Origin: Ramlibacter sp.
GTDB lineage: Bacteria > Pseudomonadota > Gammaproteobacteria > Burkholderiales > Burkholderiaceae_C
Assembly: GCA_021323335.1 (NCBI GenBank)
Contig: JAJTCN010000003.1
Location: 1 to 64,000 of the forward strand
Direction of reading: 5' to 3'
Length of the DNA: 64,000 nt
The translations under genes were made by a program, and so were the position numbers. Numbering within the stretch: position 1 is the stretch's first letter; each line of letters starts with the position of its first letter. Shown here one piece after another: positions 1-64,000 of the stretch. The notes beneath the pieces were generated by a model. The model was not told where the DNA came from. It saw only the letters and a program-made list of their open reading frames with translations, and did not search any database.

Positions 1-278
1 TCAATATCACGGACGGACAGGCCGATTACGCCCGGGATGTTGCCAAAGCTCTGCAAAATCAAGGGCTTAGGGTGGAACTAGATCTGCGCAACGAGAAGAT
101 CACGTATAAAATACGGGAGCATTCGCTGCAGAAGCCGCCTTACCTGCTTGTCGTTGGCGACAAGGAGAAGGCGGCTGGTGCCGTCGCAGTGCGCGCCCGA
201 GGCAACAAGGACCTCGGCGTGATGTCCCTTCAGGCGTTCTCCGAACGCATCGCGGCGGACATCGCGGGCAAGCAGTGA
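1..278 (+). CDS. thrS: Threonyl-tRNA synthetase, C-terminal end (partial)
   Basis: This is the last ~91 codons of threonyl-tRNA synthetase, read in the frame that starts at base 3; the gene begins left of the window. The visible part is the anticodon-binding domain of class IIa synthetases, with the family-typical run [10 protein letters not shown], the segment [20 protein letters not shown] and the VVGDKE strand. It charges tRNA-Thr in the cytoplasm. Position directly ahead of infC-rpmI-rplT-pheST is the classic order in proteobacteria. The stop is TGA at 276-278. About 88 bases separate it from the infC start. Confidence 0.95.
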
Positions 279-353
279 TTCCACCGGAACCAGCCTGCAA
301 CCCGCGCGGACTCTGGCGGCGTTGCTACAAATAGTGTAGTTGATATTGAAATG

Positions 354-369
354 AAGGATCCGGACCATC
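354..369 (+). promoter_or_regulatory. infC: infC ribosome binding site with rare ATC start codon
   Basis: AAGGA at 354-358 lies eight bases ahead of an ATC codon at 367, which opens the reading frame [20 protein letters not shown]. No ATG lies in this frame until codon 23, inside conserved IF3 sequence. Rare AUU/AUC starts are a known trait of infC and allow IF3 to repress its own translation by rejecting non-canonical initiation. The start choice rests on SD spacing and family similarity of the N-terminus. Confidence 0.8.
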
Positions 370-901
370 GCTACTGAATTTCGCGACCGCCGCCACCGCG
401 AGGAACGCAAGCACCGCCTGAACCGGGAGATCATGGCCCCGGAAGTCCGCCTCAGCGGGCCCAACAACGAGCCCCTGGGCATCGTGAGCCTGGCCGAGGC
501 CCTGCGCATGGCGGGCGAGGCAGACGTCGACCTGGTTGAAATTGCCGCCACTGCCAATCCGCCGGTCTGCCGGCTGATGGACTACGGCAAGTTCAAGTAC
601 CAGGAGCAGAAGAAGGCTGCGGAAGCGAAGGCGAAGCAGACGGTCATCGAGATCAAGGAGATCAAGTTCCGCCCCGGGACGGATGACGGCGACTACAACA
701 TCAAGTTGCGCAACATCCGCAAGTTCCTGGCGGAAGGCGACAAGTGCAAGATCACGCTGCACCATCCTCGTCGAGCAGTTCCCGAAGCTGGAAGGCCGGC
801 AGATGATCATGATGATCGCGCCGGGCAAGAAGAAGGTGGCGCCCGCCAAGCCCGCAGAGGCAGCGGCGGCGCCGGCCGCGACGACGACGTCGTCGTCGTA
901 A
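367..901 (+). pseudogene. infC: Translation initiation factor IF-3, internal deletion with frameshift as assembled
   Basis: The N-terminal domain and linker are typical IF3: [39 protein letters not shown], then [13 protein letters not shown]. The match stops at KCKITL (about base 760). The next expected ~24 residues, including the RFRGRE strand and the helix before it, are absent. The end of the protein ([20 protein letters not shown], then a Lys/Ala/Thr/Ser tail) resumes in another frame and ends at 901. So a piece of about 70 bases, not a multiple of three, is missing. IF3 is essential and usually single copy, so an assembly or sequencing error is the likeliest cause; a true lesion cannot be excluded. 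Translated as written, the 5' frame would run on past 901. Confidence 0.85.
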
Positions 902-911
902 GGGATTCAAA

Positions 912-1020
912 GCCACCACGGTTGGTCGCCGCGGTGGCGGTGAGTGGGGGGCTTTGCCCCCCGGGACTTCGGTCCCACAAAAAGTGGCTCGGGGCCATCA
1001 AGGAGCGGGATTCATCCCGC
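912..1020 (+). promoter_or_regulatory. Four tandem hairpins in the infC-rpmI leader
   Basis: The 157-base gap between infC and rpmI contains four inverted repeats: GCCACC/GGTGGC (912-938), GGGGGGC-ttt-GCCCCCC (946-962), GGGAC-TTCG-GTCCC (963-976, a UUCG tetraloop) and GCGGGAT-tc-ATCCCGC (1005-1020). None has a U-run, so they are not simple terminators. In other bacteria the rpmI-rplT leader folds into a structure bound by ribosomal protein L20 for autoregulation; a similar role here is inference from position. An SD (GAAGGAG) follows at 1045-1050. Confidence 0.5.
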
Positions 1021-1057
1021 GACGCCTCACGAGCACAAACGAAGAAGGAGCATGTAC

Positions 1058-1186
1058 ATGCCCAAGATGAAGACCAAGAGCGGAGCCAAGAAGCGCTTCC
1101 GCGTCCGTCCCGGCGGGACGGTCAAGCGCGGCCAGGCCTTCAAGCGTCACATCCAACACACATGCCTCGCGTCAAACGTGGTGTAA
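1058..1186 (+). pseudogene. rpmI: Ribosomal protein L35, 3' half missing as assembled
   Basis: Codons 1-32 are canonical L35 ([16 protein letters not shown], then [16 protein letters not shown]), preceded by an AAGGAG ribosome binding site. After KRHI (about base 1152) similarity ends abruptly. The remaining ~33 residues of this 65-67 residue protein, its stop and the spacer to rplT are absent, and the frame runs through the rplT start to a chance stop at 1186. The rplT ATG lies at 1162, only ten bases after the last L35 codon and without a clear SD. L35 is a small 50S protein co-transcribed with infC and rplT. Confidence 0.85.
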
Positions 1187-1485
1187 CGGCCCGCGCCCGC
1201 CACAAGAAGGTCCTCGCCCTCGCCAAGGGCTTCCGCGGTCGCCGCGGTAACGTCTATCGCATCGCCAAAGAGGCGGTGATGAAGGCGGGGCAATATGCCT
1301 ACCGCGACCGCCGTGCCAAGAAGCGCGTCTTCCGCCAGCTGTGGATTGCCCGTATCAACGCCGCCGCGCGTTCGAACGGCCTGACCTACAGCCAGTTCGC
1401 CAACGGGATCCGCAAGGCCGGCATCGACATCGACCGCAAGGTCCTGCCATCCCGCAAGGGGCGGCGGCCGGTGCAACCCAATTGA
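1162..1485 (+). CDS. rplT: Ribosomal protein L20, C-terminus abnormal
   Basis: L20 binds 23S rRNA early in 50S assembly and represses its own operon. Residues 1-95 are fully typical: [68 protein letters not shown]. After DRKVL (about base 1455) the usual ~24-residue end is replaced by 12 unrelated residues, giving 107 instead of about 119. This is the third neighbouring gene with a missing segment, so an assembly fault is suspected. No good SD precedes the ATG because the upstream region is also missing. Confidence 0.85.
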
Positions 1486-1523
1486 ACAGGGCTAGGGCTG
1501 CGAGGCGCTAGCCCTGTTTTTTT
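1486..1523 (+). terminator. Rho-independent terminator or attenuator between rplT and pheS
   Basis: ACAGGGCTAG (1486-1495) pairs with CTAGCCCTGT (1508-1517) to make a perfect ten-base stem with a twelve-base loop, followed by a run of eight T (1516-1523). It begins right after the rplT stop, and its T-run ends six bases before the pheS ATG. In E. coli pheST is controlled by attenuation at this position, so it may be an attenuator and not a plain operon end. No leader peptide with Phe codons was identified. Confidence 0.85.
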
Positions 1524-1529
1524 CCATCC

Positions 1530-2588
1530 ATGACCCAAGAACTCCAATCCATCGTCGGCAGTGCGCGCGAGGCCTTTGCCCAGGCCCGGACCCCGGCCGA
1601 CCTGGAAAACGCCAAGGCGCAGTACGTCGGCAAGTCCGGCCGCATCACCGAGCTGATGAAGGGCCTGGCCGCGCTCTCCGTGGAGGAGAAGAAGTCGCGC
1701 GGCGCGGCCATCAACCAGGCCAAGCAGGCCATCGAGGCGGCCCTGGCCGAGCGGCGCCAGTCGCTGGCGGATGCCGAGCTCGAGCTCCAGCTGAAGGCCG
1801 AGGCGCTGGACGTCTCGCTGCCGGGCCGCGTGCGCGAGCCGGGCGGCCTGCACCCGGTGTCGCTGACCATGGAGCGCATCGAGCAGATCTTCGCCAGCAT
1901 GGGTTTCGACGTGGCCGACGGCCCCGAGATCGAGAGCGACTGGCACAGCTTCACCTCGCTGAACAACCCGCCCAACCACCCCGCGCGCTCGATGCAGGAC
2001 ACGTTCTACGTGGACATCCAGGGCGACGACGGCATCCCGTACAACCTGCGGCCGCACACCAGCCCGATGCAGGTGCGCTATGCCCACCGGCACGTCAAGA
2101 AGCACGCCGCGCTGGTGGCGGCCGGTGGCGCCATGCCGGAGATCCGCGTGATCTGCCCCGGCCGGACCTACCGGGTGGACAGCGACGCCACCCACTCCCC
2201 GATGTTCCACCAGTGCGAAGGCCTGTGGCTCGGCGAGAACGTGAGCTTCAAGGACCTGAAGGTCGTCTTCACCGACTTCTGCCGCACCTTCTTCGAAAGC
2301 GACGACCTGGCGCTGCGCTTCCGCCCCAGCTTCTTCCCCTTCACCGAGCCCAGCGCGGAGATCGACATCCAGTTCCAGAGCGGGCCGCTGGCCGGCCGCT
2401 GGCTCGAGGTGGCCGGCTCCGGCCAAGTGCACCCGGCGGTGGTGCGCAACATGGGCCTGGACCCCGACCGCTACATCGGCTTCGCCTTCGGCATGGGGCC
2501 GGACCGCCTGACCATGCTGCGCTATGGCGTGAGCGACCTGCGCCTGTTCTTCGACGGCGACATCCGCTTCCTGAAGCAATTCCGATAA
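1530..2588 (+). CDS. pheS: Phenylalanyl-tRNA synthetase alpha subunit
   Basis: Catalytic subunit of the alpha2-beta2 enzyme that charges tRNA-Phe. At 352 residues it has normal length. The N-terminal coiled coil (about residues 1-90) is followed by the class II core: [10 protein letters not shown], motif 2 [20 protein letters not shown] near residue 210, and motif 3 [14 protein letters not shown] near residue 318. No good SD precedes the ATG because the terminator T-run occupies that space. It is followed after four bases by pheT. Confidence 0.97.
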
Positions 2589-2592
2589 AGAC

Positions 2593-5010
2593 ATGCAATT
2601 CCCAGAGTCCTGGCTGCGCGCGTTCTGCAACCCGCCGCTGACCACGCAACAGATCGCCGACACCCTCACCATGGGGGGGCTGGAGGTGGAAGAACTGCGG
2701 CCCGCCGCGCCGCCGTTCAGCAAGGTGGTGGTCGGCGAGATCAAGGAAGCCGCGCAACACCCCAACGCCGACCGCCTGCGCGTGTGCCAGGTCGACGTGG
2801 GGCAGGGCGCGCTCCTGAGCATCGTGTGCGGCGCGCCGAACGCGCGGGTCGGCATCCGCGTGCCCACCGCGCTGGTGGGGGCCGAACTGCCGCCCGGCGA
2901 GGACGGCAAGCCGTTCGCCATCAAGCTGGGCAAGCTGCGGGGCGTGGAAAGCCAGGGCATGCTGTGCTCGGCCCGCGAGCTGAAGCTCTCCGACGACCAT
3001 GGCGGCTTGCTGGAGCTGGATGCGTCGGCGCCGATCGGCAAGGACATCCGCGAGGTGCTGAACCTCGACGACCACGTCTTCACCCTCAAGCTCACGCCGA
3101 ACCTGGCGCATGCGCTCAGCGTGTACGGCGTGGCGCGCGAGCTCTCGGCCCTCACCGGAGCGCCGCTGCAGGAGCCGAAGTTCGAGCCGGTGGTGCCGCA
3201 GAACGACGCGAAGCTGAAGGTGAAGGTCAGCGCGCCGGACCTCTGCGGCCGCTTCTCCGGCCGCGTGATCCGCAACGTGGACACGAAGGCGAAGACGCCG
3301 CAGTGGATGGTCGAGCGGCTGGCCGGCTGCGGCCAGCGCAGCGTGACGGCGCTGGTGGACATCTCCAACTACGTGATGTTCGAGTTCGGCCGCCCTTCGC
3401 ACATCTTCGACTTCGACAAGATCCACGGCGGGCTCGACGTGCGCTGGGGCAGGCCGGGCGAACGGCTCAAGCTGCTGAACGGCACCACCATCGAAGTGGA
3501 CGCGCAGGTCGGCGTGATCGCCGACGACCGCGAGGTCGAGTCGCTGGCCGGCATCATGGGCGGCGACGCCACGGCCGTCTCCGACGACACGAAGAACGTC
3601 TACGTCGAGGCCGCGTTCTGGTGGCCGCAGGCGGTGCAAGGGCGGTCGCGCCGCTTCAACTTCTCCACCGACGCCGGCCACCGCTTCGAGCGCGGCGTGG
3701 ACCCCGACCAGACGGTCGAACACATCGAGCACATCACGCGGCTGGTGCTGCAGATCTGCGGCGGCGAGGCCGGCCCGATGGACGACCACGTCGTCCAGCT
3801 GCCCGAGCGCAAGCCGGTGCAGCTGCGCGTGGCGCGCGCGGCCAAGGTGATCGGCATGCCGGTGACCGAGCAGCAGTGCGTGGACGCCTTCGCGCGGCTG
3901 CGCCTGCCGGCCATGGCGGCCGACGGGCTGATCACGGTCGCGCCGCCGGCGTACCGCTTCGACCTCGCGATCGAGGAGGACCTGATCGAGGAGGTGGTGC
4001 GCATCGTCGGCTACAACCAGCTGCCGACCACGCCGCCGCTGGCGCCGATCACGGCCAGGCTGCCGCCCGAGAACCAGCGCAGCCGCTTCGCCGTGCGCCG
4101 GCTGCTGGCCGCGCTGGGCTACCAAGAGACCATCAACTTCAGCTTCGTCGAGGCGCACTGGGAAAAGGACCTTGCCGGCAACGCCGACCCGATCCAGCTG
4201 CTGAACCCGATCGCCAGCCAGATGAGCGTGATGCGCTCCTCGCTGCTGGGCTCGCTGCTGCAGGCGCTGAAGTTCAACCTGGACCGCAAGGCCGAACGCG
4301 TGCGCGTGTTCGAGCTGGGCCGGGTGTTCCTGCGCGACGCGTCGGTGCAGACCACCGACACCACCGTCCGCGGCGTGCGCCAGCCGATGAAGGTGGCCGG
4401 GCTGGCATACGGCGACCCGGATGGCCTGCAGTGGGGCCGCAAGGCGGGCCATGGCGACTTCTACGACATGAAGGGCGACGTGCAGGCGCTGCTGGCGCCG
4501 CTGCAGGCTCAGTTCGCGCCGGCCGCGCATCCCGCCATGCACCCGGGCCGCTGCGCGGCCATCCGCATCGACGGGCGCGAGGTCGGCTTCGTCGGCGAAC
4601 TCCACCCGCGCTGGCGCCAGCAGTGGGAGCTGCCGCACACGCCGCTGCTGTTCGAGCTGGACCTGGACGCCGTGACCGGCCGGGAAGTCCCGGCCTTCGA
4701 ACCCGTGCCGCGCTTCCAGCCGGCCGAGCGCGACATCGCGGTGATCGTGGCCGAGAAGGTCACCCACGACCAGCTGCTGGCCGCCGTCCGGTCAGCGGAC
4801 ACCGGGGGGCTGCTGCGCGGCGCCATGCTGTTCGACGTCTACAAGCCGCAGCAGGCCAGCGCCGGCCTGGCCCTGAACGAGAAAAGCCTGGCCGTGCGCT
4901 TGACGCTCGCGCGCAGCGACGCGACACTCACCGACGAGCAGATCGAAGGGGCCGTGCGAGCGGTGCTGGAGCGGGTCTCCATGCAGCTGGGCGGACGCCT
5001 GAGGGGATGA
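2593..5010 (+). CDS. pheT: Phenylalanyl-tRNA synthetase beta subunit
   Basis: 805 residues, the standard size. The order is an N-terminal EMAP-like tRNA-binding domain (about 39-150, with [18 protein letters not shown]), the B3/B4 editing region (about 210-370), B5, a degenerate synthetase core, and the C-terminal ferredoxin-fold anticodon-binding domain (about 705-805, starting [14 protein letters not shown]). Together with PheS it makes phenylalanyl-tRNA and edits Tyr-tRNA-Phe. Its TGA overlaps the first possible ihfA ATG in an ATGA arrangement, implying translational coupling. Confidence 0.97.
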
Positions 5011-5390
5011 AGACCATGGCCAGCCTCGCGACAACTACAACGCTCAAATCTGAGGACATCATGGAGTTTGCCGTCGAGAGTCTCGAGACGCCTGCATTGA
5101 CCAAGGCGCAACTGGCGGAACTGCTGTTCGAGCAGATCGGGCTGAACAAGCGGGAGTCGAAGGACATGATCGACGCCTTCTTCGACCTGATCTCCGCCAG
5201 CCTGGTCGACGGGCAGGACGTCAAGATCTCGGGCTTCGGCAATTTCCAGATCCGCACCAAGGCGCCGCGGCCCGGGCGCAACCCGCGCACCGGGGAGGCC
5301 ATCCCCATCGACGCGCGGCGCGTGGTGACCTTCCACGCCAGCCACAAGCTCAAGGAACAGATCCAGGGGAACGGGGCCCCGGAGGCCTGA
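5007..5390 (+). CDS. ihfA: Integration host factor alpha subunit
   Basis: DNA-bending HU/IHF family protein. Family hallmarks are [45 protein letters not shown] (the beta arm with the intercalating proline) and [13 protein letters not shown]. Three starts are possible: ATG 5007 overlapping the pheT stop (127 residues), ATG 5016 with better spacing from GAGGGG, and ATG 5061 after GAGGA (109 residues, nearest to usual IHF-alpha length). The upstream ones add a Thr-rich, unconserved stretch. Co-transcribed with pheT as in many proteobacteria. Confidence 0.93.
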
Positions 5391-5516
5391 GGAGCACCCG
5401 GCAGCGTCCGGCTGTTGGGTTTTCGCGCCTCCCGCGAGCCGCTTCGCGGTCGCGCTTTGCAAGCCTGCGGCTCTTAGAGTAACCTCGAAGCTTTCTCTCC
5501 TAGTAGATTGATTTCA

Positions 5517-5969
5517 ATGGAGAAAGCCCTCCCGGCGATCCCTGCCAAGCGCTACTTCACCATCGGTGAGGTCAGCGAGCTGTGTGGCGTCAAGCCTCAC
5601 GTGCTACGGTATTGGGAGCAGGAGTTCACCCAGCTGCGGCCCATGAAGCGGCGCGGCAACCGGCGCTACTACCAGCACCACGAGGTGCTGATGATCCGGC
5701 GCATCCGGGACCTGCTGTACGACCAGGGCTTCACCATCAGCGGTGCGCGCAACAAGCTGCAGGAGATCGTGCAGGTGGAGCGCGACAAGCGCCGAGCCGG
5801 CGAAGTCATGCTCGAAGGCGTCGAGGTGATCGAGGTCGAGGAATCCTCCTTCGGCGAAAGCCAGTTCGAGGATGCCCCGCCCGAGGAGCGCGACGTGATG
5901 AACCAGAAGCTGCAGCTCCTCAAGCGCGAACTCTTCGAGATCCGCGACTTGCTCAGCTCGATCCACTAG
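5517..5969 (+). CDS. MerR-family transcriptional regulator
   Basis: 150 residues with an N-terminal winged helix of MerR type: YFTIGEVSELCGVKPHVLRY, then RRYYQHHEVLMIRRIRDLLY, followed by a coiled-coil segment and an acidic tail (EVIEVEESSFGESQFEDAPP). No metal-binding cysteines are seen in the C-terminus, so it is not a metal sensor of the MerR/CueR kind. A MerR-like gene between ihfA and tRNA-Pro is conserved in this bacterial group; its target is unknown to me. A TTG at 5508 in frame is an alternative start, but ATG 5517 gives the better N-terminus. Confidence 0.85.
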   Translation: MEKALPAIPAKRYFTIGEVSELCGVKPHVLRYWEQEFTQLRPMKRRGNRRYYQHHEVLMIRRIRDLLYDQGFTISGARNKLQEIVQVERDKRRAGEVMLEGVEVIEVEESSFGESQFEDAPPEERDVMNQKLQLLKRELFEIRDLLSSIH

Positions 5970-6012
5970 CGCGGCGCGAAACGCCGGATTCGTCGGGCTA
6001 TAATGGCAGGCT

Positions 6013-6089
6013 CGGCGTGTAGCGCAGCCTGGTAGCGCACTTGCATGGGGTGCAAGGGGTCGCGAGTTCGAATCCCGCCACGCCGACCA
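6013..6089 (+). tRNA. tRNA-Pro (anticodon GGG)
   Basis: The 77-base cloverleaf has acceptor stem CGGCGTG/CACGCCG, an anticodon stem CTTGC/GCAAG enclosing ATGGGGT, giving anticodon GGG, the T-loop GTTCGAATC and an encoded CCA end. It reads CCC/CCU proline codons. The tRNA is followed by a terminator. Confidence 0.95.
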
Positions 6090-6097
6090 ACAACGAC

Positions 6098-6130
6098 AAG
6101 CCCGGTTTCCGCAAGGAGGCCGGGCTTTTT
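6098..6130 (+). terminator. Rho-independent terminator after tRNA-Pro
   Basis: AGCCCGG (6099-6105) pairs with CCGGGCT (6120-6126), followed by a run of T to 6130. It ends the tRNA transcript, nine bases after the CCA end. Confidence 0.85.
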
Positions 6131-6207
6131 CGTCCCTGGCCGACGCGCCCGTTCCCTAAGGGTCCGACCGCTTGGCCGCCGCACCCTCCGGCATACAATG
6201 GCCGCGC

Positions 6208-7101
6208 ATGGCCTCCGTCGTATTCGCTGACCTCGTTGGGAGCACCGGCATCTTCGAGCGCCTCGGTGACGAGACCGCGGGGCGCTTCGTCACGCAGCTG
6301 ACGACGGCCCTGGCCAAGATCTTCGAGCAGCACAACGGCCGCGTGGTCAAGCTGCTGGGCGACGGCCTCTTCACCGTGTTCCCCCAGGAGGACCAGGCGC
6401 TCGTCGCCTGCATCGCCATCCAGGAAAGGCTGCAGCAGAAGCCGGTGCGCCCCGGCGGCGTCGGCCACCCGGTGCAGATGCAGATGGGCATCGAATCCGG
6501 CGAGGTCGTCGAGATCGAGGGCGACTGCTACGGCGACGCCGTCAACAGCGCCGCCCGCCTGGCGGACCTGGCGGGCGCCGACCAGATCCTCACCACGCAT
6601 CGCGTCCGCGACGCCGTCTCCCCGGACTTGCAGGGCAAGCTGCGCAGCCTCGGCCCCATCTTCCTGCGCGGCAAGGCCGAGGCCACGGAAGTGTTCCGCG
6701 TCGAATGGCAGCCGGAGCGCGACGCCGAAGCGACCGTCATGGGGGTGTCGATGTTCAAGTCCGGCGTCGAGACCGCGGCGCTGGAGATCTCCATCGCCGG
6801 GCAGACCCGCCGGCTGCAGCCCCGCGGCGGCCGCATCACGCTCGGGCGGGCCGTGACGGCGGACCTGCCGGTCAACGACTCCCGCGTCTCGCGCATCCAC
6901 GCCGCCATCGAATGGCGCGGCGGCCAGTTCGTGCTGTCCGACGCCTCGAGCTTCGGCACCTGGGTGTACTTCGGCGGCCAGGCCGAGCCGGTGGTGCTGC
7001 GGCGCACCGAGTGCTATCTCGTGGGGCAGGGCCAGATAGCGCTGGGCTGCGACCGCCACGCGGAGGCGGCGCCGCTGGCGAGCTTCTCCATCGGCGGCTG
7101 A
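6208..7101 (+). CDS. Class III nucleotide cyclase fused to an FHA domain
   Basis: 297 residues. Residues 1-165 form a class III adenylate/guanylate cyclase catalytic domain: VVFADLVGSTGIFERLGDE with the first metal Asp, LLGDGLFTVFP with the second, and YGDAVNSAARLADLAGADQI. Residues ~195-295 are a forkhead-associated (phosphothreonine-binding) domain with ITLGR, SRVSRIHAAI and SSFGTWV. It presumably makes cAMP or cGMP in the cytoplasm under control of phosphorylation. ATG 6208 starts at the conserved N-terminus; an in-frame ATG at 6172 only adds unconserved residues. It heads a three-gene set with the TagH-like protein and the Ser/Thr kinase, whose targets FHA domains often read. Confidence 0.88.
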   Translation: MASVVFADLVGSTGIFERLGDETAGRFVTQLTTALAKIFEQHNGRVVKLLGDGLFTVFPQEDQALVACIAIQERLQQKPVRPGGVGHPVQMQMGIESGEVVEIEGDCYGDAVNSAARLADLAGADQILTTHRVRDAVSPDLQGKLRSLGPIFLRGKAEATEVFRVEWQPERDAEATVMGVSMFKSGVETAALEISIAGQTRRLQPRGGRITLGRAVTADLPVNDSRVSRIHAAIEWRGGQFVLSDASSFGTWVYFGGQAEPVVLRRTECYLVGQGQIALGCDRHAEAAPLASFSIGG

Positions 7102-7105
7102 GCGG

Positions 7106-8233
7106 ATGGCGCTGGACCTCCACATCTCGGGGCCGGGGTTCGACGTGACGCGCCGGCTCAAGCACGGCGACCCCGCCCTCATCCTGGGGCGCGACACCGA
7201 CTGCAGCGTCTGCCTGCCCGACCCTGAACGCAACGTCTCGCGCCGCCACCTGAGCGTGTGGAACGAGAACGAACAACTGCACTTCCACGTGCTGTCGGTC
7301 GTCAACGGGGTCGAGATTCCCGCGGGTGAGCTGCCGCCGGGCGCCCGCGGCATCCTGGGGCCGGGCCATGCGATGGTCCTGTCGGCCTACCGCCTCGTGT
7401 CGCAGGCCCTGGGGGACGACACCCTGCCGGAGTCTCCCCCGGCGTCGGCCGCCGCCGGCAGCGCCGACCCGTGGGCCGACTTCGAGCGGCAGGCGGCCGA
7501 ACTGGCGGGCGACACGGGGCCCGAGACGGTGCCGTTCCAGCCCGAAGACGATCCGTTCGGCGACTGGGGCTTCCACAGCACCTTCGGCCCCGGCTCCCCG
7601 GGCGGCGTGCTGCGCGCCGATGCCCTGGCGCCCGCCACCGACCTGAAGCCTTTCTTCGCCGGGCTCGGGATGGAGCCAGCGGGGCAGGGCGGCTACACGC
7701 AAGGCGAACTGGAAACCATCGGCCGGCTCACGCGCCTCGCGGTGCAGGCGCTGCTGCAGGTGTCGCAGGCGGCCGCGCTGTCGCGGCACGAGGTGCATGG
7801 CGACGACCGCACCCTGGTGGAGCCGCGCGAGACGAACCCCCTGCGCATGGATTCGTCGCTCGATGACAAGTTGCACTTCCTGTTCGGCGGCCAGCCCGCG
7901 GGCGCCGGCTTCCTGCCGCCCGATCGCGCGGTGGCGCAGGTGGCCACCGAGCTGGCCGCCCACCAGCAGGCCATGAGCGAGGCGGTGCGCGAGGCGATCG
8001 AGGGCTTGCTGCAGGAGTTCGACCCGGACGCATTGAAGACGCGGCTGCTCGGGGGCGGCGCGCGGCTGTTCGAATCCGCGCGGGCCTGGGACGCTTTTGC
8101 GAAGGACTACGCCGATCGCAAGGCCAACCAGCCGCAGTGGGTGCAGCAATTGCTGGACCGGCATTTCACCCGCGCCTATGCCCAGGCGCTGTTGCGTGCG
8201 AAACGCAACACATCGGCGCGCACCCGCGGCTGA
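7106..8233 (+). CDS. tagH: FHA-domain protein related to type VI secretion TagH/Fha
   Basis: 375 residues. The N-terminal FHA domain (about 10-100) has ALILGRDTDCSVCLPD, NVSRRHLSV and VNGVEI. A low-complexity, acidic/Gly-rich linker follows. The C-terminal ~180 residues match the domain of type VI secretion FHA proteins, with NPLRMDSSLDDKLHFLF, HQQAMSEAVREAIEGLLQEF and FTRAYAQALL. In T6SS, Fha is phosphorylated by PpkA to switch on secretion. No other T6SS gene is visible in the window, so it is an orphan here. It begins four bases after the cyclase gene. Confidence 0.82.
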   Translation: MALDLHISGPGFDVTRRLKHGDPALILGRDTDCSVCLPDPERNVSRRHLSVWNENEQLHFHVLSVVNGVEIPAGELPPGARGILGPGHAMVLSAYRLVSQALGDDTLPESPPASAAAGSADPWADFERQAAELAGDTGPETVPFQPEDDPFGDWGFHSTFGPGSPGGVLRADALAPATDLKPFFAGLGMEPAGQGGYTQGELETIGRLTRLAVQALLQVSQAAALSRHEVHGDDRTLVEPRETNPLRMDSSLDDKLHFLFGGQPAGAGFLPPDRAVAQVATELAAHQQAMSEAVREAIEGLLQEFDPDALKTRLLGGGARLFESARAWDAFAKDYADRKANQPQWVQQLLDRHFTRAYAQALLRAKRNTSARTRG

Positions 8234-8302
8234 CGAACGCGTCCTTGCAGCCGGGCTGCGGGCTAGAATGCGTTTCCACCTGTTACCCGCGACAATGCTG
8301 AA

Positions 8303-10534
8303 GTGACTTTGAAAAAGTTGGGGCGGTACGAAGTACTCCGTGTCCTTGGCAAAGGGGCCATGGGCGTGGTGTATGAGGGCCGCGATCCCAACCTGGACCG
8401 GCGCGTCGCGATCAAGACCGTCAAGGTCGAGAACCTGTCGGAAGAAGCGGCCGCCGAATACGAGCACCGCTTCCGCACCGAGGCCCGCTCCGCCGCGCGC
8501 CTGCAGCATCCCAACATCGTCAGCGTCTACGACTCCGACCGCGACGTCGACGTGGCGTTCCTGGTCATGGAGTACATCCAGGGCGACGACCTGAAGCACC
8601 ACCTGGACCGCGGCGTGCGGTACTCGCTGGAGCAGTCCCTCAAGATCATCCGCGACCTGCTCAGCGCGCTCGACTACGCGCACAAGCAGGGCATCGTGCA
8701 CCGCGACATCAAGCCGGCCAACCTGCTGATCGAGCCGGGCGGCCGCGTCAAGCTCACCGACTTCGGCGTCGCGCGCATCCAGGATTCGGGCGAGGCCACG
8801 CGCACCCAGGGCAGCATGGTCGGCACGCTGAAGTACATGGCGCCCGAGCAGGTGCAGGGCCAGAAGATCGACTCCCGCGCCGACCTGTTCTCCGTCGGCG
8901 TGGTGCTGTACCAGCTGCTGACCGACAAGCGCCCGTTCGATGGGGACAACGACTTCTCCATCATCCACCAGATCATCGGCCACCACCCGCCGGCGCCCAG
9001 CTCCATCAACCCGCGCCTGCCGGCTGCGCTGGATGCGGTGGTCTCGCGCGCGCTGGCCAAGGAGCGCGAGGCGCGTTTCGAGACGGCGCGCGACTTCGCC
9101 GTGGCGCTGCAGGCGGCGATCCGCCGCGCCGAAGACCAGACGGTGGTGCCGCCGGTCAACCCCAACAAGCGCATCGAGCCCGGCGCGTCGCGGCCCCTCA
9201 CCCGCCCGGGCAGTTCGCCCGGGGGCGGGACCAACCCCAGCGCCGGCACCGTCAGCTCGGTCACGCAGGAGCTCGAGCTGGTCTACTGGAAGGACGTCAA
9301 GGACTCCGGCGACGTCGAGGACATCGAGGGCTTCCTCGAGAAGTTCCCGGCCGGCATCTACGCGGACCTGGCGCGGCGGCGCCTGCGCAAGCTGAACGGC
9401 GACCCGACCAACACCGTCAATGCGCTGCCGGCCGCGGCGCTGCTGGACCCCGAGGCGACGCGCATGCGCGACCCTTCGGTGCCGCTGGCCCGGCCGCCCG
9501 CGACCGGGGAGACGCCCGCGCCGGACCTGCGGCCCGCCCAGTGGATCGACGAGGAGTACACCAAGACGCTGGTGCAGGCGCCCGCATTCCCGGGCGCCGC
9601 GGCGCCTGCCGCACCCGCCGCGAACCCCGCCGTTGCCGCCGCGGCGTCGGCCCCTTTCATGGCCGCGGGCGAGGCTGCGCTGGCCGCGGCGTCCGCCGGC
9701 GCTTCGCCGAGCGAACCGAGCACCACGCCGCTGGCGCCGCCGCCCGTGCCGGCTCCGGAACCCGCACCCGCACCCGCGCCGGCGGTGGCGGTGGCCCCCG
9801 CGGCCGCCGTCGTGGCCGCGGCACCCACTGCCGCCGCTGCCGCGCCGGTCCCCGCCGCACCGGCGCCGGCCAGGTCGCGCTTCATCGACGACGACCCGAC
9901 CGCGCCGCCGGCCCCGAAGAAGAAGCTGCCGCTCGCGGTCCTGGCCGGTGTCGGCGTGCTGGCCGTCGCCGGGCTGGTGGCGCTGGTGATGAGCCGCGGG
10001 ACCGCGCCGCCGCCCGAAGTGGCCGCAGCGCCCGAAACCCCGGTTGCCGCATCGGCCCGGCCGACCGCGCCCGCGGTCGCTCCGGTGGCGGCCACCCGGT
10101 CGGACACCGCGGTAGCCGCGCCGGGCGACGCCGCGCCCGTCCCGCCGCCGCCCAACCCCGCCGTGGCCCGGCCCGGTGCGGCGCCCGCGCCCGCTGCCGC
10201 CGCACCGCCGAAGAAAGTGGCGCCGCCGAAGCCCGCCCGGCCGACCGTCGCCGCGGCCCCGCCGGTGGAGCCGTCGCGTCCGGCCCCGGCCGCCGCGCCG
10301 AGCCCGCGGGTCGACCCCGAGCCGGCGCCGCGACCCGCGCCGCCGCCCTCGGCAGCCTCCGCCAACGCGGCCGCCTTGCAGGCGGTGGAAGTGTGCCGGG
10401 ACAAGATGTTCATCTCGCGCGAGATCTGCCTGAAGGACAGCTGCGGCAAGGCCGGCGCCCGCAACCACCCGCTGTGCGTGCGCTATCGCGAGGAAGTGCG
10501 GCTGCGCGAAGACAGCCGGCAGCAGTCACGCTGA
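8303..10534 (+). CDS. Membrane-anchored Ser/Thr protein kinase with Pro/Ala-rich linker and Cys-containing tail
   Basis: 743 residues. The Hanks-type kinase domain (about 8-275) is complete: GKGAMGVVYEG loop, VAIKTV lysine, HRDIKPANLL catalytic loop, DFG and APEQ. It is followed by a segment with VYWKDVKDSGDVEDIEGFLE, a long Pro/Ala-rich linker, one membrane helix near residues 540-560 (LAVLAGVGVLAVAGLVALVM), a second Pro/Ala-rich stretch, and a conserved-looking C-terminus (698-743) with four cysteines, CRDKM, ICLKDSC and LCVRY. Topology puts the kinase in the cytoplasm and the Cys tail outside. The start is GTG 8303. Resembles the PpkA class; likely phosphorylates the FHA partners upstream (inference). 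Confidence 0.88.
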   Translation: MTLKKLGRYEVLRVLGKGAMGVVYEGRDPNLDRRVAIKTVKVENLSEEAAAEYEHRFRTEARSAARLQHPNIVSVYDSDRDVDVAFLVMEYIQGDDLKHHLDRGVRYSLEQSLKIIRDLLSALDYAHKQGIVHRDIKPANLLIEPGGRVKLTDFGVARIQDSGEATRTQGSMVGTLKYMAPEQVQGQKIDSRADLFSVGVVLYQLLTDKRPFDGDNDFSIIHQIIGHHPPAPSSINPRLPAALDAVVSRALAKEREARFETARDFAVALQAAIRRAEDQTVVPPVNPNKRIEPGASRPLTRPGSSPGGGTNPSAGTVSSVTQELELVYWKDVKDSGDVEDIEGFLEKFPAGIYADLARRRLRKLNGDPTNTVNALPAAALLDPEATRMRDPSVPLARPPATGETPAPDLRPAQWIDEEYTKTLVQAPAFPGAAAPAAPAANPAVAAAASAPFMAAGEAALAAASAGASPSEPSTTPLAPPPVPAPEPAPAPAPAVAVAPAAAVVAAAPTAAAAAPVPAAPAPARSRFIDDDPTAPPAPKKKLPLAVLAGVGVLAVAGLVALVMSRGTAPPPEVAAAPETPVAASARPTAPAVAPVAATRSDTAVAAPGDAAPVPPPPNPAVARPGAAPAPAAAAPPKKVAPPKPARPTVAAAPPVEPSRPAPAAAPSPRVDPEPAPRPAPPPSAASANAAALQAVEVCRDKMFISREICLKDSCGKAGARNHPLCVRYREEVRLREDSRQQSR

Positions 10535-10550
10535 GCGCCGGCACCCGGCC

Positions 10551-11102
10551 TCAGGTCACGTCGAAGGTGTGCACGGAAAATTCCCCGCGCGCCCGGTCCT
10601 CGAAATAGCGCTCCAGCGTTTCCTTGACGGTGCGAAAGGCGATCTCTTCCCAGGGGATCTCCTGCTGCGTGAACAGGCGGGCCTCGATCGTCTCGAACCC
10701 CGGGTCGAACACGTCGCTCAGCAGCCGGGCCCGGTAGAACAGGTGCACCTGGCCCACTCGCGGAACGCTCAGCACCGAGAACAGGCCCTCCAGCTCGAAC
10801 TGCGCGCCCGACTCCTCGCGCGTCTCGCGCGCGGCGCCCTCGCCGGTGGATTCGTCCAGCTCCATGAAGCCGGCCGGCAGCGTCCACTTGCCCCAGCGCG
10901 GCTCGATGTTGCGCTTGCACAGCAGCACCCGGTCGCCGAGGTAGGGCACCGTGCCCACCACGTTGAGCGGGTTCTCGTAGTGGATGGTGTCGCAGGCCGG
11001 GCAGACGGCGCGCTCGTGCGTGTCGCCGTCGTCGGGGACGCGGTAGACCACGGAGGCGCCGCAGTTGCGGCAGTGCTTGATGGGAGTGCGAAGGACGGTC
11101 AC
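10551..11102 (-). CDS. NUDIX hydrolase with N-terminal zinc ribbon
   Basis: 183 residues. The Nudix box is intact (GFMELDESTGEGAARETREE, then SG). The N-terminus carries a CRNCG...CPAC zinc ribbon followed by HYENP, as in NudC-like or ADP-ribose pyrophosphatase-like proteins of this group. It probably hydrolyses a nucleoside diphosphate derivative; the substrate cannot be read from sequence. Convergent with the kinase gene. Confidence 0.88.
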   Translation of the reverse strand: MTVLRTPIKHCRNCGASVVYRVPDDGDTHERAVCPACDTIHYENPLNVVGTVPYLGDRVLLCKRNIEPRWGKWTLPAGFMELDESTGEGAARETREESGAQFELEGLFSVLSVPRVGQVHLFYRARLLSDVFDPGFETIEARLFTQQEIPWEEIAFRTVKETLERYFEDRARGEFSVHTFDVT

Positions 11103-11109
11103 GGATGAA

Positions 11110-11135
11110 GCAAGGGCTCCCGAGGGAGCCCTTGC
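11110..11135 (-). terminator. Hairpin between the NUDIX gene and the TRAP operon end
   Basis: GCAAGGGCTCC (11110-11120) pairs with GGAGCCCTTGC (11125-11135) around a four-base loop. It lies just downstream of the dctP stop and just upstream of the NUDIX start, both on the minus strand. The following minus-strand bases are only moderately T-rich, so termination strength is uncertain. Confidence 0.6.
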
Positions 11136-11162
11136 GCTGGGAGCTGGCTTAAGGCCGGATTA

Positions 11163-12103
11163 TCAGGCCTTCTTCGCGGGGGCGGGCGCGCCGCCGGCCT
11201 TGCCGTGCTTGTCGATCAGGGCGCGGGCGGTGTCCATCAGCTTCTTGCCGTCGAAGCCGCGCTTGTTCATGTCCTCGATCCACTCCACCTCGACCAGCCG
11301 GGCCTTGCGCTTGAACTCCTGGGCGTCGGCGGCGGAGATGGTGTGGATGGTGTTCTTGCGGTCGACGGCGGACTTGCGGCCGATGCCGTCGTTGCCCTGC
11401 TGGGTCTTGCCCAGCCAGCCCGAGGTGGCCAGGCCGGAGTTGGCGTCGATGACCTTCTTCAGCTCGGGCGACAGCGAGTTGTACTTGGCCTTGTTCATCG
11501 CCATCACGAAGGTGGTGGTGTACAGGGCGCCGCCCGCGGGCTCGAACTCGCTGTGGAACTTCGTCAGCTCGTGCACCTTGACCGAGGGCACGACTTCCCA
11601 CGGGATCACGCAGCCGTCGATGGTGCCCTTGGACAGCGCATCGGGGATCTGCGGCAGCGGCATGCCCACCGGGGTGGCGCCGAGGTAGCCGAGCATCTTG
11701 GTGATCTGCCGGGTGGGGCCGCGCACCTTCAGGCCGCGCACGTGGCCTCGGCGTTGTTCATGACGAACGGGAGCTCGAACACCTCGATGCGCGGGAAGCG
11801 GCCGGCGGTGTTGCCGGGCAGCGTCCAGACGATGTCGACCACGCCGTCCTTGGCCTGGTCGTACAACTGCACCGGTGTGCCACCGAGCTGCATGGCGGGG
11901 TAGCCTTCGAACTTGATCTTGCCGCCCGAATCCTTCTCGACCTTTTCCATCCAGGCCTTGTGCATGGTCAGCCACACGTTGGACTGCGGCGCCATGAAGG
12001 TGTGGAACTTGAGGGTGACGGCTTGCTGGGCAAGGCCGCTCAGGCCGGGGGCGCCGAGCGCGACGGCGGCGCCGGACTTCAGCAGGGTGCGACGTTGGAT
12101 CAT
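11163..12103 (-). pseudogene. dctP: TRAP transporter solute-binding protein DctP, internal deletion with frameshift
   Basis: Periplasmic binding component of a TRAP transporter. The N-terminal part is normal: twin-arginine-like signal MIQRRTLLKSGAAVALGAPG, then VTLKFHTFMAPQSNVW and FELPFVMNNAEAT. It breaks near 11740, where the frame shifts and a stop follows at 11729-11731. The C-terminal part continues in another frame (GLKVRGPTRQITKMLGYLGA, IDGCVIPWEV, and a Lys/Ala-rich end). Compared with the ~330-residue family, about 40 residues between NNAEAT and the GLKVRGP strand are missing. The junction lies in a direct repeat of GTGCGCGGCC. It may be an assembly error like those at 0.7-1.5 kb or a real lesion; the permease genes upstream are intact. 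Confidence 0.85.
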
Positions 12104-12183
12104 GGAATCTCCTTGTGGTGCCGAGTAGAACCCGACAGGCGGCGGTGCAGAAAGGGGACTTTCCCGCAGGGCCGCCCAGGCTC

Positions 12184-13503
12184 CTACCGGATGAAGCCGA
12201 CCAGCCAGAGCGGGATGATGGGGAAGAACAGGAACAGCATGGTGCGCAGCACGTCGCTCACCAGGAACGGCATCACCCCGCGGTAGGTCTCGCCCATTGG
12301 CACGTCCTTGGCCAGGCCGTTGACGATGTAGACGTTCAGTCCCACCGGCGGCGCGATCAGGCCGAAGCCCACCGTCATCAGCACCATGATGCCGAACCAG
12401 ATGGCCACCGAATCCCGGGGCATGCCGAAGTCCAGGCCCATGACGATCGGGAAGAAGATGGGGATCGTCAGCAGCAGCATCGACAGCTCGTCCATCACCG
12501 CGCCGAGCAGCACGTAGAACAGCAGGATCGCCACCACGACGACCAGGGGCGACACGCCCCAGCTGCCCACCACCGCGGCCAGCTGGTTCGGCACCTGCGT
12601 CAGGGCGAGTGCCGAGTTCATCAGGTCGGCGCCGAGGAAGATCAGGAAGATCATCGCCGCGCTGACGGCCGTGCCGTAGAAGCATTCCTTGAACTTCTGC
12701 AGGCTCATCTCGCCCTTGAGCAGGGCGGTGAGGAAGGTGGTGGCCGCGCCGACGGCCGCGCCCTCGGTGGGCGTGAACAGGCCCCCGTAGATGCCGCCGA
12801 ACACCAGCGCGAAGATGATCGCGATGGGCAGCACGCCCATCACCGCGCGCCACGACATCGGCGGCGGCGCGTCCTCGATGGCGGGCGCATGGCCGGGCAC
12901 CACCCGCACGTAGATCGCGACGGCGATCATGTAGCCGATCATGGCGATGATGCCGGGGATCACGGCGGCGGCGAACAGCTTGCTGATGTTCTGCTCGGTC
13001 AGGATCGCGTAGATCACCAGCACGATCGAGGGCGGAAGCTGGATGCCCAGCGTGCCGCCCGCGGCCAGCGTGCCGGTGGCGATGCGGCCCGAGTAGCCGT
13101 GGCGGCGCATCTCCGGCAGCGCCACGCTGGTGATGGTGGCCGCGGTGGCGACCGAGGAGCCGCTGATGGCGCCGAAGGCCGCGCAGGCCAGCAGCGAGGC
13201 CATCGCCAGTCCGCCCTTGAAGCGGCCCATCACGGCGGCGGCGAACTCGAACAGGGCCTTGCTGATGCCGCCCTTGGTGGCGAAGTGCCCCATCAGGATG
13301 AACAGCGGAATGACCGACAGGTCGTAGCTGGCGAAGCGGGCGAAGGCCTGCGTGTTGAGGAAGTTGGAGTAGGGCAGCCAGCCGGTCTGCGCCAGGTAGC
13401 CGATGGTGCCGGCGGCGAACATGCTCGCCGCGATGGGCACGCGCACGGCCATCAGCAGCAGCATCGAGCCGAAGATCAGCGCGGTGAGGGCCAGCGGGCT
13501 CAT
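12184..13503 (-). CDS. dctM: TRAP transporter large permease subunit
   Basis: 439 residues with 11-12 membrane segments. Family motifs include RVPIAASMFAAGTIGY, GAISGSSVATAATITSVALP and PPSIVLVIYAI near the first half, and GLFTPTEGAAVGA. It translocates an organic anion into the cytoplasm driven by a sodium or proton gradient. The ATG overlaps the dctQ stop by four bases. Position in an aromatic degradation operon suggests a carboxylated aromatic or related acid as substrate (inference). Confidence 0.95.
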   Translation of the reverse strand: MSPLALTALIFGSMLLLMAVRVPIAASMFAAGTIGYLAQTGWLPYSNFLNTQAFARFASYDLSVIPLFILMGHFATKGGISKALFEFAAAVMGRFKGGLAMASLLACAAFGAISGSSVATAATITSVALPEMRRHGYSGRIATGTLAAGGTLGIQLPPSIVLVIYAILTEQNISKLFAAAVIPGIIAMIGYMIAVAIYVRVVPGHAPAIEDAPPPMSWRAVMGVLPIAIIFALVFGGIYGGLFTPTEGAAVGAATTFLTALLKGEMSLQKFKECFYGTAVSAAMIFLIFLGADLMNSALALTQVPNQLAAVVGSWGVSPLVVVVAILLFYVLLGAVMDELSMLLLTIPIFFPIVMGLDFGMPRDSVAIWFGIMVLMTVGFGLIAPPVGLNVYIVNGLAKDVPMGETYRGVMPFLVSDVLRTMLFLFFPIIPLWLVGFIR

Positions 13504-13994
13504 ATGGCGCCCTCACCGGCGGCGTCTTCCGGCACGCTGAAGCCGAACACCGCCTGGTGCAGCGCAATGAGGCCGGCCAGCACGAAGGCCGGCACCATGA
13601 AGGCGTACACGATCCACTCCGGAAAGCCCATGATCTGGGTTTCGGAGCCGTACGAGTGGCTGTTGAGGCCGCCCAGCGTGGAGCGCCAGGCCAGCAGCGC
13701 GAAGATGAGCGCGATGACGAAGGCGCCGACGCGGTCCATGCCGGCCTGCGCCCTTGCGCTGGCCTTGGCGGTGAAGAAGTCCACGATGATGTTGCCGCGC
13801 CGGGCCTGGCAGATCGGCATGAACATCGCGATGGCGGCCCCGGCGGCGACGCCGGTGAGCTCGAAGGCGCCGACGATCGACACGCCCACCGTGTTGCGCC
13901 CGATCAGGCTGCCGCACGTCATGAGCGTGATGCCGGTGAGCAGCACGCCGGCCAGGATGGCGGACAGCTTCGCCAGTAGTTCCAGGATCCGCAA
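13500..13994 (-). CDS. dctQ: TRAP transporter small permease subunit
   Basis: 164 residues with four membrane segments; the family pattern FELTGVAAGAAIAMFMPICQ and GNIIVDFFTAKASAR is visible. The best start is TTG 13994, which follows a strong GAGGAGG; no ATG lies near the conserved N-terminus. It pairs with the large permease and completes the membrane part of the transporter. The ATGA overlap with dctM indicates coupled translation. Confidence 0.9.
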   Translation of the reverse strand: MRILELLAKLSAILAGVLLTGITLMTCGSLIGRNTVGVSIVGAFELTGVAAGAAIAMFMPICQARRGNIIVDFFTAKASARAQAGMDRVGAFVIALIFALLAWRSTLGGLNSHSYGSETQIMGFPEWIVYAFMVPAFVLAGLIALHQAVFGFSVPEDAAGEGAI

Positions 13995-14017
13995 ACCTCG
14001 CCTCCTCGTTGCGCCCG

Positions 14018-14719
14018 TCAGGCGGACAGGATCTTGACCGAGATGTCCGTCAGGCCGCCGACGCCGCCCACCAGCGTGTCGCCCGCCACCACCGCCGCCA
14101 CGCCTTCCGGCGTGCCCGTGTAGACCAGGTCGCCGGGCTGCAGCTCCCAGGCGGCGGAGAGGTGCTCGATGATTTCGCCGATGCTCCAGATCAGCTTGGA
14201 GACGTCGCTGCGCTGCCGGTCCTTGCCGTTGACCTGCAGCCAGATCGGCGCCTTCTCCACGTCGCCGGCCTGCGCCGCGGGGGTGATGGGCCCGATGGGC
14301 GCGGACTGGTCGAAGCCCTTGCCGATGCACCAGGGACGGCCCTGCTTCTTCATCTCGCCCTGCAGGTCGCGCCGCGTCATGTCCAGGCCGACGGCGTAGC
14401 CGAAGATGTGCTTCTTCGCGTCCGCCGCCTTGATGTTCTTGCCGCCGGTGCCGATGCAGGCCACCAGCTCGATCTCGTGGTGCAGGTCCTTCGTCAGGCT
14501 GGGATACGGGATGGTCGCGGTCTTGCCCGCTTCCACGACCACCGCGGCGTCGGCGGGCTTCAGGAAGAAGAACGGCGGCTCGCGGCCGGTGAAACCCATT
14601 TCCTTGGCATGCTCGACGTAGTTGCGGCCGACGCAGTAGATGCGGCGCACGGGAAAGCGCTCGGCGCGACCCACCACCGGGACGCTGACCGCCGGCGCGG
14701 GAGTGAAGACGTAGCTCAT
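14018..14719 (-). CDS. Fumarylacetoacetate hydrolase family protein (probable fumarylpyruvate hydrolase)
   Basis: 233 residues, the size of NagK-type fumarylpyruvate hydrolases. It shows the FAH fold motifs [34 protein letters not shown] (metal-binding Glu), [12 protein letters not shown] and [12 protein letters not shown]. It would split fumarylpyruvate into fumarate and pyruvate, the last step of the gentisate route. It overlaps the dioxygenase gene by four bases, which supports the gentisate-pathway assignment. Confidence 0.88.
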
Positions 14720-15771
14720 GACAACCTTTCTTCGGTATGGACGCCCAGTGCCTGCTGCACCGGCCGGTCGGAAAAACTGAACAGGACGCAGCCGCCGGCG
14801 GACGAAAGCCGGGCAGTGTGCCACGACGGCACCACGAAGTGATCGCGCGGACCGAAGCGCCAGCGCTGTTGCGCGTCGCCTTCCCCGATGACCACTTCGC
14901 CTTCGCCCTCGACCACGCTGTACACGGCGCCGTCGGTCTGGCGCCAGGCCTGGCCGGCAAACCCTGCGGGCAGGCGCTGCATGAAGGTGGCGATGGTGGG
15001 CATGGTCCAGCCGCCGGTCTGCGGGTTCACGTAGCGCAGCTTCACGCCGTCCCAGGCATCCACCGGCGCATGGCGCTCCAGTTCCTCCAGCGCCTCGCGG
15101 CTGCGCTCGTACGGATAGCTGAAGATGGGCGAAGTGGCGCCGTACGGCGCCTCGTGCCGCACCGGCGCCATGTTGTGGCCGTAGCGGGCGAAGCTGGTGC
15201 CCTCGGGCCGCGTCACTTTCTGCGAGCGCTCGGGGTTGTTCTGCGCGAAGCCGGCGTCGAAGAAGCGGATCATCGGGATGTCGAGTCCGTCGAGCCATAC
15301 CACCGGGCCATCGGCTTCGCTGCCGTGGTCGTGCCAGGTCCAGCTGGGGGTGATGATGAAGTCGCCGGGCCGCATGGTGGCGCGTTCCCCGTCCACCGCG
15401 GTCCAGGCGCCGGAGCCTTCGACGATGAAGCGCAGCGCGCTCTGCGTGTGGCGGTGGCTCGGTGCCACTTCGCCGGGCAGGATCAGCTGCAGGCCGGCGT
15501 ACAGCGACTGCGTGATGGCCGACTGGCCGCGCAGCGCCGGGTTCTCCAGGATCAGCACGCGGCGCACGGCCTCTTCGGCGGTGATCGCCTCGCCGGCGCG
15601 CATCAGGAAGGGCCTCACCTCGTCGTAGCGCCAGAGCGCCGGCACGCACGGCGTGGCGGGCTTCGGCGGCACCAGCGCATGCAGCACTTCCCACAGCGGC
15701 GTCAGGTTGTGGGGATGCATGTCGCCGTAAAGCTGCTGGCGTGCCTGCGCCATCGGGTGGGGTGCGTTCAT
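14716..15771 (-). CDS. Gentisate 1,2-dioxygenase-type ring-cleavage enzyme
   Basis: 351 residues with two cupin domains. The iron-binding motif [16 protein letters not shown] (about residues 100-115) and WHDHGS match gentisate 1,2-dioxygenases. These enzymes open 2,5-dihydroxybenzoate to maleylpyruvate; relatives act on 5-aminosalicylate, salicylate or 1-hydroxy-2-naphthoate. The neighbouring Rieske and glutamine-synthetase-like genes raise the chance of an amino-substituted substrate (inference). ATG 15771 is preceded by GAGGATCCC. Confidence 0.88.
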
Positions 15772-15780
15772 GGGGATCCT

Positions 15781-17124
15781 CTACCAGCTGCGGCCCAGAT
15801 AGGCGCCATTGTCGTCCAGCCTCGCCTGCAGGGCCGCCACGTCGACGCCGTCCGCGGTGCTGCCCGCCTGCAACGCCAGGTGGGCGGCATTGCCCGCGGC
15901 CTCGCCCATCACGAAGCAGGCGCCGGTGACGCGCGCCGCCGACTGCGCCTCGTGGCTCATGGAGGCGCAGCGGCCCGCCACCCACACGTTGTCCAGGCCC
16001 TCGGGCACGGTCATCCGGTAAGGGAGGTGGTTGAAGCCGCGGCTTTCGGGGATCTTCGGCCAGCGGAATTCGACGTCGCCCTTCAGGTGCAGTTCGAGCG
16101 GCCAGCCGTTGACGCCGATCGTGTCGTCGAAGCTGGCGCAGTCCAGCACGTCGGATTCGGTGAGTTCGTACAGGCCCCGCACGCGGCGCGTCTCGCGGAT
16201 GCCGACCTGCGGCGCGATGTCCGAGATGTAGCTTTGCTCGAAGCCGGGCACCTCGCGCAGGAAGCCCGCCACGCCCGCGATCTGCCGGCGGCCCAGCACC
16301 TCCGCGTCCGACAACTCCAGCGCATCGACGCCGTTCATGGCGTTGCCCTCGCGGTTGGCGAGCTGGGTGAGGTTGACGCGCCATTCGATGCCGCTCTTCT
16401 GCGGCCGCACGATGGCGCCCTTGCGCGGAAACTGGTAGCGGCCCTCGGCTTCGGCCTGCGCCATCAGCTTCGGGATGACTTCCCAGGCCTTGCCGGCGCG
16501 CTGCGGGTCGACGCCGTTGATGCGGAACATGGTCGAGGGGTAGAGCATGTTGCCGTGGCCGTCGCCCACCTCGTACGGCGCGCCGGCCCAGGCGGCCAGG
16601 TCGCCGTCGCCCGAGGCGTCGATGAACATGCGGCCGACGACGGCGCGGCGTCCCGACTTGGTCTCGACCAGCAGCGCGCGCACGCGGCGCTCGCCATCCA
16701 TCAGCACGCCGGCGGCGAGCGCGTGGAACAGGATCTGCACGCCGGACGACAGCAGCAGGTCGTCGGCGGCGATCTTGTAGGCCGCGGTGTCGTAGGCCTG
16801 GGCGACGGTCTTGCCGAACAGCGCGTGCGGCGTGTTCAGGCCGCCCAGCCGGGCTATGCGTTCCAGCAGGCCGTCGGCCACGCCGTGCACCACCTGGCGG
16901 ATGTCGCCGTGCACGTTGGCGTGCAGGCCGCAGAAATTGGTGACGCCGGCGGCGGTGCCCATGCCGCCGAGGAAGCCGTAGCGCTCCACCAGCAGGGTGC
17001 TGCGGCCGGCGCGCGCGGCGGCCACGGCAGCGGCCATGCCCGCGGGGCCGCCGCCGAGCACGACGACGTCATATTCGCCGTGCACCTCGGTCTGGCGCGC
17101 GGGCTCGGAAAGGGCCTTCGTCAC
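15781..17124 (-). CDS. FAD-dependent oxidoreductase
   Basis: 447 residues. The N-terminal Rossmann dinucleotide motif [20 protein letters not shown] is followed by [20 protein letters not shown], and the C-terminus has [20 protein letters not shown], typical of the large FAD-dependent oxidoreductase family that includes putative dehydrogenases of unknown substrate. It is not a ferredoxin reductase by its motifs. GTG 17124 overlaps the upstream stop in a GTGA arrangement. In this operon it may oxidise or reduce a ring intermediate, but its reaction cannot be assigned. Confidence 0.8.
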
Positions 17125-17426
17125 TCCTCGCTCTTGGCCACCAGCGTGAAATGCTCCACCAGCGGCGGCTGCGCGAAGAACGGGCCGACGATGGCGCGCC
17201 ATTCGGCGAACAGCGGTCCCTGGCGGAAGCCCACGGTGTGGTCCTCCAGCGTGTTCCAGAAGATCTGCAGCACGTAGCGCTCGGGCGACTCGATGCACTT
17301 GTTCACCTTGTAGCCCTGCATGCCCTGGGCGCGCGAGGCGACGGTGGAGAGGCCGCGCTGGATGGCGGCCTCGAACTCGGCGTTCTTGCCGGGCTGGATG
17401 CGGATGTCGGCGATCTCCAGGACCAT
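17121..17426 (-). CDS. Antibiotic-biosynthesis-monooxygenase-like small protein
   Basis: 101 residues with the ferredoxin-like ABM fold signature: an N-terminal IADIRIQPGKNAEFEAAIQR, then ERYVLQIFWNTLEDHTVGFR. Members act as cofactor-free monooxygenases, haem-degrading enzymes or small binding proteins. Here it lies between the ferredoxin and FAD genes, overlapping the latter. Its role may be handling a reactive quinonoid intermediate (inference, weak). Confidence 0.78.
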   Translation of the reverse strand: MVLEIADIRIQPGKNAEFEAAIQRGLSTVASRAQGMQGYKVNKCIESPERYVLQIFWNTLEDHTVGFRQGPLFAEWRAIVGPFFAQPPLVEHFTLVAKSEE

Positions 17427-17437
17427 GTCGTTGCTCC

Positions 17438-17767
17438 TCAATGTTGGCTCGCGGGCAAGTCTACCTGCAGGCCATCGAGCTCCGGGCCCAGCGCGACCTG
17501 GCAACTCAATCGGCTGGTCGGCCGGCGCGGCGACGCGGTGAACTCCAGCATGCCGAGCTCGTCGTCCTGCGGCGGCGGCAGCCGGCTGGCGAAAGGCTCG
17601 CGCACGTACACGTGGCAGGTGGCGCAGGTGAGCAGCCCGCCGCAGTCGGCTTCGATGCCCTTGACGTTGGCGGCGATGGCGGCCTGCATCAGGCTTTCGC
17701 CCGGGCGGCCTTCGATCACGGTTTCGCCCGGCGCGGACGCCGGGCCATGCAGGTGCACTTTGATCAT
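17438..17767 (-). CDS. 2Fe-2S ferredoxin (adrenodoxin/putidaredoxin type)
   Basis: 109 residues. Cluster ligands are in ADCGGLLTCATCHVYV (C-x5-C-x2-C) and in RLSCQV. It would carry electrons to the Rieske oxygenase encoded two genes upstream. A dedicated NAD(P)H:ferredoxin reductase is not seen in the operon, so reduction must come from elsewhere. The ATG overlaps the upstream stop by one base (TGATG). Confidence 0.92.
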   Translation of the reverse strand: MIKVHLHGPASAPGETVIEGRPGESLMQAAIAANVKGIEADCGGLLTCATCHVYVREPFASRLPPPQDDELGMLEFTASPRRPTSRLSCQVALGPELDGLQVDLPASQH

Positions 17768-19245
17768 CAGATGCGGGAAAAGTATTCGCGGCGTTCGAAA
17801 TCGTCGCGGTCCTCGGCGGCGTCGAAGCGCTGCTGCTCGGACCGCTTGATGCGGGTGAAGTAGTCGATGAAGCCCGTGCCGAAGGCGTCGCACAGCACGC
17901 CGTCGGCTTGCAGGGCGGCCAGCGCTTCGCCCAGGCTCGTCGGCAGGCTTTCGCCGGCGCCGGCGTAAGGCGCATCGGTGGCCGGCGGCGCTTTCAGCCG
18001 CCGCGCGATGCCGTCGAGGCCGGCGTGCACCTGCGACGCGAGATAGAGGTAGGGATTCGCGGCGGGCTCGCCGATGCGGTTCTCGATGCGGGTGGCCTCG
18101 TCGCCGCAGCCGCCGATCACGCGCAGCATGGCGCCGCGGTTGTCCCGGCCCCACAGCACCGACTGCGGCGCCAGCGCGTTGGGCCGGAAGCGGCCATAGC
18201 CGTTGGCGGTGGGCGTGCAGAACACCGCCATGCCGCGCGCGTGCTGCAGCAGGCCGGCGAGGAACTGCTCGCCCACTTCCGACAGGGTGTGCCCCGCGTG
18301 CGACGCGTCGGTGCGCGGCGCCGGCGACTCGCGCCGGAACACATTGCGCCCTGTCCGCGCATCCAGCAACGACTGGTGCAGGTGCCAGCCGCTCGACATG
18401 ATGTTCGGGAACGGCGGGCGGCACATGAAGGTGGCGTGGTAGCCGGCGCGGCGCAGCGCCATCTTCACGGCGTTGCGGAACAGCACCATGTTGTCGGCGG
18501 CAGTGAGCGCATCGGTGGCGTCGAACACCGCCTCCACCTGGCTGGGGCCGAGTTCGACCTCGAGCGACAGCAGCGGCAGGCCGAGCGCCTGGGCCGTGTG
18601 CTGCACGATGCGCAGCGGCTCCTCGGCCAGGTCGTACCAGGCTTCGGACAGCAGGTTGTAGCCGGGGTGGACCAGGCGCACCGCCGGCGCGGGCCCCGGC
18701 CACGCTGCCTGCATCGGGTCGTCCGGCGGCTGCGTGCCATCGAGGCGGTAGATGTGGAACTCGACTTCCAGCCCGCACTTGAGCGTGAAGCCCGCGTCGG
18801 CCAGCTTCGCCAGCGCGCGCTGCAGCACCCGCCGCGTGTCCAGTTCCACCGGCGTGCCGTCCTGGAAGTAGGGTTGCGCGCGCAGCCATCCGGTCGCGGG
18901 CGTCCACGGCAATTGCCGGAAACTCTCCGGGTCCGCCAGCAACAGCAGGTTGTTGGCGAAGCCGAAGCCCGGCAGCGACGCCGTGCCGCCCGGCTCGAAC
19001 ACCTTGAAGGCGGTGCGGTCCGAAGTGTCCTTCAGCATCAGCGTGCTGACCATGCCGATGCCGTCGCGCAGCGCGCGCTCCACGGCGCCGGCCACCAGGG
19101 TCTTGCCGCGCTGCACGCCGTGCACGTCGCACCAGGCGAAGCGCACCAGCTCCAGCCCCTGGGCCTGGACCAGGCGGCCGATCCGCTGCAACGAAGCTTC
19201 GCGCGCGGCGTCGTGGACGCCGCAGCGTTCGGCGAACGCGCTCAC
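17767..19245 (-). CDS. Glutamine-synthetase-like ligase (gamma-glutamylation of an amine)
   Basis: 492 residues, a class of GS-like enzymes with the catalytic beta-barrel motifs LKCGLEVEFHIY, LSLEVELGPSQVE, SSGWHLHQSL and RIENRIGEPAANPYLY. It lacks features of housekeeping GlnA such as the adenylylation tyrosine region. Known relatives (PuuA, IpuC, AtdA1/TdnQ) join glutamate to amines; in aniline degradation this step precedes Rieske attack. GTG 19245 overlaps the Rieske stop in GTGA. Together this suggests activation of an aromatic amine (inference). Confidence 0.85.
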   Translation of the reverse strand: MSAFAERCGVHDAAREASLQRIGRLVQAQGLELVRFAWCDVHGVQRGKTLVAGAVERALRDGIGMVSTLMLKDTSDRTAFKVFEPGGTASLPGFGFANNLLLLADPESFRQLPWTPATGWLRAQPYFQDGTPVELDTRRVLQRALAKLADAGFTLKCGLEVEFHIYRLDGTQPPDDPMQAAWPGPAPAVRLVHPGYNLLSEAWYDLAEEPLRIVQHTAQALGLPLLSLEVELGPSQVEAVFDATDALTAADNMVLFRNAVKMALRRAGYHATFMCRPPFPNIMSSGWHLHQSLLDARTGRNVFRRESPAPRTDASHAGHTLSEVGEQFLAGLLQHARGMAVFCTPTANGYGRFRPNALAPQSVLWGRDNRGAMLRVIGGCGDEATRIENRIGEPAANPYLYLASQVHAGLDGIARRLKAPPATDAPYAGAGESLPTSLGEALAALQADGVLCDAFGTGFIDYFTRIKRSEQQRFDAAEDRDDFERREYFSRI

Positions 19246-20624
19246 GTAGGCTGCACCTCCGGCGCGGGCTGCCGCAGCCAGGGCGCGCCGGCGCGCTTGG
19301 CCTGCACCCGTTCCTGCCACCAGGTGCCCCAGGTGCCCGCCGGCGCGATGCCGTCGACGGTGTCCGGCCCCTGCATCTGCGGTGCGAGCGCGGGATCGGC
19401 CACGCCCGGCGCGGTGCCGCCGGCCTGCACGGTTTCGATGGCCTTGAGCAGCATGCGCCGGTTGGCCATGATCACCTTGTCGCTGGTGCCCAGGTGTTCG
19501 CGGGTGCGGTCCTGGATGGCGCCCATGCTTTCCACCGCCCATTGGTCGTGCACGTTGATGTCTTCCTCGCCCATGCCGAGGTAGGTCTGGGCGCGCTGTT
19601 CGTCCGGGTTGAAGCCCCAGGCGTTGTGGCGGCCGGACTTGGGGATGTAGTCGGGCAGCGAGATGAACTGCAGCCGCTGGTTGCGCATGGCGTCCTTGTC
19701 CACCGGGCCGGCGAAGCTGGTGAACACCGAATACCAGTAGGTGCGCACGTCGTCGACCGGGACGTGCATCTGCGTGATGGTCATCGTCTCCGACAGCGGG
19801 ATGACGAAGGTGTGCGGGAAGATCGCGCTGGTGATGCGCACGTGGGTGAGTTCGTCCGTCATCGGCCGCAGCGCGGTGAGCTGCAGGCCCCAAGGCTTCG
19901 TCTCGAAGGAGATCTCGGGCTGGTGGAACTCGCGCATGATCCGCGTCATCGGCCACTTCTCGCCGCCGAAGTCCCCCGCGCTGGCGCTGCGGAACTGGCG
20001 GCCGGCGGCGTTCTCGCCCACCGCGTCCAGCGCCGTGTCGTTGAGGAAGCGATGCAGGAAGGACGGGTGCGCCGGGTCGATGCCGACCTCGAAGGCCTGC
20101 AGCCAGTTGCAGTTCCACAGGCCCTTGAAGGCGAAGGTGTGGGTGGCCGGGGCGGTGAAGCAGTCGAAGGCGGGGAAGGGCGGCGCCTTGCCCTCGTCGC
20201 CGAACCAGCCGAACAGGATGCCGCTCTTCTCGACGACCGGGTAGCTGCGCTGGCGCACGCGTTCGCACAGCTTGCTGCCGGCCGGCTCCGCCGGCGTTTC
20301 CAGGCAGCGGCCCGAGGCGTCGAACTTCCAGCCGTGGAAGGGGCAACGCAGGCCGTCACCCTCGTGCCGGCCGAACGACAGGTCCGCGCCGCGGTGCGGG
20401 CAATCGCGATCGAGCAGGCCCCACCGGCCGGCCTGGTCGCGGAACAGCACCAGGTCCTGCCCCATCACGCGCACCGCCTTCACCGGCCGCTGGGCCATCC
20501 GCGCATCCAGCCGCGGGTCGAATTCATCGACCAGCGCGACCGGCTGCCAGTAGCTGCGCAGCACCGCCCCGCACGGCGTGCCGGGCCCGATGCGCGTGAC
20601 CAGTTCGTTCTGCTCGGACTTCAT
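19242..20624 (-). CDS. Rieske non-haem iron aromatic oxygenase, alpha subunit
   Basis: 460 residues. The Rieske cluster motif CPHRGADL...RCPFHGWKF (C-x-H-x16-C-x2-H, residues ~76-98) is followed by the mononuclear iron region FEVGIDPAHPSFLHRF. The length and absence of a beta subunit gene fit the phthalate-oxygenase-like class. It likely hydroxylates the ring of the operon's substrate using electrons from the ferredoxin. First gene of the minus-strand catabolic operon; the promoter should lie in the short gap before sodC or further upstream. Confidence 0.9.
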   Translation of the reverse strand: MKSEQNELVTRIGPGTPCGAVLRSYWQPVALVDEFDPRLDARMAQRPVKAVRVMGQDLVLFRDQAGRWGLLDRDCPHRGADLSFGRHEGDGLRCPFHGWKFDASGRCLETPAEPAGSKLCERVRQRSYPVVEKSGILFGWFGDEGKAPPFPAFDCFTAPATHTFAFKGLWNCNWLQAFEVGIDPAHPSFLHRFLNDTALDAVGENAAGRQFRSASAGDFGGEKWPMTRIMREFHQPEISFETKPWGLQLTALRPMTDELTHVRITSAIFPHTFVIPLSETMTITQMHVPVDDVRTYWYSVFTSFAGPVDKDAMRNQRLQFISLPDYIPKSGRHNAWGFNPDEQRAQTYLGMGEEDINVHDQWAVESMGAIQDRTREHLGTSDKVIMANRRMLLKAIETVQAGGTAPGVADPALAPQMQGPDTVDGIAPAGTWGTWWQERVQAKRAGAPWLRQPAPEVQPT

Positions 20625-20634
20625 GGCGCCGGCT

Positions 20635-21165
20635 TCAGGAGCGGGTGATGACGGCGCAGGCCAGGCGCGGCCCGGCATTGCCGGTGGGCTGCGTGGTGTA
20701 GTCGTCGGGGTCGCGGTGCACGATCAGGCCGCGGCCGACCACGCTGTGAGGGCCGTTGCCCAGGCGGATGCTCGTCGAGGTGAAGTCGAAGCGGGCGACG
20801 CCGTTGGCGTTGGCGCGCAGGCTGGGGATGTCGCCGACGTGGTGCCTGCCGGCGCCATGCCGCCCGTGCGGGGCGCCGTCCGGGTTGAAGTGGCCGCCGG
20901 CGCTCATGCCGTCGCCGCTGGAGCAGTCGCCCTTCTCGTGCACGTGGAAGCCGTGTTCGGCGCCGGGCTTGAGGCCGCGGATCTCGCCGCTGACCTGCAC
21001 GAGATCGCCGGACTGCACGAAGCGCACGCTGCCGGTCGTGTTGTTGCCGGTGGTGGGGGTGAGCGTGGCCGTCGCCGTGGGGCCGGACGTGCGGTAGGAC
21101 GCGCAACCGGCGAGGGCGAGCACGGCGGCAGCGGCGAGCAGGCCGAGGGACTTGGACTTGTTCAT
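20635..21165 (-). CDS. sodC: Cu/Zn superoxide dismutase, lipoprotein
   Basis: 176 residues. The N-terminus is a lipoprotein signal with LALAGCAS as lipobox. Metal ligands are seen in HGFHVHEKGDC, GGHFNPDGAPHG, HHVGDI and GRGLIVHRDPDDY. It removes superoxide in the periplasm. ATG 21165 follows AAGGAG. It lies ten bases ahead of the Rieske gene on the same strand and could be co-transcribed with it. Confidence 0.93.
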   Translation of the reverse strand: MNKSKSLGLLAAAAVLALAGCASYRTSGPTATATLTPTTGNNTTGSVRFVQSGDLVQVSGEIRGLKPGAEHGFHVHEKGDCSSGDGMSAGGHFNPDGAPHGRHGAGRHHVGDIPSLRANANGVARFDFTSTSIRLGNGPHSVVGRGLIVHRDPDDYTTQPTGNAGPRLACAVITRS

Positions 21166-21194
21166 GGTTTCTCCTTGGAAATACGTTGCACGGT

Positions 21195-22133
21195 TCAGGC
21201 CAGCGCCTGCTTCAGCTGCGCCGCGCACAGCTGCACGGCGACGTTGGCTTCGTCGATGACACGGCCCATGGTGATGAAGCCGTGGATCTGGCGTTCGAAG
21301 TTGACCAGCGTGGCGCGGTTGCCGGCGACGGTCAGCGCGTGCGCGTACTGCAGGCCTTCGTCCCGCAGCGGGTCGTAGCCGGCGGTGAGCACGAAGGCCG
21401 GCGGCAGCTTCGACAGGTCGGGGTGCAGCAGTGGCGAGGCGCGCCAGTCGAGGTCCTGCGCCTTGTCCGCGATGTAGTGGTCATGGTAGTAGTCCATGCT
21501 GTCCTTGGTCAGCACGTAGCCCTGGCCGTTGGTGGTGTGCGAGGGCCAGCCGCGGCGCTGGTCGGTGGCCGGATAGATCAGCAGCTGGAAGGCTACGGCC
21601 AAGTCGCCGGCCTCGCGCGCCGCCAGTGCGACCACCGCGGCGAGGTTGCCGCCCGCGCTGTCGCCGCCGACGGCCAGCCGCGATGCGTCCACCTTCAGGG
21701 CGGCGGCCTGCGCGCGCACCCACCGCGCCGCCGCGACGGCGTCGTCCACCGCGGCCGGGAAGCGGTTCTCGGGGCCCAGCCGATAGTCCACCGCGACCAC
21801 GGCGCAGCCGGACAGGTTGCAGAGCTGCCGGCACAGGACGTCATGGGTGTCGAGGTCGCCGATCACCCAGCCGCCGCCGTGGTAGTAGACGAGCACCGGC
21901 AGCACGGCGTCGGGCGAGGATCCCGCCGGCCGGTAGCTGCGCAAGGGGATCGGGCCGGCCGGGCCGCGCGCCTCCAGGTCGCGCACCGCGCCCACTTCCG
22001 GCGGCGCGGGCTGGGTGAACGTGCGGCGCTCGCGGTAGAAGGCCCGGGCGTCGGCCGGCGACAGCGTGTGCGTCGGCGGCACGCCGCGCTCCTCCATCAG
22101 CTTCATCAGCGCCTGGGCCTGGGGATGCAGCAT
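21195..22133 (-). CDS. Alpha/beta hydrolase, hormone-sensitive-lipase family esterase
   Basis: 312 residues. The oxyanion motif YYHGGGWVIGDLDTH and the nucleophile motif GGDSAGGNLA are the hallmark of HSL (family IV) carboxylesterases; AGYDPLRDEG supplies the Asp and QIHGFI the His. It hydrolyses an unknown ester or lactone. It lies 29 bases upstream of sodC on the same strand and is divergent from maiA. Confidence 0.92.
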   Translation of the reverse strand: MLHPQAQALMKLMEERGVPPTHTLSPADARAFYRERRTFTQPAPPEVGAVRDLEARGPAGPIPLRSYRPAGSSPDAVLPVLVYYHGGGWVIGDLDTHDVLCRQLCNLSGCAVVAVDYRLGPENRFPAAVDDAVAAARWVRAQAAALKVDASRLAVGGDSAGGNLAAVVALAAREAGDLAVAFQLLIYPATDQRRGWPSHTTNGQGYVLTKDSMDYYHDHYIADKAQDLDWRASPLLHPDLSKLPPAFVLTAGYDPLRDEGLQYAHALTVAGNRATLVNFERQIHGFITMGRVIDEANVAVQLCAAQLKQALA

Positions 22134-22188
22134 GGTGTCTCCTGTGTTTTCACGCCAGTGTAGGGGACATCGGTTTATGCTTGGCGCC

Positions 22189-22830
22189 ATGAAGCTGTAC
22201 AACTACTTCCGCTCCTCGGCTTCGTTTCGCGTCCGCATCGCGCTGGAACTCAAGGGCCTCGGCTACGAGTACCTGCCGGTGCACCTGGTCAAGGGCGAAC
22301 ACAAGCAGGAGCAGTTCGCCGCGGTCTCTCCGTCGGGCCTTGTGCCGGCGCTGGAAACCGATGAAGGCGAGCTGCTCGGCCAGTCGATGGCCATCATCGA
22401 ATACCTCGACGAAACGCATCCGCAGCCGCCCTTGCTGCCGGCCGATGCGCTGGGCCGCGCCCGGGTGCGGGCGCTGGCGCAGTTGATCGCCTGCGAGATC
22501 CACCCGCTCAACAACCTGCGGGTGCTGAAGTACCTGGTGCGCGAGCTGAAGGTGGAGGAGGAAGCCAAGAACACCTGGTACCGCCACTGGGTGCGCACCG
22601 GGCTGGAGTCCTTCGAGAAGGAATTGCAGCGCCTGCCCGCCTCCACCTATTGCCACGGCGACACCCCGACGCTGGCCGACTGCTGCCTGGTGCCGCAGAT
22701 CTTCAACGGCCAGCGCTTCGACGTCGATCTCTCCGGGCTGCCGCGAACGATGGCGGCCTTCGAGGCGTGCATGAAGCTGCCCGCCTTCCGGAAGGCGCAA
22801 CCGTCGAGCTGTCCGGACAACGAGGCCTGA
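22189..22830 (+). CDS. maiA: Maleylacetoacetate/maleylpyruvate isomerase (zeta-class GST)
   Basis: 213 residues. The N-terminal thioredoxin fold has SSASFRVRIALELKG (the active-site SSxS-x-RVRIAL), then GLVPALE and LGQSMAIIEYLDE. The enzyme uses glutathione to isomerise maleylacetoacetate or maleylpyruvate to the fumaryl isomer. With the gentisate-type dioxygenase and fumarylpyruvate hydrolase found 7 kb away, it would complete a gentisate route. ATG 22189 is chosen by family N-terminus; ATG 22177 adds four residues. Confidence 0.93.
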   Translation: MKLYNYFRSSASFRVRIALELKGLGYEYLPVHLVKGEHKQEQFAAVSPSGLVPALETDEGELLGQSMAIIEYLDETHPQPPLLPADALGRARVRALAQLIACEIHPLNNLRVLKYLVRELKVEEEAKNTWYRHWVRTGLESFEKELQRLPASTYCHGDTPTLADCCLVPQIFNGQRFDVDLSGLPRTMAAFEACMKLPAFRKAQPSSCPDNEA

Positions 22831-22834
22831 ACGC

Positions 22835-23584
22835 GTGACGCCGCAGTGGCCCGCTTTCGCGGGCGTGCACGCCTGGTGCAGCGAGCGCGCCGACGGCGTC
22901 TCGCCGCCGCCCTACGACAGCCTCAATCTCGGTGACCATGTCGGTGACGATCCGGAGCACGTCGCCGAGAACCGGCGCCGGTTCGCGGGCGACCTGGGCG
23001 CCAGGCCGGTGTTCCTGCAGCAAGTGCATGGCCTCGGCGTCGTGCAGCTGACCCGGGACACGGCGGATGGAACGCAAGCGGACGCCTGCTGGACCACCGA
23101 GCGCGAGCTGGCCTGCACCATCATGGTGGCCGACTGCCTGCCGGTGCTGCTGGCGGACGCGCGGGGCTGCGTCGTCGCGGCGGCCCACTGCGGCTGGCGC
23201 GGGCTGGCCGGTGAGCGGGGCAGGGGCGTGCTGGAAACGCTCTGGGAGGCGATCGCGCCGCTGGCTGGCGATGCGGCGCAGGTGCACGCCTGGCTCGGGC
23301 CGTGCATCGGACCGGACGCTTTCGAGGTGGGGCCGGAGGTCCGGGCCGCTTTCAGGGCCGGCGACGCCGGCGCCGCGGCGTGCTTCCGCCCGCACGGCGC
23401 GGGCAAGTTCCTGGCCGACCTGCCGGCGCTGGCGCGCCGCCGCCTTGCCGCGCTCGGGATCGCCAGCCTTCACGGCAACGACGGCACGGCAGCCTGGTGC
23501 ACCGTCGCCAACGCCTCAAGGTTCTTTTCGCACCGGCGCGACCGCGTCAGCGGGCGCTTTGCTGCCGCCATCTGGCGCGCCTGA
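22835..23584 (+). CDS. pgeF: Laccase-domain protein, peptidoglycan editing factor PgeF
   Basis: 249 residues of the YfiH/DUF152 family. It shows the conserved YDSLNLGDHVGDDPEHVAEN, FLQQVHG, VADCLPVLL, AAHCGWRGLA and GPCIGPDAFEVG. The histidine/cysteine zinc site is intact. Relatives have been described both as purine nucleoside phosphorylases and as hydrolases removing wrongly joined amino acids from muropeptides. GTG 22835 starts five bases after maiA. Confidence 0.92.
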   Translation: MTPQWPAFAGVHAWCSERADGVSPPPYDSLNLGDHVGDDPEHVAENRRRFAGDLGARPVFLQQVHGLGVVQLTRDTADGTQADACWTTERELACTIMVADCLPVLLADARGCVVAAAHCGWRGLAGERGRGVLETLWEAIAPLAGDAAQVHAWLGPCIGPDAFEVGPEVRAAFRAGDAGAAACFRPHGAGKFLADLPALARRRLAALGIASLHGNDGTAAWCTVANASRFFSHRRDRVSGRFAAAIWRA

Positions 23585-23779
23585 AGCCGCGGCTTCGCGC
23601 CGGGCCCGGGCGGCGCGCCTTGCCGGTCGTCCCATCAGGTAGACCAGAAGAGCCACGGGGCCCACGCCATAGAGTACAAAGGTGATGACGGCCCCGAGCA
23701 GCGTGCCGCCGGGATGCGTCGCCTCCGCCACCGCCATCATGACCGCGACGTACATCCAGGCGATCACGACCAGGTACAA
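23516..23779 (-). CDS. Small membrane protein of unknown function
   Basis: 87 residues if TTG 23779 is used, or 79 from ATG 23755. Two membrane helices are predicted: LYLVVIAWMYVAVMMAVAEA and AVITFVLYGVGPVALLVYLM, followed by an Arg-rich and then Ala/Pro-rich cytoplasmic tail. TTG is preceded by GGGGG on the coding strand. The last 69 bases overlap pgeF tail to tail. I know no function; a similar small gene between pgeF and phaC seems common in this group, which is why I list it. Confidence 0.65.
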   Translation of the reverse strand: MYLVVIAWMYVAVMMAVAEATHPGGTLLGAVITFVLYGVGPVALLVYLMGRPARRAARARREAAASGAPDGGSKAPADAVAPVRKEP

Positions 23780-23798
23780 GGGACCCCCGAATGGTTGA

Positions 23799-23813
23799 TG
23801 TTGCAGTGCAGCA
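23799..23813 (+). promoter_or_regulatory. Near-palindrome upstream of phaC, possible PHA-regulator operator
   Basis: TGTTGCA-G-TGCAGCA forms a near-perfect dyad with one mismatch, 50 bases ahead of the phaC ATG. Polyhydroxyalkanoate repressors (PhaR) bind TGCA-containing dyads in front of pha genes in several proteobacteria. The link is by resemblance only. Confidence 0.4.
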
Positions 23814-23864
23814 TTTCCGGTGAGATACTTGGAAGTAGCGTAGACATAAGACTTAGGAGACAAG

Positions 23865-25550
23865 ATGAATTCTGACGTGGACTGGGCCGCCCAGGCGCAG
23901 CGCTTCCAGCAGGACCTGGCGCAGCAATGGACCCAGGCGCTCCAGCAGTTCCAGCCGGCTGGGGGCGGCGCCGGCGCCGTCCCCCACCTCGGATTCGCTC
24001 CGGACAAGCTGCAGGCGCTGCAGCAAGCATACGTGCGCGAAGCCTGCGAATTGTGGAATGCCGGGCTCGGGGCCAAGCCGGCCGGCGACAAGCGCTTCGC
24101 CGGTGACGCGTGGGCCCACAACCCGGTGGCGGCCTTCACGGCCGCGATCTACCTCCTGAACGCCCGCACGCTGCTCGGCCTGGCGGAGGCCGCCGACACC
24201 GACGCCAAGACCAAGGCCCGCCTGCGCTTCGCCGTGGAGCAGTGGATGGCCGCCTCGGCCCCCAGCAACTTCATGGCGCTGAACGCCGAGGCCCAGCAGA
24301 AGGCCATCGAGACCAAGGGCGAGAGCATCGCCAAGGGGCTGCAGAACCTGCTGGCGGACCTGCAGCAAGGCCACGTGTCGATGACCGACGAGAGCGCCTT
24401 CGACGTCGGCCGCAACGTGGCGACCTCCGAAGGCGCCGTGGTCTTCGAGAACGAGCTGTTCCAGCTGCTCGAATACAAGCCGCTGACCAAGCAGGTCTAC
24501 GAACGGCCCTATCTCGTGGTGCCGCCCTGCATCAACAAGTTCTACATCCTCGACCTGCAGCCGGAGAACTCGCTGATCCGCTACCTGGTGGAGCAGGGGC
24601 ACCGCACCTTCGTGGTGAGCTGGCGCAACGTCGACGCGTCGCTGGAAGACAAGACCTGGGACGACTACATCGAGGACGCGGCGCTGAAGGCGATCTCGGT
24701 GGTGCAGGAGATCTCGGGCGCCAGGCAGATCAACGCGCTGGGCTTCTGCGTCGGCGGCACCATCCTCGGCACGGCGCTGGCCGTCGCCGCGGCACGCGGC
24801 GACAAGCCGGTGGCCTCCGCCACGCTGCTCACCACCTTGCTCGACTTCAGCGACACCGGCGTGCTGGACCTGTTCATCGACGAGCCCTTCGTCAAGTACC
24901 GCGAGATGCAGATGGGCAAGGGCGGCCTGCTCAAGGGCCAGGAGCTCGCCTCCACCTTCAGCTTCCTGCGGCCCAACGACCTGGTGTGGAACTACGTCGT
25001 CGGCAACTACCTGAAGGGCGAAACGCCGCCGCCGTTCGACCTGCTGTACTGGAACAGCGACTCCACCAACCTGCCGGGGCCCATGTACACCTGGTACCTG
25101 CGCAACACCTACCACGAGAACAACCTGGTCAAGCCGGGCAAGGCGGTGGTGTGCGGCGAGAAGGTGGACCTGCGCAAGGTGGACCTCCCGGTCTACATCT
25201 ACGGCTCGCGCGAGGACCACATCGTGCCCATCGCGGGCGCCTATGCGTCCGTGAAGCACCTGCCCGGCAAGAAGCGCTTCGTGATGGGCGCCTCCGGCCA
25301 CATCGCCGGCGTGATCAATCCGCCGGCGAAGAAGAAGCGCTCGTACTGGACCAACGACAAGCTGCCCGAGACCCACGAAGCCTGGCTGGCGGGCGCGAAG
25401 GAGCATCCCGGCAGCTGGTGGACCGACTGGGCTGCCTGGCTGAAGAGCCATGGCGGCAAGCAGGTTCCCGCGCCCAAGACCTATGGCAAGGGCGCCAAGT
25501 ACAAGGCCATCGAGCCGGCGCCGGGCCGGTACGTGAAGGCGAAGGCGTAG
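23865..25550 (+). CDS. phaC: Class I poly(3-hydroxyalkanoate) synthase
   Basis: 561 residues. It polymerises 3-hydroxyacyl-CoA into storage polyester on granules. The lipase-like box GFCVGG holds the catalytic cysteine (residue 295); Asp 451 in [10 protein letters not shown] and His 479 in [13 protein letters not shown] complete the triad. The N-terminal domain with [20 protein letters not shown] is typical of class I. ATG 23865 follows AGGAGACAAG. First gene of phaC-phaA-phaB. Confidence 0.97.
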
Positions 25551-25576
25551 CGCCCACCCCAGCGCCCCCACCCCAA

Positions 25577-25597
25577 CCCTCCCCCAGTGGGGGAGGG
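25577..25597 (+). other. Hairpin between phaC and phaA
   Basis: CCCTCCCCC (25577-25585) pairs perfectly with GGGGGAGGG (25589-25597) around a three-base loop. There is no T-run, so full termination is unlikely; the stem may set relative expression or mRNA stability, or be a dispersed palindromic repeat of the CCCTCxCCC type. Confidence 0.5.
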
Positions 25598-25621
25598 AGT
25601 GAAACCCGAAGGAGAGTCCCC

Positions 25622-26803
<1,182 letters not shown>

Positions 26804-26847
26804 GCGCGCAGAATGAATCGAACGCAACCGAGACAAGGGGAATGAAC

Positions 26848-27588
26848 ATGGCCAAGGGCAAAGTCGCATACGTCACCGGCGGCATGGGGGGCATCGGAAC
26901 CGCCATCTGCCAGCGCCTCCACAAGGAGGGCTTCACCGTCATCGCCGGCTGCGGCCCGACGCGCGACTTCAAGAAGTGGCTCGACGAGCAGAAGGCGCAG
27001 GGCTACACCTTCCACGCCTCCGTCGGCAACGTCGGCGACTGGGACTCCACGGTGGAGGCCTTCAGCAAGGCGAAAGCCGAGCACGGCGGCATCGACGTGC
27101 TGGTCAACAATGCCGGCATCACCCGGGACCGCATGTTCCTGAAGATGTCGCGCGAGGACTGGGACGCGGTGATCGAGACCAACCTGAACTCCATGTTCAA
27201 CGTCACCAAGCAGGTGGTGGGCGACATGGTCGAGAAGGGCTGGGGCCGCATCATCAACATCTCGTCCGTCAACGGCGAGAAGGGGCAGGCGGGGCAGACC
27301 AACTACTCCGCGGCCAAGGCCGGCATGCACGGCTTCTCGATGGCGCTGGCGCAGGAGCTCGCCAACAAGGGCGTCACCGTCAACACCGTGAGCCCGGGCT
27401 ACATCGGCACCGACATGGTCAAGGCGATCCGCGCGGACGTGCTCGACAAGATCGTCGCCACCATCCCGGTCAAGCGCCTGGGCGAGCCGAGCGAGATCGC
27501 CTCCATCATCGCCTGGCTGGCGGGCGATGAAAGCGGCTACACCACCGGGGCGGACTTCTCCGTCAACGGCGGCCTGCACATGGGTTAA
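26848..27588 (+). CDS. phaB: Acetoacetyl-CoA reductase
   Basis: 246 residues, short-chain dehydrogenase. Cofactor motif VTGGMGGIGTAI, NNAG, and the Ser-Tyr-Lys triad in ISSVNGEKGQAGQTNYSAAK (Tyr 153, Lys 157) are intact, with the PhaB-type PGYIGTDMV. It reduces acetoacetyl-CoA to (R)-3-hydroxybutyryl-CoA with NADPH. ATG 26848 has better spacing from AAGGGG than ATG 26842. Its stop codon shares bases with that of the convergent next gene. Confidence 0.96.
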   Translation: MAKGKVAYVTGGMGGIGTAICQRLHKEGFTVIAGCGPTRDFKKWLDEQKAQGYTFHASVGNVGDWDSTVEAFSKAKAEHGGIDVLVNNAGITRDRMFLKMSREDWDAVIETNLNSMFNVTKQVVGDMVEKGWGRIINISSVNGEKGQAGQTNYSAAKAGMHGFSMALAQELANKGVTVNTVSPGYIGTDMVKAIRADVLDKIVATIPVKRLGEPSEIASIIAWLAGDESGYTTGADFSVNGGLHMG

Positions 27589-27992
27589 ACCAGGTCTTCG
27601 ATGACCAGGAAGCGGTAGCGCTGCCCATAGCTGATGTGCGTGTCGCGGAGCACGTCGAGCACGTGGTCCGACGACAGGCGCGCGGAGGCGTGAACGATGA
27701 GCGCGTGATGTCCTTCGCGGGCCAGGCTGCGGAAGCGGCGCGCCGTCTCGCCTTCGGTGCCCACGGAAGGCAGCAGCAAGTCGTCGTAGTCGTCGCTGGC
27801 ATCGGCCACCTGGGCCTCGAATTCGGCCGGGGTGGCGATGCTCAGGTCGTCTTCGGCGACCCCGTCCCGCTGCAGCAGCTCGGCGGCATGCCGCGCGTCC
27901 TCCGCGGAGGGGAACATCAGCACCATGTGGCCGGTGGGGTAGAACACGCCGCGCATGTTGGTCATGCCGGGGTCGAGGTGGAAGCGTTTCAT
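27585..27992 (-). CDS. Conserved protein of unknown function, tandem paralogue 1
   Basis: 135 residues, soluble, acidic. It begins MKRFHLDPGMTNMRGVFYPT and has a ferredoxin-like alternation of strands and helices with GHMVLMFPSAEDARHAAELL, an acidic middle, and the end YGQRYRFLVIEDLV. I do not recognise a named domain. Its neighbour at 28085-28492 is a clear paralogue of identical length. The stop overlaps that of phaB tail to tail. No signal peptide or membrane segment. Confidence 0.8.
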   Translation of the reverse strand: MKRFHLDPGMTNMRGVFYPTGHMVLMFPSAEDARHAAELLQRDGVAEDDLSIATPAEFEAQVADASDDYDDLLLPSVGTEGETARRFRSLAREGHHALIVHASARLSSDHVLDVLRDTHISYGQRYRFLVIEDLV

Positions 27993-28084
27993 CGGCAACT
28001 CCTTGACGCACGCGAAGCCAGCATAGGCTCGCGCGCGCCGCCGCGAAAGGCATGACCCTTGCCGCGGCATGGGAGGGCCCGGGC

Positions 28085-28492
28085 CTAGGCTTCGACGTCC
28101 TCGATGACGAGGTGGCGGTACTTCTGCCCGTAGGTGATGCCGCTGCCGCGCAGCAGCTCGAGGATGCGGTCGGAGTCCTCGGCCTTGGGGGCGTGGACCA
28201 TCAGCCCGTAGTGGCCCTCGCGGGCGAACCCGGCGAACTTGCGCACCGTGTCACCCTCCGTTCCTGCCGAGGGAACGATCGCGTCGTCGCCGGCGGTGCC
28301 GATGATGTCGCGGCGGAAGTCTTCCGGGGTCACCAGCAGCACGTCGTCGTCGGCAATGCCTTCGTCCGCCAGCAGCTTCCCGGCGTCGCGCGCCTGCTGC
28401 TCGCCGGCGAACATCAGCACCAGCCAGCCCGTGGGATAGAACACGCCGCCGAGCGCCGTCTTCATGCTGGAATCGAGTTGGAATGGCTTCAT
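28085..28492 (-). CDS. Conserved protein of unknown function, tandem paralogue 2
   Basis: 135 residues, starting MKPFQLDSSMKTALGGVFYP. It shares with its neighbour the GVFYPTG motif, an LMF-x-A/S-E-x-x-AR-x-A helix, the GTEGxTxRxF segment, an EGH-x-x-L-x-VHA strand, and the end YGQKYRHLVIEDVEA. An ancient tandem duplication is the simplest reading. Each gene has its own SD, and 92 bases separate them. The function is unknown; the pattern of strand-helix repeats suggests a small ligand-binding or stress protein (weak inference). Confidence 0.8.
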   Translation of the reverse strand: MKPFQLDSSMKTALGGVFYPTGWLVLMFAGEQQARDAGKLLADEGIADDDVLLVTPEDFRRDIIGTAGDDAIVPSAGTEGDTVRKFAGFAREGHYGLMVHAPKAEDSDRILELLRGSGITYGQKYRHLVIEDVEA

Positions 28493-28595
28493 CTGCGCTC
28501 CTTGTTGTAGCTCTGGAGCATTGCAGCGCAGCTACGCGGGCCGCCGTGTAGTCAAGGGTGGCGGAGGGCGGTAGGAGCAGCGCGGACAAGCCGCG

Positions 28596-28614
28596 CGGCC
28601 CGGCCCCCGGGCCG
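28596..28614 (-). terminator. GC-rich hairpin after the glycosidase-like gene
   Basis: CGGCCCGG (28596-28603) pairs with CCGGGCCG (28607-28614) around CCC, four bases beyond the stop of the minus-strand lipoprotein gene. No T-run follows, so it is a weak or stabilising element. Confidence 0.4.
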
Positions 28615-28617
28615 GCC

Positions 28618-30471
28618 TCACCGGCAGGTGGTCCACGCCGACTTCGCGCTGTCGGCGACGGTGCGCGCGGCCTGGTACTTCGCGCCCGCCAGGTCGGTCG
28701 GGTCATTGGTGAGGCCCCAGTAGCCATACCGGTCCCACGAGGAGGACAGGCTGTAGTGCATGAAGAGGTCGTTGCCGCAGCCGAACCATTGCGTCACTTC
28801 GCGACGCACCAGTTCTCCCATCTGCGCGTCCCGGCTGGCGGCGAGCTTCGCGACCTGGTTCGCCGGGCTCTGCCGCAGGTCGGGGCCGCCCTCGTAGGCC
28901 AGGCTCTTGATCCCGTAGTAATCGGCCAGCGCCTTGTGCGATGCACCCGTGTAGTTGCCGCCCGAGTAGGGCTTGCGGACGAAGGCGCCGTTCTCGTGCA
29001 CGCCGGCGGCGAAGAAGGCTTCGTTTTCCGTGCCCAGGGATGCTTCGAGGCTCTGGAGGATCTGGGCAGGCGTGGCTGTCGGCGAAGCCGCCAGCGTCTC
29101 GTCCAGGTAGAAGTAGGGCGCCGTGGCCACGCCGTAGATCAGCGACGAGGGCACGCCGCGGTAGGTGGCGATGTTCTTCAGCACCTGCTCCGCGATGCCC
29201 GGATTGACGAACTGGGTGGCGTACACCACGCGCACCTGGTTGTTCAGCGCGCCGGGGCCGTAGACCTCCGAGAAGATCTGGGCGATGCGCACGGTGCGCT
29301 TGCCGACCCGGTAGTAGCCGGCCCAGTAGGGATTGCATTCGCCGGCATTCGCGGCGAACAGCTCCGTGGTGCACGCCTGGCCCTTGGTCAGGGTCCGGTC
29401 GCCGGCGATCGCTTCCGCCACCGCCAGGTTCATGTTGTCGACGGTTTGCGTGAACTGGTAGTTCCACAGCTCGTTGCTGTACTCCACGTACACCACGCGT
29501 CCCGGCCACACCTGGTTCTTGAGGAGTTTCGCGAGCGAGCGGACGTAGGCATCGTCCGCGTGCACGGGAATGTTGATCCAGATGTCCTTGCCCAGCTGGT
29601 TGCCCACCTCGATCGCGTACTCGTACGCGGCGCCCTTGGCGGAGGCCTGCGAACCGGACGCCTTGACCGTGCGCTGGCGCCAGGTGCGCACCGGGTTGTG
29701 GTTGGTCCGCAGGAAGTCCATGAAACGCACGACGCGGAAAGGCTCCAGCGCCTGCGCGAACTGGTCGGTGAACACCTGGGCCGCCGGGTAGCCGGGCATC
29801 CGCAGCGACACGTTGCGCACGCCGTTGGTGGTGCCGCGGAAGGCCAGCACGAGCTGGGTGGCGTTGGCGCCGACCACGACCTCCCCCAGGGAACGGTTGG
29901 TTGCCGGGTCGTACGTGACGTTGCGCACCACGACGTTCGTGGAAACGCTCGCATCGACCGTGGCCCGTCCCACGAACCGCAGCCGGTAGACGCCGGGCTT
30001 GATGGTCGCGTAGGGCTTGCCCTCGTCGCCGGGCTCCGCGGTGCGCACGTTGACCATGACGGCCGCATCGCCGGTGGGCCAGCCCAGCGCATCCACGGAC
30101 GCCGCCTCATCCCAGGGGGCGTCCACGGTGCCCCAGGGGCGCGCACTCTTCATCAGGTCGACGAAGGGCTGCAGGCGAGCCCAGTCCGAGACGCCTTCCA
30201 GGTTCACTCCCAGCGGGGCGCGGTCGGCGGTGGAGGCCAGTTCCGCCGCGGTGGAGGACGGCAGGTCCGCGCGCTGGGCCGAGGGCTGGTCCTCGTCGAA
30301 GGCGGCCTCAGCCGCCATCGCGCCAGGTTCGGCGGCGCCCCCGGCGCCCCCGCCGCAGCCCGCGGAGAGAACGGCCAGGCCGAGGGCCATGGCGGCAGCT
30401 ACGGCTTTGCCGGATTTCCTTCGCGGTTGCTTGTAGGAGGAGACGCCGTCATCGTGTAGGTCTTGGTCCAT
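28618..30471 (-). CDS. Glycoside-hydrolase-like lipoprotein (cellulose-binding-type protein)
   Basis: 617 residues. A basic N-terminus precedes a signal with lipobox LSAGC (about residue 39), so it is an exported lipoprotein. The mature part starts with a low-complexity acidic stretch, then GVNLEGVSDWARLQPFVDLM, a beta-rich middle, and a barrel-like second half. EYSNELWN (general acid candidate Glu) and AYEGG near residue 515 (nucleophile candidate Glu) resemble the paired glutamates of clan GH-A glycosidases. It may act on an extracellular polysaccharide; the substrate is unknown. GTG/ATG alternatives downstream are possible, but the ATG at 30471 keeps the basic leader. Confidence 0.75.
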   Translation of the reverse strand: MDQDLHDDGVSSYKQPRRKSGKAVAAAMALGLAVLSAGCGGGAGGAAEPGAMAAEAAFDEDQPSAQRADLPSSTAAELASTADRAPLGVNLEGVSDWARLQPFVDLMKSARPWGTVDAPWDEAASVDALGWPTGDAAVMVNVRTAEPGDEGKPYATIKPGVYRLRFVGRATVDASVSTNVVVRNVTYDPATNRSLGEVVVGANATQLVLAFRGTTNGVRNVSLRMPGYPAAQVFTDQFAQALEPFRVVRFMDFLRTNHNPVRTWRQRTVKASGSQASAKGAAYEYAIEVGNQLGKDIWINIPVHADDAYVRSLAKLLKNQVWPGRVVYVEYSNELWNYQFTQTVDNMNLAVAEAIAGDRTLTKGQACTTELFAANAGECNPYWAGYYRVGKRTVRIAQIFSEVYGPGALNNQVRVVYATQFVNPGIAEQVLKNIATYRGVPSSLIYGVATAPYFYLDETLAASPTATPAQILQSLEASLGTENEAFFAAGVHENGAFVRKPYSGGNYTGASHKALADYYGIKSLAYEGGPDLRQSPANQVAKLAASRDAQMGELVRREVTQWFGCGNDLFMHYSLSSSWDRYGYWGLTNDPTDLAGAKYQAARTVADSAKSAWTTCR

Positions 30472-30611
30472 TCCCGAATCGTAGGCAAGCCCTTTCGATC
30501 TGGCTCAGCAGGACGCAGCCGCAAGGTAACCGTTCGAAAGGATGAGCTTGCGGCCGTGTGATATTCACGCAGCAGCGCGGCGGGACGTTTCGCGCAGCAG
30601 ACAGTCGGGAC

Positions 30612-31004
30612 TCACGCCGTTGCGGACCGGCGCGCCTTCCGCAGCAGGAACACGGTCAGGACGAAGGTGGCGCATAGCGCCACGTTCGCCGCCAGCTCCC
30701 TGGGTGAGGGCGAAAGCACCAGCCAGAAGCCCTTGCCCTTGATGAGGGAGGAGAAGCTCGACACGCAGAACGGCATGGCGAACAGGCGGAAGACCTGCCA
30801 CCTGTCGCTCCAGACCGGATTGCGGCCGCTCACGCTGAGGATGAGGGCCACCCCGATGAGTGCGCTGATGCCCAGCGAATTGATCCAGAGACTTGGCGAC
30901 GGATCGAAATGGTGGAACACCGTGCTGGTCCACCAGAGGAGGTAGCACCAGAGAACGGTCTTGCCATTCGACAAGTTGGACAGGTAGCGGGCGATGGATG
31001 CCAT
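30612..31004 (-). CDS. Conserved membrane protein of unknown function
   Basis: 130 residues with four probable membrane helices: KTVLWCYLLWWTSTVFHHF, SLGISALIGVALILSVSG, a hydrophobic stretch around FRLFAMPFCVSSFSSL, and VALCATFVLTVFLLRK. No recognised domain. It stands alone between the lipoprotein gene and dusA, divergent from the latter. I cannot assign a function. Confidence 0.75.
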   Translation of the reverse strand: MASIARYLSNLSNGKTVLWCYLLWWTSTVFHHFDPSPSLWINSLGISALIGVALILSVSGRNPVWSDRWQVFRLFAMPFCVSSFSSLIKGKGFWLVLSPSPRELAANVALCATFVLTVFLLRKARRSATA

Positions 31005-31077
31005 CTCGACAGCATAGTGGGCCTCGCGGCAGCCCGCGGCGGGTGCCGCCGGGGAGGTGCGTAAACTCGGCCCCGTG

Positions 31078-32106
31078 ATGAATCAACGCGTTGTGCCGGA
31101 AGCGTGCGCCTGGCGAATGAGCGTCGCCCCGATGATGGACTGGACCGATCGCCACTGCCGCTACTTCCATCGGTTGCTCAGCCGCCGCACCCGCCTGTAC
31201 ACGGAGATGGTGACCACCGGCGCGCTGCTGCATGGCGACGTCCCGCGGCACCTGGACTTCGACGAGACCGAGCACCCGGTGGCGTTGCAACTGGGCGGCA
31301 GCGAGCCGGCCGACCTGGCGCACGCCGCGAAGCTGGGCGCGCAGTGGGGCTACGACGAGATCAACCTGAATTGCGGCTGCCCCAGCGAACGCGTGCAGCG
31401 CGGCTCCTTCGGCGCCTGCCTGATGGCGGAGCCGAAGCTGGTGGCCGATGGCGTCAAGGCCATGGTCGACGCTGTCGACGTGCCGGTGACCGTGAAGCAC
31501 CGCATCGGCATCGACAAGGTGGAGAGCTACGACTTCGTGCGGGACTTCGTCGGCACCGTCGCCGAGGCCGGCTGCGGCGTCTTCATGGTCCATGCCCGCA
31601 ACGCCTGGCTGAAGGGGCTCTCGCCCAAGGAGAACCGCGAGGTCCCGCCGCTGCGCTACGACCTGGTGCACCGCCTGAAGCAGGAATTCCCGCACCTGGT
31701 GATCGGCATCAACGGCGGGATCGCGACCGACGCAGTCGTGCAGGAGCAGTTGCGGGTGCTGGACGGCGTGATGGTCGGCCGGGAGGCCTATCACCACCCC
31801 TGGTGGCTGGCGCGCTGGGACGAACTGTTCTACGGCGAGGCGCCGTCCGGGCTCACGCGCGAGGAAGTGGAGGAGCGGATGGTCGCGTACATGGAGCGCG
31901 AGCACGCCCGGCGCGGCACGCCGTGGCATTCCATCGCGCGGCACATGATGGGGCTGTACAACGGCTTGCCGGGAGCACGGAAGTGGCGGCAGGTGTGGAG
32001 CGACCACAAGCTGAAGGTGGAACGGCCGCGGGAGGTGATGCGGCTGGCGCATACCTCCCTTGTCATTCCCGCGGAGGCGGGAATCCAGGGCTCCCTTGCA
32101 TCCTGA
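31078..32106 (+). CDS. dusA: tRNA-dihydrouridine(20/20a) synthase
   Basis: 342 residues. The FMN barrel has the DusA signature MSVAPMMDWTDRHCRYFHRL, TEMVTTGALLHGD, and the catalytic Cys in NLNCGCPSERVQRGSFGACL. It reduces uridine 20/20a in the D-loop of tRNAs. ATG 31078 is used; ATG 31117 is also possible. The final ~16 residues (SLVIPAEAGIQGSLAS) are encoded by a REP-type repeat, so the native end of the gene has been replaced or extended by the element. Confidence 0.93.
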   Translation: MNQRVVPEACAWRMSVAPMMDWTDRHCRYFHRLLSRRTRLYTEMVTTGALLHGDVPRHLDFDETEHPVALQLGGSEPADLAHAAKLGAQWGYDEINLNCGCPSERVQRGSFGACLMAEPKLVADGVKAMVDAVDVPVTVKHRIGIDKVESYDFVRDFVGTVAEAGCGVFMVHARNAWLKGLSPKENREVPPLRYDLVHRLKQEFPHLVIGINGGIATDAVVQEQLRVLDGVMVGREAYHHPWWLARWDELFYGEAPSGLTREEVEERMVAYMEREHARRGTPWHSIARHMMGLYNGLPGARKWRQVWSDHKLKVERPREVMRLAHTSLVIPAEAGIQGSLAS

Positions 32107-32141
32107 ACGCCCTGGGCCCCCGCCTCCGCGGGGGTGACGGG
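32062..32141. repeat. Inverted pair of REP-like palindromes at the dusA end
   Basis: The first copy, 32062-32090, starts GTCATTCCCGCGGAGGCGGG and runs on to AATCCAGGG. The second copy at 32110-32141 is the reverse complement with changes (starts CCCTGGGCCCCCGCCTCCGC). Each contains its own small stem. This is a REPIN-like arrangement of the widespread CATTCCCGC-type repeat. It overlaps the dusA stop and probably also serves as the mRNA 3' structure. Confidence 0.8.
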
Positions 32142-32173
32142 AAGGCAGGTGGGGGTGACGACCTTCCGCAGAT

Positions 32174-32190
32174 GCTTTAAACTTAAACTA
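32174..32190 (+). promoter_or_regulatory. AT-rich operator-like sequence ahead of the aromatic acyl-CoA operon
   Basis: GCTTTAAACTTAAACTA is a strikingly AT-rich block, with TTTAA on each side of the core, 19 bases ahead of the ATG of the monooxygenase/reductase fusion. MarR-type regulators of aromatic pathways in this group often bind TTAAA-containing dyads. It may also contain the promoter. No regulator gene is in the window. Confidence 0.4.
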
Positions 32191-32208
32191 TCTAGGCCTG
32201 GAGCAACC

Positions 32209-34542
32209 ATGGACATCGTCTGCATCGGCGGCGGCCCGGCGGGGCTGTACTTCGCGTTGCTCATGAAGAAGCAGGACCCGTCGCATCGCGTGCGGGTCAT
32301 CGAACGCAACAAGCCCTACGACACCTTCGGCTGGGGCGTGGTGTTCTCCGACCAGACCCTCGGCAACCTGCAGGCGGCGGACTCCGAGAGCGCGGCCGAA
32401 GTCCTGGACGCCTTCAACCACTGGGACGACATCGAGGTCCACATCCGCGGCCACAAGGTGCGCTCCGGCGGCCACGGCTTCATCGGCATCGGCCGCAAGC
32501 GCCTGCTCAACATCCTGCAGCGTCGCTGCGAGCAACTGGGCGTCGAACTGGTCTTCGACACCAACGCCCAGGGCGACGAGGACTACCCAGGGGCCGACCT
32601 GGTCATCGCCAGCGACGGCCTGAACAGCCGCATCCGCACCAAGTATTCGGACACCTACAAGCCGGACATCGACCTGCGCGATTGCCGCTTCGTGTGGCTG
32701 GGCACGCACAGGAAGTTCGACGCCTTCACCTTTGCCTTCGAGGAGACGCCGCACGGCTGGTTCCAGGCCCACGCCTACCAGTTCGATGCCGACACCTCCA
32801 CCTTCATCGTCGAGACGCCGGAGGCGGTGTGGCAGAAGGCCGGGCTGGACCAGATGTCCAAGGAGGAGGCCATCGCGTTCTGCGAGCAGCTGTTCGCCAA
32901 GGTCCTCGACGGCCACGCGCTGATGTCGAATGCGTCCCACCTGCGGGGCTCGGCGCAATGGATCAAGTTCCCGCGCGTGGTCTGCGGCTCCTGGGTGCAC
33001 CACAACGGCCGCGCGCCGGTGGTGCTGATGGGCGACGCGGCGCACACCGCGCACTTCTCGGTGGGCTCCGGCACCAAGCTGGCGCTGGAGGACGCGATCG
33101 AGCTCGCCCGCTGCATCGGCCGCTCCCCGGGGGACCTGGCGCAGGCGCTGCGCCAGTACGAGGAGGTGCGCAGCGTCGAGGTGCTGAAGATCCAGAACGC
33201 GGCGCGCAATTCGACCGAGTGGTTCGAGAACGTGGCGCGCTACGTCAACCTGCCGCCCCAGCAGTTCGCCTATTCCCTGCTCACGCGCAGCCAGCGCATC
33301 AGCCACGAGAACCTGCGCCTGCGCGACCGCGGCTACGTCGAGCAGTACGAGGACTGGATCGCCGAGCGCTCCGGCGCCCATCGCGTCGCGCCGCAGCAGC
33401 CGATCCCACCGATGTTCACACCTTTCACCTTGCGAACGGTCACGCTGAAGAACCGCGTCGTGGTGTCGCCGATGGCCCAGTACTCCTGCGTGGACGGCCT
33501 GCCGGCGGACTACCACCTGGTGCACCTCGGCGCCCGCGCCATGGGCGGCGCCGGCATGGTGGTGGCGGAGATGACCTGCCCCAGCCCGGACGCGCGCATC
33601 ACGCCCGGCTGCCCGGGCCTGTGGAACACCCAGCAGCGCGACGGCTTCAAGCGCATCGTCGATTTCGTGCATGCCAACAGCGACGCGAAGATCGCCCTGC
33701 AGCTGGGACACGCCGGCCCCAAGGGCTCCACGCGGGTGCCGTGGGAGGGCGAGGACCTGCCGCTGGAGCAGGGCAACTGGCCTTTGCTGTCCGCGTCGCC
33801 GCAGCAATACCTGGACGGGGTGAGCGACTGGTCCCGCGCCATGACCCGCGCCGACATGGAGCGCGTGCGGGACGACTTCGTGCGCAGCACGCGCTACGCC
33901 GCCGAGGCCGGCTTCGACTGGCTGGAACTGCATTGCGCGCACGGCTACCTGCTCTCCAGCTTCATCTCGCCGCTGACCAACCAGCGCACCGACGACTACG
34001 GCGGCTCGCTGGCCAACCGCCTGCGCTGGCCGCTGGAAGTGTTTGCGGCCATGCGCGCGATGTGGCCGGCGGACAAGCCGATGTCGGTGCGGATCTCCGC
34101 GCACGACTGGGTGGAGGGCGGCATCACCCCCGACGACGCCGTCGACATCGCCCGGGCCTTCAAGGCGGCCGGCTGCGACCTGGTCGATTGCTCCTCCGGG
34201 CAGGTGAGCAAGAAGCAGCAGCCGGTGTACGGCCGCATGTACCAGACGCCGTTTGCCGATCGCATCCGCAACGAGGCGGGCATCGCCACCATGGCCGTGG
34301 GCGCGATCTCCGAGGCCGACCACGTGAACAGCATCATCGCGGCCGGCCGCGCGGACCTGTGCGCGATCGCGCGGCCGCACCTGGCCAACCCCGCCTGGTC
34401 GTTGCTGGAAGCCGCGAAGATCGGCTACCGCGACGTGCCGTGGCCGAAGCAGTACCTGTCCGGCAAGACCCAGCTCGAACGCAACCTGGAGCGCGAACGC
34501 GCCACCCAGGCCCAGGAGACGAAGAATGAACGATTCAACTGA
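32209..34542 (+). CDS. Bifunctional FAD monooxygenase / NADH:flavin oxidoreductase acting on an aromatic acyl-CoA
   Basis: 777 residues, two enzymes in one chain. Residues 1-~395 are an FAD monooxygenase: [15 protein letters not shown], then [16 protein letters not shown] and [20 protein letters not shown]. Residues ~402-777 are an Old Yellow Enzyme-like oxidoreductase: [32 protein letters not shown] and [20 protein letters not shown]. This is the architecture of 2-aminobenzoyl-CoA monooxygenase/reductase and of enzymes annotated as salicylyl-CoA 5-hydroxylase. It hydroxylates and then reduces the ring of the CoA thioester. The gene overlaps the enoyl-CoA hydratase start by 17 bases. No CoA ligase gene is near. 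Confidence 0.9.
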
Positions 34543-35386
34543 GCGGGTGGACCCCGCGCTGGCCGCGGGCAACCGCAAGCAACTGGCGGGCTACCGCGCC
34601 GAACACTTCCTCTGGCAGGTGCAGGACGGCGTCGCCACCGTCACGCTGAACCGGCCCGAGCGCAAGAACCCGCTGACCTTCGACTCGTATGCGGAACTGC
34701 GCGACTTGTTCGGCCAGTTGAAGTACGCGACCGACGTGCACGCCGTGGTGGTGGCCGGGGCCGGCGGCAACTTCTGCTCCGGCGGCGACGTGCACGAGAT
34801 CATCGGGCCGCTGGTGAAGTTGAAGGCACCGGAGCTGCTGATGTTCACGCGCATGACCGGCGACCTGGTGAAGGCCATGCGCGGCTGCCCGCAGCCCATC
34901 GTGGCGGCGGTGGACGGTGTCTGCGCCGGGGCGGGCGCCATCGTGGCCATGTCGTCCGACCTGCGGCTGGGCACCGCGCGCAGCAAGACCGCCTTCCTGT
35001 TCAACCGCGTCGGGCTGGCCGGCTGCGACATGGGCGCGTGCGCGATGCTGCCGCGGATCATCGGCCAGGGGCGGGCCAGCGAGCTGCTGTACACCGGCCG
35101 CTCCCTCGGAGGGGAAGAGGGCGAGCGCTGGGGTTTCTTCAACCGGCTGTGCGCACCCGAGTCGCTGCTGCAGGATGCGCAGGCGCTCGCGCGGCAGTTG
35201 GCCGAAGGGCCGACCTTCGCCAACGGCATCACCAAGACCATGCTCCACCAGGAATGGGCGATGACGCTGGAGCAGGCCATCGAGGCGGAGGCGCAGGCCC
35301 AGGCGCTGTGCATGCTGACGGGTGATTTCACCCGGGCGTACGAGGCGTTCGTGGCGAAGCAGAAGCCCCGGTTCGAAGGGAACTGA
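34526..35386 (+). CDS. Enoyl-CoA hydratase/isomerase family protein
   Basis: 286 residues. Crotonase-fold motifs: [20 protein letters not shown], the oxyanion-hole [15 protein letters not shown] and [20 protein letters not shown]. It probably hydrates or hydrolyses the ring of the non-aromatic cyclic acyl-CoA made by the preceding fusion enzyme. Coupled translation with both neighbours (17-base overlap and one-base gap). Confidence 0.93.
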
Positions 35387-35387
35387 G

Positions 35388-36547
<1,160 letters not shown>

Positions 36548-36551
<4 letters not shown>

Positions 36552-36958
36552 ACGGTGACAACCCGGCCCAGGCGGTGCTGCCCGAAGGCTGGCCGCGCCC
36601 CAAGGGCTATGCGAACGGCGTGGTGGCCCAGGGCCGCATGCTGTTCATCGCCGGCATGATCGGCTGGGACGCCGAAGGGCGCTTCCATACGGATGACTTC
36701 GGCGGCCAGGCCCGGCAGGCCCTGCAGAATGTCGCCGACGTGCTGAAGGCGGCGGGCGGGAGGGGCGACAATATCGTCCGGATGACCTGGTACGTCACGG
36801 ACAAGCGCGAATACCTCGCCGCCGCGCGCGAGGTGGGGCGGGCGTTCCGCGAGATCATCGGCCACTACGACATCGCCATGACGGCGGTGGAAGTGAAGGC
36901 CCTGATCGAGGACCGTGCCAAGGTCGAGATCGAAGCCACGGCGGTGCTGCCGTCCTGA
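36548..36958 (+). CDS. RidA/YjgF family protein (enamine/imine deaminase type)
   Basis: 136 residues. Family features [44 protein letters not shown] and [10 protein letters not shown] are present. RidA proteins hydrolyse enamines and imines, releasing ammonia. In a pathway built on 2-aminobenzoyl-CoA this would remove the amino group after ring reduction, so the gene supports an anthranilate-type substrate. ATG 36548 overlaps the dehydrogenase stop in ATGA. Confidence 0.9.
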
Positions 36959-36983
36959 CACCCACCCGCATCGGAGTCCCTAC

Positions 36984-38171
36984 ATGGCCAACGCCAAAAC
37001 CAAAGCCGTCTTCCAGTGGGCCGACCCGCTGCTGCTGGAGTCGCAGATCACCGACGACGAGCGCGCCGTGCGCGACGCCGCCCACGCCTATTGCCAGGAA
37101 AAGCTGCTGCCCCGGGTGACCGAGGCCTTCCGCCACGAAAAGACGGACGCCGGCATCTTCCGCGAGATGGGGTCGCTCGGCCTGCTGGGCGCCACCATCC
37201 CCGAGCAGTACGGCGGCGCCGGCCTCAACTACGTCTGTTACGGACTCGTCGCCCGCGAAGTGGAGCGGGTCGACTCCGGCTACCGCTCGATGATGAGCGT
37301 GCAGTCCTCGCTGGTGATGGTGCCCATCAACGAATTCGGCAACGAGGCCACGAAGCAGAAGTACCTGCCCAAGCTGGCCAGCGGGGAGTGGATCGGCTGC
37401 TTCGGCCTGACCGAACCGAACCACGGCTCCGACCCGGCCAGCATGATCACCCGCGCCCGCAAGGTCGACGGCGGCTACAAGCTCAGCGGCAGCAAGATGT
37501 GGATCACCAACTCGCCGATCGCCGACGTGTTCGTGGTCTGGGCCAAGGACGACGAGGGCTCGATCCGCGGCTTCGTGCTGGAAAAGGGCTGGAAAGGCCT
37601 GTCCGCTCCCGCCATCCACGGCAAGGTCGGCCTGCGGGCCTCGATCACCGGCGAAATCGTCATGGAGGAAGTGTTCTGCCCCGAGGAGAACGCCTTCCCC
37701 GAGGTGCGCGGCCTGAAGGGCCCGTTCACCTGCCTGAACTCGGCGCGCTACGGCATCGCCTGGGGCGCGCTCGGCGCGGCGGAGGACTGCTGGTTCCGGG
37801 CCCGCCAGTACGTGCTGGACCGCAAGCAGTTCGGCAAGCCGCTGGCGGCCAACCAGCTGGTCCAGAAGAAGCTGGCCGACATGCAGACCGAGATCACCCT
37901 GGGCCTGCAGGGCTGCCTGCGCCTGGGACGCATGAAGGACGAGGGCACGGCCTCGGTGGAGATCACCTCCATCATGAAGCGCAACTCCTGCGGCAAGGCG
38001 CTGGACATCGCCCGCGTGGCGCGCGACATGATGGGCGGCAACGGCATCAGCGACGAATTCGGGGTCGCCCGCCACCTGGTGAACCTGGAGGTGGTGAACA
38101 CCTACGAGGGCACCCACGACATCCATGCGCTGATCCTCGGGCGCGCCCAGACCGGCATCGCGGCGTTCTGA
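36984..38171 (+). CDS. gcdH: Glutaryl-CoA dehydrogenase
   Basis: 395 residues. The N-terminal [50 protein letters not shown] and the C-terminal [19 protein letters not shown] are diagnostic. It converts glutaryl-CoA to crotonyl-CoA with release of carbon dioxide. As the last gene of the aromatic acyl-CoA operon it would process the ring-derived dicarboxyl-CoA, and it also serves lysine and tryptophan breakdown. It follows the RidA gene by 25 bases. Confidence 0.95.
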
Positions 38172-38301
38172 GCTTTACATTGCCGTCGGCGCCGATGCAA
38201 CGCACCGGCCCCGGCGCGTGACCTTTTGCGTGCCATCCCCCAACCTGAAGGCGCGAGCGGAGGTGCCGTCGCTAGAATCGTGACCAGCAATCCAATCACC
38301 G

Positions 38302-39639
38302 ATGCATCCCTCGAATTCCGTGCCGGGCGCAGTGCCCGATTTTTCCTGTGACGTGCTGGTGATCGGCGGCGGGCCCGCCGGGTCCACGCTCGGCACCCTG
38401 CTGGCGCGCGGGGGCCGTGACGTGCACGTGCTGGAGAAGGAGCACCATCCCCGTTTCCACATCGGCGAGTCGCTGCTGCCGGCCAATGTGCGGCTGTTCG
38501 ACGAGCTCGGGGTCCGTGCCGACGTCGAGAAGATGGGCATGCCCAAGTGGGGGGTGGAGTTCGTCTCCCCGGAGCACGAGCGGCAGAACTTCATCGAGTT
38601 CTCGGAAGCGCTGGACAAGTCGCAGCCCTACGCGTGGCAGGTGCGGCGCTCCGAGCTGGACGAACTGCTCTTTCGCACCGCCGGCGAGGCCGGCGCCCGC
38701 ACCCTGGAGGGCCACCGCGCGCGCGACGTGCAGTTCGACGCCGACGGCGCCCTGGTGCAGGTCGAACGCGACGACGGCAGCCGGGCGACGTGGCGCTGCC
38801 GCTACCTGGTGGATGCCACCGGCCGCGACACGCTGCTGGCCAACAAGTTCAAGACCAAGCAGAAGCACCCGGACCACAACAGCTCCGCCCTGTTCGGCCA
38901 CTTCACCGGCGCGCGCCGGCTGGAAGGCAAGCTGGAAGGCAACATCACCATCTTCTGGTTCGACCACGGCTGGTTCTGGTTCATCCCGCTGGCCGACGGC
39001 ACCACCAGCGTGGGCGCCGTGGTGTGGCCCTATTACCTGAAGACGCGCAACAAGCCGCTGCCCGAGTTCTTCCGCGACACCATCGCCGCGTGCCCGGCCC
39101 TGGCGGACCGCCTGCGCGACGCCACGCTGGTCGACGAGAAGGTGCATGCCACCGGCAACTACTCCTACATCGGCACGCACTGCGCGGGCGACCGCTACGC
39201 CATGCTGGGCGACGCCTACGCCTTCGTCGACCCGGTGTTCTCCTCCGGCGTCTACCTGGCCATGAGCTCCGCGTTCGCCGCGCTGCCGCTGGTGGAGGCG
39301 ACCCTGCAGCGCGGGCCCGCGGCCGCGGCGCGCGAACGCGCCGCGTTCGACCGCTTCACCCGGCAGGGGCCGAAGGAATTCAGCTGGTTCATCTACCGCG
39401 TGACCAATCCCACCATGCGCGGCTTCTTCATGATGCCGGGCGACGCGCCGTTCCGGGTGAAGGAGGCGGTGCTGACGGTGCTCGCGGGCGACGTCCACGG
39501 CCGCACCCCGTTCCGCCTGCCGCTCACGCTGTTCAAGGGCCTGTACTACGCGGTCTCGTTCGCGCATCCGCTGCGGACCTGGAGCGCGTGGCGGCGCCGC
39601 CGCCGGAACATCCGCGACCTGGACGCGGCCGTTTCGTGA
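38302..39639 (+). CDS. Flavin-dependent halogenase-like oxidoreductase of the polyene cluster
   Basis: 445 residues. FAD motif VLVIGGGPAGS (19-28), then RFHIGESLLP (51-60), a lysine in MPKWGVEF (Lys 82) at the place of the catalytic Lys of flavin-dependent halogenases, and WFWFIP (Trp 224, Trp 226, Pro 229), which fits the WxWxIP motif of that family. Close homologues lacking halogenase activity exist, so dehydrogenase or monooxygenase activity remains possible. First gene of a plus-strand trio with an acyltransferase and a glycosyltransferase, convergent with the ketosynthase operon. Xanthomonadin, a brominated aryl polyene, is made by a cluster that also has a halogenase-like gene. Confidence 0.8.
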   Translation: MHPSNSVPGAVPDFSCDVLVIGGGPAGSTLGTLLARGGRDVHVLEKEHHPRFHIGESLLPANVRLFDELGVRADVEKMGMPKWGVEFVSPEHERQNFIEFSEALDKSQPYAWQVRRSELDELLFRTAGEAGARTLEGHRARDVQFDADGALVQVERDDGSRATWRCRYLVDATGRDTLLANKFKTKQKHPDHNSSALFGHFTGARRLEGKLEGNITIFWFDHGWFWFIPLADGTTSVGAVVWPYYLKTRNKPLPEFFRDTIAACPALADRLRDATLVDEKVHATGNYSYIGTHCAGDRYAMLGDAYAFVDPVFSSGVYLAMSSAFAALPLVEATLQRGPAAAARERAAFDRFTRQGPKEFSWFIYRVTNPTMRGFFMMPGDAPFRVKEAVLTVLAGDVHGRTPFRLPLTLFKGLYYAVSFAHPLRTWSAWRRRRRNIRDLDAAVS

Positions 39640-40430
39640 AGCCGGTGTCCATCGACGTCGATGCCGGCTTGCCGGAAGCAGACAAGGGGTCTCCCCCCTG
39701 GCCCCTGCGCGTGCTGCAGTGGGCCTGGCTGCTCGTCCTGCTGGCGTGGCTGGGCGTGATCTCGCTGGCCTGGAACGCCGTGGCCTTCGTGCTGAAGCTC
39801 TTTTTGCGGGGCGCGCTGGGCCGCCGCGTCGGCTGCGCCGGCATCGCCTACGGCTACCGCTTCTACTGGGCCTGCGCCCGGGCCAGCGGGCTGATGCGGC
39901 TGGAAGCGGAGTCGCTCGACGTGCTGCGCGACCAGCCGGGCGGCCTGCTGATCGCCGCCAACCATCCGAGCGTGCTCGACGCCCTGATGATCGTCGCGCG
40001 GCTGCCGCGCAGCGCCTGCATCATGAAGGGCTCGCTGATGCGCAACCCCTTCCTCGGCACCGCCGCCGGCTTCGCGGGCTACGTGGTCAACGACTCCATC
40101 CGCACGATGGTGCGCACCTCCATCGACCGCCTCGAGGAGGGCTGCCAGCTGGTGGCCTTTCCGGAGGGCACGCGCAGCCCGGCGCCGGGCCAGATCCATC
40201 CCTTCAGCCGCAGCATCTCGCTGATCGCGGTGCGGGCGCAGGTGCCGGTCCAGACGGTGGTGATCGAGACCGACTCGCCTTACCTGGGCAAGGGCTGGCC
40301 GCTGTGGAAGCTGCCGCCGATCCCCGTCCGCTTCCGCGCGCGCCTCGGCCAGCGCTTCGAGCCGGGCGACGACGTCGAGCAGCTGTCCGTCCGCATGGAA
40401 GAATATTTTCGCCAGGAGCTTGCCCGTTGA
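39636..40430 (+). CDS. 1-acylglycerol-3-phosphate acyltransferase family protein
   Basis: 264 residues. One N-terminal membrane helix (WLLVLLAWLGVISLAW), the acyltransferase motif NHPSVLD (109-115), and FPEGTR near 175 are intact. It would transfer the finished polyene or another acyl chain to a glycerol-type acceptor. The function matches the acyltransferase half of ApeJ in aryl polyene clusters. GTG 39636 overlaps the previous stop (GTGA). Confidence 0.87.
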   Translation: MKPVSIDVDAGLPEADKGSPPWPLRVLQWAWLLVLLAWLGVISLAWNAVAFVLKLFLRGALGRRVGCAGIAYGYRFYWACARASGLMRLEAESLDVLRDQPGGLLIAANHPSVLDALMIVARLPRSACIMKGSLMRNPFLGTAAGFAGYVVNDSIRTMVRTSIDRLEEGCQLVAFPEGTRSPAPGQIHPFSRSISLIAVRAQVPVQTVVIETDSPYLGKGWPLWKLPPIPVRFRARLGQRFEPGDDVEQLSVRMEEYFRQELAR

Positions 40431-41215
40431 ACGATGCATCGCGCACGCACCTGGTGTTGATCCCGAGCTACAACACCGGCCCCAAGCTGTTCGAAACGGT
40501 CCGCGAGGCGCGCGAGCGCTGGGCCCCCGTGTGGGTGGTGGTCGACGGCAGCACCGACGGCACGGGCCAGGAGCTGCAGCGCATGGCCGCGCAGGACCCG
40601 CACCTGAAGGTGATCGTGCTGCCGGAGAACCAGGGCAAGGGCAGTGCCGTCCTCACCGGCCTGGAGGCGGCGCAGCGCGCCGGCTTCACCCATGCGCTGG
40701 CGATGGACTCCGACGGCCAGCATCCCGCCGACCTGATCCCCACCTTCATGCAGCAGTCGCAGGCGCGGCCCGACGCCATGATCCTCGGCAAGCCGGTTTT
40801 CGACGCCTCGGCGCCGCTGGCGCGCGTGTACGGCCGGCGCCTGTCCAATGGCTGGACCAACCTGGAGACGCTGTTCGCCGGCGTCGGCGATTCGCTGTTC
40901 GGCTTCCGCGTCTACCCCGTCGACGGGCTGATCGAAGTGATGCGCAGCCAGCCCTGGATGCGCCGCTTCGACTTCGACACCGAGGCGGTGGTGCGGCTGG
41001 CCTGGCGCGGGGTGGCCCCGATCAACGTCGACGCGCCGGTGAAGTACCTGCGGGTGGAGGATGGCGGCGTTTCGCACTTCAACTACGTGCGCGACAACAT
41101 CCTGCTCACCTGGATGCACGCCCGGCTGCTCGCGGAGACCCTGGTGCGCCTCCCGGTGCTGCTGATGCGCCGCCTGCGCGGCCTGCCACCGTTCCAGTAT
41201 CTCGGACGGCCCTAG
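40427..41215 (+). CDS. Family 2 glycosyltransferase
   Basis: 262 residues. HLVLIPSYNTGPKLFE, VVVDGSTDGTGQEL, ENQGKGSAVLTGLEAA and MDSDGQHPADLI give the GT2 nucleotide-sugar fold and DxD-like Asp. It resembles dolichyl-phosphate or ApeJ-type transferases. It probably adds a sugar or head group to the polyene lipid. TTG 40427 overlaps the previous stop (TTGA) after CAGGAG. Confidence 0.86.
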   Translation: MNDASRTHLVLIPSYNTGPKLFETVREARERWAPVWVVVDGSTDGTGQELQRMAAQDPHLKVIVLPENQGKGSAVLTGLEAAQRAGFTHALAMDSDGQHPADLIPTFMQQSQARPDAMILGKPVFDASAPLARVYGRRLSNGWTNLETLFAGVGDSLFGFRVYPVDGLIEVMRSQPWMRRFDFDTEAVVRLAWRGVAPINVDAPVKYLRVEDGGVSHFNYVRDNILLTWMHARLLAETLVRLPVLLMRRLRGLPPFQYLGRP

Positions 41216-41227
41216 GAGCCCGGGCCG

Positions 41228-41947
41228 TCAGGCCATCCCGCCGTTGATCGAGATGACCTGGCCGGAGATGTAGCCGGCCTCGTCGCCTGCCAGGAAGGCG
41301 ACCAGCGCCGCGACTTCGTCGGGCTTGCCGGCGCGCTTGGCGGGCACCATCTGCGCGATCGCACCCTTGTCGAAAGCCTTGTCGGCCATCGCCGAGGCGA
41401 TGATGCCCGGCGCCACCACGTTCACCGTGATGCCGCGGCTGGCCAGTTCCAGCGACAGCGACTTGCTCGCCCCGTGCAGCGCGGCCTTGGCCGCCGCGTA
41501 GTTGGCCTGCCCGCGGTTGCCCATGACCGCCGCCACCGAGCTGATGCTGATGATGCGGCCCCAGCGCGTGCGCGCCATCGGCAGGGTGAGCGGCTGCGTG
41601 ACGTGGAAGAAGCCGTGCAGCGACACGTCGATCACCCGGCGCCACTGCTCCACGCGCATGCCGGGGAACACCGCGTCGTCGTGGATGCCGGCATTGTTCA
41701 CCACCACCTGGATGGGCCCCGCTTCCAGCAGGCGCTCCAGGGCGGCGGAGGTGGCCTGCGCGTCGGTGACGTCGAAGGCGACGGCCTCGGCCGAACCGCC
41801 GTCCGCGCGGATCGCCTGCGCGACTTCCTCGGCTGCCGCGAGGCGGCCATTGGCATGCACGATGACGTGCAGGCCGTCGCGCGCGAGGCGGCGGGCTATC
41901 GCGCTGCCCAGGTCGCCGCTGCCGCCGGTGACGAGCGCGCGCTTCAT
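41228..41947 (-). CDS. 3-oxoacyl-ACP reductase (FabG/ApeQ-like)
   Basis: 239 residues. TGGSGDLGSAIARRL cofactor motif, NNAG, ISISSVAAVMGNRGQANYAA with the Tyr and following Lys, and the FabG end GYISGQVISINGGMA. It reduces the 3-keto group during polyene chain extension. Last gene of the minus-strand operon; its ATG overlaps the dehydratase stop. Confidence 0.93.
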   Translation of the reverse strand: MKRALVTGGSGDLGSAIARRLARDGLHVIVHANGRLAAAEEVAQAIRADGGSAEAVAFDVTDAQATSAALERLLEAGPIQVVVNNAGIHDDAVFPGMRVEQWRRVIDVSLHGFFHVTQPLTLPMARTRWGRIISISSVAAVMGNRGQANYAAAKAALHGASKSLSLELASRGITVNVVAPGIIASAMADKAFDKGAIAQMVPAKRAGKPDEVAALVAFLAGDEAGYISGQVISINGGMA

Positions 41948-42387
41948 GGCGGCAGGGGCGTGTCGAGCACGACCGCGAGGCGTCCTTCGGCCACCGTCCC
42001 GCCGGCATGGCGCACGGTGAACGCATAGAGCAGCTGGCGAGCGTCGCCGGCCACGTGCTCCGTGTCGATGACGAGTTCCCCGGCCAGGTCGTCCAGCCTC
42101 AGCCGGTGCAGCCGCACGCCGCGGGCGCTGGCCAGGAAACCGGGCGAGGCGGTGCCGCCGGCTTCGCGGGCGGTCAGCGCCCCGTGGACCGCCGCCGCCT
42201 GCGCGGCGTATTCGATGGCGGCGCTGGCCAGCAGGCCGCTGGCGCTGCGCAGCGGATGCTCCGGATCGGTGTGCCCGGTGGCGGCGCAGCGAATGTGCCT
42301 GGCATCCCACGCATCCACGCGCGCCAGCAGGCACATGCGGCCGGCGTGCGGGATCAGGCCGGCGATCTCGCCGTGGTCCAGCGTCAT
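41944..42387 (-). CDS. 3-hydroxyacyl-ACP dehydratase (ApeP-like)
   Basis: 147 residues, hotdog fold. IPHAGRMCLLARVDAWDARH carries the catalytic His, and ASAAIEYAAQAAAVHGAL the Glu-bearing helix, as in the aryl polyene dehydratase family. It would dehydrate the 3-hydroxyacyl-ACP so that conjugated double bonds accumulate. Overlaps both neighbours by four bases. Confidence 0.88.
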   Translation of the reverse strand: MTLDHGEIAGLIPHAGRMCLLARVDAWDARHIRCAATGHTDPEHPLRSASGLLASAAIEYAAQAAAVHGALTAREAGGTASPGFLASARGVRLHRLRLDDLAGELVIDTEHVAGDARQLLYAFTVRHAGGTVAEGRLAVVLDTPLPP

Positions 42388-43208
42388 GGCGCGAACTCCA
42401 GGTGCAGCTCCAGTGCCAGCTGCGGCGAGCCGGGCAGCACGACGCGCGCCGGCCGGCGCCGCGCGATCGCTTCCAGCAGCGGCAGGGCGCGGGCGCTGGG
42501 CAGGCTCACGCGCAGGGCTTCCAGCGCCGCATCGTGGCAGCGCGTGGCGGGGCCCGCCTGCGCGCCGGGCAGCAGCCGTGCCTTCAGGCGGACGGGGGCG
42601 CCGGTGTCGCCGGCGGCGACGAGCACGAGCCCGATGCCCATCACGTCGGGCAGCGGCCGGGTGGCGTGGAGCGGTTCGGGGTAGGGGGTCTCGCTGGACA
42701 CCAGCAGCACGGGGGCGCCCAGCCCGGGGAGCTGCGAAATGGCGGCCACCAGGCCGGCGCCGAAGCTGTCGTCATGCGCGCAGACGCTGGTGGAGGCATG
42801 GCGGCTGCCCACGGCGATGTGCCAGTAGCCTGCCGCGGCGTTGTGCACGGAGTTCGTGAACCGGGTCGGCGACACCATCCGCTCCGGGCCCGGCGGATGC
42901 GCCAGCGTCTCGCACAGCGCGTGGCAGTTGGCGCCGTCGCCGCCGGAGGAGGTGAACACGGTGGCCAGGCCCGCCGGGTCGCTGCCGGCGGCGATGCACG
43001 CGGCGTCGGCGACGCACAGCGCCACCTTCACCGCCGCGCCGGCGCGGCGCCGTTCGGCAGCCGGCAGCCGCAGCGGCGGCGGCACCGCCGTCGGGGCGGG
43101 CACGTAAGGCGCATCGCCGCGCAGCACGGGCTGCGCTTCGTCCCAGGAAGTCAGTCCCGGACCGACGAGTCCGATGCCCAGCACGTCGAGTTCCATCACG
43201 CCGCTCAT
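42384..43208 (-). CDS. Ketosynthase-like chain-length factor (ApeC-like)
   Basis: 274 residues, about two thirds of a ketosynthase, matching the short N-terminal ketosynthase family found beside aryl polyene ketosynthases. Motifs: LDVLGIGLVGPGLTSWDEAQ, VFTSSGGDGANCHALCE, SVHNAAAGYWHIAVG, ASTSVCAHDDSFGAGLV. The His/His region of true ketosynthases is absent. It likely pairs with the ketosynthase to set chain length. Confidence 0.85.
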   Translation of the reverse strand: MSGVMELDVLGIGLVGPGLTSWDEAQPVLRGDAPYVPAPTAVPPPLRLPAAERRRAGAAVKVALCVADAACIAAGSDPAGLATVFTSSGGDGANCHALCETLAHPPGPERMVSPTRFTNSVHNAAAGYWHIAVGSRHASTSVCAHDDSFGAGLVAAISQLPGLGAPVLLVSSETPYPEPLHATRPLPDVMGIGLVLVAAGDTGAPVRLKARLLPGAQAGPATRCHDAALEALRVSLPSARALPLLEAIARRRPARVVLPGSPQLALELHLEFAP

Positions 43209-43215
43209 GGACCGC

Positions 43216-44403
43216 TCACGCCGCCCCCAGCACCAGGCTGGCATTCGAGCCGCCGAAGCCGAAGGAATTGCTCAACACGCAGCGTACGGACTGCTCTCGA
43301 TTGGCCTGCAGGTAGTTCGCATGGAGCGCCGGATCGCGTTCCCGCACGTTGAGGCCGCCGGGCATCAGTCCGTGGCGGATGGCCAGCAGGCTGATCACCG
43401 CCTCCACGCCGCCCGCGGCGCCCAGCGTGTGGCCGGTGGCGCCCTTGGTGGAACTGCAGGGCACCTCCTGGCCGAACACCGACAGCACCGCCTTGTCTTC
43501 GGCGGCGTCGTTGCTGGGCGTGCCGGTGCCGTGCAGGTTGATGTAGTCCACCTGCGCGGGCGTGAGGCCGGCGCCGGCCAGCGCCTGCCGCATGGCGGCC
43601 GCGGCGAGCTCGCCCTCGGGGTGCGGGGAACTCATGTGGTGGGCGTCGCTGCTTTCGCCGACGCCCAGCAAGCGGGCCAGCGGCGCCTCGCCCGGGACCG
43701 GCTCGCGCTGCAGCAGCGAGAAGGCCGCGCCCTCGCCGAGCGACACGCCGCTGCGCTGCGCGTCATAGGGGCGGCAGATATCGGCGTTGAACAGCTGCAG
43801 CGACTGGAAGCCGTAGAGCGTGGTCAGGCACAGGCTGTCGACCCCGCCCACCACCGCGGCATCGATCCAGCCGGCTTCGATCAGGCGGGCCGCATCGCCG
43901 AACACCTTGGCGCTGGAGGAGCAGGCGGTGGACACGATCCAGCTCGGGCCCGTCACGCCGAGCGCGTCGGCCACGAAGCGCGCGAGCGAGGCGGTGCTGT
44001 GGGTCTTCTCGTAGCGGAAGTCCGGAGGCAGGGCGCCGCCTTCGTCGCGCCGTGCGTAGGCCCGTTCCGTCTCGAGGATGCCGGAGGTGCTGGTGCCAAG
44101 CAGCACCGCGACGCGATGGGCGCCCCAGCGCTCGCGCGCCGCCTGCACGGCCTGGACGAAGCCGTCCTGCTGCAGCGCGAGCCAGGCCAGGCGGTTGTTG
44201 CGGCAGTCCCAGTCACTCAGGGCCGCGGGCAGCGCGACGTCCTCCACCCCGGCGGCGCGGCCGATCCAGCCCGGCATCTCGACGTCCTCGAAGGCGCACG
44301 GGACGAGGCCGCAGCGCTGCGCCCGCAGCGCTTCCAGGTGCGCCGCGAGGCCCGCGCCCAGCGCGGTGGTGAGCGTCGCATGGGTGATCGGCAGGGGGAT
44401 CAT
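43216..44403 (-). CDS. Beta-ketoacyl-ACP synthase (ApeO-like)
   Basis: 395 residues with a complete active site: the nucleophile in WIVSTACSSSAKVFGDA, His in INLHGTGTPSNDAAE and His in KGATGHTLGAAGG. It condenses malonyl-ACP with the growing chain. The C-terminus FGFGGSNASLVLG is typical of FabF-like enzymes. It overlaps the methyltransferase by four bases and is seven bases from the chain-length factor. Confidence 0.93.
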   Translation of the reverse strand: MIPLPITHATLTTALGAGLAAHLEALRAQRCGLVPCAFEDVEMPGWIGRAAGVEDVALPAALSDWDCRNNRLAWLALQQDGFVQAVQAARERWGAHRVAVLLGTSTSGILETERAYARRDEGGALPPDFRYEKTHSTASLARFVADALGVTGPSWIVSTACSSSAKVFGDAARLIEAGWIDAAVVGGVDSLCLTTLYGFQSLQLFNADICRPYDAQRSGVSLGEGAAFSLLQREPVPGEAPLARLLGVGESSDAHHMSSPHPEGELAAAAMRQALAGAGLTPAQVDYINLHGTGTPSNDAAEDKAVLSVFGQEVPCSSTKGATGHTLGAAGGVEAVISLLAIRHGLMPGGLNVRERDPALHANYLQANREQSVRCVLSNSFGFGGSNASLVLGAA

Positions 44404-45149
44404 GACGATCCGGCTCCGCTGCGCTGCGCCACCAGCAGCACGTTGGCGAAGGGCGTGCCCTGGCTCATGGGACGCGGCTCGACCTGCATGCCGAGCTTGC
44501 GCAGCTGCGCGATCCATTCGGCGAGCGGACGGCCGTACACCGGCGCCACGGTATGGCCGCGCACCCGCGTGACGGCGCGATCGACCCACTGGCTGATGGC
44601 GAAGCCGCGGCTCTCGGCGGCATCGCCCACGCGCAGCAGCAGCCGGCCGCCGGGCACCAGCGCGTCGTGCACGCGCTGCAGCACGGCGTCCTGCTCCGCG
44701 TGCGTCACGTAGTGCAGCACGTCGAGGATCACCACCGCGTGCGAGGAAGGAAAGGCCTCGCTGCGCATGTCGCCGCAGACGAACCGGGCCTCCGCGCCTT
44801 CGCCCAGGGCCGCGCGGGCCCGCGCCACGTCGCGCGGCATCAGTTCGATGCCGGTGAATTGCGTGCCGGCCGGCGCCTCCGGCCACGCCTGCGGCCATTC
44901 CCCGGCCGCGCGCATCGCGGCGCAGGCGCGCAGCAGGCTGGCGAGCAGGCCCTGGCCGCAGCCGATGTCCAGGACGCGGGCGCCGGGTGGGATCAGTCCG
45001 GCGGCCAGCATGTGGCGGAACACGGGATCGCGGCCCAGCTTGCCGCGCGCGAAGTGCCAGGCGAAGCGGCCGGCCCCGCGGTAAGGCTCGCTGGCGCGAT
45101 CCAGCAGGCGGGCCCAGGCGGCGCCTTCGTTGGCCAGGTCCATGGTCAT
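44400..45149 (-). CDS. SAM-dependent methyltransferase of the polyene cluster
   Basis: 249 residues, class I fold: VLDIGCGQGLLASLL near residue 58, FTGIELMPRDVARAR, and VVILDVLHYVTHAEQDAVL. Aryl polyenes often carry a ring methyl or O-methyl group, so this enzyme may decorate the aryl head (inference). It overlaps the deacetylase stop and the ketosynthase start. Confidence 0.85.
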   Translation of the reverse strand: MTMDLANEGAAWARLLDRASEPYRGAGRFAWHFARGKLGRDPVFRHMLAAGLIPPGARVLDIGCGQGLLASLLRACAAMRAAGEWPQAWPEAPAGTQFTGIELMPRDVARARAALGEGAEARFVCGDMRSEAFPSSHAVVILDVLHYVTHAEQDAVLQRVHDALVPGGRLLLRVGDAAESRGFAISQWVDRAVTRVRGHTVAPVYGRPLAEWIAQLRKLGMQVEPRPMSQGTPFANVLLVAQRSGAGSS

Positions 45150-45991
45150 GGGGCGGGACTCCGGGGCGTGGACAGCGCTTGCGGCAGGGTGACCGGCACC
45201 AGCCGCTGGCGGCGCAATTCGGCCAGCAGGGCCGGCAGCACGGTGAGGACGACGGGGCGGTCCTGGGCGTCGCGGGCGCAGTTGCCGTCGTGCAGCAGCA
45301 GGATGTCGCCGGCGGCCAGGCCTTTCGTGAGGCGCTGCAGCACGCGTTGCGGGTCGCGCTCGCGCGTGTCGAAGCCGCGCCGGGTCCAGCTGGCCAGCGC
45401 CAGTCCCATGCGATGCAGCACCGGCGCCAGGAAGGGATTGCGCAGGCCGGCGGGGGCGCGGAAGAAGCCGGGCACTTCACCGGTGACGTCGGACAGCACG
45501 GCCTGCGCGGCCTGGATCTCGCGTGCCAGGCCGCGCGGGCCGAGCAGCGAGAACCGGTGGCTGTGCACGTGGCTGTGGTTCTGCACGCTGTGGCCGCGCC
45601 GCACGATCTCGCGCACCAGTTCCGGGTGGCGCTGCACGTGCGCGGCGATGCAGAAGAAGGTGGCGCGGGCGCCGGCCGCATCCAGCAGGTCCAGCACCGC
45701 GGGGGTGACCTCGGGCTCGGGGCCGTCGTCGATGGTGAGGGCGACTTCCCTGCGCGCGACGGCGGCGGCAGGCAGGCGCAGCAGGTTGTCGCCCAGCGCG
45801 GTGGAGCGCGGCCACAGCCCGATCCCGGTCACAACGGCATTGTTCAGGACGACGACGGCAAGGATCCACGGCCACTGCGCGGGCACGGCCAGCAGGGCAA
45901 TGGCGGCGCCGACGTGGATGCCTGCCGTGGCCCACAACAGCGGGGGCACGGGCCAGCGGGACAGGCCCGGACGGGTAAGGACGGCGCTCAC
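45146..45991 (-). CDS. Polysaccharide deacetylase (NodB domain), membrane-anchored
   Basis: 281 residues. Two N-terminal membrane helices, LLWATAGIHVGAAIALLAV and WILAVVVLNNAVVTGIGLW, precede a NodB domain: ALTIDDGPEP with the metal Asp pair, HSHVHSHRF for the zinc His, FFRAPAG and LLLHDGN. It removes N-acetyl groups from a sugar outside the membrane. It is not part of the canonical Ape set and suggests that the sugar head group is amino-sugar-like, or that it edits cell-surface glycans. Confidence 0.87.
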   Translation of the reverse strand: MSAVLTRPGLSRWPVPPLLWATAGIHVGAAIALLAVPAQWPWILAVVVLNNAVVTGIGLWPRSTALGDNLLRLPAAAVARREVALTIDDGPEPEVTPAVLDLLDAAGARATFFCIAAHVQRHPELVREIVRRGHSVQNHSHVHSHRFSLLGPRGLAREIQAAQAVLSDVTGEVPGFFRAPAGLRNPFLAPVLHRMGLALASWTRRGFDTRERDPQRVLQRLTKGLAAGDILLLHDGNCARDAQDRPVVLTVLPALLAELRRQRLVPVTLPQALSTPRSPAP

Positions 45992-46039
45992 GTGGACGAT
46001 GGAAACGCGTGGCGGACTGCGGGCCAGCTCATGTGTCGC

Positions 46040-48406
46040 TCATTGTGTCACAGGGTCCGCGGCCCGCTGCACGGCGGCGCGGGAAAAGGCGGCCGCCAGC
46101 AACAGCGACAGCAGCGCACCCGGGGCCACGGTGATCCCGACGGCGGACAGGGCCGGCACCTTGGCGGTGGCCAGCAGCGCGAAGGAGACCACCGTCGTGA
46201 TGTTCGCCAGCATCAGGGAGGCCAGCGTGTCCGTGCCGGCGTGCCCGCGCTCCCGCAGGTAGTCGAAGAACAGCGCGTAGTTCGAGCCGATGGCGGCGAC
46301 CAGCAGCAGGCCGACCAGGTGCAGCACGCCCAGCGCGGCGCCGGACAGCGCGAGGCCCGCCAGCACGAGGATCACGCTGGCGACCAGGGGCAGCAGGACG
46401 CCTGCCAGGCGGCGCAGCGAGCGCAGGTGCCATGCGAGCAGCGCCAGCACCGCGAGCGCGCCGGCGGCCGCCTGCCAGCGAACCTGCTCCAGGTAGCTGG
46501 CGTAGATCCGGCTCAGCTCCGGCTGAACCTGCACGACGCGCGTGCCGGGCAGGTCGGCCACGGCCTGCCGCAGCTCCGCCAGCGGCAGGGCGCCGCCGGC
46601 CGGTCCCTGCAGCAGCAGCAGCGCGGTCCACGGCGTGCCGTTCGTGCCGGCGAGCAGCTGCGCATCGAGCGCGCCGGCCAGCGGGGTGCCCTGCAGGTCC
46701 GCCCGCGTGAGCGGGGCCATCGAGCGCTGCGCCTGCACGTCCTCGACGAAGGGGGCGAGCTTTGCCGTCGGCAGCGGGCCGTCGCGGGTCGCGGCGGCCA
46801 GGTTCTGCTGCAGCACGGCGGCCTCCGGCAAGGCGGCCCGGCGCGCGAGTTGCGTCGCCGGGCTGGGCAGGATGCGCGCCGGAGATTGATAGGAGGCCAG
46901 CTTGCCGGCGGCCACCAGCGGATCCAGCCGCTGGCCGATGCGCTCGGCCGCCGCCAGCGCCGACGCTTCGTCGGCGGCTTCGGCGGCCAGCAGCACGCCC
47001 GCGTCGGAGGCGCCGAGGTCGGCGCGCAGCGAGGCATCGAGGTCCAGGTCCTGTTGCGACACCGGGCTGAGTGAAGAGAGCGAGCCGCGCCAGGGCGACG
47101 GCAGCCAGGCGAGCGCCAACGCCGCCGCGACGGTCAAGGCCAGCAGCGGCACGCGCAGGCGGGGCAGGGCGCGGGTCAGGGACTGGGTCAGGCGGCCCAG
47201 GTGCTCGCGCATGCCGGTGCCGGCCGCGCCGTGCGGCGCGATCGCCGGCAGCAGGTAGCGCGTGGTCAGCGCCGCGGCCACCAGGCCGCTGACGGTGAAG
47301 ATGCCCAGTTGCGCGAGCCCGTCCCAGCCGGAGACGACCAGCGCCCCGAAGCCGGCGACCGAGGTCCACACGCCCAGGCGCACCGTGGGCCACTGCTCCT
47401 TCAGCCAGCCGTCGCGGCCCACGGCCCGCGCCTGCACCAGGTAATAGATGCCGTAGTCCACGGCTTCGCCGATCAGCGTGGTGCCGAAGCCGAGCGTCAG
47501 GCCGTGCACCTGCCCGGCGCCCAGGCTCACCGCGACGATCCCGGCGACGACGCCGCTGGCCACCGGCAGCGCGGCGATGCCCAGGGGCCGCAGCGAACCG
47601 AAGGCCAGCACCAGCAGCAGCACCATCGCGACGGTCCCGGCCATGGCGAGCCGCTCGACCTCCGACTTGATGGTGGCGCGCGATTCGACCGCGAACACGC
47701 CGGGGCCGGTGAGTTCCAGTTGCAGGCCGGTCGCGCCGAGCGCGGTGAAGCCCGCGCGCACCTGCCGCTGCGCCTCCTCCTGGGCGTCGAGGTCGCCGCC
47801 GTCGCCGCGCGTGGTGGCCACCAGCATGGCGCGCGGCTCCGTGCGCGAGACCCAGACGCCGTCTTCCACCCGCGGCGCGCTGGCGGGCAGCATCCCTTCC
47901 GCCATGCGCACCGTTTCGCCGGTGGGGTCGCGCCAGAGCAGGGGCTTGATGCGCGAGCCGGCCGGCGTTCCCAGCAGGCCGACGGTCTCGTCGATGGCGC
48001 CGCGCAGGCCGTCCACGGTGAAGCGCTGCGCATCGACGCCGGGGCTCAGCAGGTAGCGGCGCTCGAACAGCAGGCGGCCCAGGATTTCCTGGTTCCCTTC
48101 TTCCCCGTTGTGCACCGCTTCGAAGGCGCTGCTGGCGCGCAGGCCCGCGGCCAGGCGCTTCGATGCGTCGGCGCGCGCCTGCGCCGTGCCGCCGCGAATG
48201 CCGATCATCAGCACGCGGCCGGTCGCGCCGTTCTTCAGCTGCGCCATCAGCACGCGCTGTTCGGCCGTGGGCGCGGAGGGCAGGAAGGCCGAGAGGTCGG
48301 CCACGTAGGTGGCACGGACGCACAGCCACAGACCCAGCGCCATGGCGGCCAGCCAGATCCAGGGCGCCGGCTGGCGCCAGCGCCGCGAGGTGGGGGCGCC
48401 GGTCAA
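46040..48406 (-). CDS. MMPL/RND-type exporter (ApeM-like)
   Basis: 788 residues with two repeated halves, each a large periplasmic loop plus about six helices. Seen: RWRQPAPWIWLAAMALGL, LAMAGTVAMVLLLVLAFGSL, GTTLIGEAVDYGIYYLVQAR (a typical MMPL segment), and in the second half HLVGLLLVAAIGSNYALFFD. It would carry the polyene lipid across the inner membrane towards the LolA-like carrier. The start is TTG 48406, overlapping the LolA stop in TTGA; no ATG lies near. Confidence 0.9.
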   Translation of the reverse strand: MTGAPTSRRWRQPAPWIWLAAMALGLWLCVRATYVADLSAFLPSAPTAEQRVLMAQLKNGATGRVLMIGIRGGTAQARADASKRLAAGLRASSAFEAVHNGEEGNQEILGRLLFERRYLLSPGVDAQRFTVDGLRGAIDETVGLLGTPAGSRIKPLLWRDPTGETVRMAEGMLPASAPRVEDGVWVSRTEPRAMLVATTRGDGGDLDAQEEAQRQVRAGFTALGATGLQLELTGPGVFAVESRATIKSEVERLAMAGTVAMVLLLVLAFGSLRPLGIAALPVASGVVAGIVAVSLGAGQVHGLTLGFGTTLIGEAVDYGIYYLVQARAVGRDGWLKEQWPTVRLGVWTSVAGFGALVVSGWDGLAQLGIFTVSGLVAAALTTRYLLPAIAPHGAAGTGMREHLGRLTQSLTRALPRLRVPLLALTVAAALALAWLPSPWRGSLSSLSPVSQQDLDLDASLRADLGASDAGVLLAAEAADEASALAAAERIGQRLDPLVAAGKLASYQSPARILPSPATQLARRAALPEAAVLQQNLAAATRDGPLPTAKLAPFVEDVQAQRSMAPLTRADLQGTPLAGALDAQLLAGTNGTPWTALLLLQGPAGGALPLAELRQAVADLPGTRVVQVQPELSRIYASYLEQVRWQAAAGALAVLALLAWHLRSLRRLAGVLLPLVASVILVLAGLALSGAALGVLHLVGLLLVAAIGSNYALFFDYLRERGHAGTDTLASLMLANITTVVSFALLATAKVPALSAVGITVAPGALLSLLLAAAFSRAAVQRAADPVTQ

Positions 48407-48990
48407 GGCTTGGCCGGCGCGTTGGCGGACACGGGCTCGATGCGCATCACCGACACGTCGCCGTCGGCGAGCGTCATGCGCACCTCGCGCACCTGGCCCT
48501 GCCGGCCGCTCAGGCGCAGGTACGCGACCTGCTGGCGCAGGCGCGGCTCGCGCGGGACCAGGTCCAGCTGCCACTGTTCCGGGCTGCCCTGCACGCCGGT
48601 GTCGAAGTAGCGCTCCAGGGTGGCGCGGTTGCCGGTGAGCGTGCCGCGGATCGCCTCGACGATCACCACCGCCTCCGGCACCGAGTCCAGCAGCGTCGTC
48701 TGCGTGCGGCCGCCGCGGCTCAGGGTGAGCTGGTTGCCCACGACCGCCATGCGCTCGTGGCGCGGCTTGAGCTGCTCGCGCACGAAGGTGTCGGGCGCGC
48801 TGAAGCTCAGGCGGCCGCTGGAATGCAGCGTGTGGTCCAGTTGCTGCACGCGCCGGTCCTCCACGAACTCCGCCTGCCCGGAGCGCGTCTGCGCCAGCTG
48901 CTTCATGAGCGCCGGCAGGTCGAAACCAGCCGGGCGTGCCGCGCCGGACGCGGCCAGGCACAGCGCCAGCAGCGCGGTGCGCATCGCCAT
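48403..48990 (-). CDS. LolA-like outer-membrane lipoprotein carrier (ApeL-like)
   Basis: 195 residues. A signal peptide MRTALLALCLAASGAARPAG is followed by the LolA fold: LAQTRSGQAEFVEDRRVQQL, SGRLSFSAPDTFVREQLKP and GTLTGNRATLERYFDTGVQG. It probably ferries the lipidic product across the periplasm. ATG 48990 is chosen because it starts the signal peptide; an upstream ATG at 49020 would overlap the acyltransferase gene. Confidence 0.87.
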   Translation of the reverse strand: MAMRTALLALCLAASGAARPAGFDLPALMKQLAQTRSGQAEFVEDRRVQQLDHTLHSSGRLSFSAPDTFVREQLKPRHERMAVVGNQLTLSRGGRTQTTLLDSVPEAVVIVEAIRGTLTGNRATLERYFDTGVQGSPEQWQLDLVPREPRLRQQVAYLRLSGRQGQVREVRMTLADGDVSVMRIEPVSANAPAKP

Positions 48991-48997
48991 GCGCCGG

Positions 48998-50008
48998 TTA
49001 CTGCGAGTCGTGTCGAGCATGGGTTGCATCCTGCGGACCGGGACTGCCGGCCCAGAAATCGAAGAAATTGAACCAGTTGCGCGGCGCCTGGCGGCAATGC
49101 TGCTCCAGCAAGCCCACGAAGCACCGCAGCGCCGCCTCGATGGCCGCGTCGCTGGGTGCACGCTTGAAGCCGCCGGCGGCGCCGACCGGATCGCTGAAAT
49201 CCGCCAACGGCACGAAGTGGACCTGGTAGCGGTTGCCGCCCAGGTACAGGCCGGTCATGAACACGACCGGCCGGCGCAGCAGCGCGGCCAGCCGGAAGGG
49301 ACCATCGGAGAAAGCGGCGGGCTGGCCCAGGAAGTCGATCCAGTGCGTGCGGGAGCGGCCCGTCGCGGCGGCGGGGACGGGCCCCAGCAGCGTGCGGTCG
49401 GCCAGCAGGCCGGCGACGCCGCCCGCATCCAGCCAGTCGCGCAGTTCCAGCATGGCCTCCATGCGGCCCAGGCCGATGATGCGCAGCACGGCATCCGGGG
49501 CCAGCGCCCGCAGCATGTGCATCAGCAACTGCGCATTCTGTTCGTACATCAGCATGGCCACGCTCGCCCCGCCGCGCTGCACGCCCACCGCGCGCAGCGC
49601 CTCGAAGCTGCCGAGATGCCCACCCAGCAGGAACGCGCCACGGCCCGCACGCAGCACGTCGTCGAGGTTGTCGGTGCCGACGGCGTCGATCTGGAACAGG
49701 TCGAAGTCGCCGCGCAGCAGGTACACGCGATCCAGGATGGTCGCGGCGAAGTGGTGGACGTGGCCGTACCGGTCGCGCCAGCCGGGCGCGCGCCCGAGCA
49801 CGCGCCGCAGGTAGTCCACCGACGCGTGCATCGCGGGCCCGCCGGCCAGCAGGAAGTACAGGGTGATGGGGTGCAGCAGCAGGCGCGTCAGGCGCCGCCC
49901 GAGCGTCACCGCGATCCAGCGCATGATGCGCAGCGCCGACGCGTTGCTGCGTTCGGCCTGCGTCGTCCACGCCGCCGCGTTGCCGGCGGACTCGGGGGTG
50001 GCGCTCAT
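48998..50008 (-). CDS. LpxL/HtrB-type acyltransferase (ApeD-like)
   Basis: 336 residues. One membrane helix near the N-terminus (ITLYFLLAGG region), the HxxxxE-type motif GGHLGSFEALR near residue 131, and DRTLLG are family marks of late lipid A acyltransferases. In aryl polyene clusters this enzyme is thought to act in lipid anchoring. Overlaps the ApeI-like gene stop. Confidence 0.88.
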   Translation of the reverse strand: MSATPESAGNAAAWTTQAERSNASALRIMRWIAVTLGRRLTRLLLHPITLYFLLAGGPAMHASVDYLRRVLGRAPGWRDRYGHVHHFAATILDRVYLLRGDFDLFQIDAVGTDNLDDVLRAGRGAFLLGGHLGSFEALRAVGVQRGGASVAMLMYEQNAQLLMHMLRALAPDAVLRIIGLGRMEAMLELRDWLDAGGVAGLLADRTLLGPVPAAATGRSRTHWIDFLGQPAAFSDGPFRLAALLRRPVVFMTGLYLGGNRYQVHFVPLADFSDPVGAAGGFKRAPSDAAIEAALRCFVGLLEQHCRQAPRNWFNFFDFWAGSPGPQDATHARHDSQ

Positions 50009-50340
50009 TGCGCCTCGCCCTGTTCGAGCTGGCCGCTGGCAGCGAGCTGTCCCTGCGGCGGGTCGCCCTGGGCATGGCGCCAGACCTCGAAGCGCAGGCG
50101 CGACTCGCCGGGCGCGCTCCAGCGGATTTCCAGGCTCGCGCCCGGACGCACCGGCGCCAGGAACTTGACCGCGCTGATGCGCGGCTGCGCGCCCACTGCT
50201 TCGGGGGCTTCGCGCAGCAGCAACTCCAGCACCTCCCCCAGCAGCACCACGCCGGGCAGCAGGGGCTGGCCGGGGAAATGGCCCGGGAAGGCGGGGTGCT
50301 CGCGCGGCACGTCGACGCGGCTGCTGCGCATGTCAGTCAT
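50005..50340 (-). CDS. Thioester dehydratase, hotdog fold (ApeI-like)
   Basis: 111 residues. The FabZ-like motif HPAFPGHFPGQPLLPGVVLL contains the catalytic His and the HFPG turn. This second dehydratase class pairs with the ApeP-like one in polyene clusters. ATG 50340 overlaps the ligase stop by eight bases. Confidence 0.88.
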   Translation of the reverse strand: MTDMRSSRVDVPREHPAFPGHFPGQPLLPGVVLLGEVLELLLREAPEAVGAQPRISAVKFLAPVRPGASLEIRWSAPGESRLRFEVWRHAQGDPPQGQLAASGQLEQGEAQ

Positions 50341-51715
50341 GGCCGGACTCCGCCAGCAGGCGCGTGGCGAGCTCGGCAAGCCGGCCCGACGGCAGCTTGC
50401 CCGTGGGGTCGCGCGGCAGGCTGTCCACCTTCAGGATGCGCCGCGGCAGGAAGGCCGCATCCACCCGTTCCCGCAGGGCCGCGAGCACGGCCTGCCGGTC
50501 CAGGCCCGGCGCGACGACCAGCGCCACCAGCCGCACCACGGCTTCACCGCCGCCGTCGGGCGGCAGCCAGAAGGCGCCGTCGCGAACGCCCTCGATGCTG
50601 TTCAGGTGGTGGTTCAGGTGCGCCAGCGAGCTGCGCTTGCCGGCGACGTTGACCAGGTCGTTGCTGCGCCCGAGCAGGCGAAAGCGCGTCGGCTCCAGCA
50701 CCTCGAGGATGTCCGCCAGGCGCGTGGGCTCCGGCACGTGGCCGCCGCTCACCCAGGACTGTTCGCCGTCGCCGGACAGCACCAGCCCGGAGTAGGTGCG
50801 CCACTCGGGCGCCTGCGTGGTCAGGCGCGTGGCGACCTGGCCGGCTTCCGTGCAGCCGTAGATCTCCATCAGCGGCGCGCCCAGCGCCGCTTCCGCGCGC
50901 GCCGCCAGCTGCGGCGACAGGGCGGCGGTGGCGCTGATCACCAGGTCGACCTGCGGCATCGCGACGCCGTCGTCCAGCAGCGTCTTCAGGTGCAGCGGCG
51001 TCGTCACCAGCACGCGCGGCCGCGGCACGGAGCCGAGCACCCGCGCGATGTCCCGTGCATAGAAGGGACGCTCGGCGGCGAAGGCCGCGCCGCCCAGCAT
51101 GGCGATCAGCACGGTGGATTCGAAGCCGTACATGTGGTGCGCCGGCACGGTGCCCACGATGGTCACGCCGCGCAGGTCGGCGCGGCCCAGCGTTTCGGAA
51201 ATGCGCTGCGCCTCGGCTTCGATGTTCACCACCAGCTGGCCCCAGCGCTTGCCGTGCGGCATCGGCTCGCCGGTCGAGCCCGAGGTGAGCACCTGGGCGG
51301 CCTCGTGCGAAGCCGGCACCATGACCATCGGCGCCGGTGCGCCGGCTTCGGCATCCAGGGGAGGATAGGGGAGGGTGGGCAACGCGAGCTGCGGCTGGGC
51401 GGCATCCCCGAGCACGTAGGCGGACGGGAACAGCGCCTGCAGGCGCCGCACCGTGTCGGGCGTATGGTTCGGCGGCATCAGCGCGGCCTGGCCGCGCGCC
51501 ATCGCCGCGCCCAGGGCCAGCGCGAACTGGTAGCGGTCGGCCGTCATCGGCAGCACGGGACCCCCTTGCGGCAGCAGCGGGGCGAGCCGGTGCACGTCCT
51601 GCAGGAAGCGCTGGCGCGACAGAGCTTGCCCAGCGCGCCAGGCGAGCGGCTCGTCCAGCGAAGCGTGGCCGGCGAGGAGCGGCAGGCTTGCCGGTTGCAC
51701 GGGGGATGCGGTCAT
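50333..51715 (-). CDS. AMP-dependent acyl-ACP/CoA synthetase (ApeH-like)
   Basis: 460 residues, shorter than full CoA ligases. The phosphate-binding loop LTSGSTGEPMPHGKRW is near residue 140, YGCTEAGQVATRL near 290, and the catalytic Lys in DPTGKLPSGRL near 440. In aryl polyene synthesis the ApeH ligase loads the aryl starter acid on ACP. No ammonia lyase or other starter-forming enzyme is seen, so the starter must come from elsewhere. Confidence 0.9.
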   Translation of the reverse strand: MTASPVQPASLPLLAGHASLDEPLAWRAGQALSRQRFLQDVHRLAPLLPQGGPVLPMTADRYQFALALGAAMARGQAALMPPNHTPDTVRRLQALFPSAYVLGDAAQPQLALPTLPYPPLDAEAGAPAPMVMVPASHEAAQVLTSGSTGEPMPHGKRWGQLVVNIEAEAQRISETLGRADLRGVTIVGTVPAHHMYGFESTVLIAMLGGAAFAAERPFYARDIARVLGSVPRPRVLVTTPLHLKTLLDDGVAMPQVDLVISATAALSPQLAARAEAALGAPLMEIYGCTEAGQVATRLTTQAPEWRTYSGLVLSGDGEQSWVSGGHVPEPTRLADILEVLEPTRFRLLGRSNDLVNVAGKRSSLAHLNHHLNSIEGVRDGAFWLPPDGGGEAVVRLVALVVAPGLDRQAVLAALRERVDAAFLPRRILKVDSLPRDPTGKLPSGRLAELATRLLAESGHD

Positions 51716-52407
51716 GGGCGGGTGTCGCCCTGCGACCGGTCGCTCGCCCGCGCGCCATGGCTGCGGTAGGCCTGCAGCGCCCGGTGCAGGCTGACGCGCT
51801 CGAACTCGGGGTGCAGCCGGTAACGCAGCAGGTATTCGCCCACGAAGAAGCCGACGGTGAAGACCGGCGTGAGGATGTTGGCCAGCAGCGACCAGTGGGC
51901 GAAGTCTCCCAGCGAGAACAGCGCCAGCGACGTCACCGCCATGCCGATGAAATAGAGCGTCCACGCCAGCGTCACGTTCCGCGTGTAGCGCTCCATCGCC
52001 GGCGTGACGTCGTGGACGCGACGCGCGAGCGCCGTCACCAGCGGTTCGTCGCCCGGCCTGAGCGTGGCGCCGAACCACGCCGCGAGCGCCAGGTGCACGC
52101 CGGCATGCTGGGCAAGGTACAGCCAGCGCGAGGGGATGCCGTGGCCGCCGGCGCGCTGCAGGCCCAGCAGCACGACGGCCAGCAGCACGACGGCCAGCCC
52201 ACCCGCGACGGCGAGCATGCGGTGGCCGGCGTTCCAGGCCCAGGCCGCACTCACCACGAGCAGTGGTCCCAGGGTGATCGCCAGCGACCAGGCGGAATCC
52301 TGGGCGCGGGTCATCAGGGTGTACGAGGCGGCGGCATACGCCAGTGCGGCCACTGCGACCGCGACCGCGGTCCAGCGCGAGCGGGACGATGCGAAGCCTT
52401 CGCGCAT
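51712..52407 (-). CDS. COG4648-type membrane protein (ApeG-like)
   Basis: 231 residues with about six membrane helices, including AVAVAVAALAYAAASYTLMT, LAITLGPLLVVSAAWAWNAG, GLAVVLLAVVLLGLQR and LYFIGMAVTSLALFSLGD. The conserved end has FFVGEYLLRYRLHPEFE. Small proteins of this kind sit next to the ACP gene in aryl polyene clusters. The biochemical role is not known to me. Confidence 0.83.
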   Translation of the reverse strand: MREGFASSRSRWTAVAVAVAALAYAAASYTLMTRAQDSAWSLAITLGPLLVVSAAWAWNAGHRMLAVAGGLAVVLLAVVLLGLQRAGGHGIPSRWLYLAQHAGVHLALAAWFGATLRPGDEPLVTALARRVHDVTPAMERYTRNVTLAWTLYFIGMAVTSLALFSLGDFAHWSLLANILTPVFTVGFFVGEYLLRYRLHPEFERVSLHRALQAYRSHGARASDRSQGDTRP

Positions 52408-52408
52408 C

Positions 52409-52675
52409 TCAGGAGGTCCGGTGCGCGGCGATGTGGTCGGCCAGGCTGGCGAGCGAAGCGAAGATCTTGTCGTTGTTCTCGTCATCCGAGCGCAGTTGCA
52501 CGCCATAGCGCTGGGACACGACCAGGGAAACCTCGAGCATGTCGATGGAGTCGAGGCCGAGGCCGTCTCCGTACAGCGGCGCATCCGGCGCGATGGCTTC
52601 GGGTGCGGTGTCGAGATTCAAGGCTTCGACCAGCAGGCTGGCCACTTCGTGAAGCAGTTCTTTGTTGGCGGTCAT
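52409..52675 (-). CDS. Acyl carrier protein of the polyene cluster
   Basis: 88 residues. LGLDSIDMLEVSLVVSQRYG carries the phosphopantetheine attachment Ser 43 in the DSI motif. It shuttles the growing chain among ketosynthase, reductase and dehydratases. Canonical aryl polyene clusters have two ACPs; only this one is present here. First gene of the minus-strand operon, divergent from the methyltransferase gene. Confidence 0.93.
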   Translation of the reverse strand: MTANKELLHEVASLLVEALNLDTAPEAIAPDAPLYGDGLGLDSIDMLEVSLVVSQRYGVQLRSDDENNDKIFASLASLADHIAAHRTS

Positions 52676-52798
52676 TGTTGTGCCCACACCCCAGGGCAAG
52701 TGAATCGCTGCGATTTTATGCGAGGCCGCGCGGGGGAACGTGGACAATCACGACGCCGTGAGCGATTCGCCACGGTCCACCCAGGAAGCATCAGCAGA
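52676..52798. promoter_or_regulatory. Divergent promoter region between the ACP and methyltransferase genes
   Basis: The 123-base gap must contain promoters for the long minus-strand polyene operon and probably the plus-strand methyltransferase. A minus-strand TAAAAT hexamer lies near 52713-52718 and a plus-strand GGACAAT near 52742, both plausible -10 elements, but good -35 partners were not found. No clear operator. Confidence 0.4.
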
Positions 52799-53575
52799 AT
52801 GTCCGATCCTTCACGCCAGGAGGCGCACGGCGCGTCGATCCACCTGCCGCATGCCCCGCTTCCCGTCTACTACCGCAGCGGCGACACGGTGGCGCGCGAG
52901 GCATTCCTGCGCGACACCTTCGACTCCACCGCCGTCGACTACGACCGGCTCGAGAAGATCCTCGGGCTGGGCACGGGCCCCGGGTATCGCCGGCAAGCCC
53001 TGCTGCGGGCCGGCCTGCGGCCAGGCATGCGGGTGGTGGACGTCGGCATGGGCACCGGCCTGGTGACCAAGGAGATCATGAAGATCACCGGCGAGCCGCA
53101 CCGCCTGGTGGGTGTCGACCCCAGTCCCGGCATGATGGAGCAGGCGCGCTTCGACCAGCCGGTCGACTGCCGCATCGGCCGGGCCGAGGCCATCCCGGTG
53201 GAATCGGCCAGCGCGGATTTCCTGGTGATGGGCTATGCGCTGCGCCACATCGCCGATTTCGCCGCCGCGGCGGCGGAATTCCGCCGCGTGCTCAAGCCCG
53301 GCGGCCGGCTGCTGGTGCTGGAGATCACGCGCCCTGAAGGGCGCATGGCCAACCTGCTGCTCAAGGCCTACATGCGCGGGCTGGTGCCGGCCATTGCGCG
53401 CCTGGTGTCGCGGTCGCCCACGACGCCGATGCTGTGGCGCTACTACTGGGACACCATCGAGGCCTGTGCGCCGCCCGCGCAAGTGCTGCAGACGCTGCGC
53501 AATGCCGGCCTGGCTGGCGTGGAGCGCCACGTCGAAGTCGGCATCTTTTCGGAATACCGCGCCGTGGGCGCCTGA
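52799..53575 (+). CDS. SAM-dependent methyltransferase (UbiE-like)
   Basis: 258 residues, class I fold: MRVVDVGMGTGLVTKEIMK, VGVDPSPGMMEQARF and MGYALRHIADFAAAAAEFRR, FRRVLKPGGRLLVLEI. It resembles UbiE/COQ5 enzymes and methyltransferases found at the edge of pigment clusters. It could methylate a quinone or the polyene head. Divergent from the ACP gene, and 19 bases ahead of the PagL-like gene. Confidence 0.88.
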   Translation: MSDPSRQEAHGASIHLPHAPLPVYYRSGDTVAREAFLRDTFDSTAVDYDRLEKILGLGTGPGYRRQALLRAGLRPGMRVVDVGMGTGLVTKEIMKITGEPHRLVGVDPSPGMMEQARFDQPVDCRIGRAEAIPVESASADFLVMGYALRHIADFAAAAAEFRRVLKPGGRLLVLEITRPEGRMANLLLKAYMRGLVPAIARLVSRSPTTPMLWRYYWDTIEACAPPAQVLQTLRNAGLAGVERHVEVGIFSEYRAVGA

Positions 53576-53594
53576 AGAAGGAAGAGGGCATTTC

Positions 53595-54197
53595 ATGACG
53601 GGAAAGCGCGGGAGGTTCCACCCGGCCATGTTGATCCTGGCGCTGGCCGCCGCCGCCGGGGCCCGGGCGCAGGCGCCGCATCCGGCCGACCGCTGGGAGT
53701 ACGCCATCGAGGCGGGCTACCTGGCCAAGGTGGGCAACAACTCGCCGCATGCGTACCGCATCGCCCCTCTGCAACTGGCCTGGCGCAGTCCGGCCGCCTT
53801 CGACCTCTGGCGTTCCGAGAGCGGCGCGCGGCTGGCGGTGCGCAACCGCGTCGCGCTGGTCGCCGAGGCGATCGTGCGGGGCCCCGAAAGCCGCTACATC
53901 GCCGTGTCCGGCGCCCCGTCGATCGAACTCTGGGCGGCGGACCGCCGCAGCGCGGCCTTCTTCGAGATCGGCGGCGGCGTCGGTTTCATCGATTCCCGCG
54001 GCGTCGCCGGGGGCCAGGGCCAGGACCTGACCTTCAACTGGTACACGCAGGGCGGCGTGCGGCGCCAGCTCACCGACCGCTTCGCGCTGACGGCGTCGCT
54101 GTACTTCACGCACCACTCCAACCGGGGGATGACGTCGCCCAATCCCGGCATCGACGTGCTCGGAGTCAACTTCGGCGCGGCCTGGTCGTTCCGGTAG
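53595..54197 (+). CDS. pagL: Lipid A 3-O-deacylase PagL-like outer-membrane protein
   Basis: 200 residues. A signal peptide (ILALAAAAGARAQA) precedes an eight-strand barrel-like pattern, and LYFTHHSNRGMTSPNPGID holds the conserved His-Ser pair of PagL. The C-terminal phenylalanine-arginine end (AWSFR) fits a barrel. It trims one acyl chain from lipid A in the outer membrane. Co-located with the polyene lipid genes, perhaps adjusting the membrane that holds the product (inference). Confidence 0.85.
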   Translation: MTGKRGRFHPAMLILALAAAAGARAQAPHPADRWEYAIEAGYLAKVGNNSPHAYRIAPLQLAWRSPAAFDLWRSESGARLAVRNRVALVAEAIVRGPESRYIAVSGAPSIELWAADRRSAAFFEIGGGVGFIDSRGVAGGQGQDLTFNWYTQGGVRRQLTDRFALTASLYFTHHSNRGMTSPNPGIDVLGVNFGAAWSFR

Positions 54198-54285
54198 GCG
54201 CGACGGCTCCTGCCCTCCGGGCGGTGCGAGCTTGCACCGCCGCTGCCGAGCTTCATAATGCAGGCAGCAACAAGGAGGGCTCGTC

Positions 54286-56355
54286 GTGGGGAAGCCCGAA
54301 GACGGGCGGCCAGCGGGGCCGCCGCCGGATGCGATGAACCAGCCCGTGCGCCAGTTCGGCGCGGGCTTCATCGAGGCGCACCGCCAGAAGATCTTCCTCG
54401 GCCTGTCGGTGGCGGGCACGCTCCTGCTGGGGCCCTTCGCGGTCAACAACTTCTTCCAGGACCGCGTGGTGCTGGGGATCATCACCAGCGCGTTCGTCGT
54501 CTGCCTGCTGGCGAACGCCGTCGCCATCGCGCGCGGCCGCTCGCCCATCGTGCCGGCCACGGCGATCTTCGCCGGCTCGCTCGCCGGGCTGGCCACGGCG
54601 ATGTACAACAACGGGCTGGTCGGCATCTTCTGGGTCTATCCCGGCATCATGCTGTTCCACTTCATGTTGCCGCGCCGCCAGGCCAACCTGTTCAACGTGA
54701 CGCTGATCCTGGTGACCATCCCGCTGGCGTGGATGCACCTGGGCCCCGAGCTGACGGCACGGGTGGCGGTGACGCTGTCGCTGCTGGTCGTCTTCAGCAA
54801 CATCTTCTCGCACATCGCCGACACCCAGCAGGCCAAGGAGGCGGAGCAACGCGAGCGGCTGGACGCCCTGGTGCGCCAGCTGGAGGCGCAGAACACCGCG
54901 CTGCGCGAGGCCTTCCGGCTGCGCGAGGAAGTGGAGCGCATCGCCCGCCACGACCTGAAGACGCCGATGGCGAGCATCGCGTCCGTGCCGCGCCTGCTGC
55001 GCGAGCGCCGCAAGCTGGACCCGCCGGAGGAGGAGCTTCTCGGCATGGTCGAGCGCGCGGCGCAACGGATGCTGAGCATGGTGAACCTGTCGCTCGACCT
55101 GTTCCGCATGGAGGAGGGCACCTACCGGCTCCGGGCGCGGGCCGTCGACCTGGGCGCGATCGTGCAGACCGTCGCCGGCGAGCTGCAGGCGCACGCCCGC
55201 TCCAAGCAGCTGCGGCTGGTGCTGGACCTGCCGGCCGAGCCGGTCCACGCGCAGGGCGAGGAACTGCTTTGCTATTCCACGCTGGCCAACCTGGTGAAGA
55301 ACGCGCTGGAAGCGTCGCCGGATGGCGGCGAGGTGCGGGTGACGCTGCGCCGCTCCAGCGACGGCGACGGCGACGCGGTGGCGCTGGACATCCACAACGC
55401 GGGCCAGGTGGCGCCGGAACTGCGCGACCGCTTCTTCGAGAAATACGCCACCCATGGAAAGGCCGATGGCACGGGGCTGGGCGCGTACTCCGCGCGGCTG
55501 ATGGCCCGGGTGCAGCGCGGCTCGCTGCGCATGCGTTCCGACGCGCAGGGCACCACGCTGTCCCTTCGCCTGCCCCTGTGGCATGCCGCCGCCCCGGCGC
55601 GGGCGGTGCCGGGGCGGATCGTCGTGCGCGAGCCGGTGCGTCCCGAGTCGCTGCCGGCGTTGTCGGTGCTGGTGGTGGACGACGACGAATACAACGTCGT
55701 GGTCCTCAAGAGCCTGCTGCCCTCGCCGCCCTTGGGCGTGCGCGTCGGGGTCAATGGCCGCGCGGCGCTGGAATGCGTGCGCGAAGGCCGCCCTGACATC
55801 GTGTTCATGGACGTGGAGATGCCGGTGATGGGCGGGGTCGACGCGGTGCGGGCCATCCGCGCCCTGGAGGCGGAGCGCGGCGATCCGCCCAGCTTCATCG
55901 CGGCCTTCTCGGCCCACGACGACGAAGCGACGCGCGCCGCCTGCCTGGCCGCCGGCTTCGACGTCTACCTGGCCAAGCCGGCGTCGCGCGAAGAGGTCTT
56001 CGCGGTGCTGCGGCGCCAGGACCCCGCGTCGGTGGGCCACCGCGGTCCGGCCGCCGAGGACCCCTTGCTGATCGAGCCGGCGCTGATGGCGCTGATGCCG
56101 GAGTTCCTGAGCTCGCGGCGCAACCTGGCGCAGGTGCTGGCCGCCGCGGCGCAGCAGGGCGAACGCGAGACGGTGCGCGAGACGGCGCACAAGCTGGCCG
56201 GCAGCCTGGCCATGTACGGCTTCAAGGATGCGAGCCGCGCCAGCCTGGAGCTGGAACGCGCGGCGCCCACGGAGGGCATCGGCGAACTGCAGGCCCGCTG
56301 CCAGGCGCTGGAGCAGATGATCGCGAAGGCGCAGCCGGAGGCACGGCCGCGGTAG
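54286..56355 (+). CDS. Hybrid sensor histidine kinase with receiver and Hpt domains
   Basis: 689 residues. About six membrane helices in residues 35-180, a coiled coil, HisKA with His 222 in ARHDLKTPMAS, and a HATPase domain with NLVKNALEASPDGG and GTGLGAYSARLM. The receiver domain has VVDDDEYN, Asp 509 in MDVEMP, and AKPA. The Hpt domain has His 635 in ETAHKLAGSL. No output domain is fused, so a separate DNA-binding regulator should exist; none lies next to it. GTG 54286 follows AAGGAGG. Confidence 0.92.
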   Translation: MGKPEDGRPAGPPPDAMNQPVRQFGAGFIEAHRQKIFLGLSVAGTLLLGPFAVNNFFQDRVVLGIITSAFVVCLLANAVAIARGRSPIVPATAIFAGSLAGLATAMYNNGLVGIFWVYPGIMLFHFMLPRRQANLFNVTLILVTIPLAWMHLGPELTARVAVTLSLLVVFSNIFSHIADTQQAKEAEQRERLDALVRQLEAQNTALREAFRLREEVERIARHDLKTPMASIASVPRLLRERRKLDPPEEELLGMVERAAQRMLSMVNLSLDLFRMEEGTYRLRARAVDLGAIVQTVAGELQAHARSKQLRLVLDLPAEPVHAQGEELLCYSTLANLVKNALEASPDGGEVRVTLRRSSDGDGDAVALDIHNAGQVAPELRDRFFEKYATHGKADGTGLGAYSARLMARVQRGSLRMRSDAQGTTLSLRLPLWHAAAPARAVPGRIVVREPVRPESLPALSVLVVDDDEYNVVVLKSLLPSPPLGVRVGVNGRAALECVREGRPDIVFMDVEMPVMGGVDAVRAIRALEAERGDPPSFIAAFSAHDDEATRAACLAAGFDVYLAKPASREEVFAVLRRQDPASVGHRGPAAEDPLLIEPALMALMPEFLSSRRNLAQVLAAAAQQGERETVRETAHKLAGSLAMYGFKDASRASLELERAAPTEGIGELQARCQALEQMIAKAQPEARPR

Positions 56356-56356
56356 C

Positions 56357-56446
56357 TGTCGCGGTTCGGCTTCGCGCTCACCACGACCTACGAGTCAGGG
56401 CGGCGCATCCCGTAGGTCGTGGTGAGCGCGAAGCCGAACCGCGACA
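56357..56446. repeat. Perfect 36-bp inverted repeat between convergent genes
   Basis: Left arm 56357-56392 begins TGTCGCGGTTCGGCTTCGCG and ends ACCACGACCTACG; the right arm 56411-56446 is its exact reverse complement. The loop is 18 bases. It fills the gap between the histidine kinase stop and the regulator stop, so it could end transcription from both sides, though no T-runs follow. Perfect arm identity suggests recent formation or a repeat family. Confidence 0.9.
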
Positions 56447-56457
56447 CACAGGCCACC

Positions 56458-57093
56458 CTAGGCCGCCGCTTCCAATCCGTTGCTGAAATGCTCCTGCATC
56501 CGCCGGCGTACCTCCTCCGCATCGCGGCGCGATAGCGCCTCCATCACCACCCGATGCTCCTGCAGCGACTCCGCCACCCGGCCCGCCTTGAGCAGCGAGT
56601 TGTGGCGATTGAGTTTCATCACCTTGCGCAGGTCCGCCACCATCTGGTTGCGCCAGCGGTTGCCCGCCAGTTCCAGCAGGCGCATGTGGAAGCGCTCGTT
56701 CAGCGCGAAGAAGCGCTCGCGATCGCCCGCCGCGCTTTCCAGCTCCTTGTGCAGGTCCTGCAGTTCCTTCAATTCGGCGTCGCTGGCGCGCTGCGCCACC
56801 ACGGCGGCCGCATCGCTTTCGAGCAGCGAGAGCAGGTGGTAGACCTCGGCGAGATCCTGCTCCGAGACTTCCGTGACGTAGGCGCCGCGCCGCACCTTCA
56901 TCGTCACCAGGCCTTCGGCGGCGAGCACCTTGAGCGCTTCGCGCAGCGGCGTGCGGCTGATGCCGTATTCCTGCGACAGCTTCACTTCGTCGATCCAGCC
57001 CCCGGGCTCGAGTTCGCGGCGGAAAATGCGCTGCCGCAGCAGCTCCGCCACCTCTTCATAGAGGGCGCGGGGGGCGAGCGAGACGGCGGACAT
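56458..57093 (-). CDS. GntR-family regulator with FCD domain
   Basis: 211 residues. The winged helix LYEEVAELLRQRIFRRELEP with GISRTPLREALKVLAAEGLV is followed by an FCD (FadR C-terminal) ligand domain with ERFFALNERFHMRLLELAGN, AGRVAESLQEHRVVMEALSR and an end RRRMQEHFSN. It is divergent from mcm and probably controls the propionate genes in response to a metabolite (inference). The promoter gap is 82 bases. Confidence 0.92.
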   Translation of the reverse strand: MSAVSLAPRALYEEVAELLRQRIFRRELEPGGWIDEVKLSQEYGISRTPLREALKVLAAEGLVTMKVRRGAYVTEVSEQDLAEVYHLLSLLESDAAAVVAQRASDAELKELQDLHKELESAAGDRERFFALNERFHMRLLELAGNRWRNQMVADLRKVMKLNRHNSLLKAGRVAESLQEHRVVMEALSRRDAEEVRRRMQEHFSNGLEAAA

Positions 57094-57116
57094 GCCGCGG
57101 ATTCTAGGTCGAACCC

Positions 57117-57148
57117 CATTCTTTATCAATAATTATGAATGATGTAAG
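57117..57148. promoter_or_regulatory. AT-rich divergent operator between the GntR gene and mcm
   Basis: In a GC-rich region this stretch is almost all A/T. CATTC (57117-57121) and GAATG (57137-57141) form an inverted repeat around TTTATCAATAATTAT, whose core TCAATAATTATGA is itself near-palindromic. It is well placed to bind the divergent regulator and to overlap both promoters. Confidence 0.5.
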
Positions 57149-57175
57149 ATGCTGCCGCCCCTTAGGACCTACCTC

Positions 57176-59338
57176 ATGAGCTCCATCCCGCCCGAATACA
57201 AGCCGGCCTCGCTGGAGGACTGGCAGAAAGCCGCCTCCAAATCCGCCCCCGGCGGCCGGGTCGACGCGCTGAACTGGGTCACGCCCGACGGCATCGCGGT
57301 CAAGCCCCTGTACACGGCGGCCGATACGCAGTCGCTGCCGCATGCGGACACCTTGCCCGGTTTCGCCCCGTACCTGCGCGGTCCGCAAGCCACCATGTAT
57401 GCGGCGCGCCCCTGGACCATCCGCCAGTACGCCGGTTTCTCGACCGCGGAGGAGTCGAACGCGTTCTATCGCAAGGGCCTGGCGGGCGGCGGGCAGGGCG
57501 TGAGCGTCGCCTTCGACCTGGCCACCCACCGCGGCTACGACAGCGACCATCCGCGCGTGGTGGGCGACGTCGGCAAGGCCGGCGTGGCGATCGACTCCGT
57601 GGAGGACATGAAGATCCTGTTCGACGGCATCCCGCTGGACAAGGTGTCCGTGTCCATGACCATGAACGGCGCGGTGCTGCCGGTGCTCGCGGGCTACGTG
57701 GTCGCGGCCGAAGAGCAGGGCGTGCGGCAGGACCAGCTGAGCGGGACCATCCAGAACGACATCCTCAAGGAGTTCATGGTCCGCAACACCTACATCTATC
57801 CGCCGGAGCCTTCCATGCGGATCGTGGGCGACATCATCGAGTACACGGCGAAGAACATGCCGAAGTTCAACTCGATCTCGATCTCCGGCTACCACATGCA
57901 GGAGGCGGGAGCCAACCAGGCGCTGGAACTGGCCTTCACGCTGGCCGACGGCAAGGAATACGTGAAAACGGCGCTGGCCAAGGGGCTGGACGTCGACGAG
58001 TTCGCGGGGCGCCTGTCGTTCTTCTGGGCGATCGGGATGAACTTCTATCTCGAGATCGCCAAGATGCGCGCGGCGCGGCTGCTGTGGTGGCGGATCATGT
58101 CCGGCTTCGGCGCGAAGAATCCCAAGAGCCTGATGCTGCGCACGCACTGCCAGACCTCCGGCTGGTCGCTGACCGAGCAGGACCCCTACAACAACATCGT
58201 GCGCACCACCATCGAGGCGATGGCCGCGGTGTTCGGCGGCACGCAGTCGCTGCACACCAACAGCTTCGACGAGGCGATCGCGCTGCCGACGGAGTTCAGC
58301 GCCCGCATCGCGCGCAACACGCAGCTGATCATCCAGGAGGAGACGCACATCCCCAACGTCATCGATCCCTGGGCCGGCAGCTACATGATGGAGAAGCTGA
58401 CGCAGGAGATGGCGGACGCGGCCTGGAAGATCATCGAGGAAGTCGAGGCCATGGGCGGCATGACCCGCGCCGTCGATTCCGGCTGGGCCAAGCTGAAGAT
58501 CGAGGCGGCGGCGGCCGAGAAGCAGGCCCGCATCGACTCGGGCCGCGACGTGATCGTCGGCGTCAACAAGTACAGGCTGGAGCGCGAGGATGCGCTGGAC
58601 GCCCGCGAGGTGGACAACGTGATGGTGCGCGAGCAGCAGATCACGCGCCTGGACAAGATCAGGGCGGCGCGCGACGCCGGCGCCGTGCATGCGGCGCTGG
58701 AGGCGCTGACGACCGCGGCGCGCACCGGGCAGGGCAACCTGCTGGACCTGAGCATCCGGGCCGTGCGCCTGCGGGCGACGGTGGGGGAAGTGAGCGATGC
58801 GCTGGAGAAGGTGTTCGGCCGCCATCGCGCCGATACGCAAAAGGTGACCGGTGTGTATGCAGCTGCCTACGATTCCGCCGAGGGCTGGGACAAGTTGAAG
58901 GGCGAGATCGCCGCCTTCGCCGAGCAGCAGGGCCGGCGTCCGCGCGTGATGATCGCCAAGCTGGGGCAGGACGGCCACGACCGCGGCGCCAAGGTGGTGG
59001 CCACGGCCTATGCCGACCTCGGCTTCGACGTCGACATGGGCCCGCTGTTCCAGACGCCGGAAGAATGCGCGCGCCAGGCGATCGAGAACGACGTGCACGC
59101 GGTGGGCATCAGCACGCTGGCCGCGGGCCACAAGACCCTGGTGCCCGCCATCATCGCGGAGCTGGAAAAGCAGGGCGCCACCGACATCATCGTCTTCGTC
59201 GGCGGCGTCATCCCGCAGCAGGACTACGAGTACCTGTTCAACGCCGGCGTGAAGGGCATCTATGGCCCCGGCACGCCGATCCCGGCCAGCGCGAAGGACG
59301 TGCTGGAGCAGATCAAACGCAGCCTCGGCGACCACTAA
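57176..59338 (+). CDS. scpA: Methylmalonyl-CoA mutase, single-chain
   Basis: 720 residues. The substrate-binding barrel with [20 protein letters not shown] and [19 protein letters not shown] is followed by the B12 domain with [19 protein letters not shown], His 601 being the cobalt ligand. It interconverts (R)-methylmalonyl-CoA and succinyl-CoA. ATG 57176 after TTAGGACCTACC is preferred over ATG 57149. First gene of the mcm-meaB-pccB-pccA set. Confidence 0.96.
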
Positions 59339-59358
59339 ATTGGGGTCAGATTCCAATT
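59337..59358. repeat. Dispersed-repeat-like palindrome at the meaB start
   Basis: TTGGGGTCAGATTCCAATT lies within an inverted repeat AAATTGG...CCAATTT. Sequences of the type GGGGTCAGATTCCAATT recur in many bacterial genomes and are often associated with REP-type transposases. It starts next to the mcm stop and encodes the first residues of MeaB. Confidence 0.7.
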
Positions 59359-60348
59359 TCCTCGCGCCCATCCTGCAGGGGGAGCGCCGCGCGATCGCCA
59401 AGGCCATCACGCTGCTGGAATCGACGCGGGCCGACCATCGCGCGGAGGCGGATGCGCTGCTGACGCAACTGCTGCCGCATACCGGCAAGTCGTTCCGCCT
59501 CGGCATCTCCGGCGTGCCCGGCGTGGGCAAGAGCACCTTCATCGAGACACTGGGCCTCGCGCTCATCGCCAAGGGGCATCGTGTCGCGGTGCTCGCCATC
59601 GATCCTTCGTCGTCGGTGTCGGGCGGATCGATCCTCGGCGACAAGACGCGGATGGAACACCTGTCGGTGCACCCGCAGGCCTACATCCGCCCCAGTCCGG
59701 CCAGCGGCACGCTGGGCGGCGTGGCCGCGAAGACGCGCGAGTCCATGCTGGTCTGCGAGGCCGCCGGGTATGACGTGGTCATCGTCGAAACCGTCGGCGT
59801 GGGCCAGAGCGAAATCGCCGTCGCCGGCATGACCGACATGTTCGTGCTGATGCAGTTGCCGAACGCGGGTGACGACCTCCAGGCCATCAAGAAAGGCGTG
59901 ATGGAGCTGGCCGACCTGGTCGTCATCAACAAGGCCGACATCGATCCCGATGCCGCGACGCGCGCGCGGGCCCAGATCACCAGCGCGCTGCGCATCCTGG
60001 GCCAGCACGGCCACCCCGACCACGCCCACCACGACACCACGCTGTGGCACCCGCAGGTGCTGCAACTGAGCGCGCTGAAGGGCCAGGGCATCGAGGAGTT
60101 CTGGACGACGGTGCTGCAGTTCCGCAGGCTGCAGGAGCAAGGCGGCCGCATGGCCGCACGGCGCAAGCACCAGGCGCTGGCCTGGATGTGGGAGCGCATC
60201 GAAAGCGGGCTGAAGCAGGCCTTCCGCCAGCACGCTGGCGTGCAGGCGATGCTGCCGCAACTGACCAAGGACGTGGAGCAGGGCAAGGTGGCGGCCTCGA
60301 CCGCCGCCCGGCAATTGCTCGACGCCATGAACCCCAACGGAGAGAGAG

Positions 60349-60374
<26 letters not shown>
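59340..60374 (+). CDS. meaB: Methylmalonyl-CoA mutase-associated GTPase MeaB (ArgK)
   Basis: 344 residues. Walker [10 protein letters not shown] (Lys 64), [32 protein letters not shown] and [15 protein letters not shown] are diagnostic. It guards and reloads the mutase with B12. The best start is TTG 59340 inside a dispersed repeat, so the first ~9 residues (LGSDSNFLA) are repeat-derived and not family-like; no ATG or SD lies nearby. The end overlaps pccB by 26 bases. Confidence 0.92.
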
Positions 60375-61881
<1,507 letters not shown>

Positions 61882-61899
61882 AAACCAATGCGGACAGCC

Positions 61900-62010
61900 G
61901 GACGCAAAAGTCGCAAAAGCTACGCAAAAGGCGCAAAAGGAATACCAATGAAAATTTTCTTCCTGGCTTCCTTTTGCGCCTTTTGCGAAACCTTTGCGAC
62001 TTTTGCGTCC
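61900..62010. repeat. Long imperfect inverted repeat between pccB and pccA
   Basis: Left arm 61900-61942 (GGACGCAAAAGTCGCAAAAG..., ending GGCGCAAAAGGAA) pairs with 61968-62010 around a 25-base loop, with mismatches only in a short central bulge. Both arms are made of repeated GCAAAAG/CGCAAA units. It would form a ~43-base stem in the mRNA between two subunits of one enzyme. Confidence 0.85.
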
Positions 62011-62035
62011 TTGCCCCCGCATTAAGGACTTCGAC

Positions 62036-64000
62036 ATGTTCACCAAGATCCTCATCGCCAACCGTGGCGAAATCGCCTGCCGCGTGATCGCAACGGCCAG
62101 GAAGATGGGCATTGCCACCGTCGCCGTGTATTCCGACGCCGACCGCGACGCCCGGCACGTCGCGCTGGCCGACGAGGCCGTGCACATCGGGCCGCCGCCG
62201 TCGCGCGAGAGCTACCTGGCGGCCGACAAGATCATCGCGGCGGCGAAGAAGACCGGCGCCCAGGCCATCCACCCCGGCTACGGCTTCCTGTCCGAGAACG
62301 AGGAGTTCGCCCGCCGCGTCGAGGAAGAAGGCCTCGCCTTCATCGGCCCCAAGCACTACTCCATCGCGGCCATGGGCGACAAGATCGCCTCCAAGAAGCT
62401 GGCGAAGGAAGCCAACGTCAACACCATCCCCGGCTACAACGACGCCATCGACACCGCGGAGCAGGCCGTCGCCATCGCCAGGGACATCGGCTACCCGGTG
62501 ATGATCAAGGCCTCGGCGGGCGGCGGCGGCAAGGGCCTGCGCGTCGCCTTCAACGACAAGGAAGCCTTCGAAGGCTTCACCTCCTGCCGCAACGAGGCCC
62601 GCAACAGCTTCGGCGACGACCGCGTCTTCATCGAGAAGTTCGTCGAGGAGCCGCGGCACATCGAGATCCAGGTGCTGGGCGACTCGCACGGCAACGTGAT
62701 CTACCTGAACGAGCGCGAATGCTCGATCCAGCGCCGCCACCAGAAGGTGATCGAGGAGGCGCCGTCGCCCTTCATCAGCGACGCCACGCGCAAGGCGATG
62801 GGCGAACAGGCCGTGGCGCTCGCCAAGGCGGTGAAGTACCAGAGCGCCGGGACGGTGGAGTTCGTGGTCGGCAAGGACCAGTCCTTCTACTTCCTGGAGA
62901 TGAACACCCGCCTGCAGGTGGAGCACCCGGTCACCGAATGCATCACCGGGCTGGACCTGGTGGAACTGATGATCCGCGTGGCCGCCGGCGAGAAGCTGCC
63001 GCTGGCGCAGCAGGACGTGCAACGCAACGGCTGGGCGATCGAATGCCGCATCAATGCGGAAGATCCGTTCCGGAACTTCCTGCCGTCGACCGGGCGGCTG
63101 GTGCGGTTCCAGCCGCCGAAGGCCTCGATGTGGGCTTCCGACGTCGAGCACCTGCAGGGCGTGCGCGTCGACACCGGCGTGGGCGAGGGCGGCGAGATTC
63201 CGATGTACTACGACTCGATGATCGCCAAGCTGATCGTGCATGGCGCCGACCGCAACGACGCCATCGCGAAGATGCGCGACGCGCTCAACGGCTTCGTCAT
63301 CCGCGGCATCTCGAGCAACATCCCCTTCCAGGCAGCGCTGCTGGCACACCCGAAGTTCGTGGCCGGCGACTTCAACACCGGCTTCATCGCCGAGCACTAC
63401 GGCAGCGGCTTCCGCGCCGAGGACGTGCCGCACGACGACCCGGACTTCCTGGTGGCGCTGGCGGCCTACGCCAACCGCCGTGCGCTGCAGCGCTCCGCCG
63501 GCATCAGCGGGCAGATGCGCGGCCACGAGTTCAAGGTGGGCGAGGACTTCGTCGTGGTCCGCCTGGACTCTGGCGGCAAGCACCACCGGCAGCCGGCGAC
63601 GGTACGCGATTTCGAGGCGCAGTCCGGCTCCAGCGTGGTCGAGACCAACGGGAAGAAGTACGCGATCTGCAGCAAGTGGCACCTGGGGGGCGCCCGCATC
63701 CGCGGCACCGTCGACGGCAAGCCCTTCACCGCGCAGGTCGAGCGGGGCGTGCCGCGCAATCCGCTGGCCCTGCGGATTTCTCACGACGGCACCCGCCTCG
63801 ACGCGCTGGTCCTGACGCCGCGCGGCGCGGAGCTGCACGCGCTGATGCCGTACAAGGCGCCGCCCGACATGAGCCGCTTCCTGCTGTCGCCGATGCCGGG
63901 GCTGCTGGTCGACGTGGCCGTGCAGCCGGGGCAGAGGGTGCAGGCCGGGGAGCGTTTGGCGGTGATCGAGGCGATGAAGATGGAGAACGTGCTGTTCGCG
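62036..64000 (+). CDS. pccA: Propionyl-CoA carboxylase alpha subunit (biotin carboxylase + carrier), partial at window end
   Basis: 655 codons are visible and the frame stays open to the window end, so the stop lies beyond it. The ATP-grasp biotin carboxylase domain starts KILIANRGEIACRVI, with GYGFLSENEEFARRV, KASAGGGGKGLR, LERECSIQRR-like NERECSIQRRHQKVIEEAP and FLEMNTRLQVEHPVTE. The carrier domain ends with EAMKMENVLF; biotin Lys 648 is present. Only about 15-25 residues should be missing. ATG 62036 follows AAGGACTTCGAC. Works with pccB to carboxylate propionyl-CoA. Confidence 0.95.
   Translation, partial: MFTKILIANRGEIACRVIATARKMGIATVAVYSDADRDARHVALADEAVHIGPPPSRESYLAADKIIAAAKKTGAQAIHPGYGFLSENEEFARRVEEEGLAFIGPKHYSIAAMGDKIASKKLAKEANVNTIPGYNDAIDTAEQAVAIARDIGYPVMIKASAGGGGKGLRVAFNDKEAFEGFTSCRNEARNSFGDDRVFIEKFVEEPRHIEIQVLGDSHGNVIYLNERECSIQRRHQKVIEEAPSPFISDATRKAMGEQAVALAKAVKYQSAGTVEFVVGKDQSFYFLEMNTRLQVEHPVTECITGLDLVELMIRVAAGEKLPLAQQDVQRNGWAIECRINAEDPFRNFLPSTGRLVRFQPPKASMWASDVEHLQGVRVDTGVGEGGEIPMYYDSMIAKLIVHGADRNDAIAKMRDALNGFVIRGISSNIPFQAALLAHPKFVAGDFNTGFIAEHYGSGFRAEDVPHDDPDFLVALAAYANRRALQRSAGISGQMRGHEFKVGEDFVVVRLDSGGKHHRQPATVRDFEAQSGSSVVETNGKKYAICSKWHLGGARIRGTVDGKPFTAQVERGVPRNPLALRISHDGTRLDALVLTPRGAELHALMPYKAPPDMSRFLLSPMPGLLVDVAVQPGQRVQAGERLAVIEAMKMENVLFA

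Follow-up and report, generated by a model that had tools for sequence, protein, structure and literature searches.

An intact Ramlibacter gene cluster that very probably specifies an aryl polyene pigment of the arc/xan branch

Organization of the locus

The window, meaning the whole stretch of 64,000 nucleotides of Ramlibacter sp. DNA that was analysed, contains an intact aryl polyene (APE) cluster at positions 38302-53575, as read from its genes. The cluster consists of a 13-gene minus-strand operon, a convergent plus-strand trio encoding a flavoenzyme, an acyltransferase and a GT2 glycosyltransferase, and a divergent UbiE-like methyltransferase gene. With the chosen starts, eight of the 12 operon junctions overlap by 4-8 bp. 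Gene identities were drawn from open reading frames, codon-bias gene calls, NCBIfam, Pfam, PDB sequence matches and pairwise matches to the ape genes of Escherichia coli CFT073; by these means all of the genes named in an earlier note on this DNA were found present and intact within the region that it gave. The genes are as follows.

38302-39639, plus: FAD-dependent oxidoreductase of the Trp-halogenase-like fold family, arcA-like position (Pfam Trp_halogenase, 90 bits; FAD_binding_3)
39636-40430, plus: 1-acylglycerol-3-phosphate-type acyltransferase, ApeD/arcD-like (PF01553; 31% to ApeD, E 1.4e-26)
40427-41215, plus: GT2 glycosyltransferase, the GT half of ApeJ (PF00535; 41% over 238 aa to ApeJ, E 3e-56)
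41228-41947, minus: ketoreductase, ApeQ/arcH-like (NF004200 FabG, above cut-off; 46% to ApeQ)
41944-42387, minus: dehydratase-2, ApeP/arcI-like (16-homologue profile finds 6qsr_B, E 9.9e-11)
42384-43208, minus: chain-length factor, ApeC/arcJ-like (PF13723; 6qsp_B, E 2e-5; ApeC, E 7.5e-9)
43216-44403, minus: ketosynthase (KS), ApeO/arcK-like (NF006618, 531 bits, cut-off 407; 6qsp_A, E 1.6e-77; 44% to ApeO; KS tree)
44400-45149, minus: class I SAM methyltransferase, arcM-like position (Pfam Methyltransf_25)
45146-45991, minus: polysaccharide deacetylase (NodB/CE4), arcN-like position (PF01522, 99 bits; 7y51_A, E 3.4e-27)
46040-48406, minus: MMPL/RND-type exporter, ApeM/arcP-like (PF03176; ApeM, E 1.3e-19)
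48403-48984, minus: LolA-like periplasmic carrier, arcQ-like (PF19574 LolA_3, 78 bits; NF053544 flexirubin LolA2, 51 bits, below cut-off)
48998-50008, minus: LpxL-type acyltransferase, the acyltransferase half of ApeJ, arcR-like (PF03279; 31% over 316 aa to ApeJ, E 8e-40)
50005-50340, minus: dehydratase-1, ApeI/arcS-like (PF07977; ApeI 37%, E 1.8e-6)
50333-51715, minus: AMP-ligase, predicted for the aryl starter, ApeH/arcT-like (PF00501; TIGR02372, 108 bits, below cut-off; ApeH, E 5e-20)
51712-52407, minus: COG4648-like membrane protein, ApeG/arcU-like (ApeG, E 1.9e-7, weak; no Pfam or NCBIfam match)
52409-52675, minus: acyl carrier protein (ACP), ApeE/XanC/arcV-like (NF006617, 130 bits, cut-off 70; ApeE 47%)
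52799-53575, plus: UbiE-like methyltransferase, divergent from the ACP (PF01209)
53595-54197, plus: neighbouring PagL-type lipid A deacylase (PF09411)

An ApeO/ApeC-type ketosynthase is present together with its chain-length factor partner, and the top PDB matches of the two proteins are the two chains of one entry. They are accompanied by a ketoreductase and two dehydratases and, by homology, by an AMP-ligase and an ACP for an aryl starter. No Pfam or NCBIfam model matches dehydratase-2; a single-sequence search reached 6qsr_B, a FabA/FabZ-type dehydratase, only at E 0.89, and its confirmation comes from the 16-row profile alone. BLAST detects homologues of 12 of the 18 E. coli CFT073 ape genes (ApeC, D, E, F, G, H, I, J, M, O, Q and R; E<=2e-6), to which the profile adds the ApeP-like dehydratase.

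An MMPL exporter, a LolA-like carrier (by Pfam only), acyltransferases and a glycosyltransferase complete the expected APE set. The exporter was queried against Pfam, NCBIfam and ApeM as a protein of 829 aa, which starts too early, while 788 aa were used for the codon-bias calls and dN/dS. For the flavoenzyme the best NCBIfam model is the CmlS halogenase, whose 180 bits lie far under the cut-off of 900.

Some pairwise comparisons with the E. coli proteins were counted against an arc/xan pigment cluster: by BLAST neither dehydratase-2 with ApeP nor the LolA-like protein with ApeL (E 0.96) gives a significant match, and the class I methyltransferase does not match ApeB.

Conservation in the genus

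The host belongs to the same genus as Ramlibacter montanisoli, one species of which has a published arylpolyene cluster. The non-pathogenic R. montanisoli and R. ginsenosidimutans carry the same cluster as the window. In each of three genus-mates (L003, L004 and L063) all 17 genes are intact and keep their order, and the grouping is therefore not due to chance. In a fourth (L062) 14 of the 17 are found in the same order, the UbiE-like methyltransferase, the acyltransferase and the flavoenzyme being missing from the stretch. The genes are under purifying selection, with dN/dS relative to R. montanisoli of 0.07-0.44 for the 17 genes and PagL.

The UbiE-like gene adjoins the cluster in L003, L004 and L063 and has matches in further polyene loci (L023, 54%; L027, 47%; L064, 56%); it is likely, but not certain, to belong to the cluster. 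The PagL-type gene stays next to it in the same three genus-mates, and its membership is uncertain. The class I methyltransferase occurs in 13 of the 29 related loci with at least 3 kb upstream of the ketosynthase.

The one ACP, and the lack of a second full ketosynthase beyond the KS/chain-length factor pair, were correctly noted earlier for the window but do not extend to the genome, which also carries an unlinked, partial KS-CLF-ACP-flavoenzyme set from another cluster lineage. The noted lack of a thioesterase agrees with the NCBIfam and Pfam matches of the cluster proteins, which include no thioesterase family. This second set, together with a missing starter enzyme (see below), could suggest a non-functional or decaying cluster. 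We consider decay highly improbable: 17 of 17 genes are intact, none has an in-frame stop in comparison with two relatives, and the dN/dS values given above argue against it.

The deacetylase

The N-terminus of the deacetylase contains two hydrophobic segments (residues 18-36 and 42-60), and the catalytic residues D88, D89, H139, H143 and R178 are kept in 97-100% of 29 alignment rows. The gene is present in 21 of the 29 related loci with enough flank (at least 3 kb upstream of the ketosynthase) and absent from the other eight. Across 39 loci, a count that omits short loci such as L030 as well as L019, which has too little flank, the deacetylase and this type of GT2 co-occur: 23 loci have both, 11 neither and five have no GT2 match (Fisher 3.5e-9). 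This association is not independent evidence, because the deacetylase loci all group within a single region of the KS tree, short loci are omitted and L019 is contrary, having the same GT2 type (71%) and MMPL directly before the ketosynthase with no deacetylase match.

We tentatively propose, as our own suggestion and with odds somewhat against it, that the GT2 adds an N-acetylhexosamine from which the membrane-anchored NodB-type deacetylase would free the amine, creating a site for acylation. Speaking against such an amino-sugar step are the E. coli APE cluster and the eight related loci, which have no deacetylase, and the GT2 of L019.

Source of the aryl starter

Ramlibacter makes ubiquinone-8. 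A review names two bacterial chorismate enzymes for hydroxybenzoate, UbiC or XanB2 (PMC8854274). The earlier note had seen no aryl-acid-forming lyase; there is none among the predicted genes of the window, and the absence reaches the genome and the genus. Model searches of 60 genus genomes, our own included, gave no arc chorismatase (XanB2/ArcB type) and no UbiC. The same XanB2-type model finds a chorismatase in five of 11 genomes of related named loci, and the same UbiC model matches 131 of 200 genomes of the order but none of the seven listed same-family genomes among them. An Rv2949c-like chorismate lyase was matched in one of the 60 genus genomes (G040; 22.3 bits, cut-off 22) and not in our own. 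Absences from our own genome are weak on their own because the assembly is 89.7% complete.

A loose search of 41 genus genomes with one UbiC sequence from a relative in the order gave E<=10 in 13 of them (best E 0.0014, over 71 residues) and no match in our genome. The fullest of these weak matches (G046:C17) has E 0.077 and 26% over residues 11-142, and the genus may thus contain a very diverged UbiC. No UbiC was seen in the htpG neighbourhoods of four genomes.

Two other candidates were rejected. The sole aromatic-lyase match, considered as a tyrosine/phenylalanine lyase, reads as hutH because its Ser-His motif is that of histidine lyases and it is preceded by a frame that, by eye, we take to be urocanate hydratase. 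Two adjacent FAD or Rid genes were considered as a split chorismatase; the product of the Rid gene (36548-36958) is a short Rid protein of the usual kind, with acyl-CoA dehydrogenases next to it.

That the genome yields no known aryl-starter enzyme was counted against an arc/xan pigment. It is conceivable, if rather doubtful, that Ramlibacter obtains hydroxybenzoate for both pigment and ubiquinone-8 through a third route that is neither UbiC nor XanB2. Should the absence hold in complete genomes, the genus would have to obtain its 4-hydroxybenzoate in some other way, for ubiquinone and possibly for the pigment too. The missing starter enzyme is the aspect that could matter; the cluster itself is of an already known kind.

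Proposed pathway

The locus, known here from the genome alone, very probably encodes an aryl polyene pigment pathway of the arc/xan branch. By analogy with the named relatives, the AMP-ligase would load hydroxybenzoate onto the single ACP and the KS-CLF pair would extend this starter with malonyl units, the ketoreductase and the two dehydratases leaving one conjugated double bond per unit. A methyltransferase may methylate the product. Attachment of the polyene to a lipid anchor in the membrane would fall to the LpxL-type enzyme and to the GT2 and acyltransferase of the convergent trio, and the MMPL and LolA-like proteins would carry the polyene lipid to the outer membrane, where, as a yellow pigment, it may protect against light and oxidants.

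Comparison with known systems

The window shares homologous core and export genes with the E. coli CFT073 APE cluster (apeA-R). The latter differs in having two ACPs, a second ketosynthase (ApeR), a thioesterase (ApeK) and the DUF3261 protein ApeN; its ApeJ is a fused glycosyltransferase-acyltransferase, whereas the window has separate GT2 and LpxL genes. The E. coli methyltransferase ApeB is unrelated to that of the window, and the E. coli cluster lacks a flavoenzyme.

The xanthomonadin (pig/xan) clusters of Xanthomonas and Lysobacter resemble the window in having one ACP, as is stated for them, a ketosynthase with a CLF-like partner, a ketoreductase, two dehydratases and an AMP-ligase. They differ in having xanB2 or its homologue ORF5. 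A text search of the Lysobacter paper finds neither a deacetylase nor a methyltransferase named; the window has both. The Ralstonia solanacearum acpP2 pig-like cluster is reported as xan-like and, similar to the window, without xanB2; its ACP can stand in for XanC, restoring xanthomonadin to an X. campestris xanC mutant.

The closest correspondence is with the arcuflavin (arc) genes of Azoarcus BH72, whose pigment was lost when arcK or arcT carried an insertion (PMC3949708). The arcM-V run (methyltransferase, deacetylase, exporter, LolA, acyltransferase, dehydratase, ligase, arcU, ACP) and the arcK-H, E, D, A run (ketosynthase, CLF, dehydratase, ketoreductase, glycosyltransferase, acyltransferase, halogenase-like protein) recur in the same order in the window, a likeness of gene content and order by published annotation and not of protein sequence (PMC3949708, Table 1). 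The methyltransferase and deacetylase thus lie inside the cluster in arc order. Azoarcus has two unlinked loci, unlike the single locus here, and the window cluster contains nothing that corresponds to arcB (chorismatase), arcC, arcF, arcG, arcL or arcO. As the arc loci work together with a separate dialkylresorcinol (DAR) locus (PMC3949708), the same gene set and order might indicate a producer of the DAR hybrid, arcuflavin itself, with DAR genes elsewhere in the genome. This is unlikely: no DAR gene was seen in the window and arcB was not found in the genome.

The earlier assignment to the aryl polyene type holds, from the ape homologues, the KS-CLF PDB matches and the arc gene order. The accompanying claim of unusual content is not borne out: what it lists sets the window apart from E. 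coli APE and not from the arc/xan branch, and the gene set and order agree with arc. The deacetylase corresponds to arcN, the methyltransferase to arcM (E. coli APE has one too), the separate acyltransferases and glycosyltransferase to arcD, arcR and arcE, and the single ACP, ketosynthase and CLF to arcV, arcK and arcJ (PMC3949708). A new kind of polyene lipid with its own product class would draw on the deacetylase, the UbiE-like methyltransferase added beside the cluster as a second one, and a genome with no XanB2, UbiC or tyrosine-lyase candidate. It is improbable: both the deacetylase and the methyltransferase belong to the usual arc set, the former also being common in related loci, the missing xanB2 has its printed parallel in the Ralstonia cluster with its functional ACP, and nothing specific favours a new lipid head group. 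The characterized cluster of known product that the earlier note named as its counter-case exists, by annotation of gene content and order, in arcuflavin. With the Ramlibacter cluster a widespread pigment family gains a further example at genus level, and it is a mistake to regard a deacetylase, split glycosyltransferase and acyltransferase genes and a single ACP as odd.

The aryl polyene gene set in the window

Within 38302–53575, ORF and codon-bias gene calls give 17 intact genes, identified by NCBIfam, Pfam and PDB sequence matches and by comparison with the E. coli ape genes. The source assembly comprises 4.49 Mb in 165 contigs, is 89.7% complete and holds the window on contig C71. Thirteen of the genes form a minus-strand operon, in which eight of the 12 junctions overlap by 4–8 bp with the chosen starts. 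For the 17 genes together with the neighbouring lipid A deacylase gene PagL (53595–54197, plus strand), dN/dS is 0.07–0.44 against Ramlibacter montanisoli and 0.12–0.42 against R. ginsenosidimutans; neither comparison shows an in-frame stop. The order of the full set is kept in three genus-mates and that of 14 genes in a fourth. From gene calls, family matches, dN/dS and gene order, the aryl polyene (APE) set reported in the earlier note is thus present and intact.

A hybrid histidine kinase with receiver and Hpt domains (54286–56355) adjoins PagL; in Azoarcus BH72, arcW and arcX beside the arcuflavin (arc) acyl carrier protein (ACP) are annotated as histidine kinase and response regulator (PMC3949708). 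Elsewhere in the window, what looks like an aromatic-degradation operon (17438–20624) combines a ferredoxin-like frame with a glutamine-synthetase-like gene beside a Rieske oxygenase that has a LigXa C-terminal domain. A signalling cluster (6208–10534) consists of three consecutive frames: a cyclase carrying an FHA domain, another that is FHA-like, and a Ser/Thr kinase.

Relatives and a second ketosynthase set

A scan of named genomes based on the ketosynthase (KS) returned 39 loci, including those of Ramlibacter, Cupriavidus, Rubrivivax, Ideonella, Leptothrix and Gallionella. The window KS is 87% identical to that of R. montanisoli, whose record was found, at identical coordinates, inside the same-genus genome set. 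Twenty-nine loci, one of them a distant planctomycete match (L040), extend 3 kb or more upstream of their KS; the deacetylase occurs in 21 of these, the methyltransferase in 13 and neither in eight. Clusters adjoin three shared genes in Cupriavidus (L006, L033 and L034) that could bear on aromatic supply; one, recognised by eye, we take to be homogentisate dioxygenase. Rubrivivax-type clusters (L008, L014, L025, L036, L074 and L075) carry an extra KS and, after the ketoreductase, a second, longer flavoenzyme matching at 56–58% that on contig C34 of the present genome. KS matches at E ≤ 1e-60 occur in 28 of 60 genus genomes, and arylpolyene clusters are reported for R. aurantiacus AW1 (PMC9731981) and Caenimonas aquaedulcis (PMC9628874).

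Contig C34 bears a second KS, 58% to that of the window:

L061, 10653–15021 (G000:C34): KS, chain-length factor, divergent ACP and 630-aa flavoenzyme, unlinked to the window cluster

No further cluster genes were detected beside these in the 19.9 kb examined of this 28 kb contig. In a KS tree of 63 rows the window and R. montanisoli sequences cluster together at 100/95, within a starred six-row clade completed by three more genus genomes and Leptothrix. The C34 KS joins four other genus genomes at 100/100 and is 72–75% to their main-cluster KS, the full clusters being viewed in part. By this grouping the genus has two cluster lineages, and the present genome holds one complete and, apparently, the C34 set as part of the other.

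The aryl starter

The AMP-ligase would require hydroxybenzoate or a similar acid. The XanB2/chorismatase model PF21168 has no match in the present genome or in any of the 60 genus genomes (G000, the present one, and G012–G070), of which 45 reach 90% completeness with contamination of 5% or less; it matches in five of 11 genomes of named relatives. In Rubrivivax rivuli a chorismatase adjoins the cluster, scoring 210 bits against TIGR04444, under the model cut-off of 325. Of 200 genomes from the order, 131 have UbiC (PF04345), but none of the same 60 does; an Rv2949c-like gene occurs in one of the 60, not the present genome. The sole aromatic lyase match here reads as hutH and was rejected as a starter source.

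Ubiquinone-8 is the major quinone of Ramlibacter (PMC9731981), and according to a review bacteria have UbiC or XanB2 (PMC8854274); the available portions of PMC5069965, PMC13386864 and PMC6747719 contain no discussion of this gap that we could find. A strongly diverged UbiC in the genus is possible. The Ralstonia acpP2 cluster is a precedent for a cluster without xanB2 (PMC9542644). The interest of the window cluster lies almost wholly in the missing starter enzyme.

Proposed assembly and anchor

Chain assembly would follow the models published for APE and xanthomonadin. In an amino-sugar step tentatively proposed for the lipid anchor, the deacetylase would act on an N-acetylhexosamine that comes from GT2. 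The deacetylase keeps its catalytic residues and has two N-terminal hydrophobic segments, which could form a hairpin holding the enzyme at the membrane. Against this step, the E. coli APE cluster and eight of the 29 loci above have no deacetylase. The Xenorhabdus APE lipid contains galactosamine-phosphate-glycerol. By analogy with xanthomonadin and Lysobacter pigments, described as protective against light and oxidants (PMC3949708), the pigment probably has the same role.

Comparison with known clusters

The arc genes lie at two unlinked loci (Table 1 of PMC3949708). In the first, methyltransferase and PS-deacetylase are followed by a hypothetical gene, then by exporter, LolA, acyltransferase, dehydratase and AMP-ligase, and after another hypothetical gene by the ACP. 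In the second, ketosynthase and an N-terminal KS-domain protein precede dehydratase and reductase; after two more genes come glycosyltransferase (GT) and acyltransferase, and after a further two the halogenase. Likened by this published annotation, not by sequence, the window cluster is both runs joined, but arcO, arcL, arcG, arcF, arcC and the chorismatase arcB are absent from it. Insertions in arcK or arcT render Azoarcus colourless (PMC3949708).

The E. coli protein ApeJ unites in one chain a GT and an acyltransferase that the window encodes separately; pairwise, the GT half of ApeJ is 41% to GT2 over 238 aa and the acyltransferase half 31% to LpxL over 316 aa. Xanthomonadin clusters are described as missing the second ACP, and thioesterase gene loss as merely lowering the pigment amount (PMC8253772). 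The unusual content claimed earlier is not borne out on the published arc annotation: the listed oddities are departures from the E. coli cluster. The window cluster belongs to a known kind, and its gene set is the known arc set.
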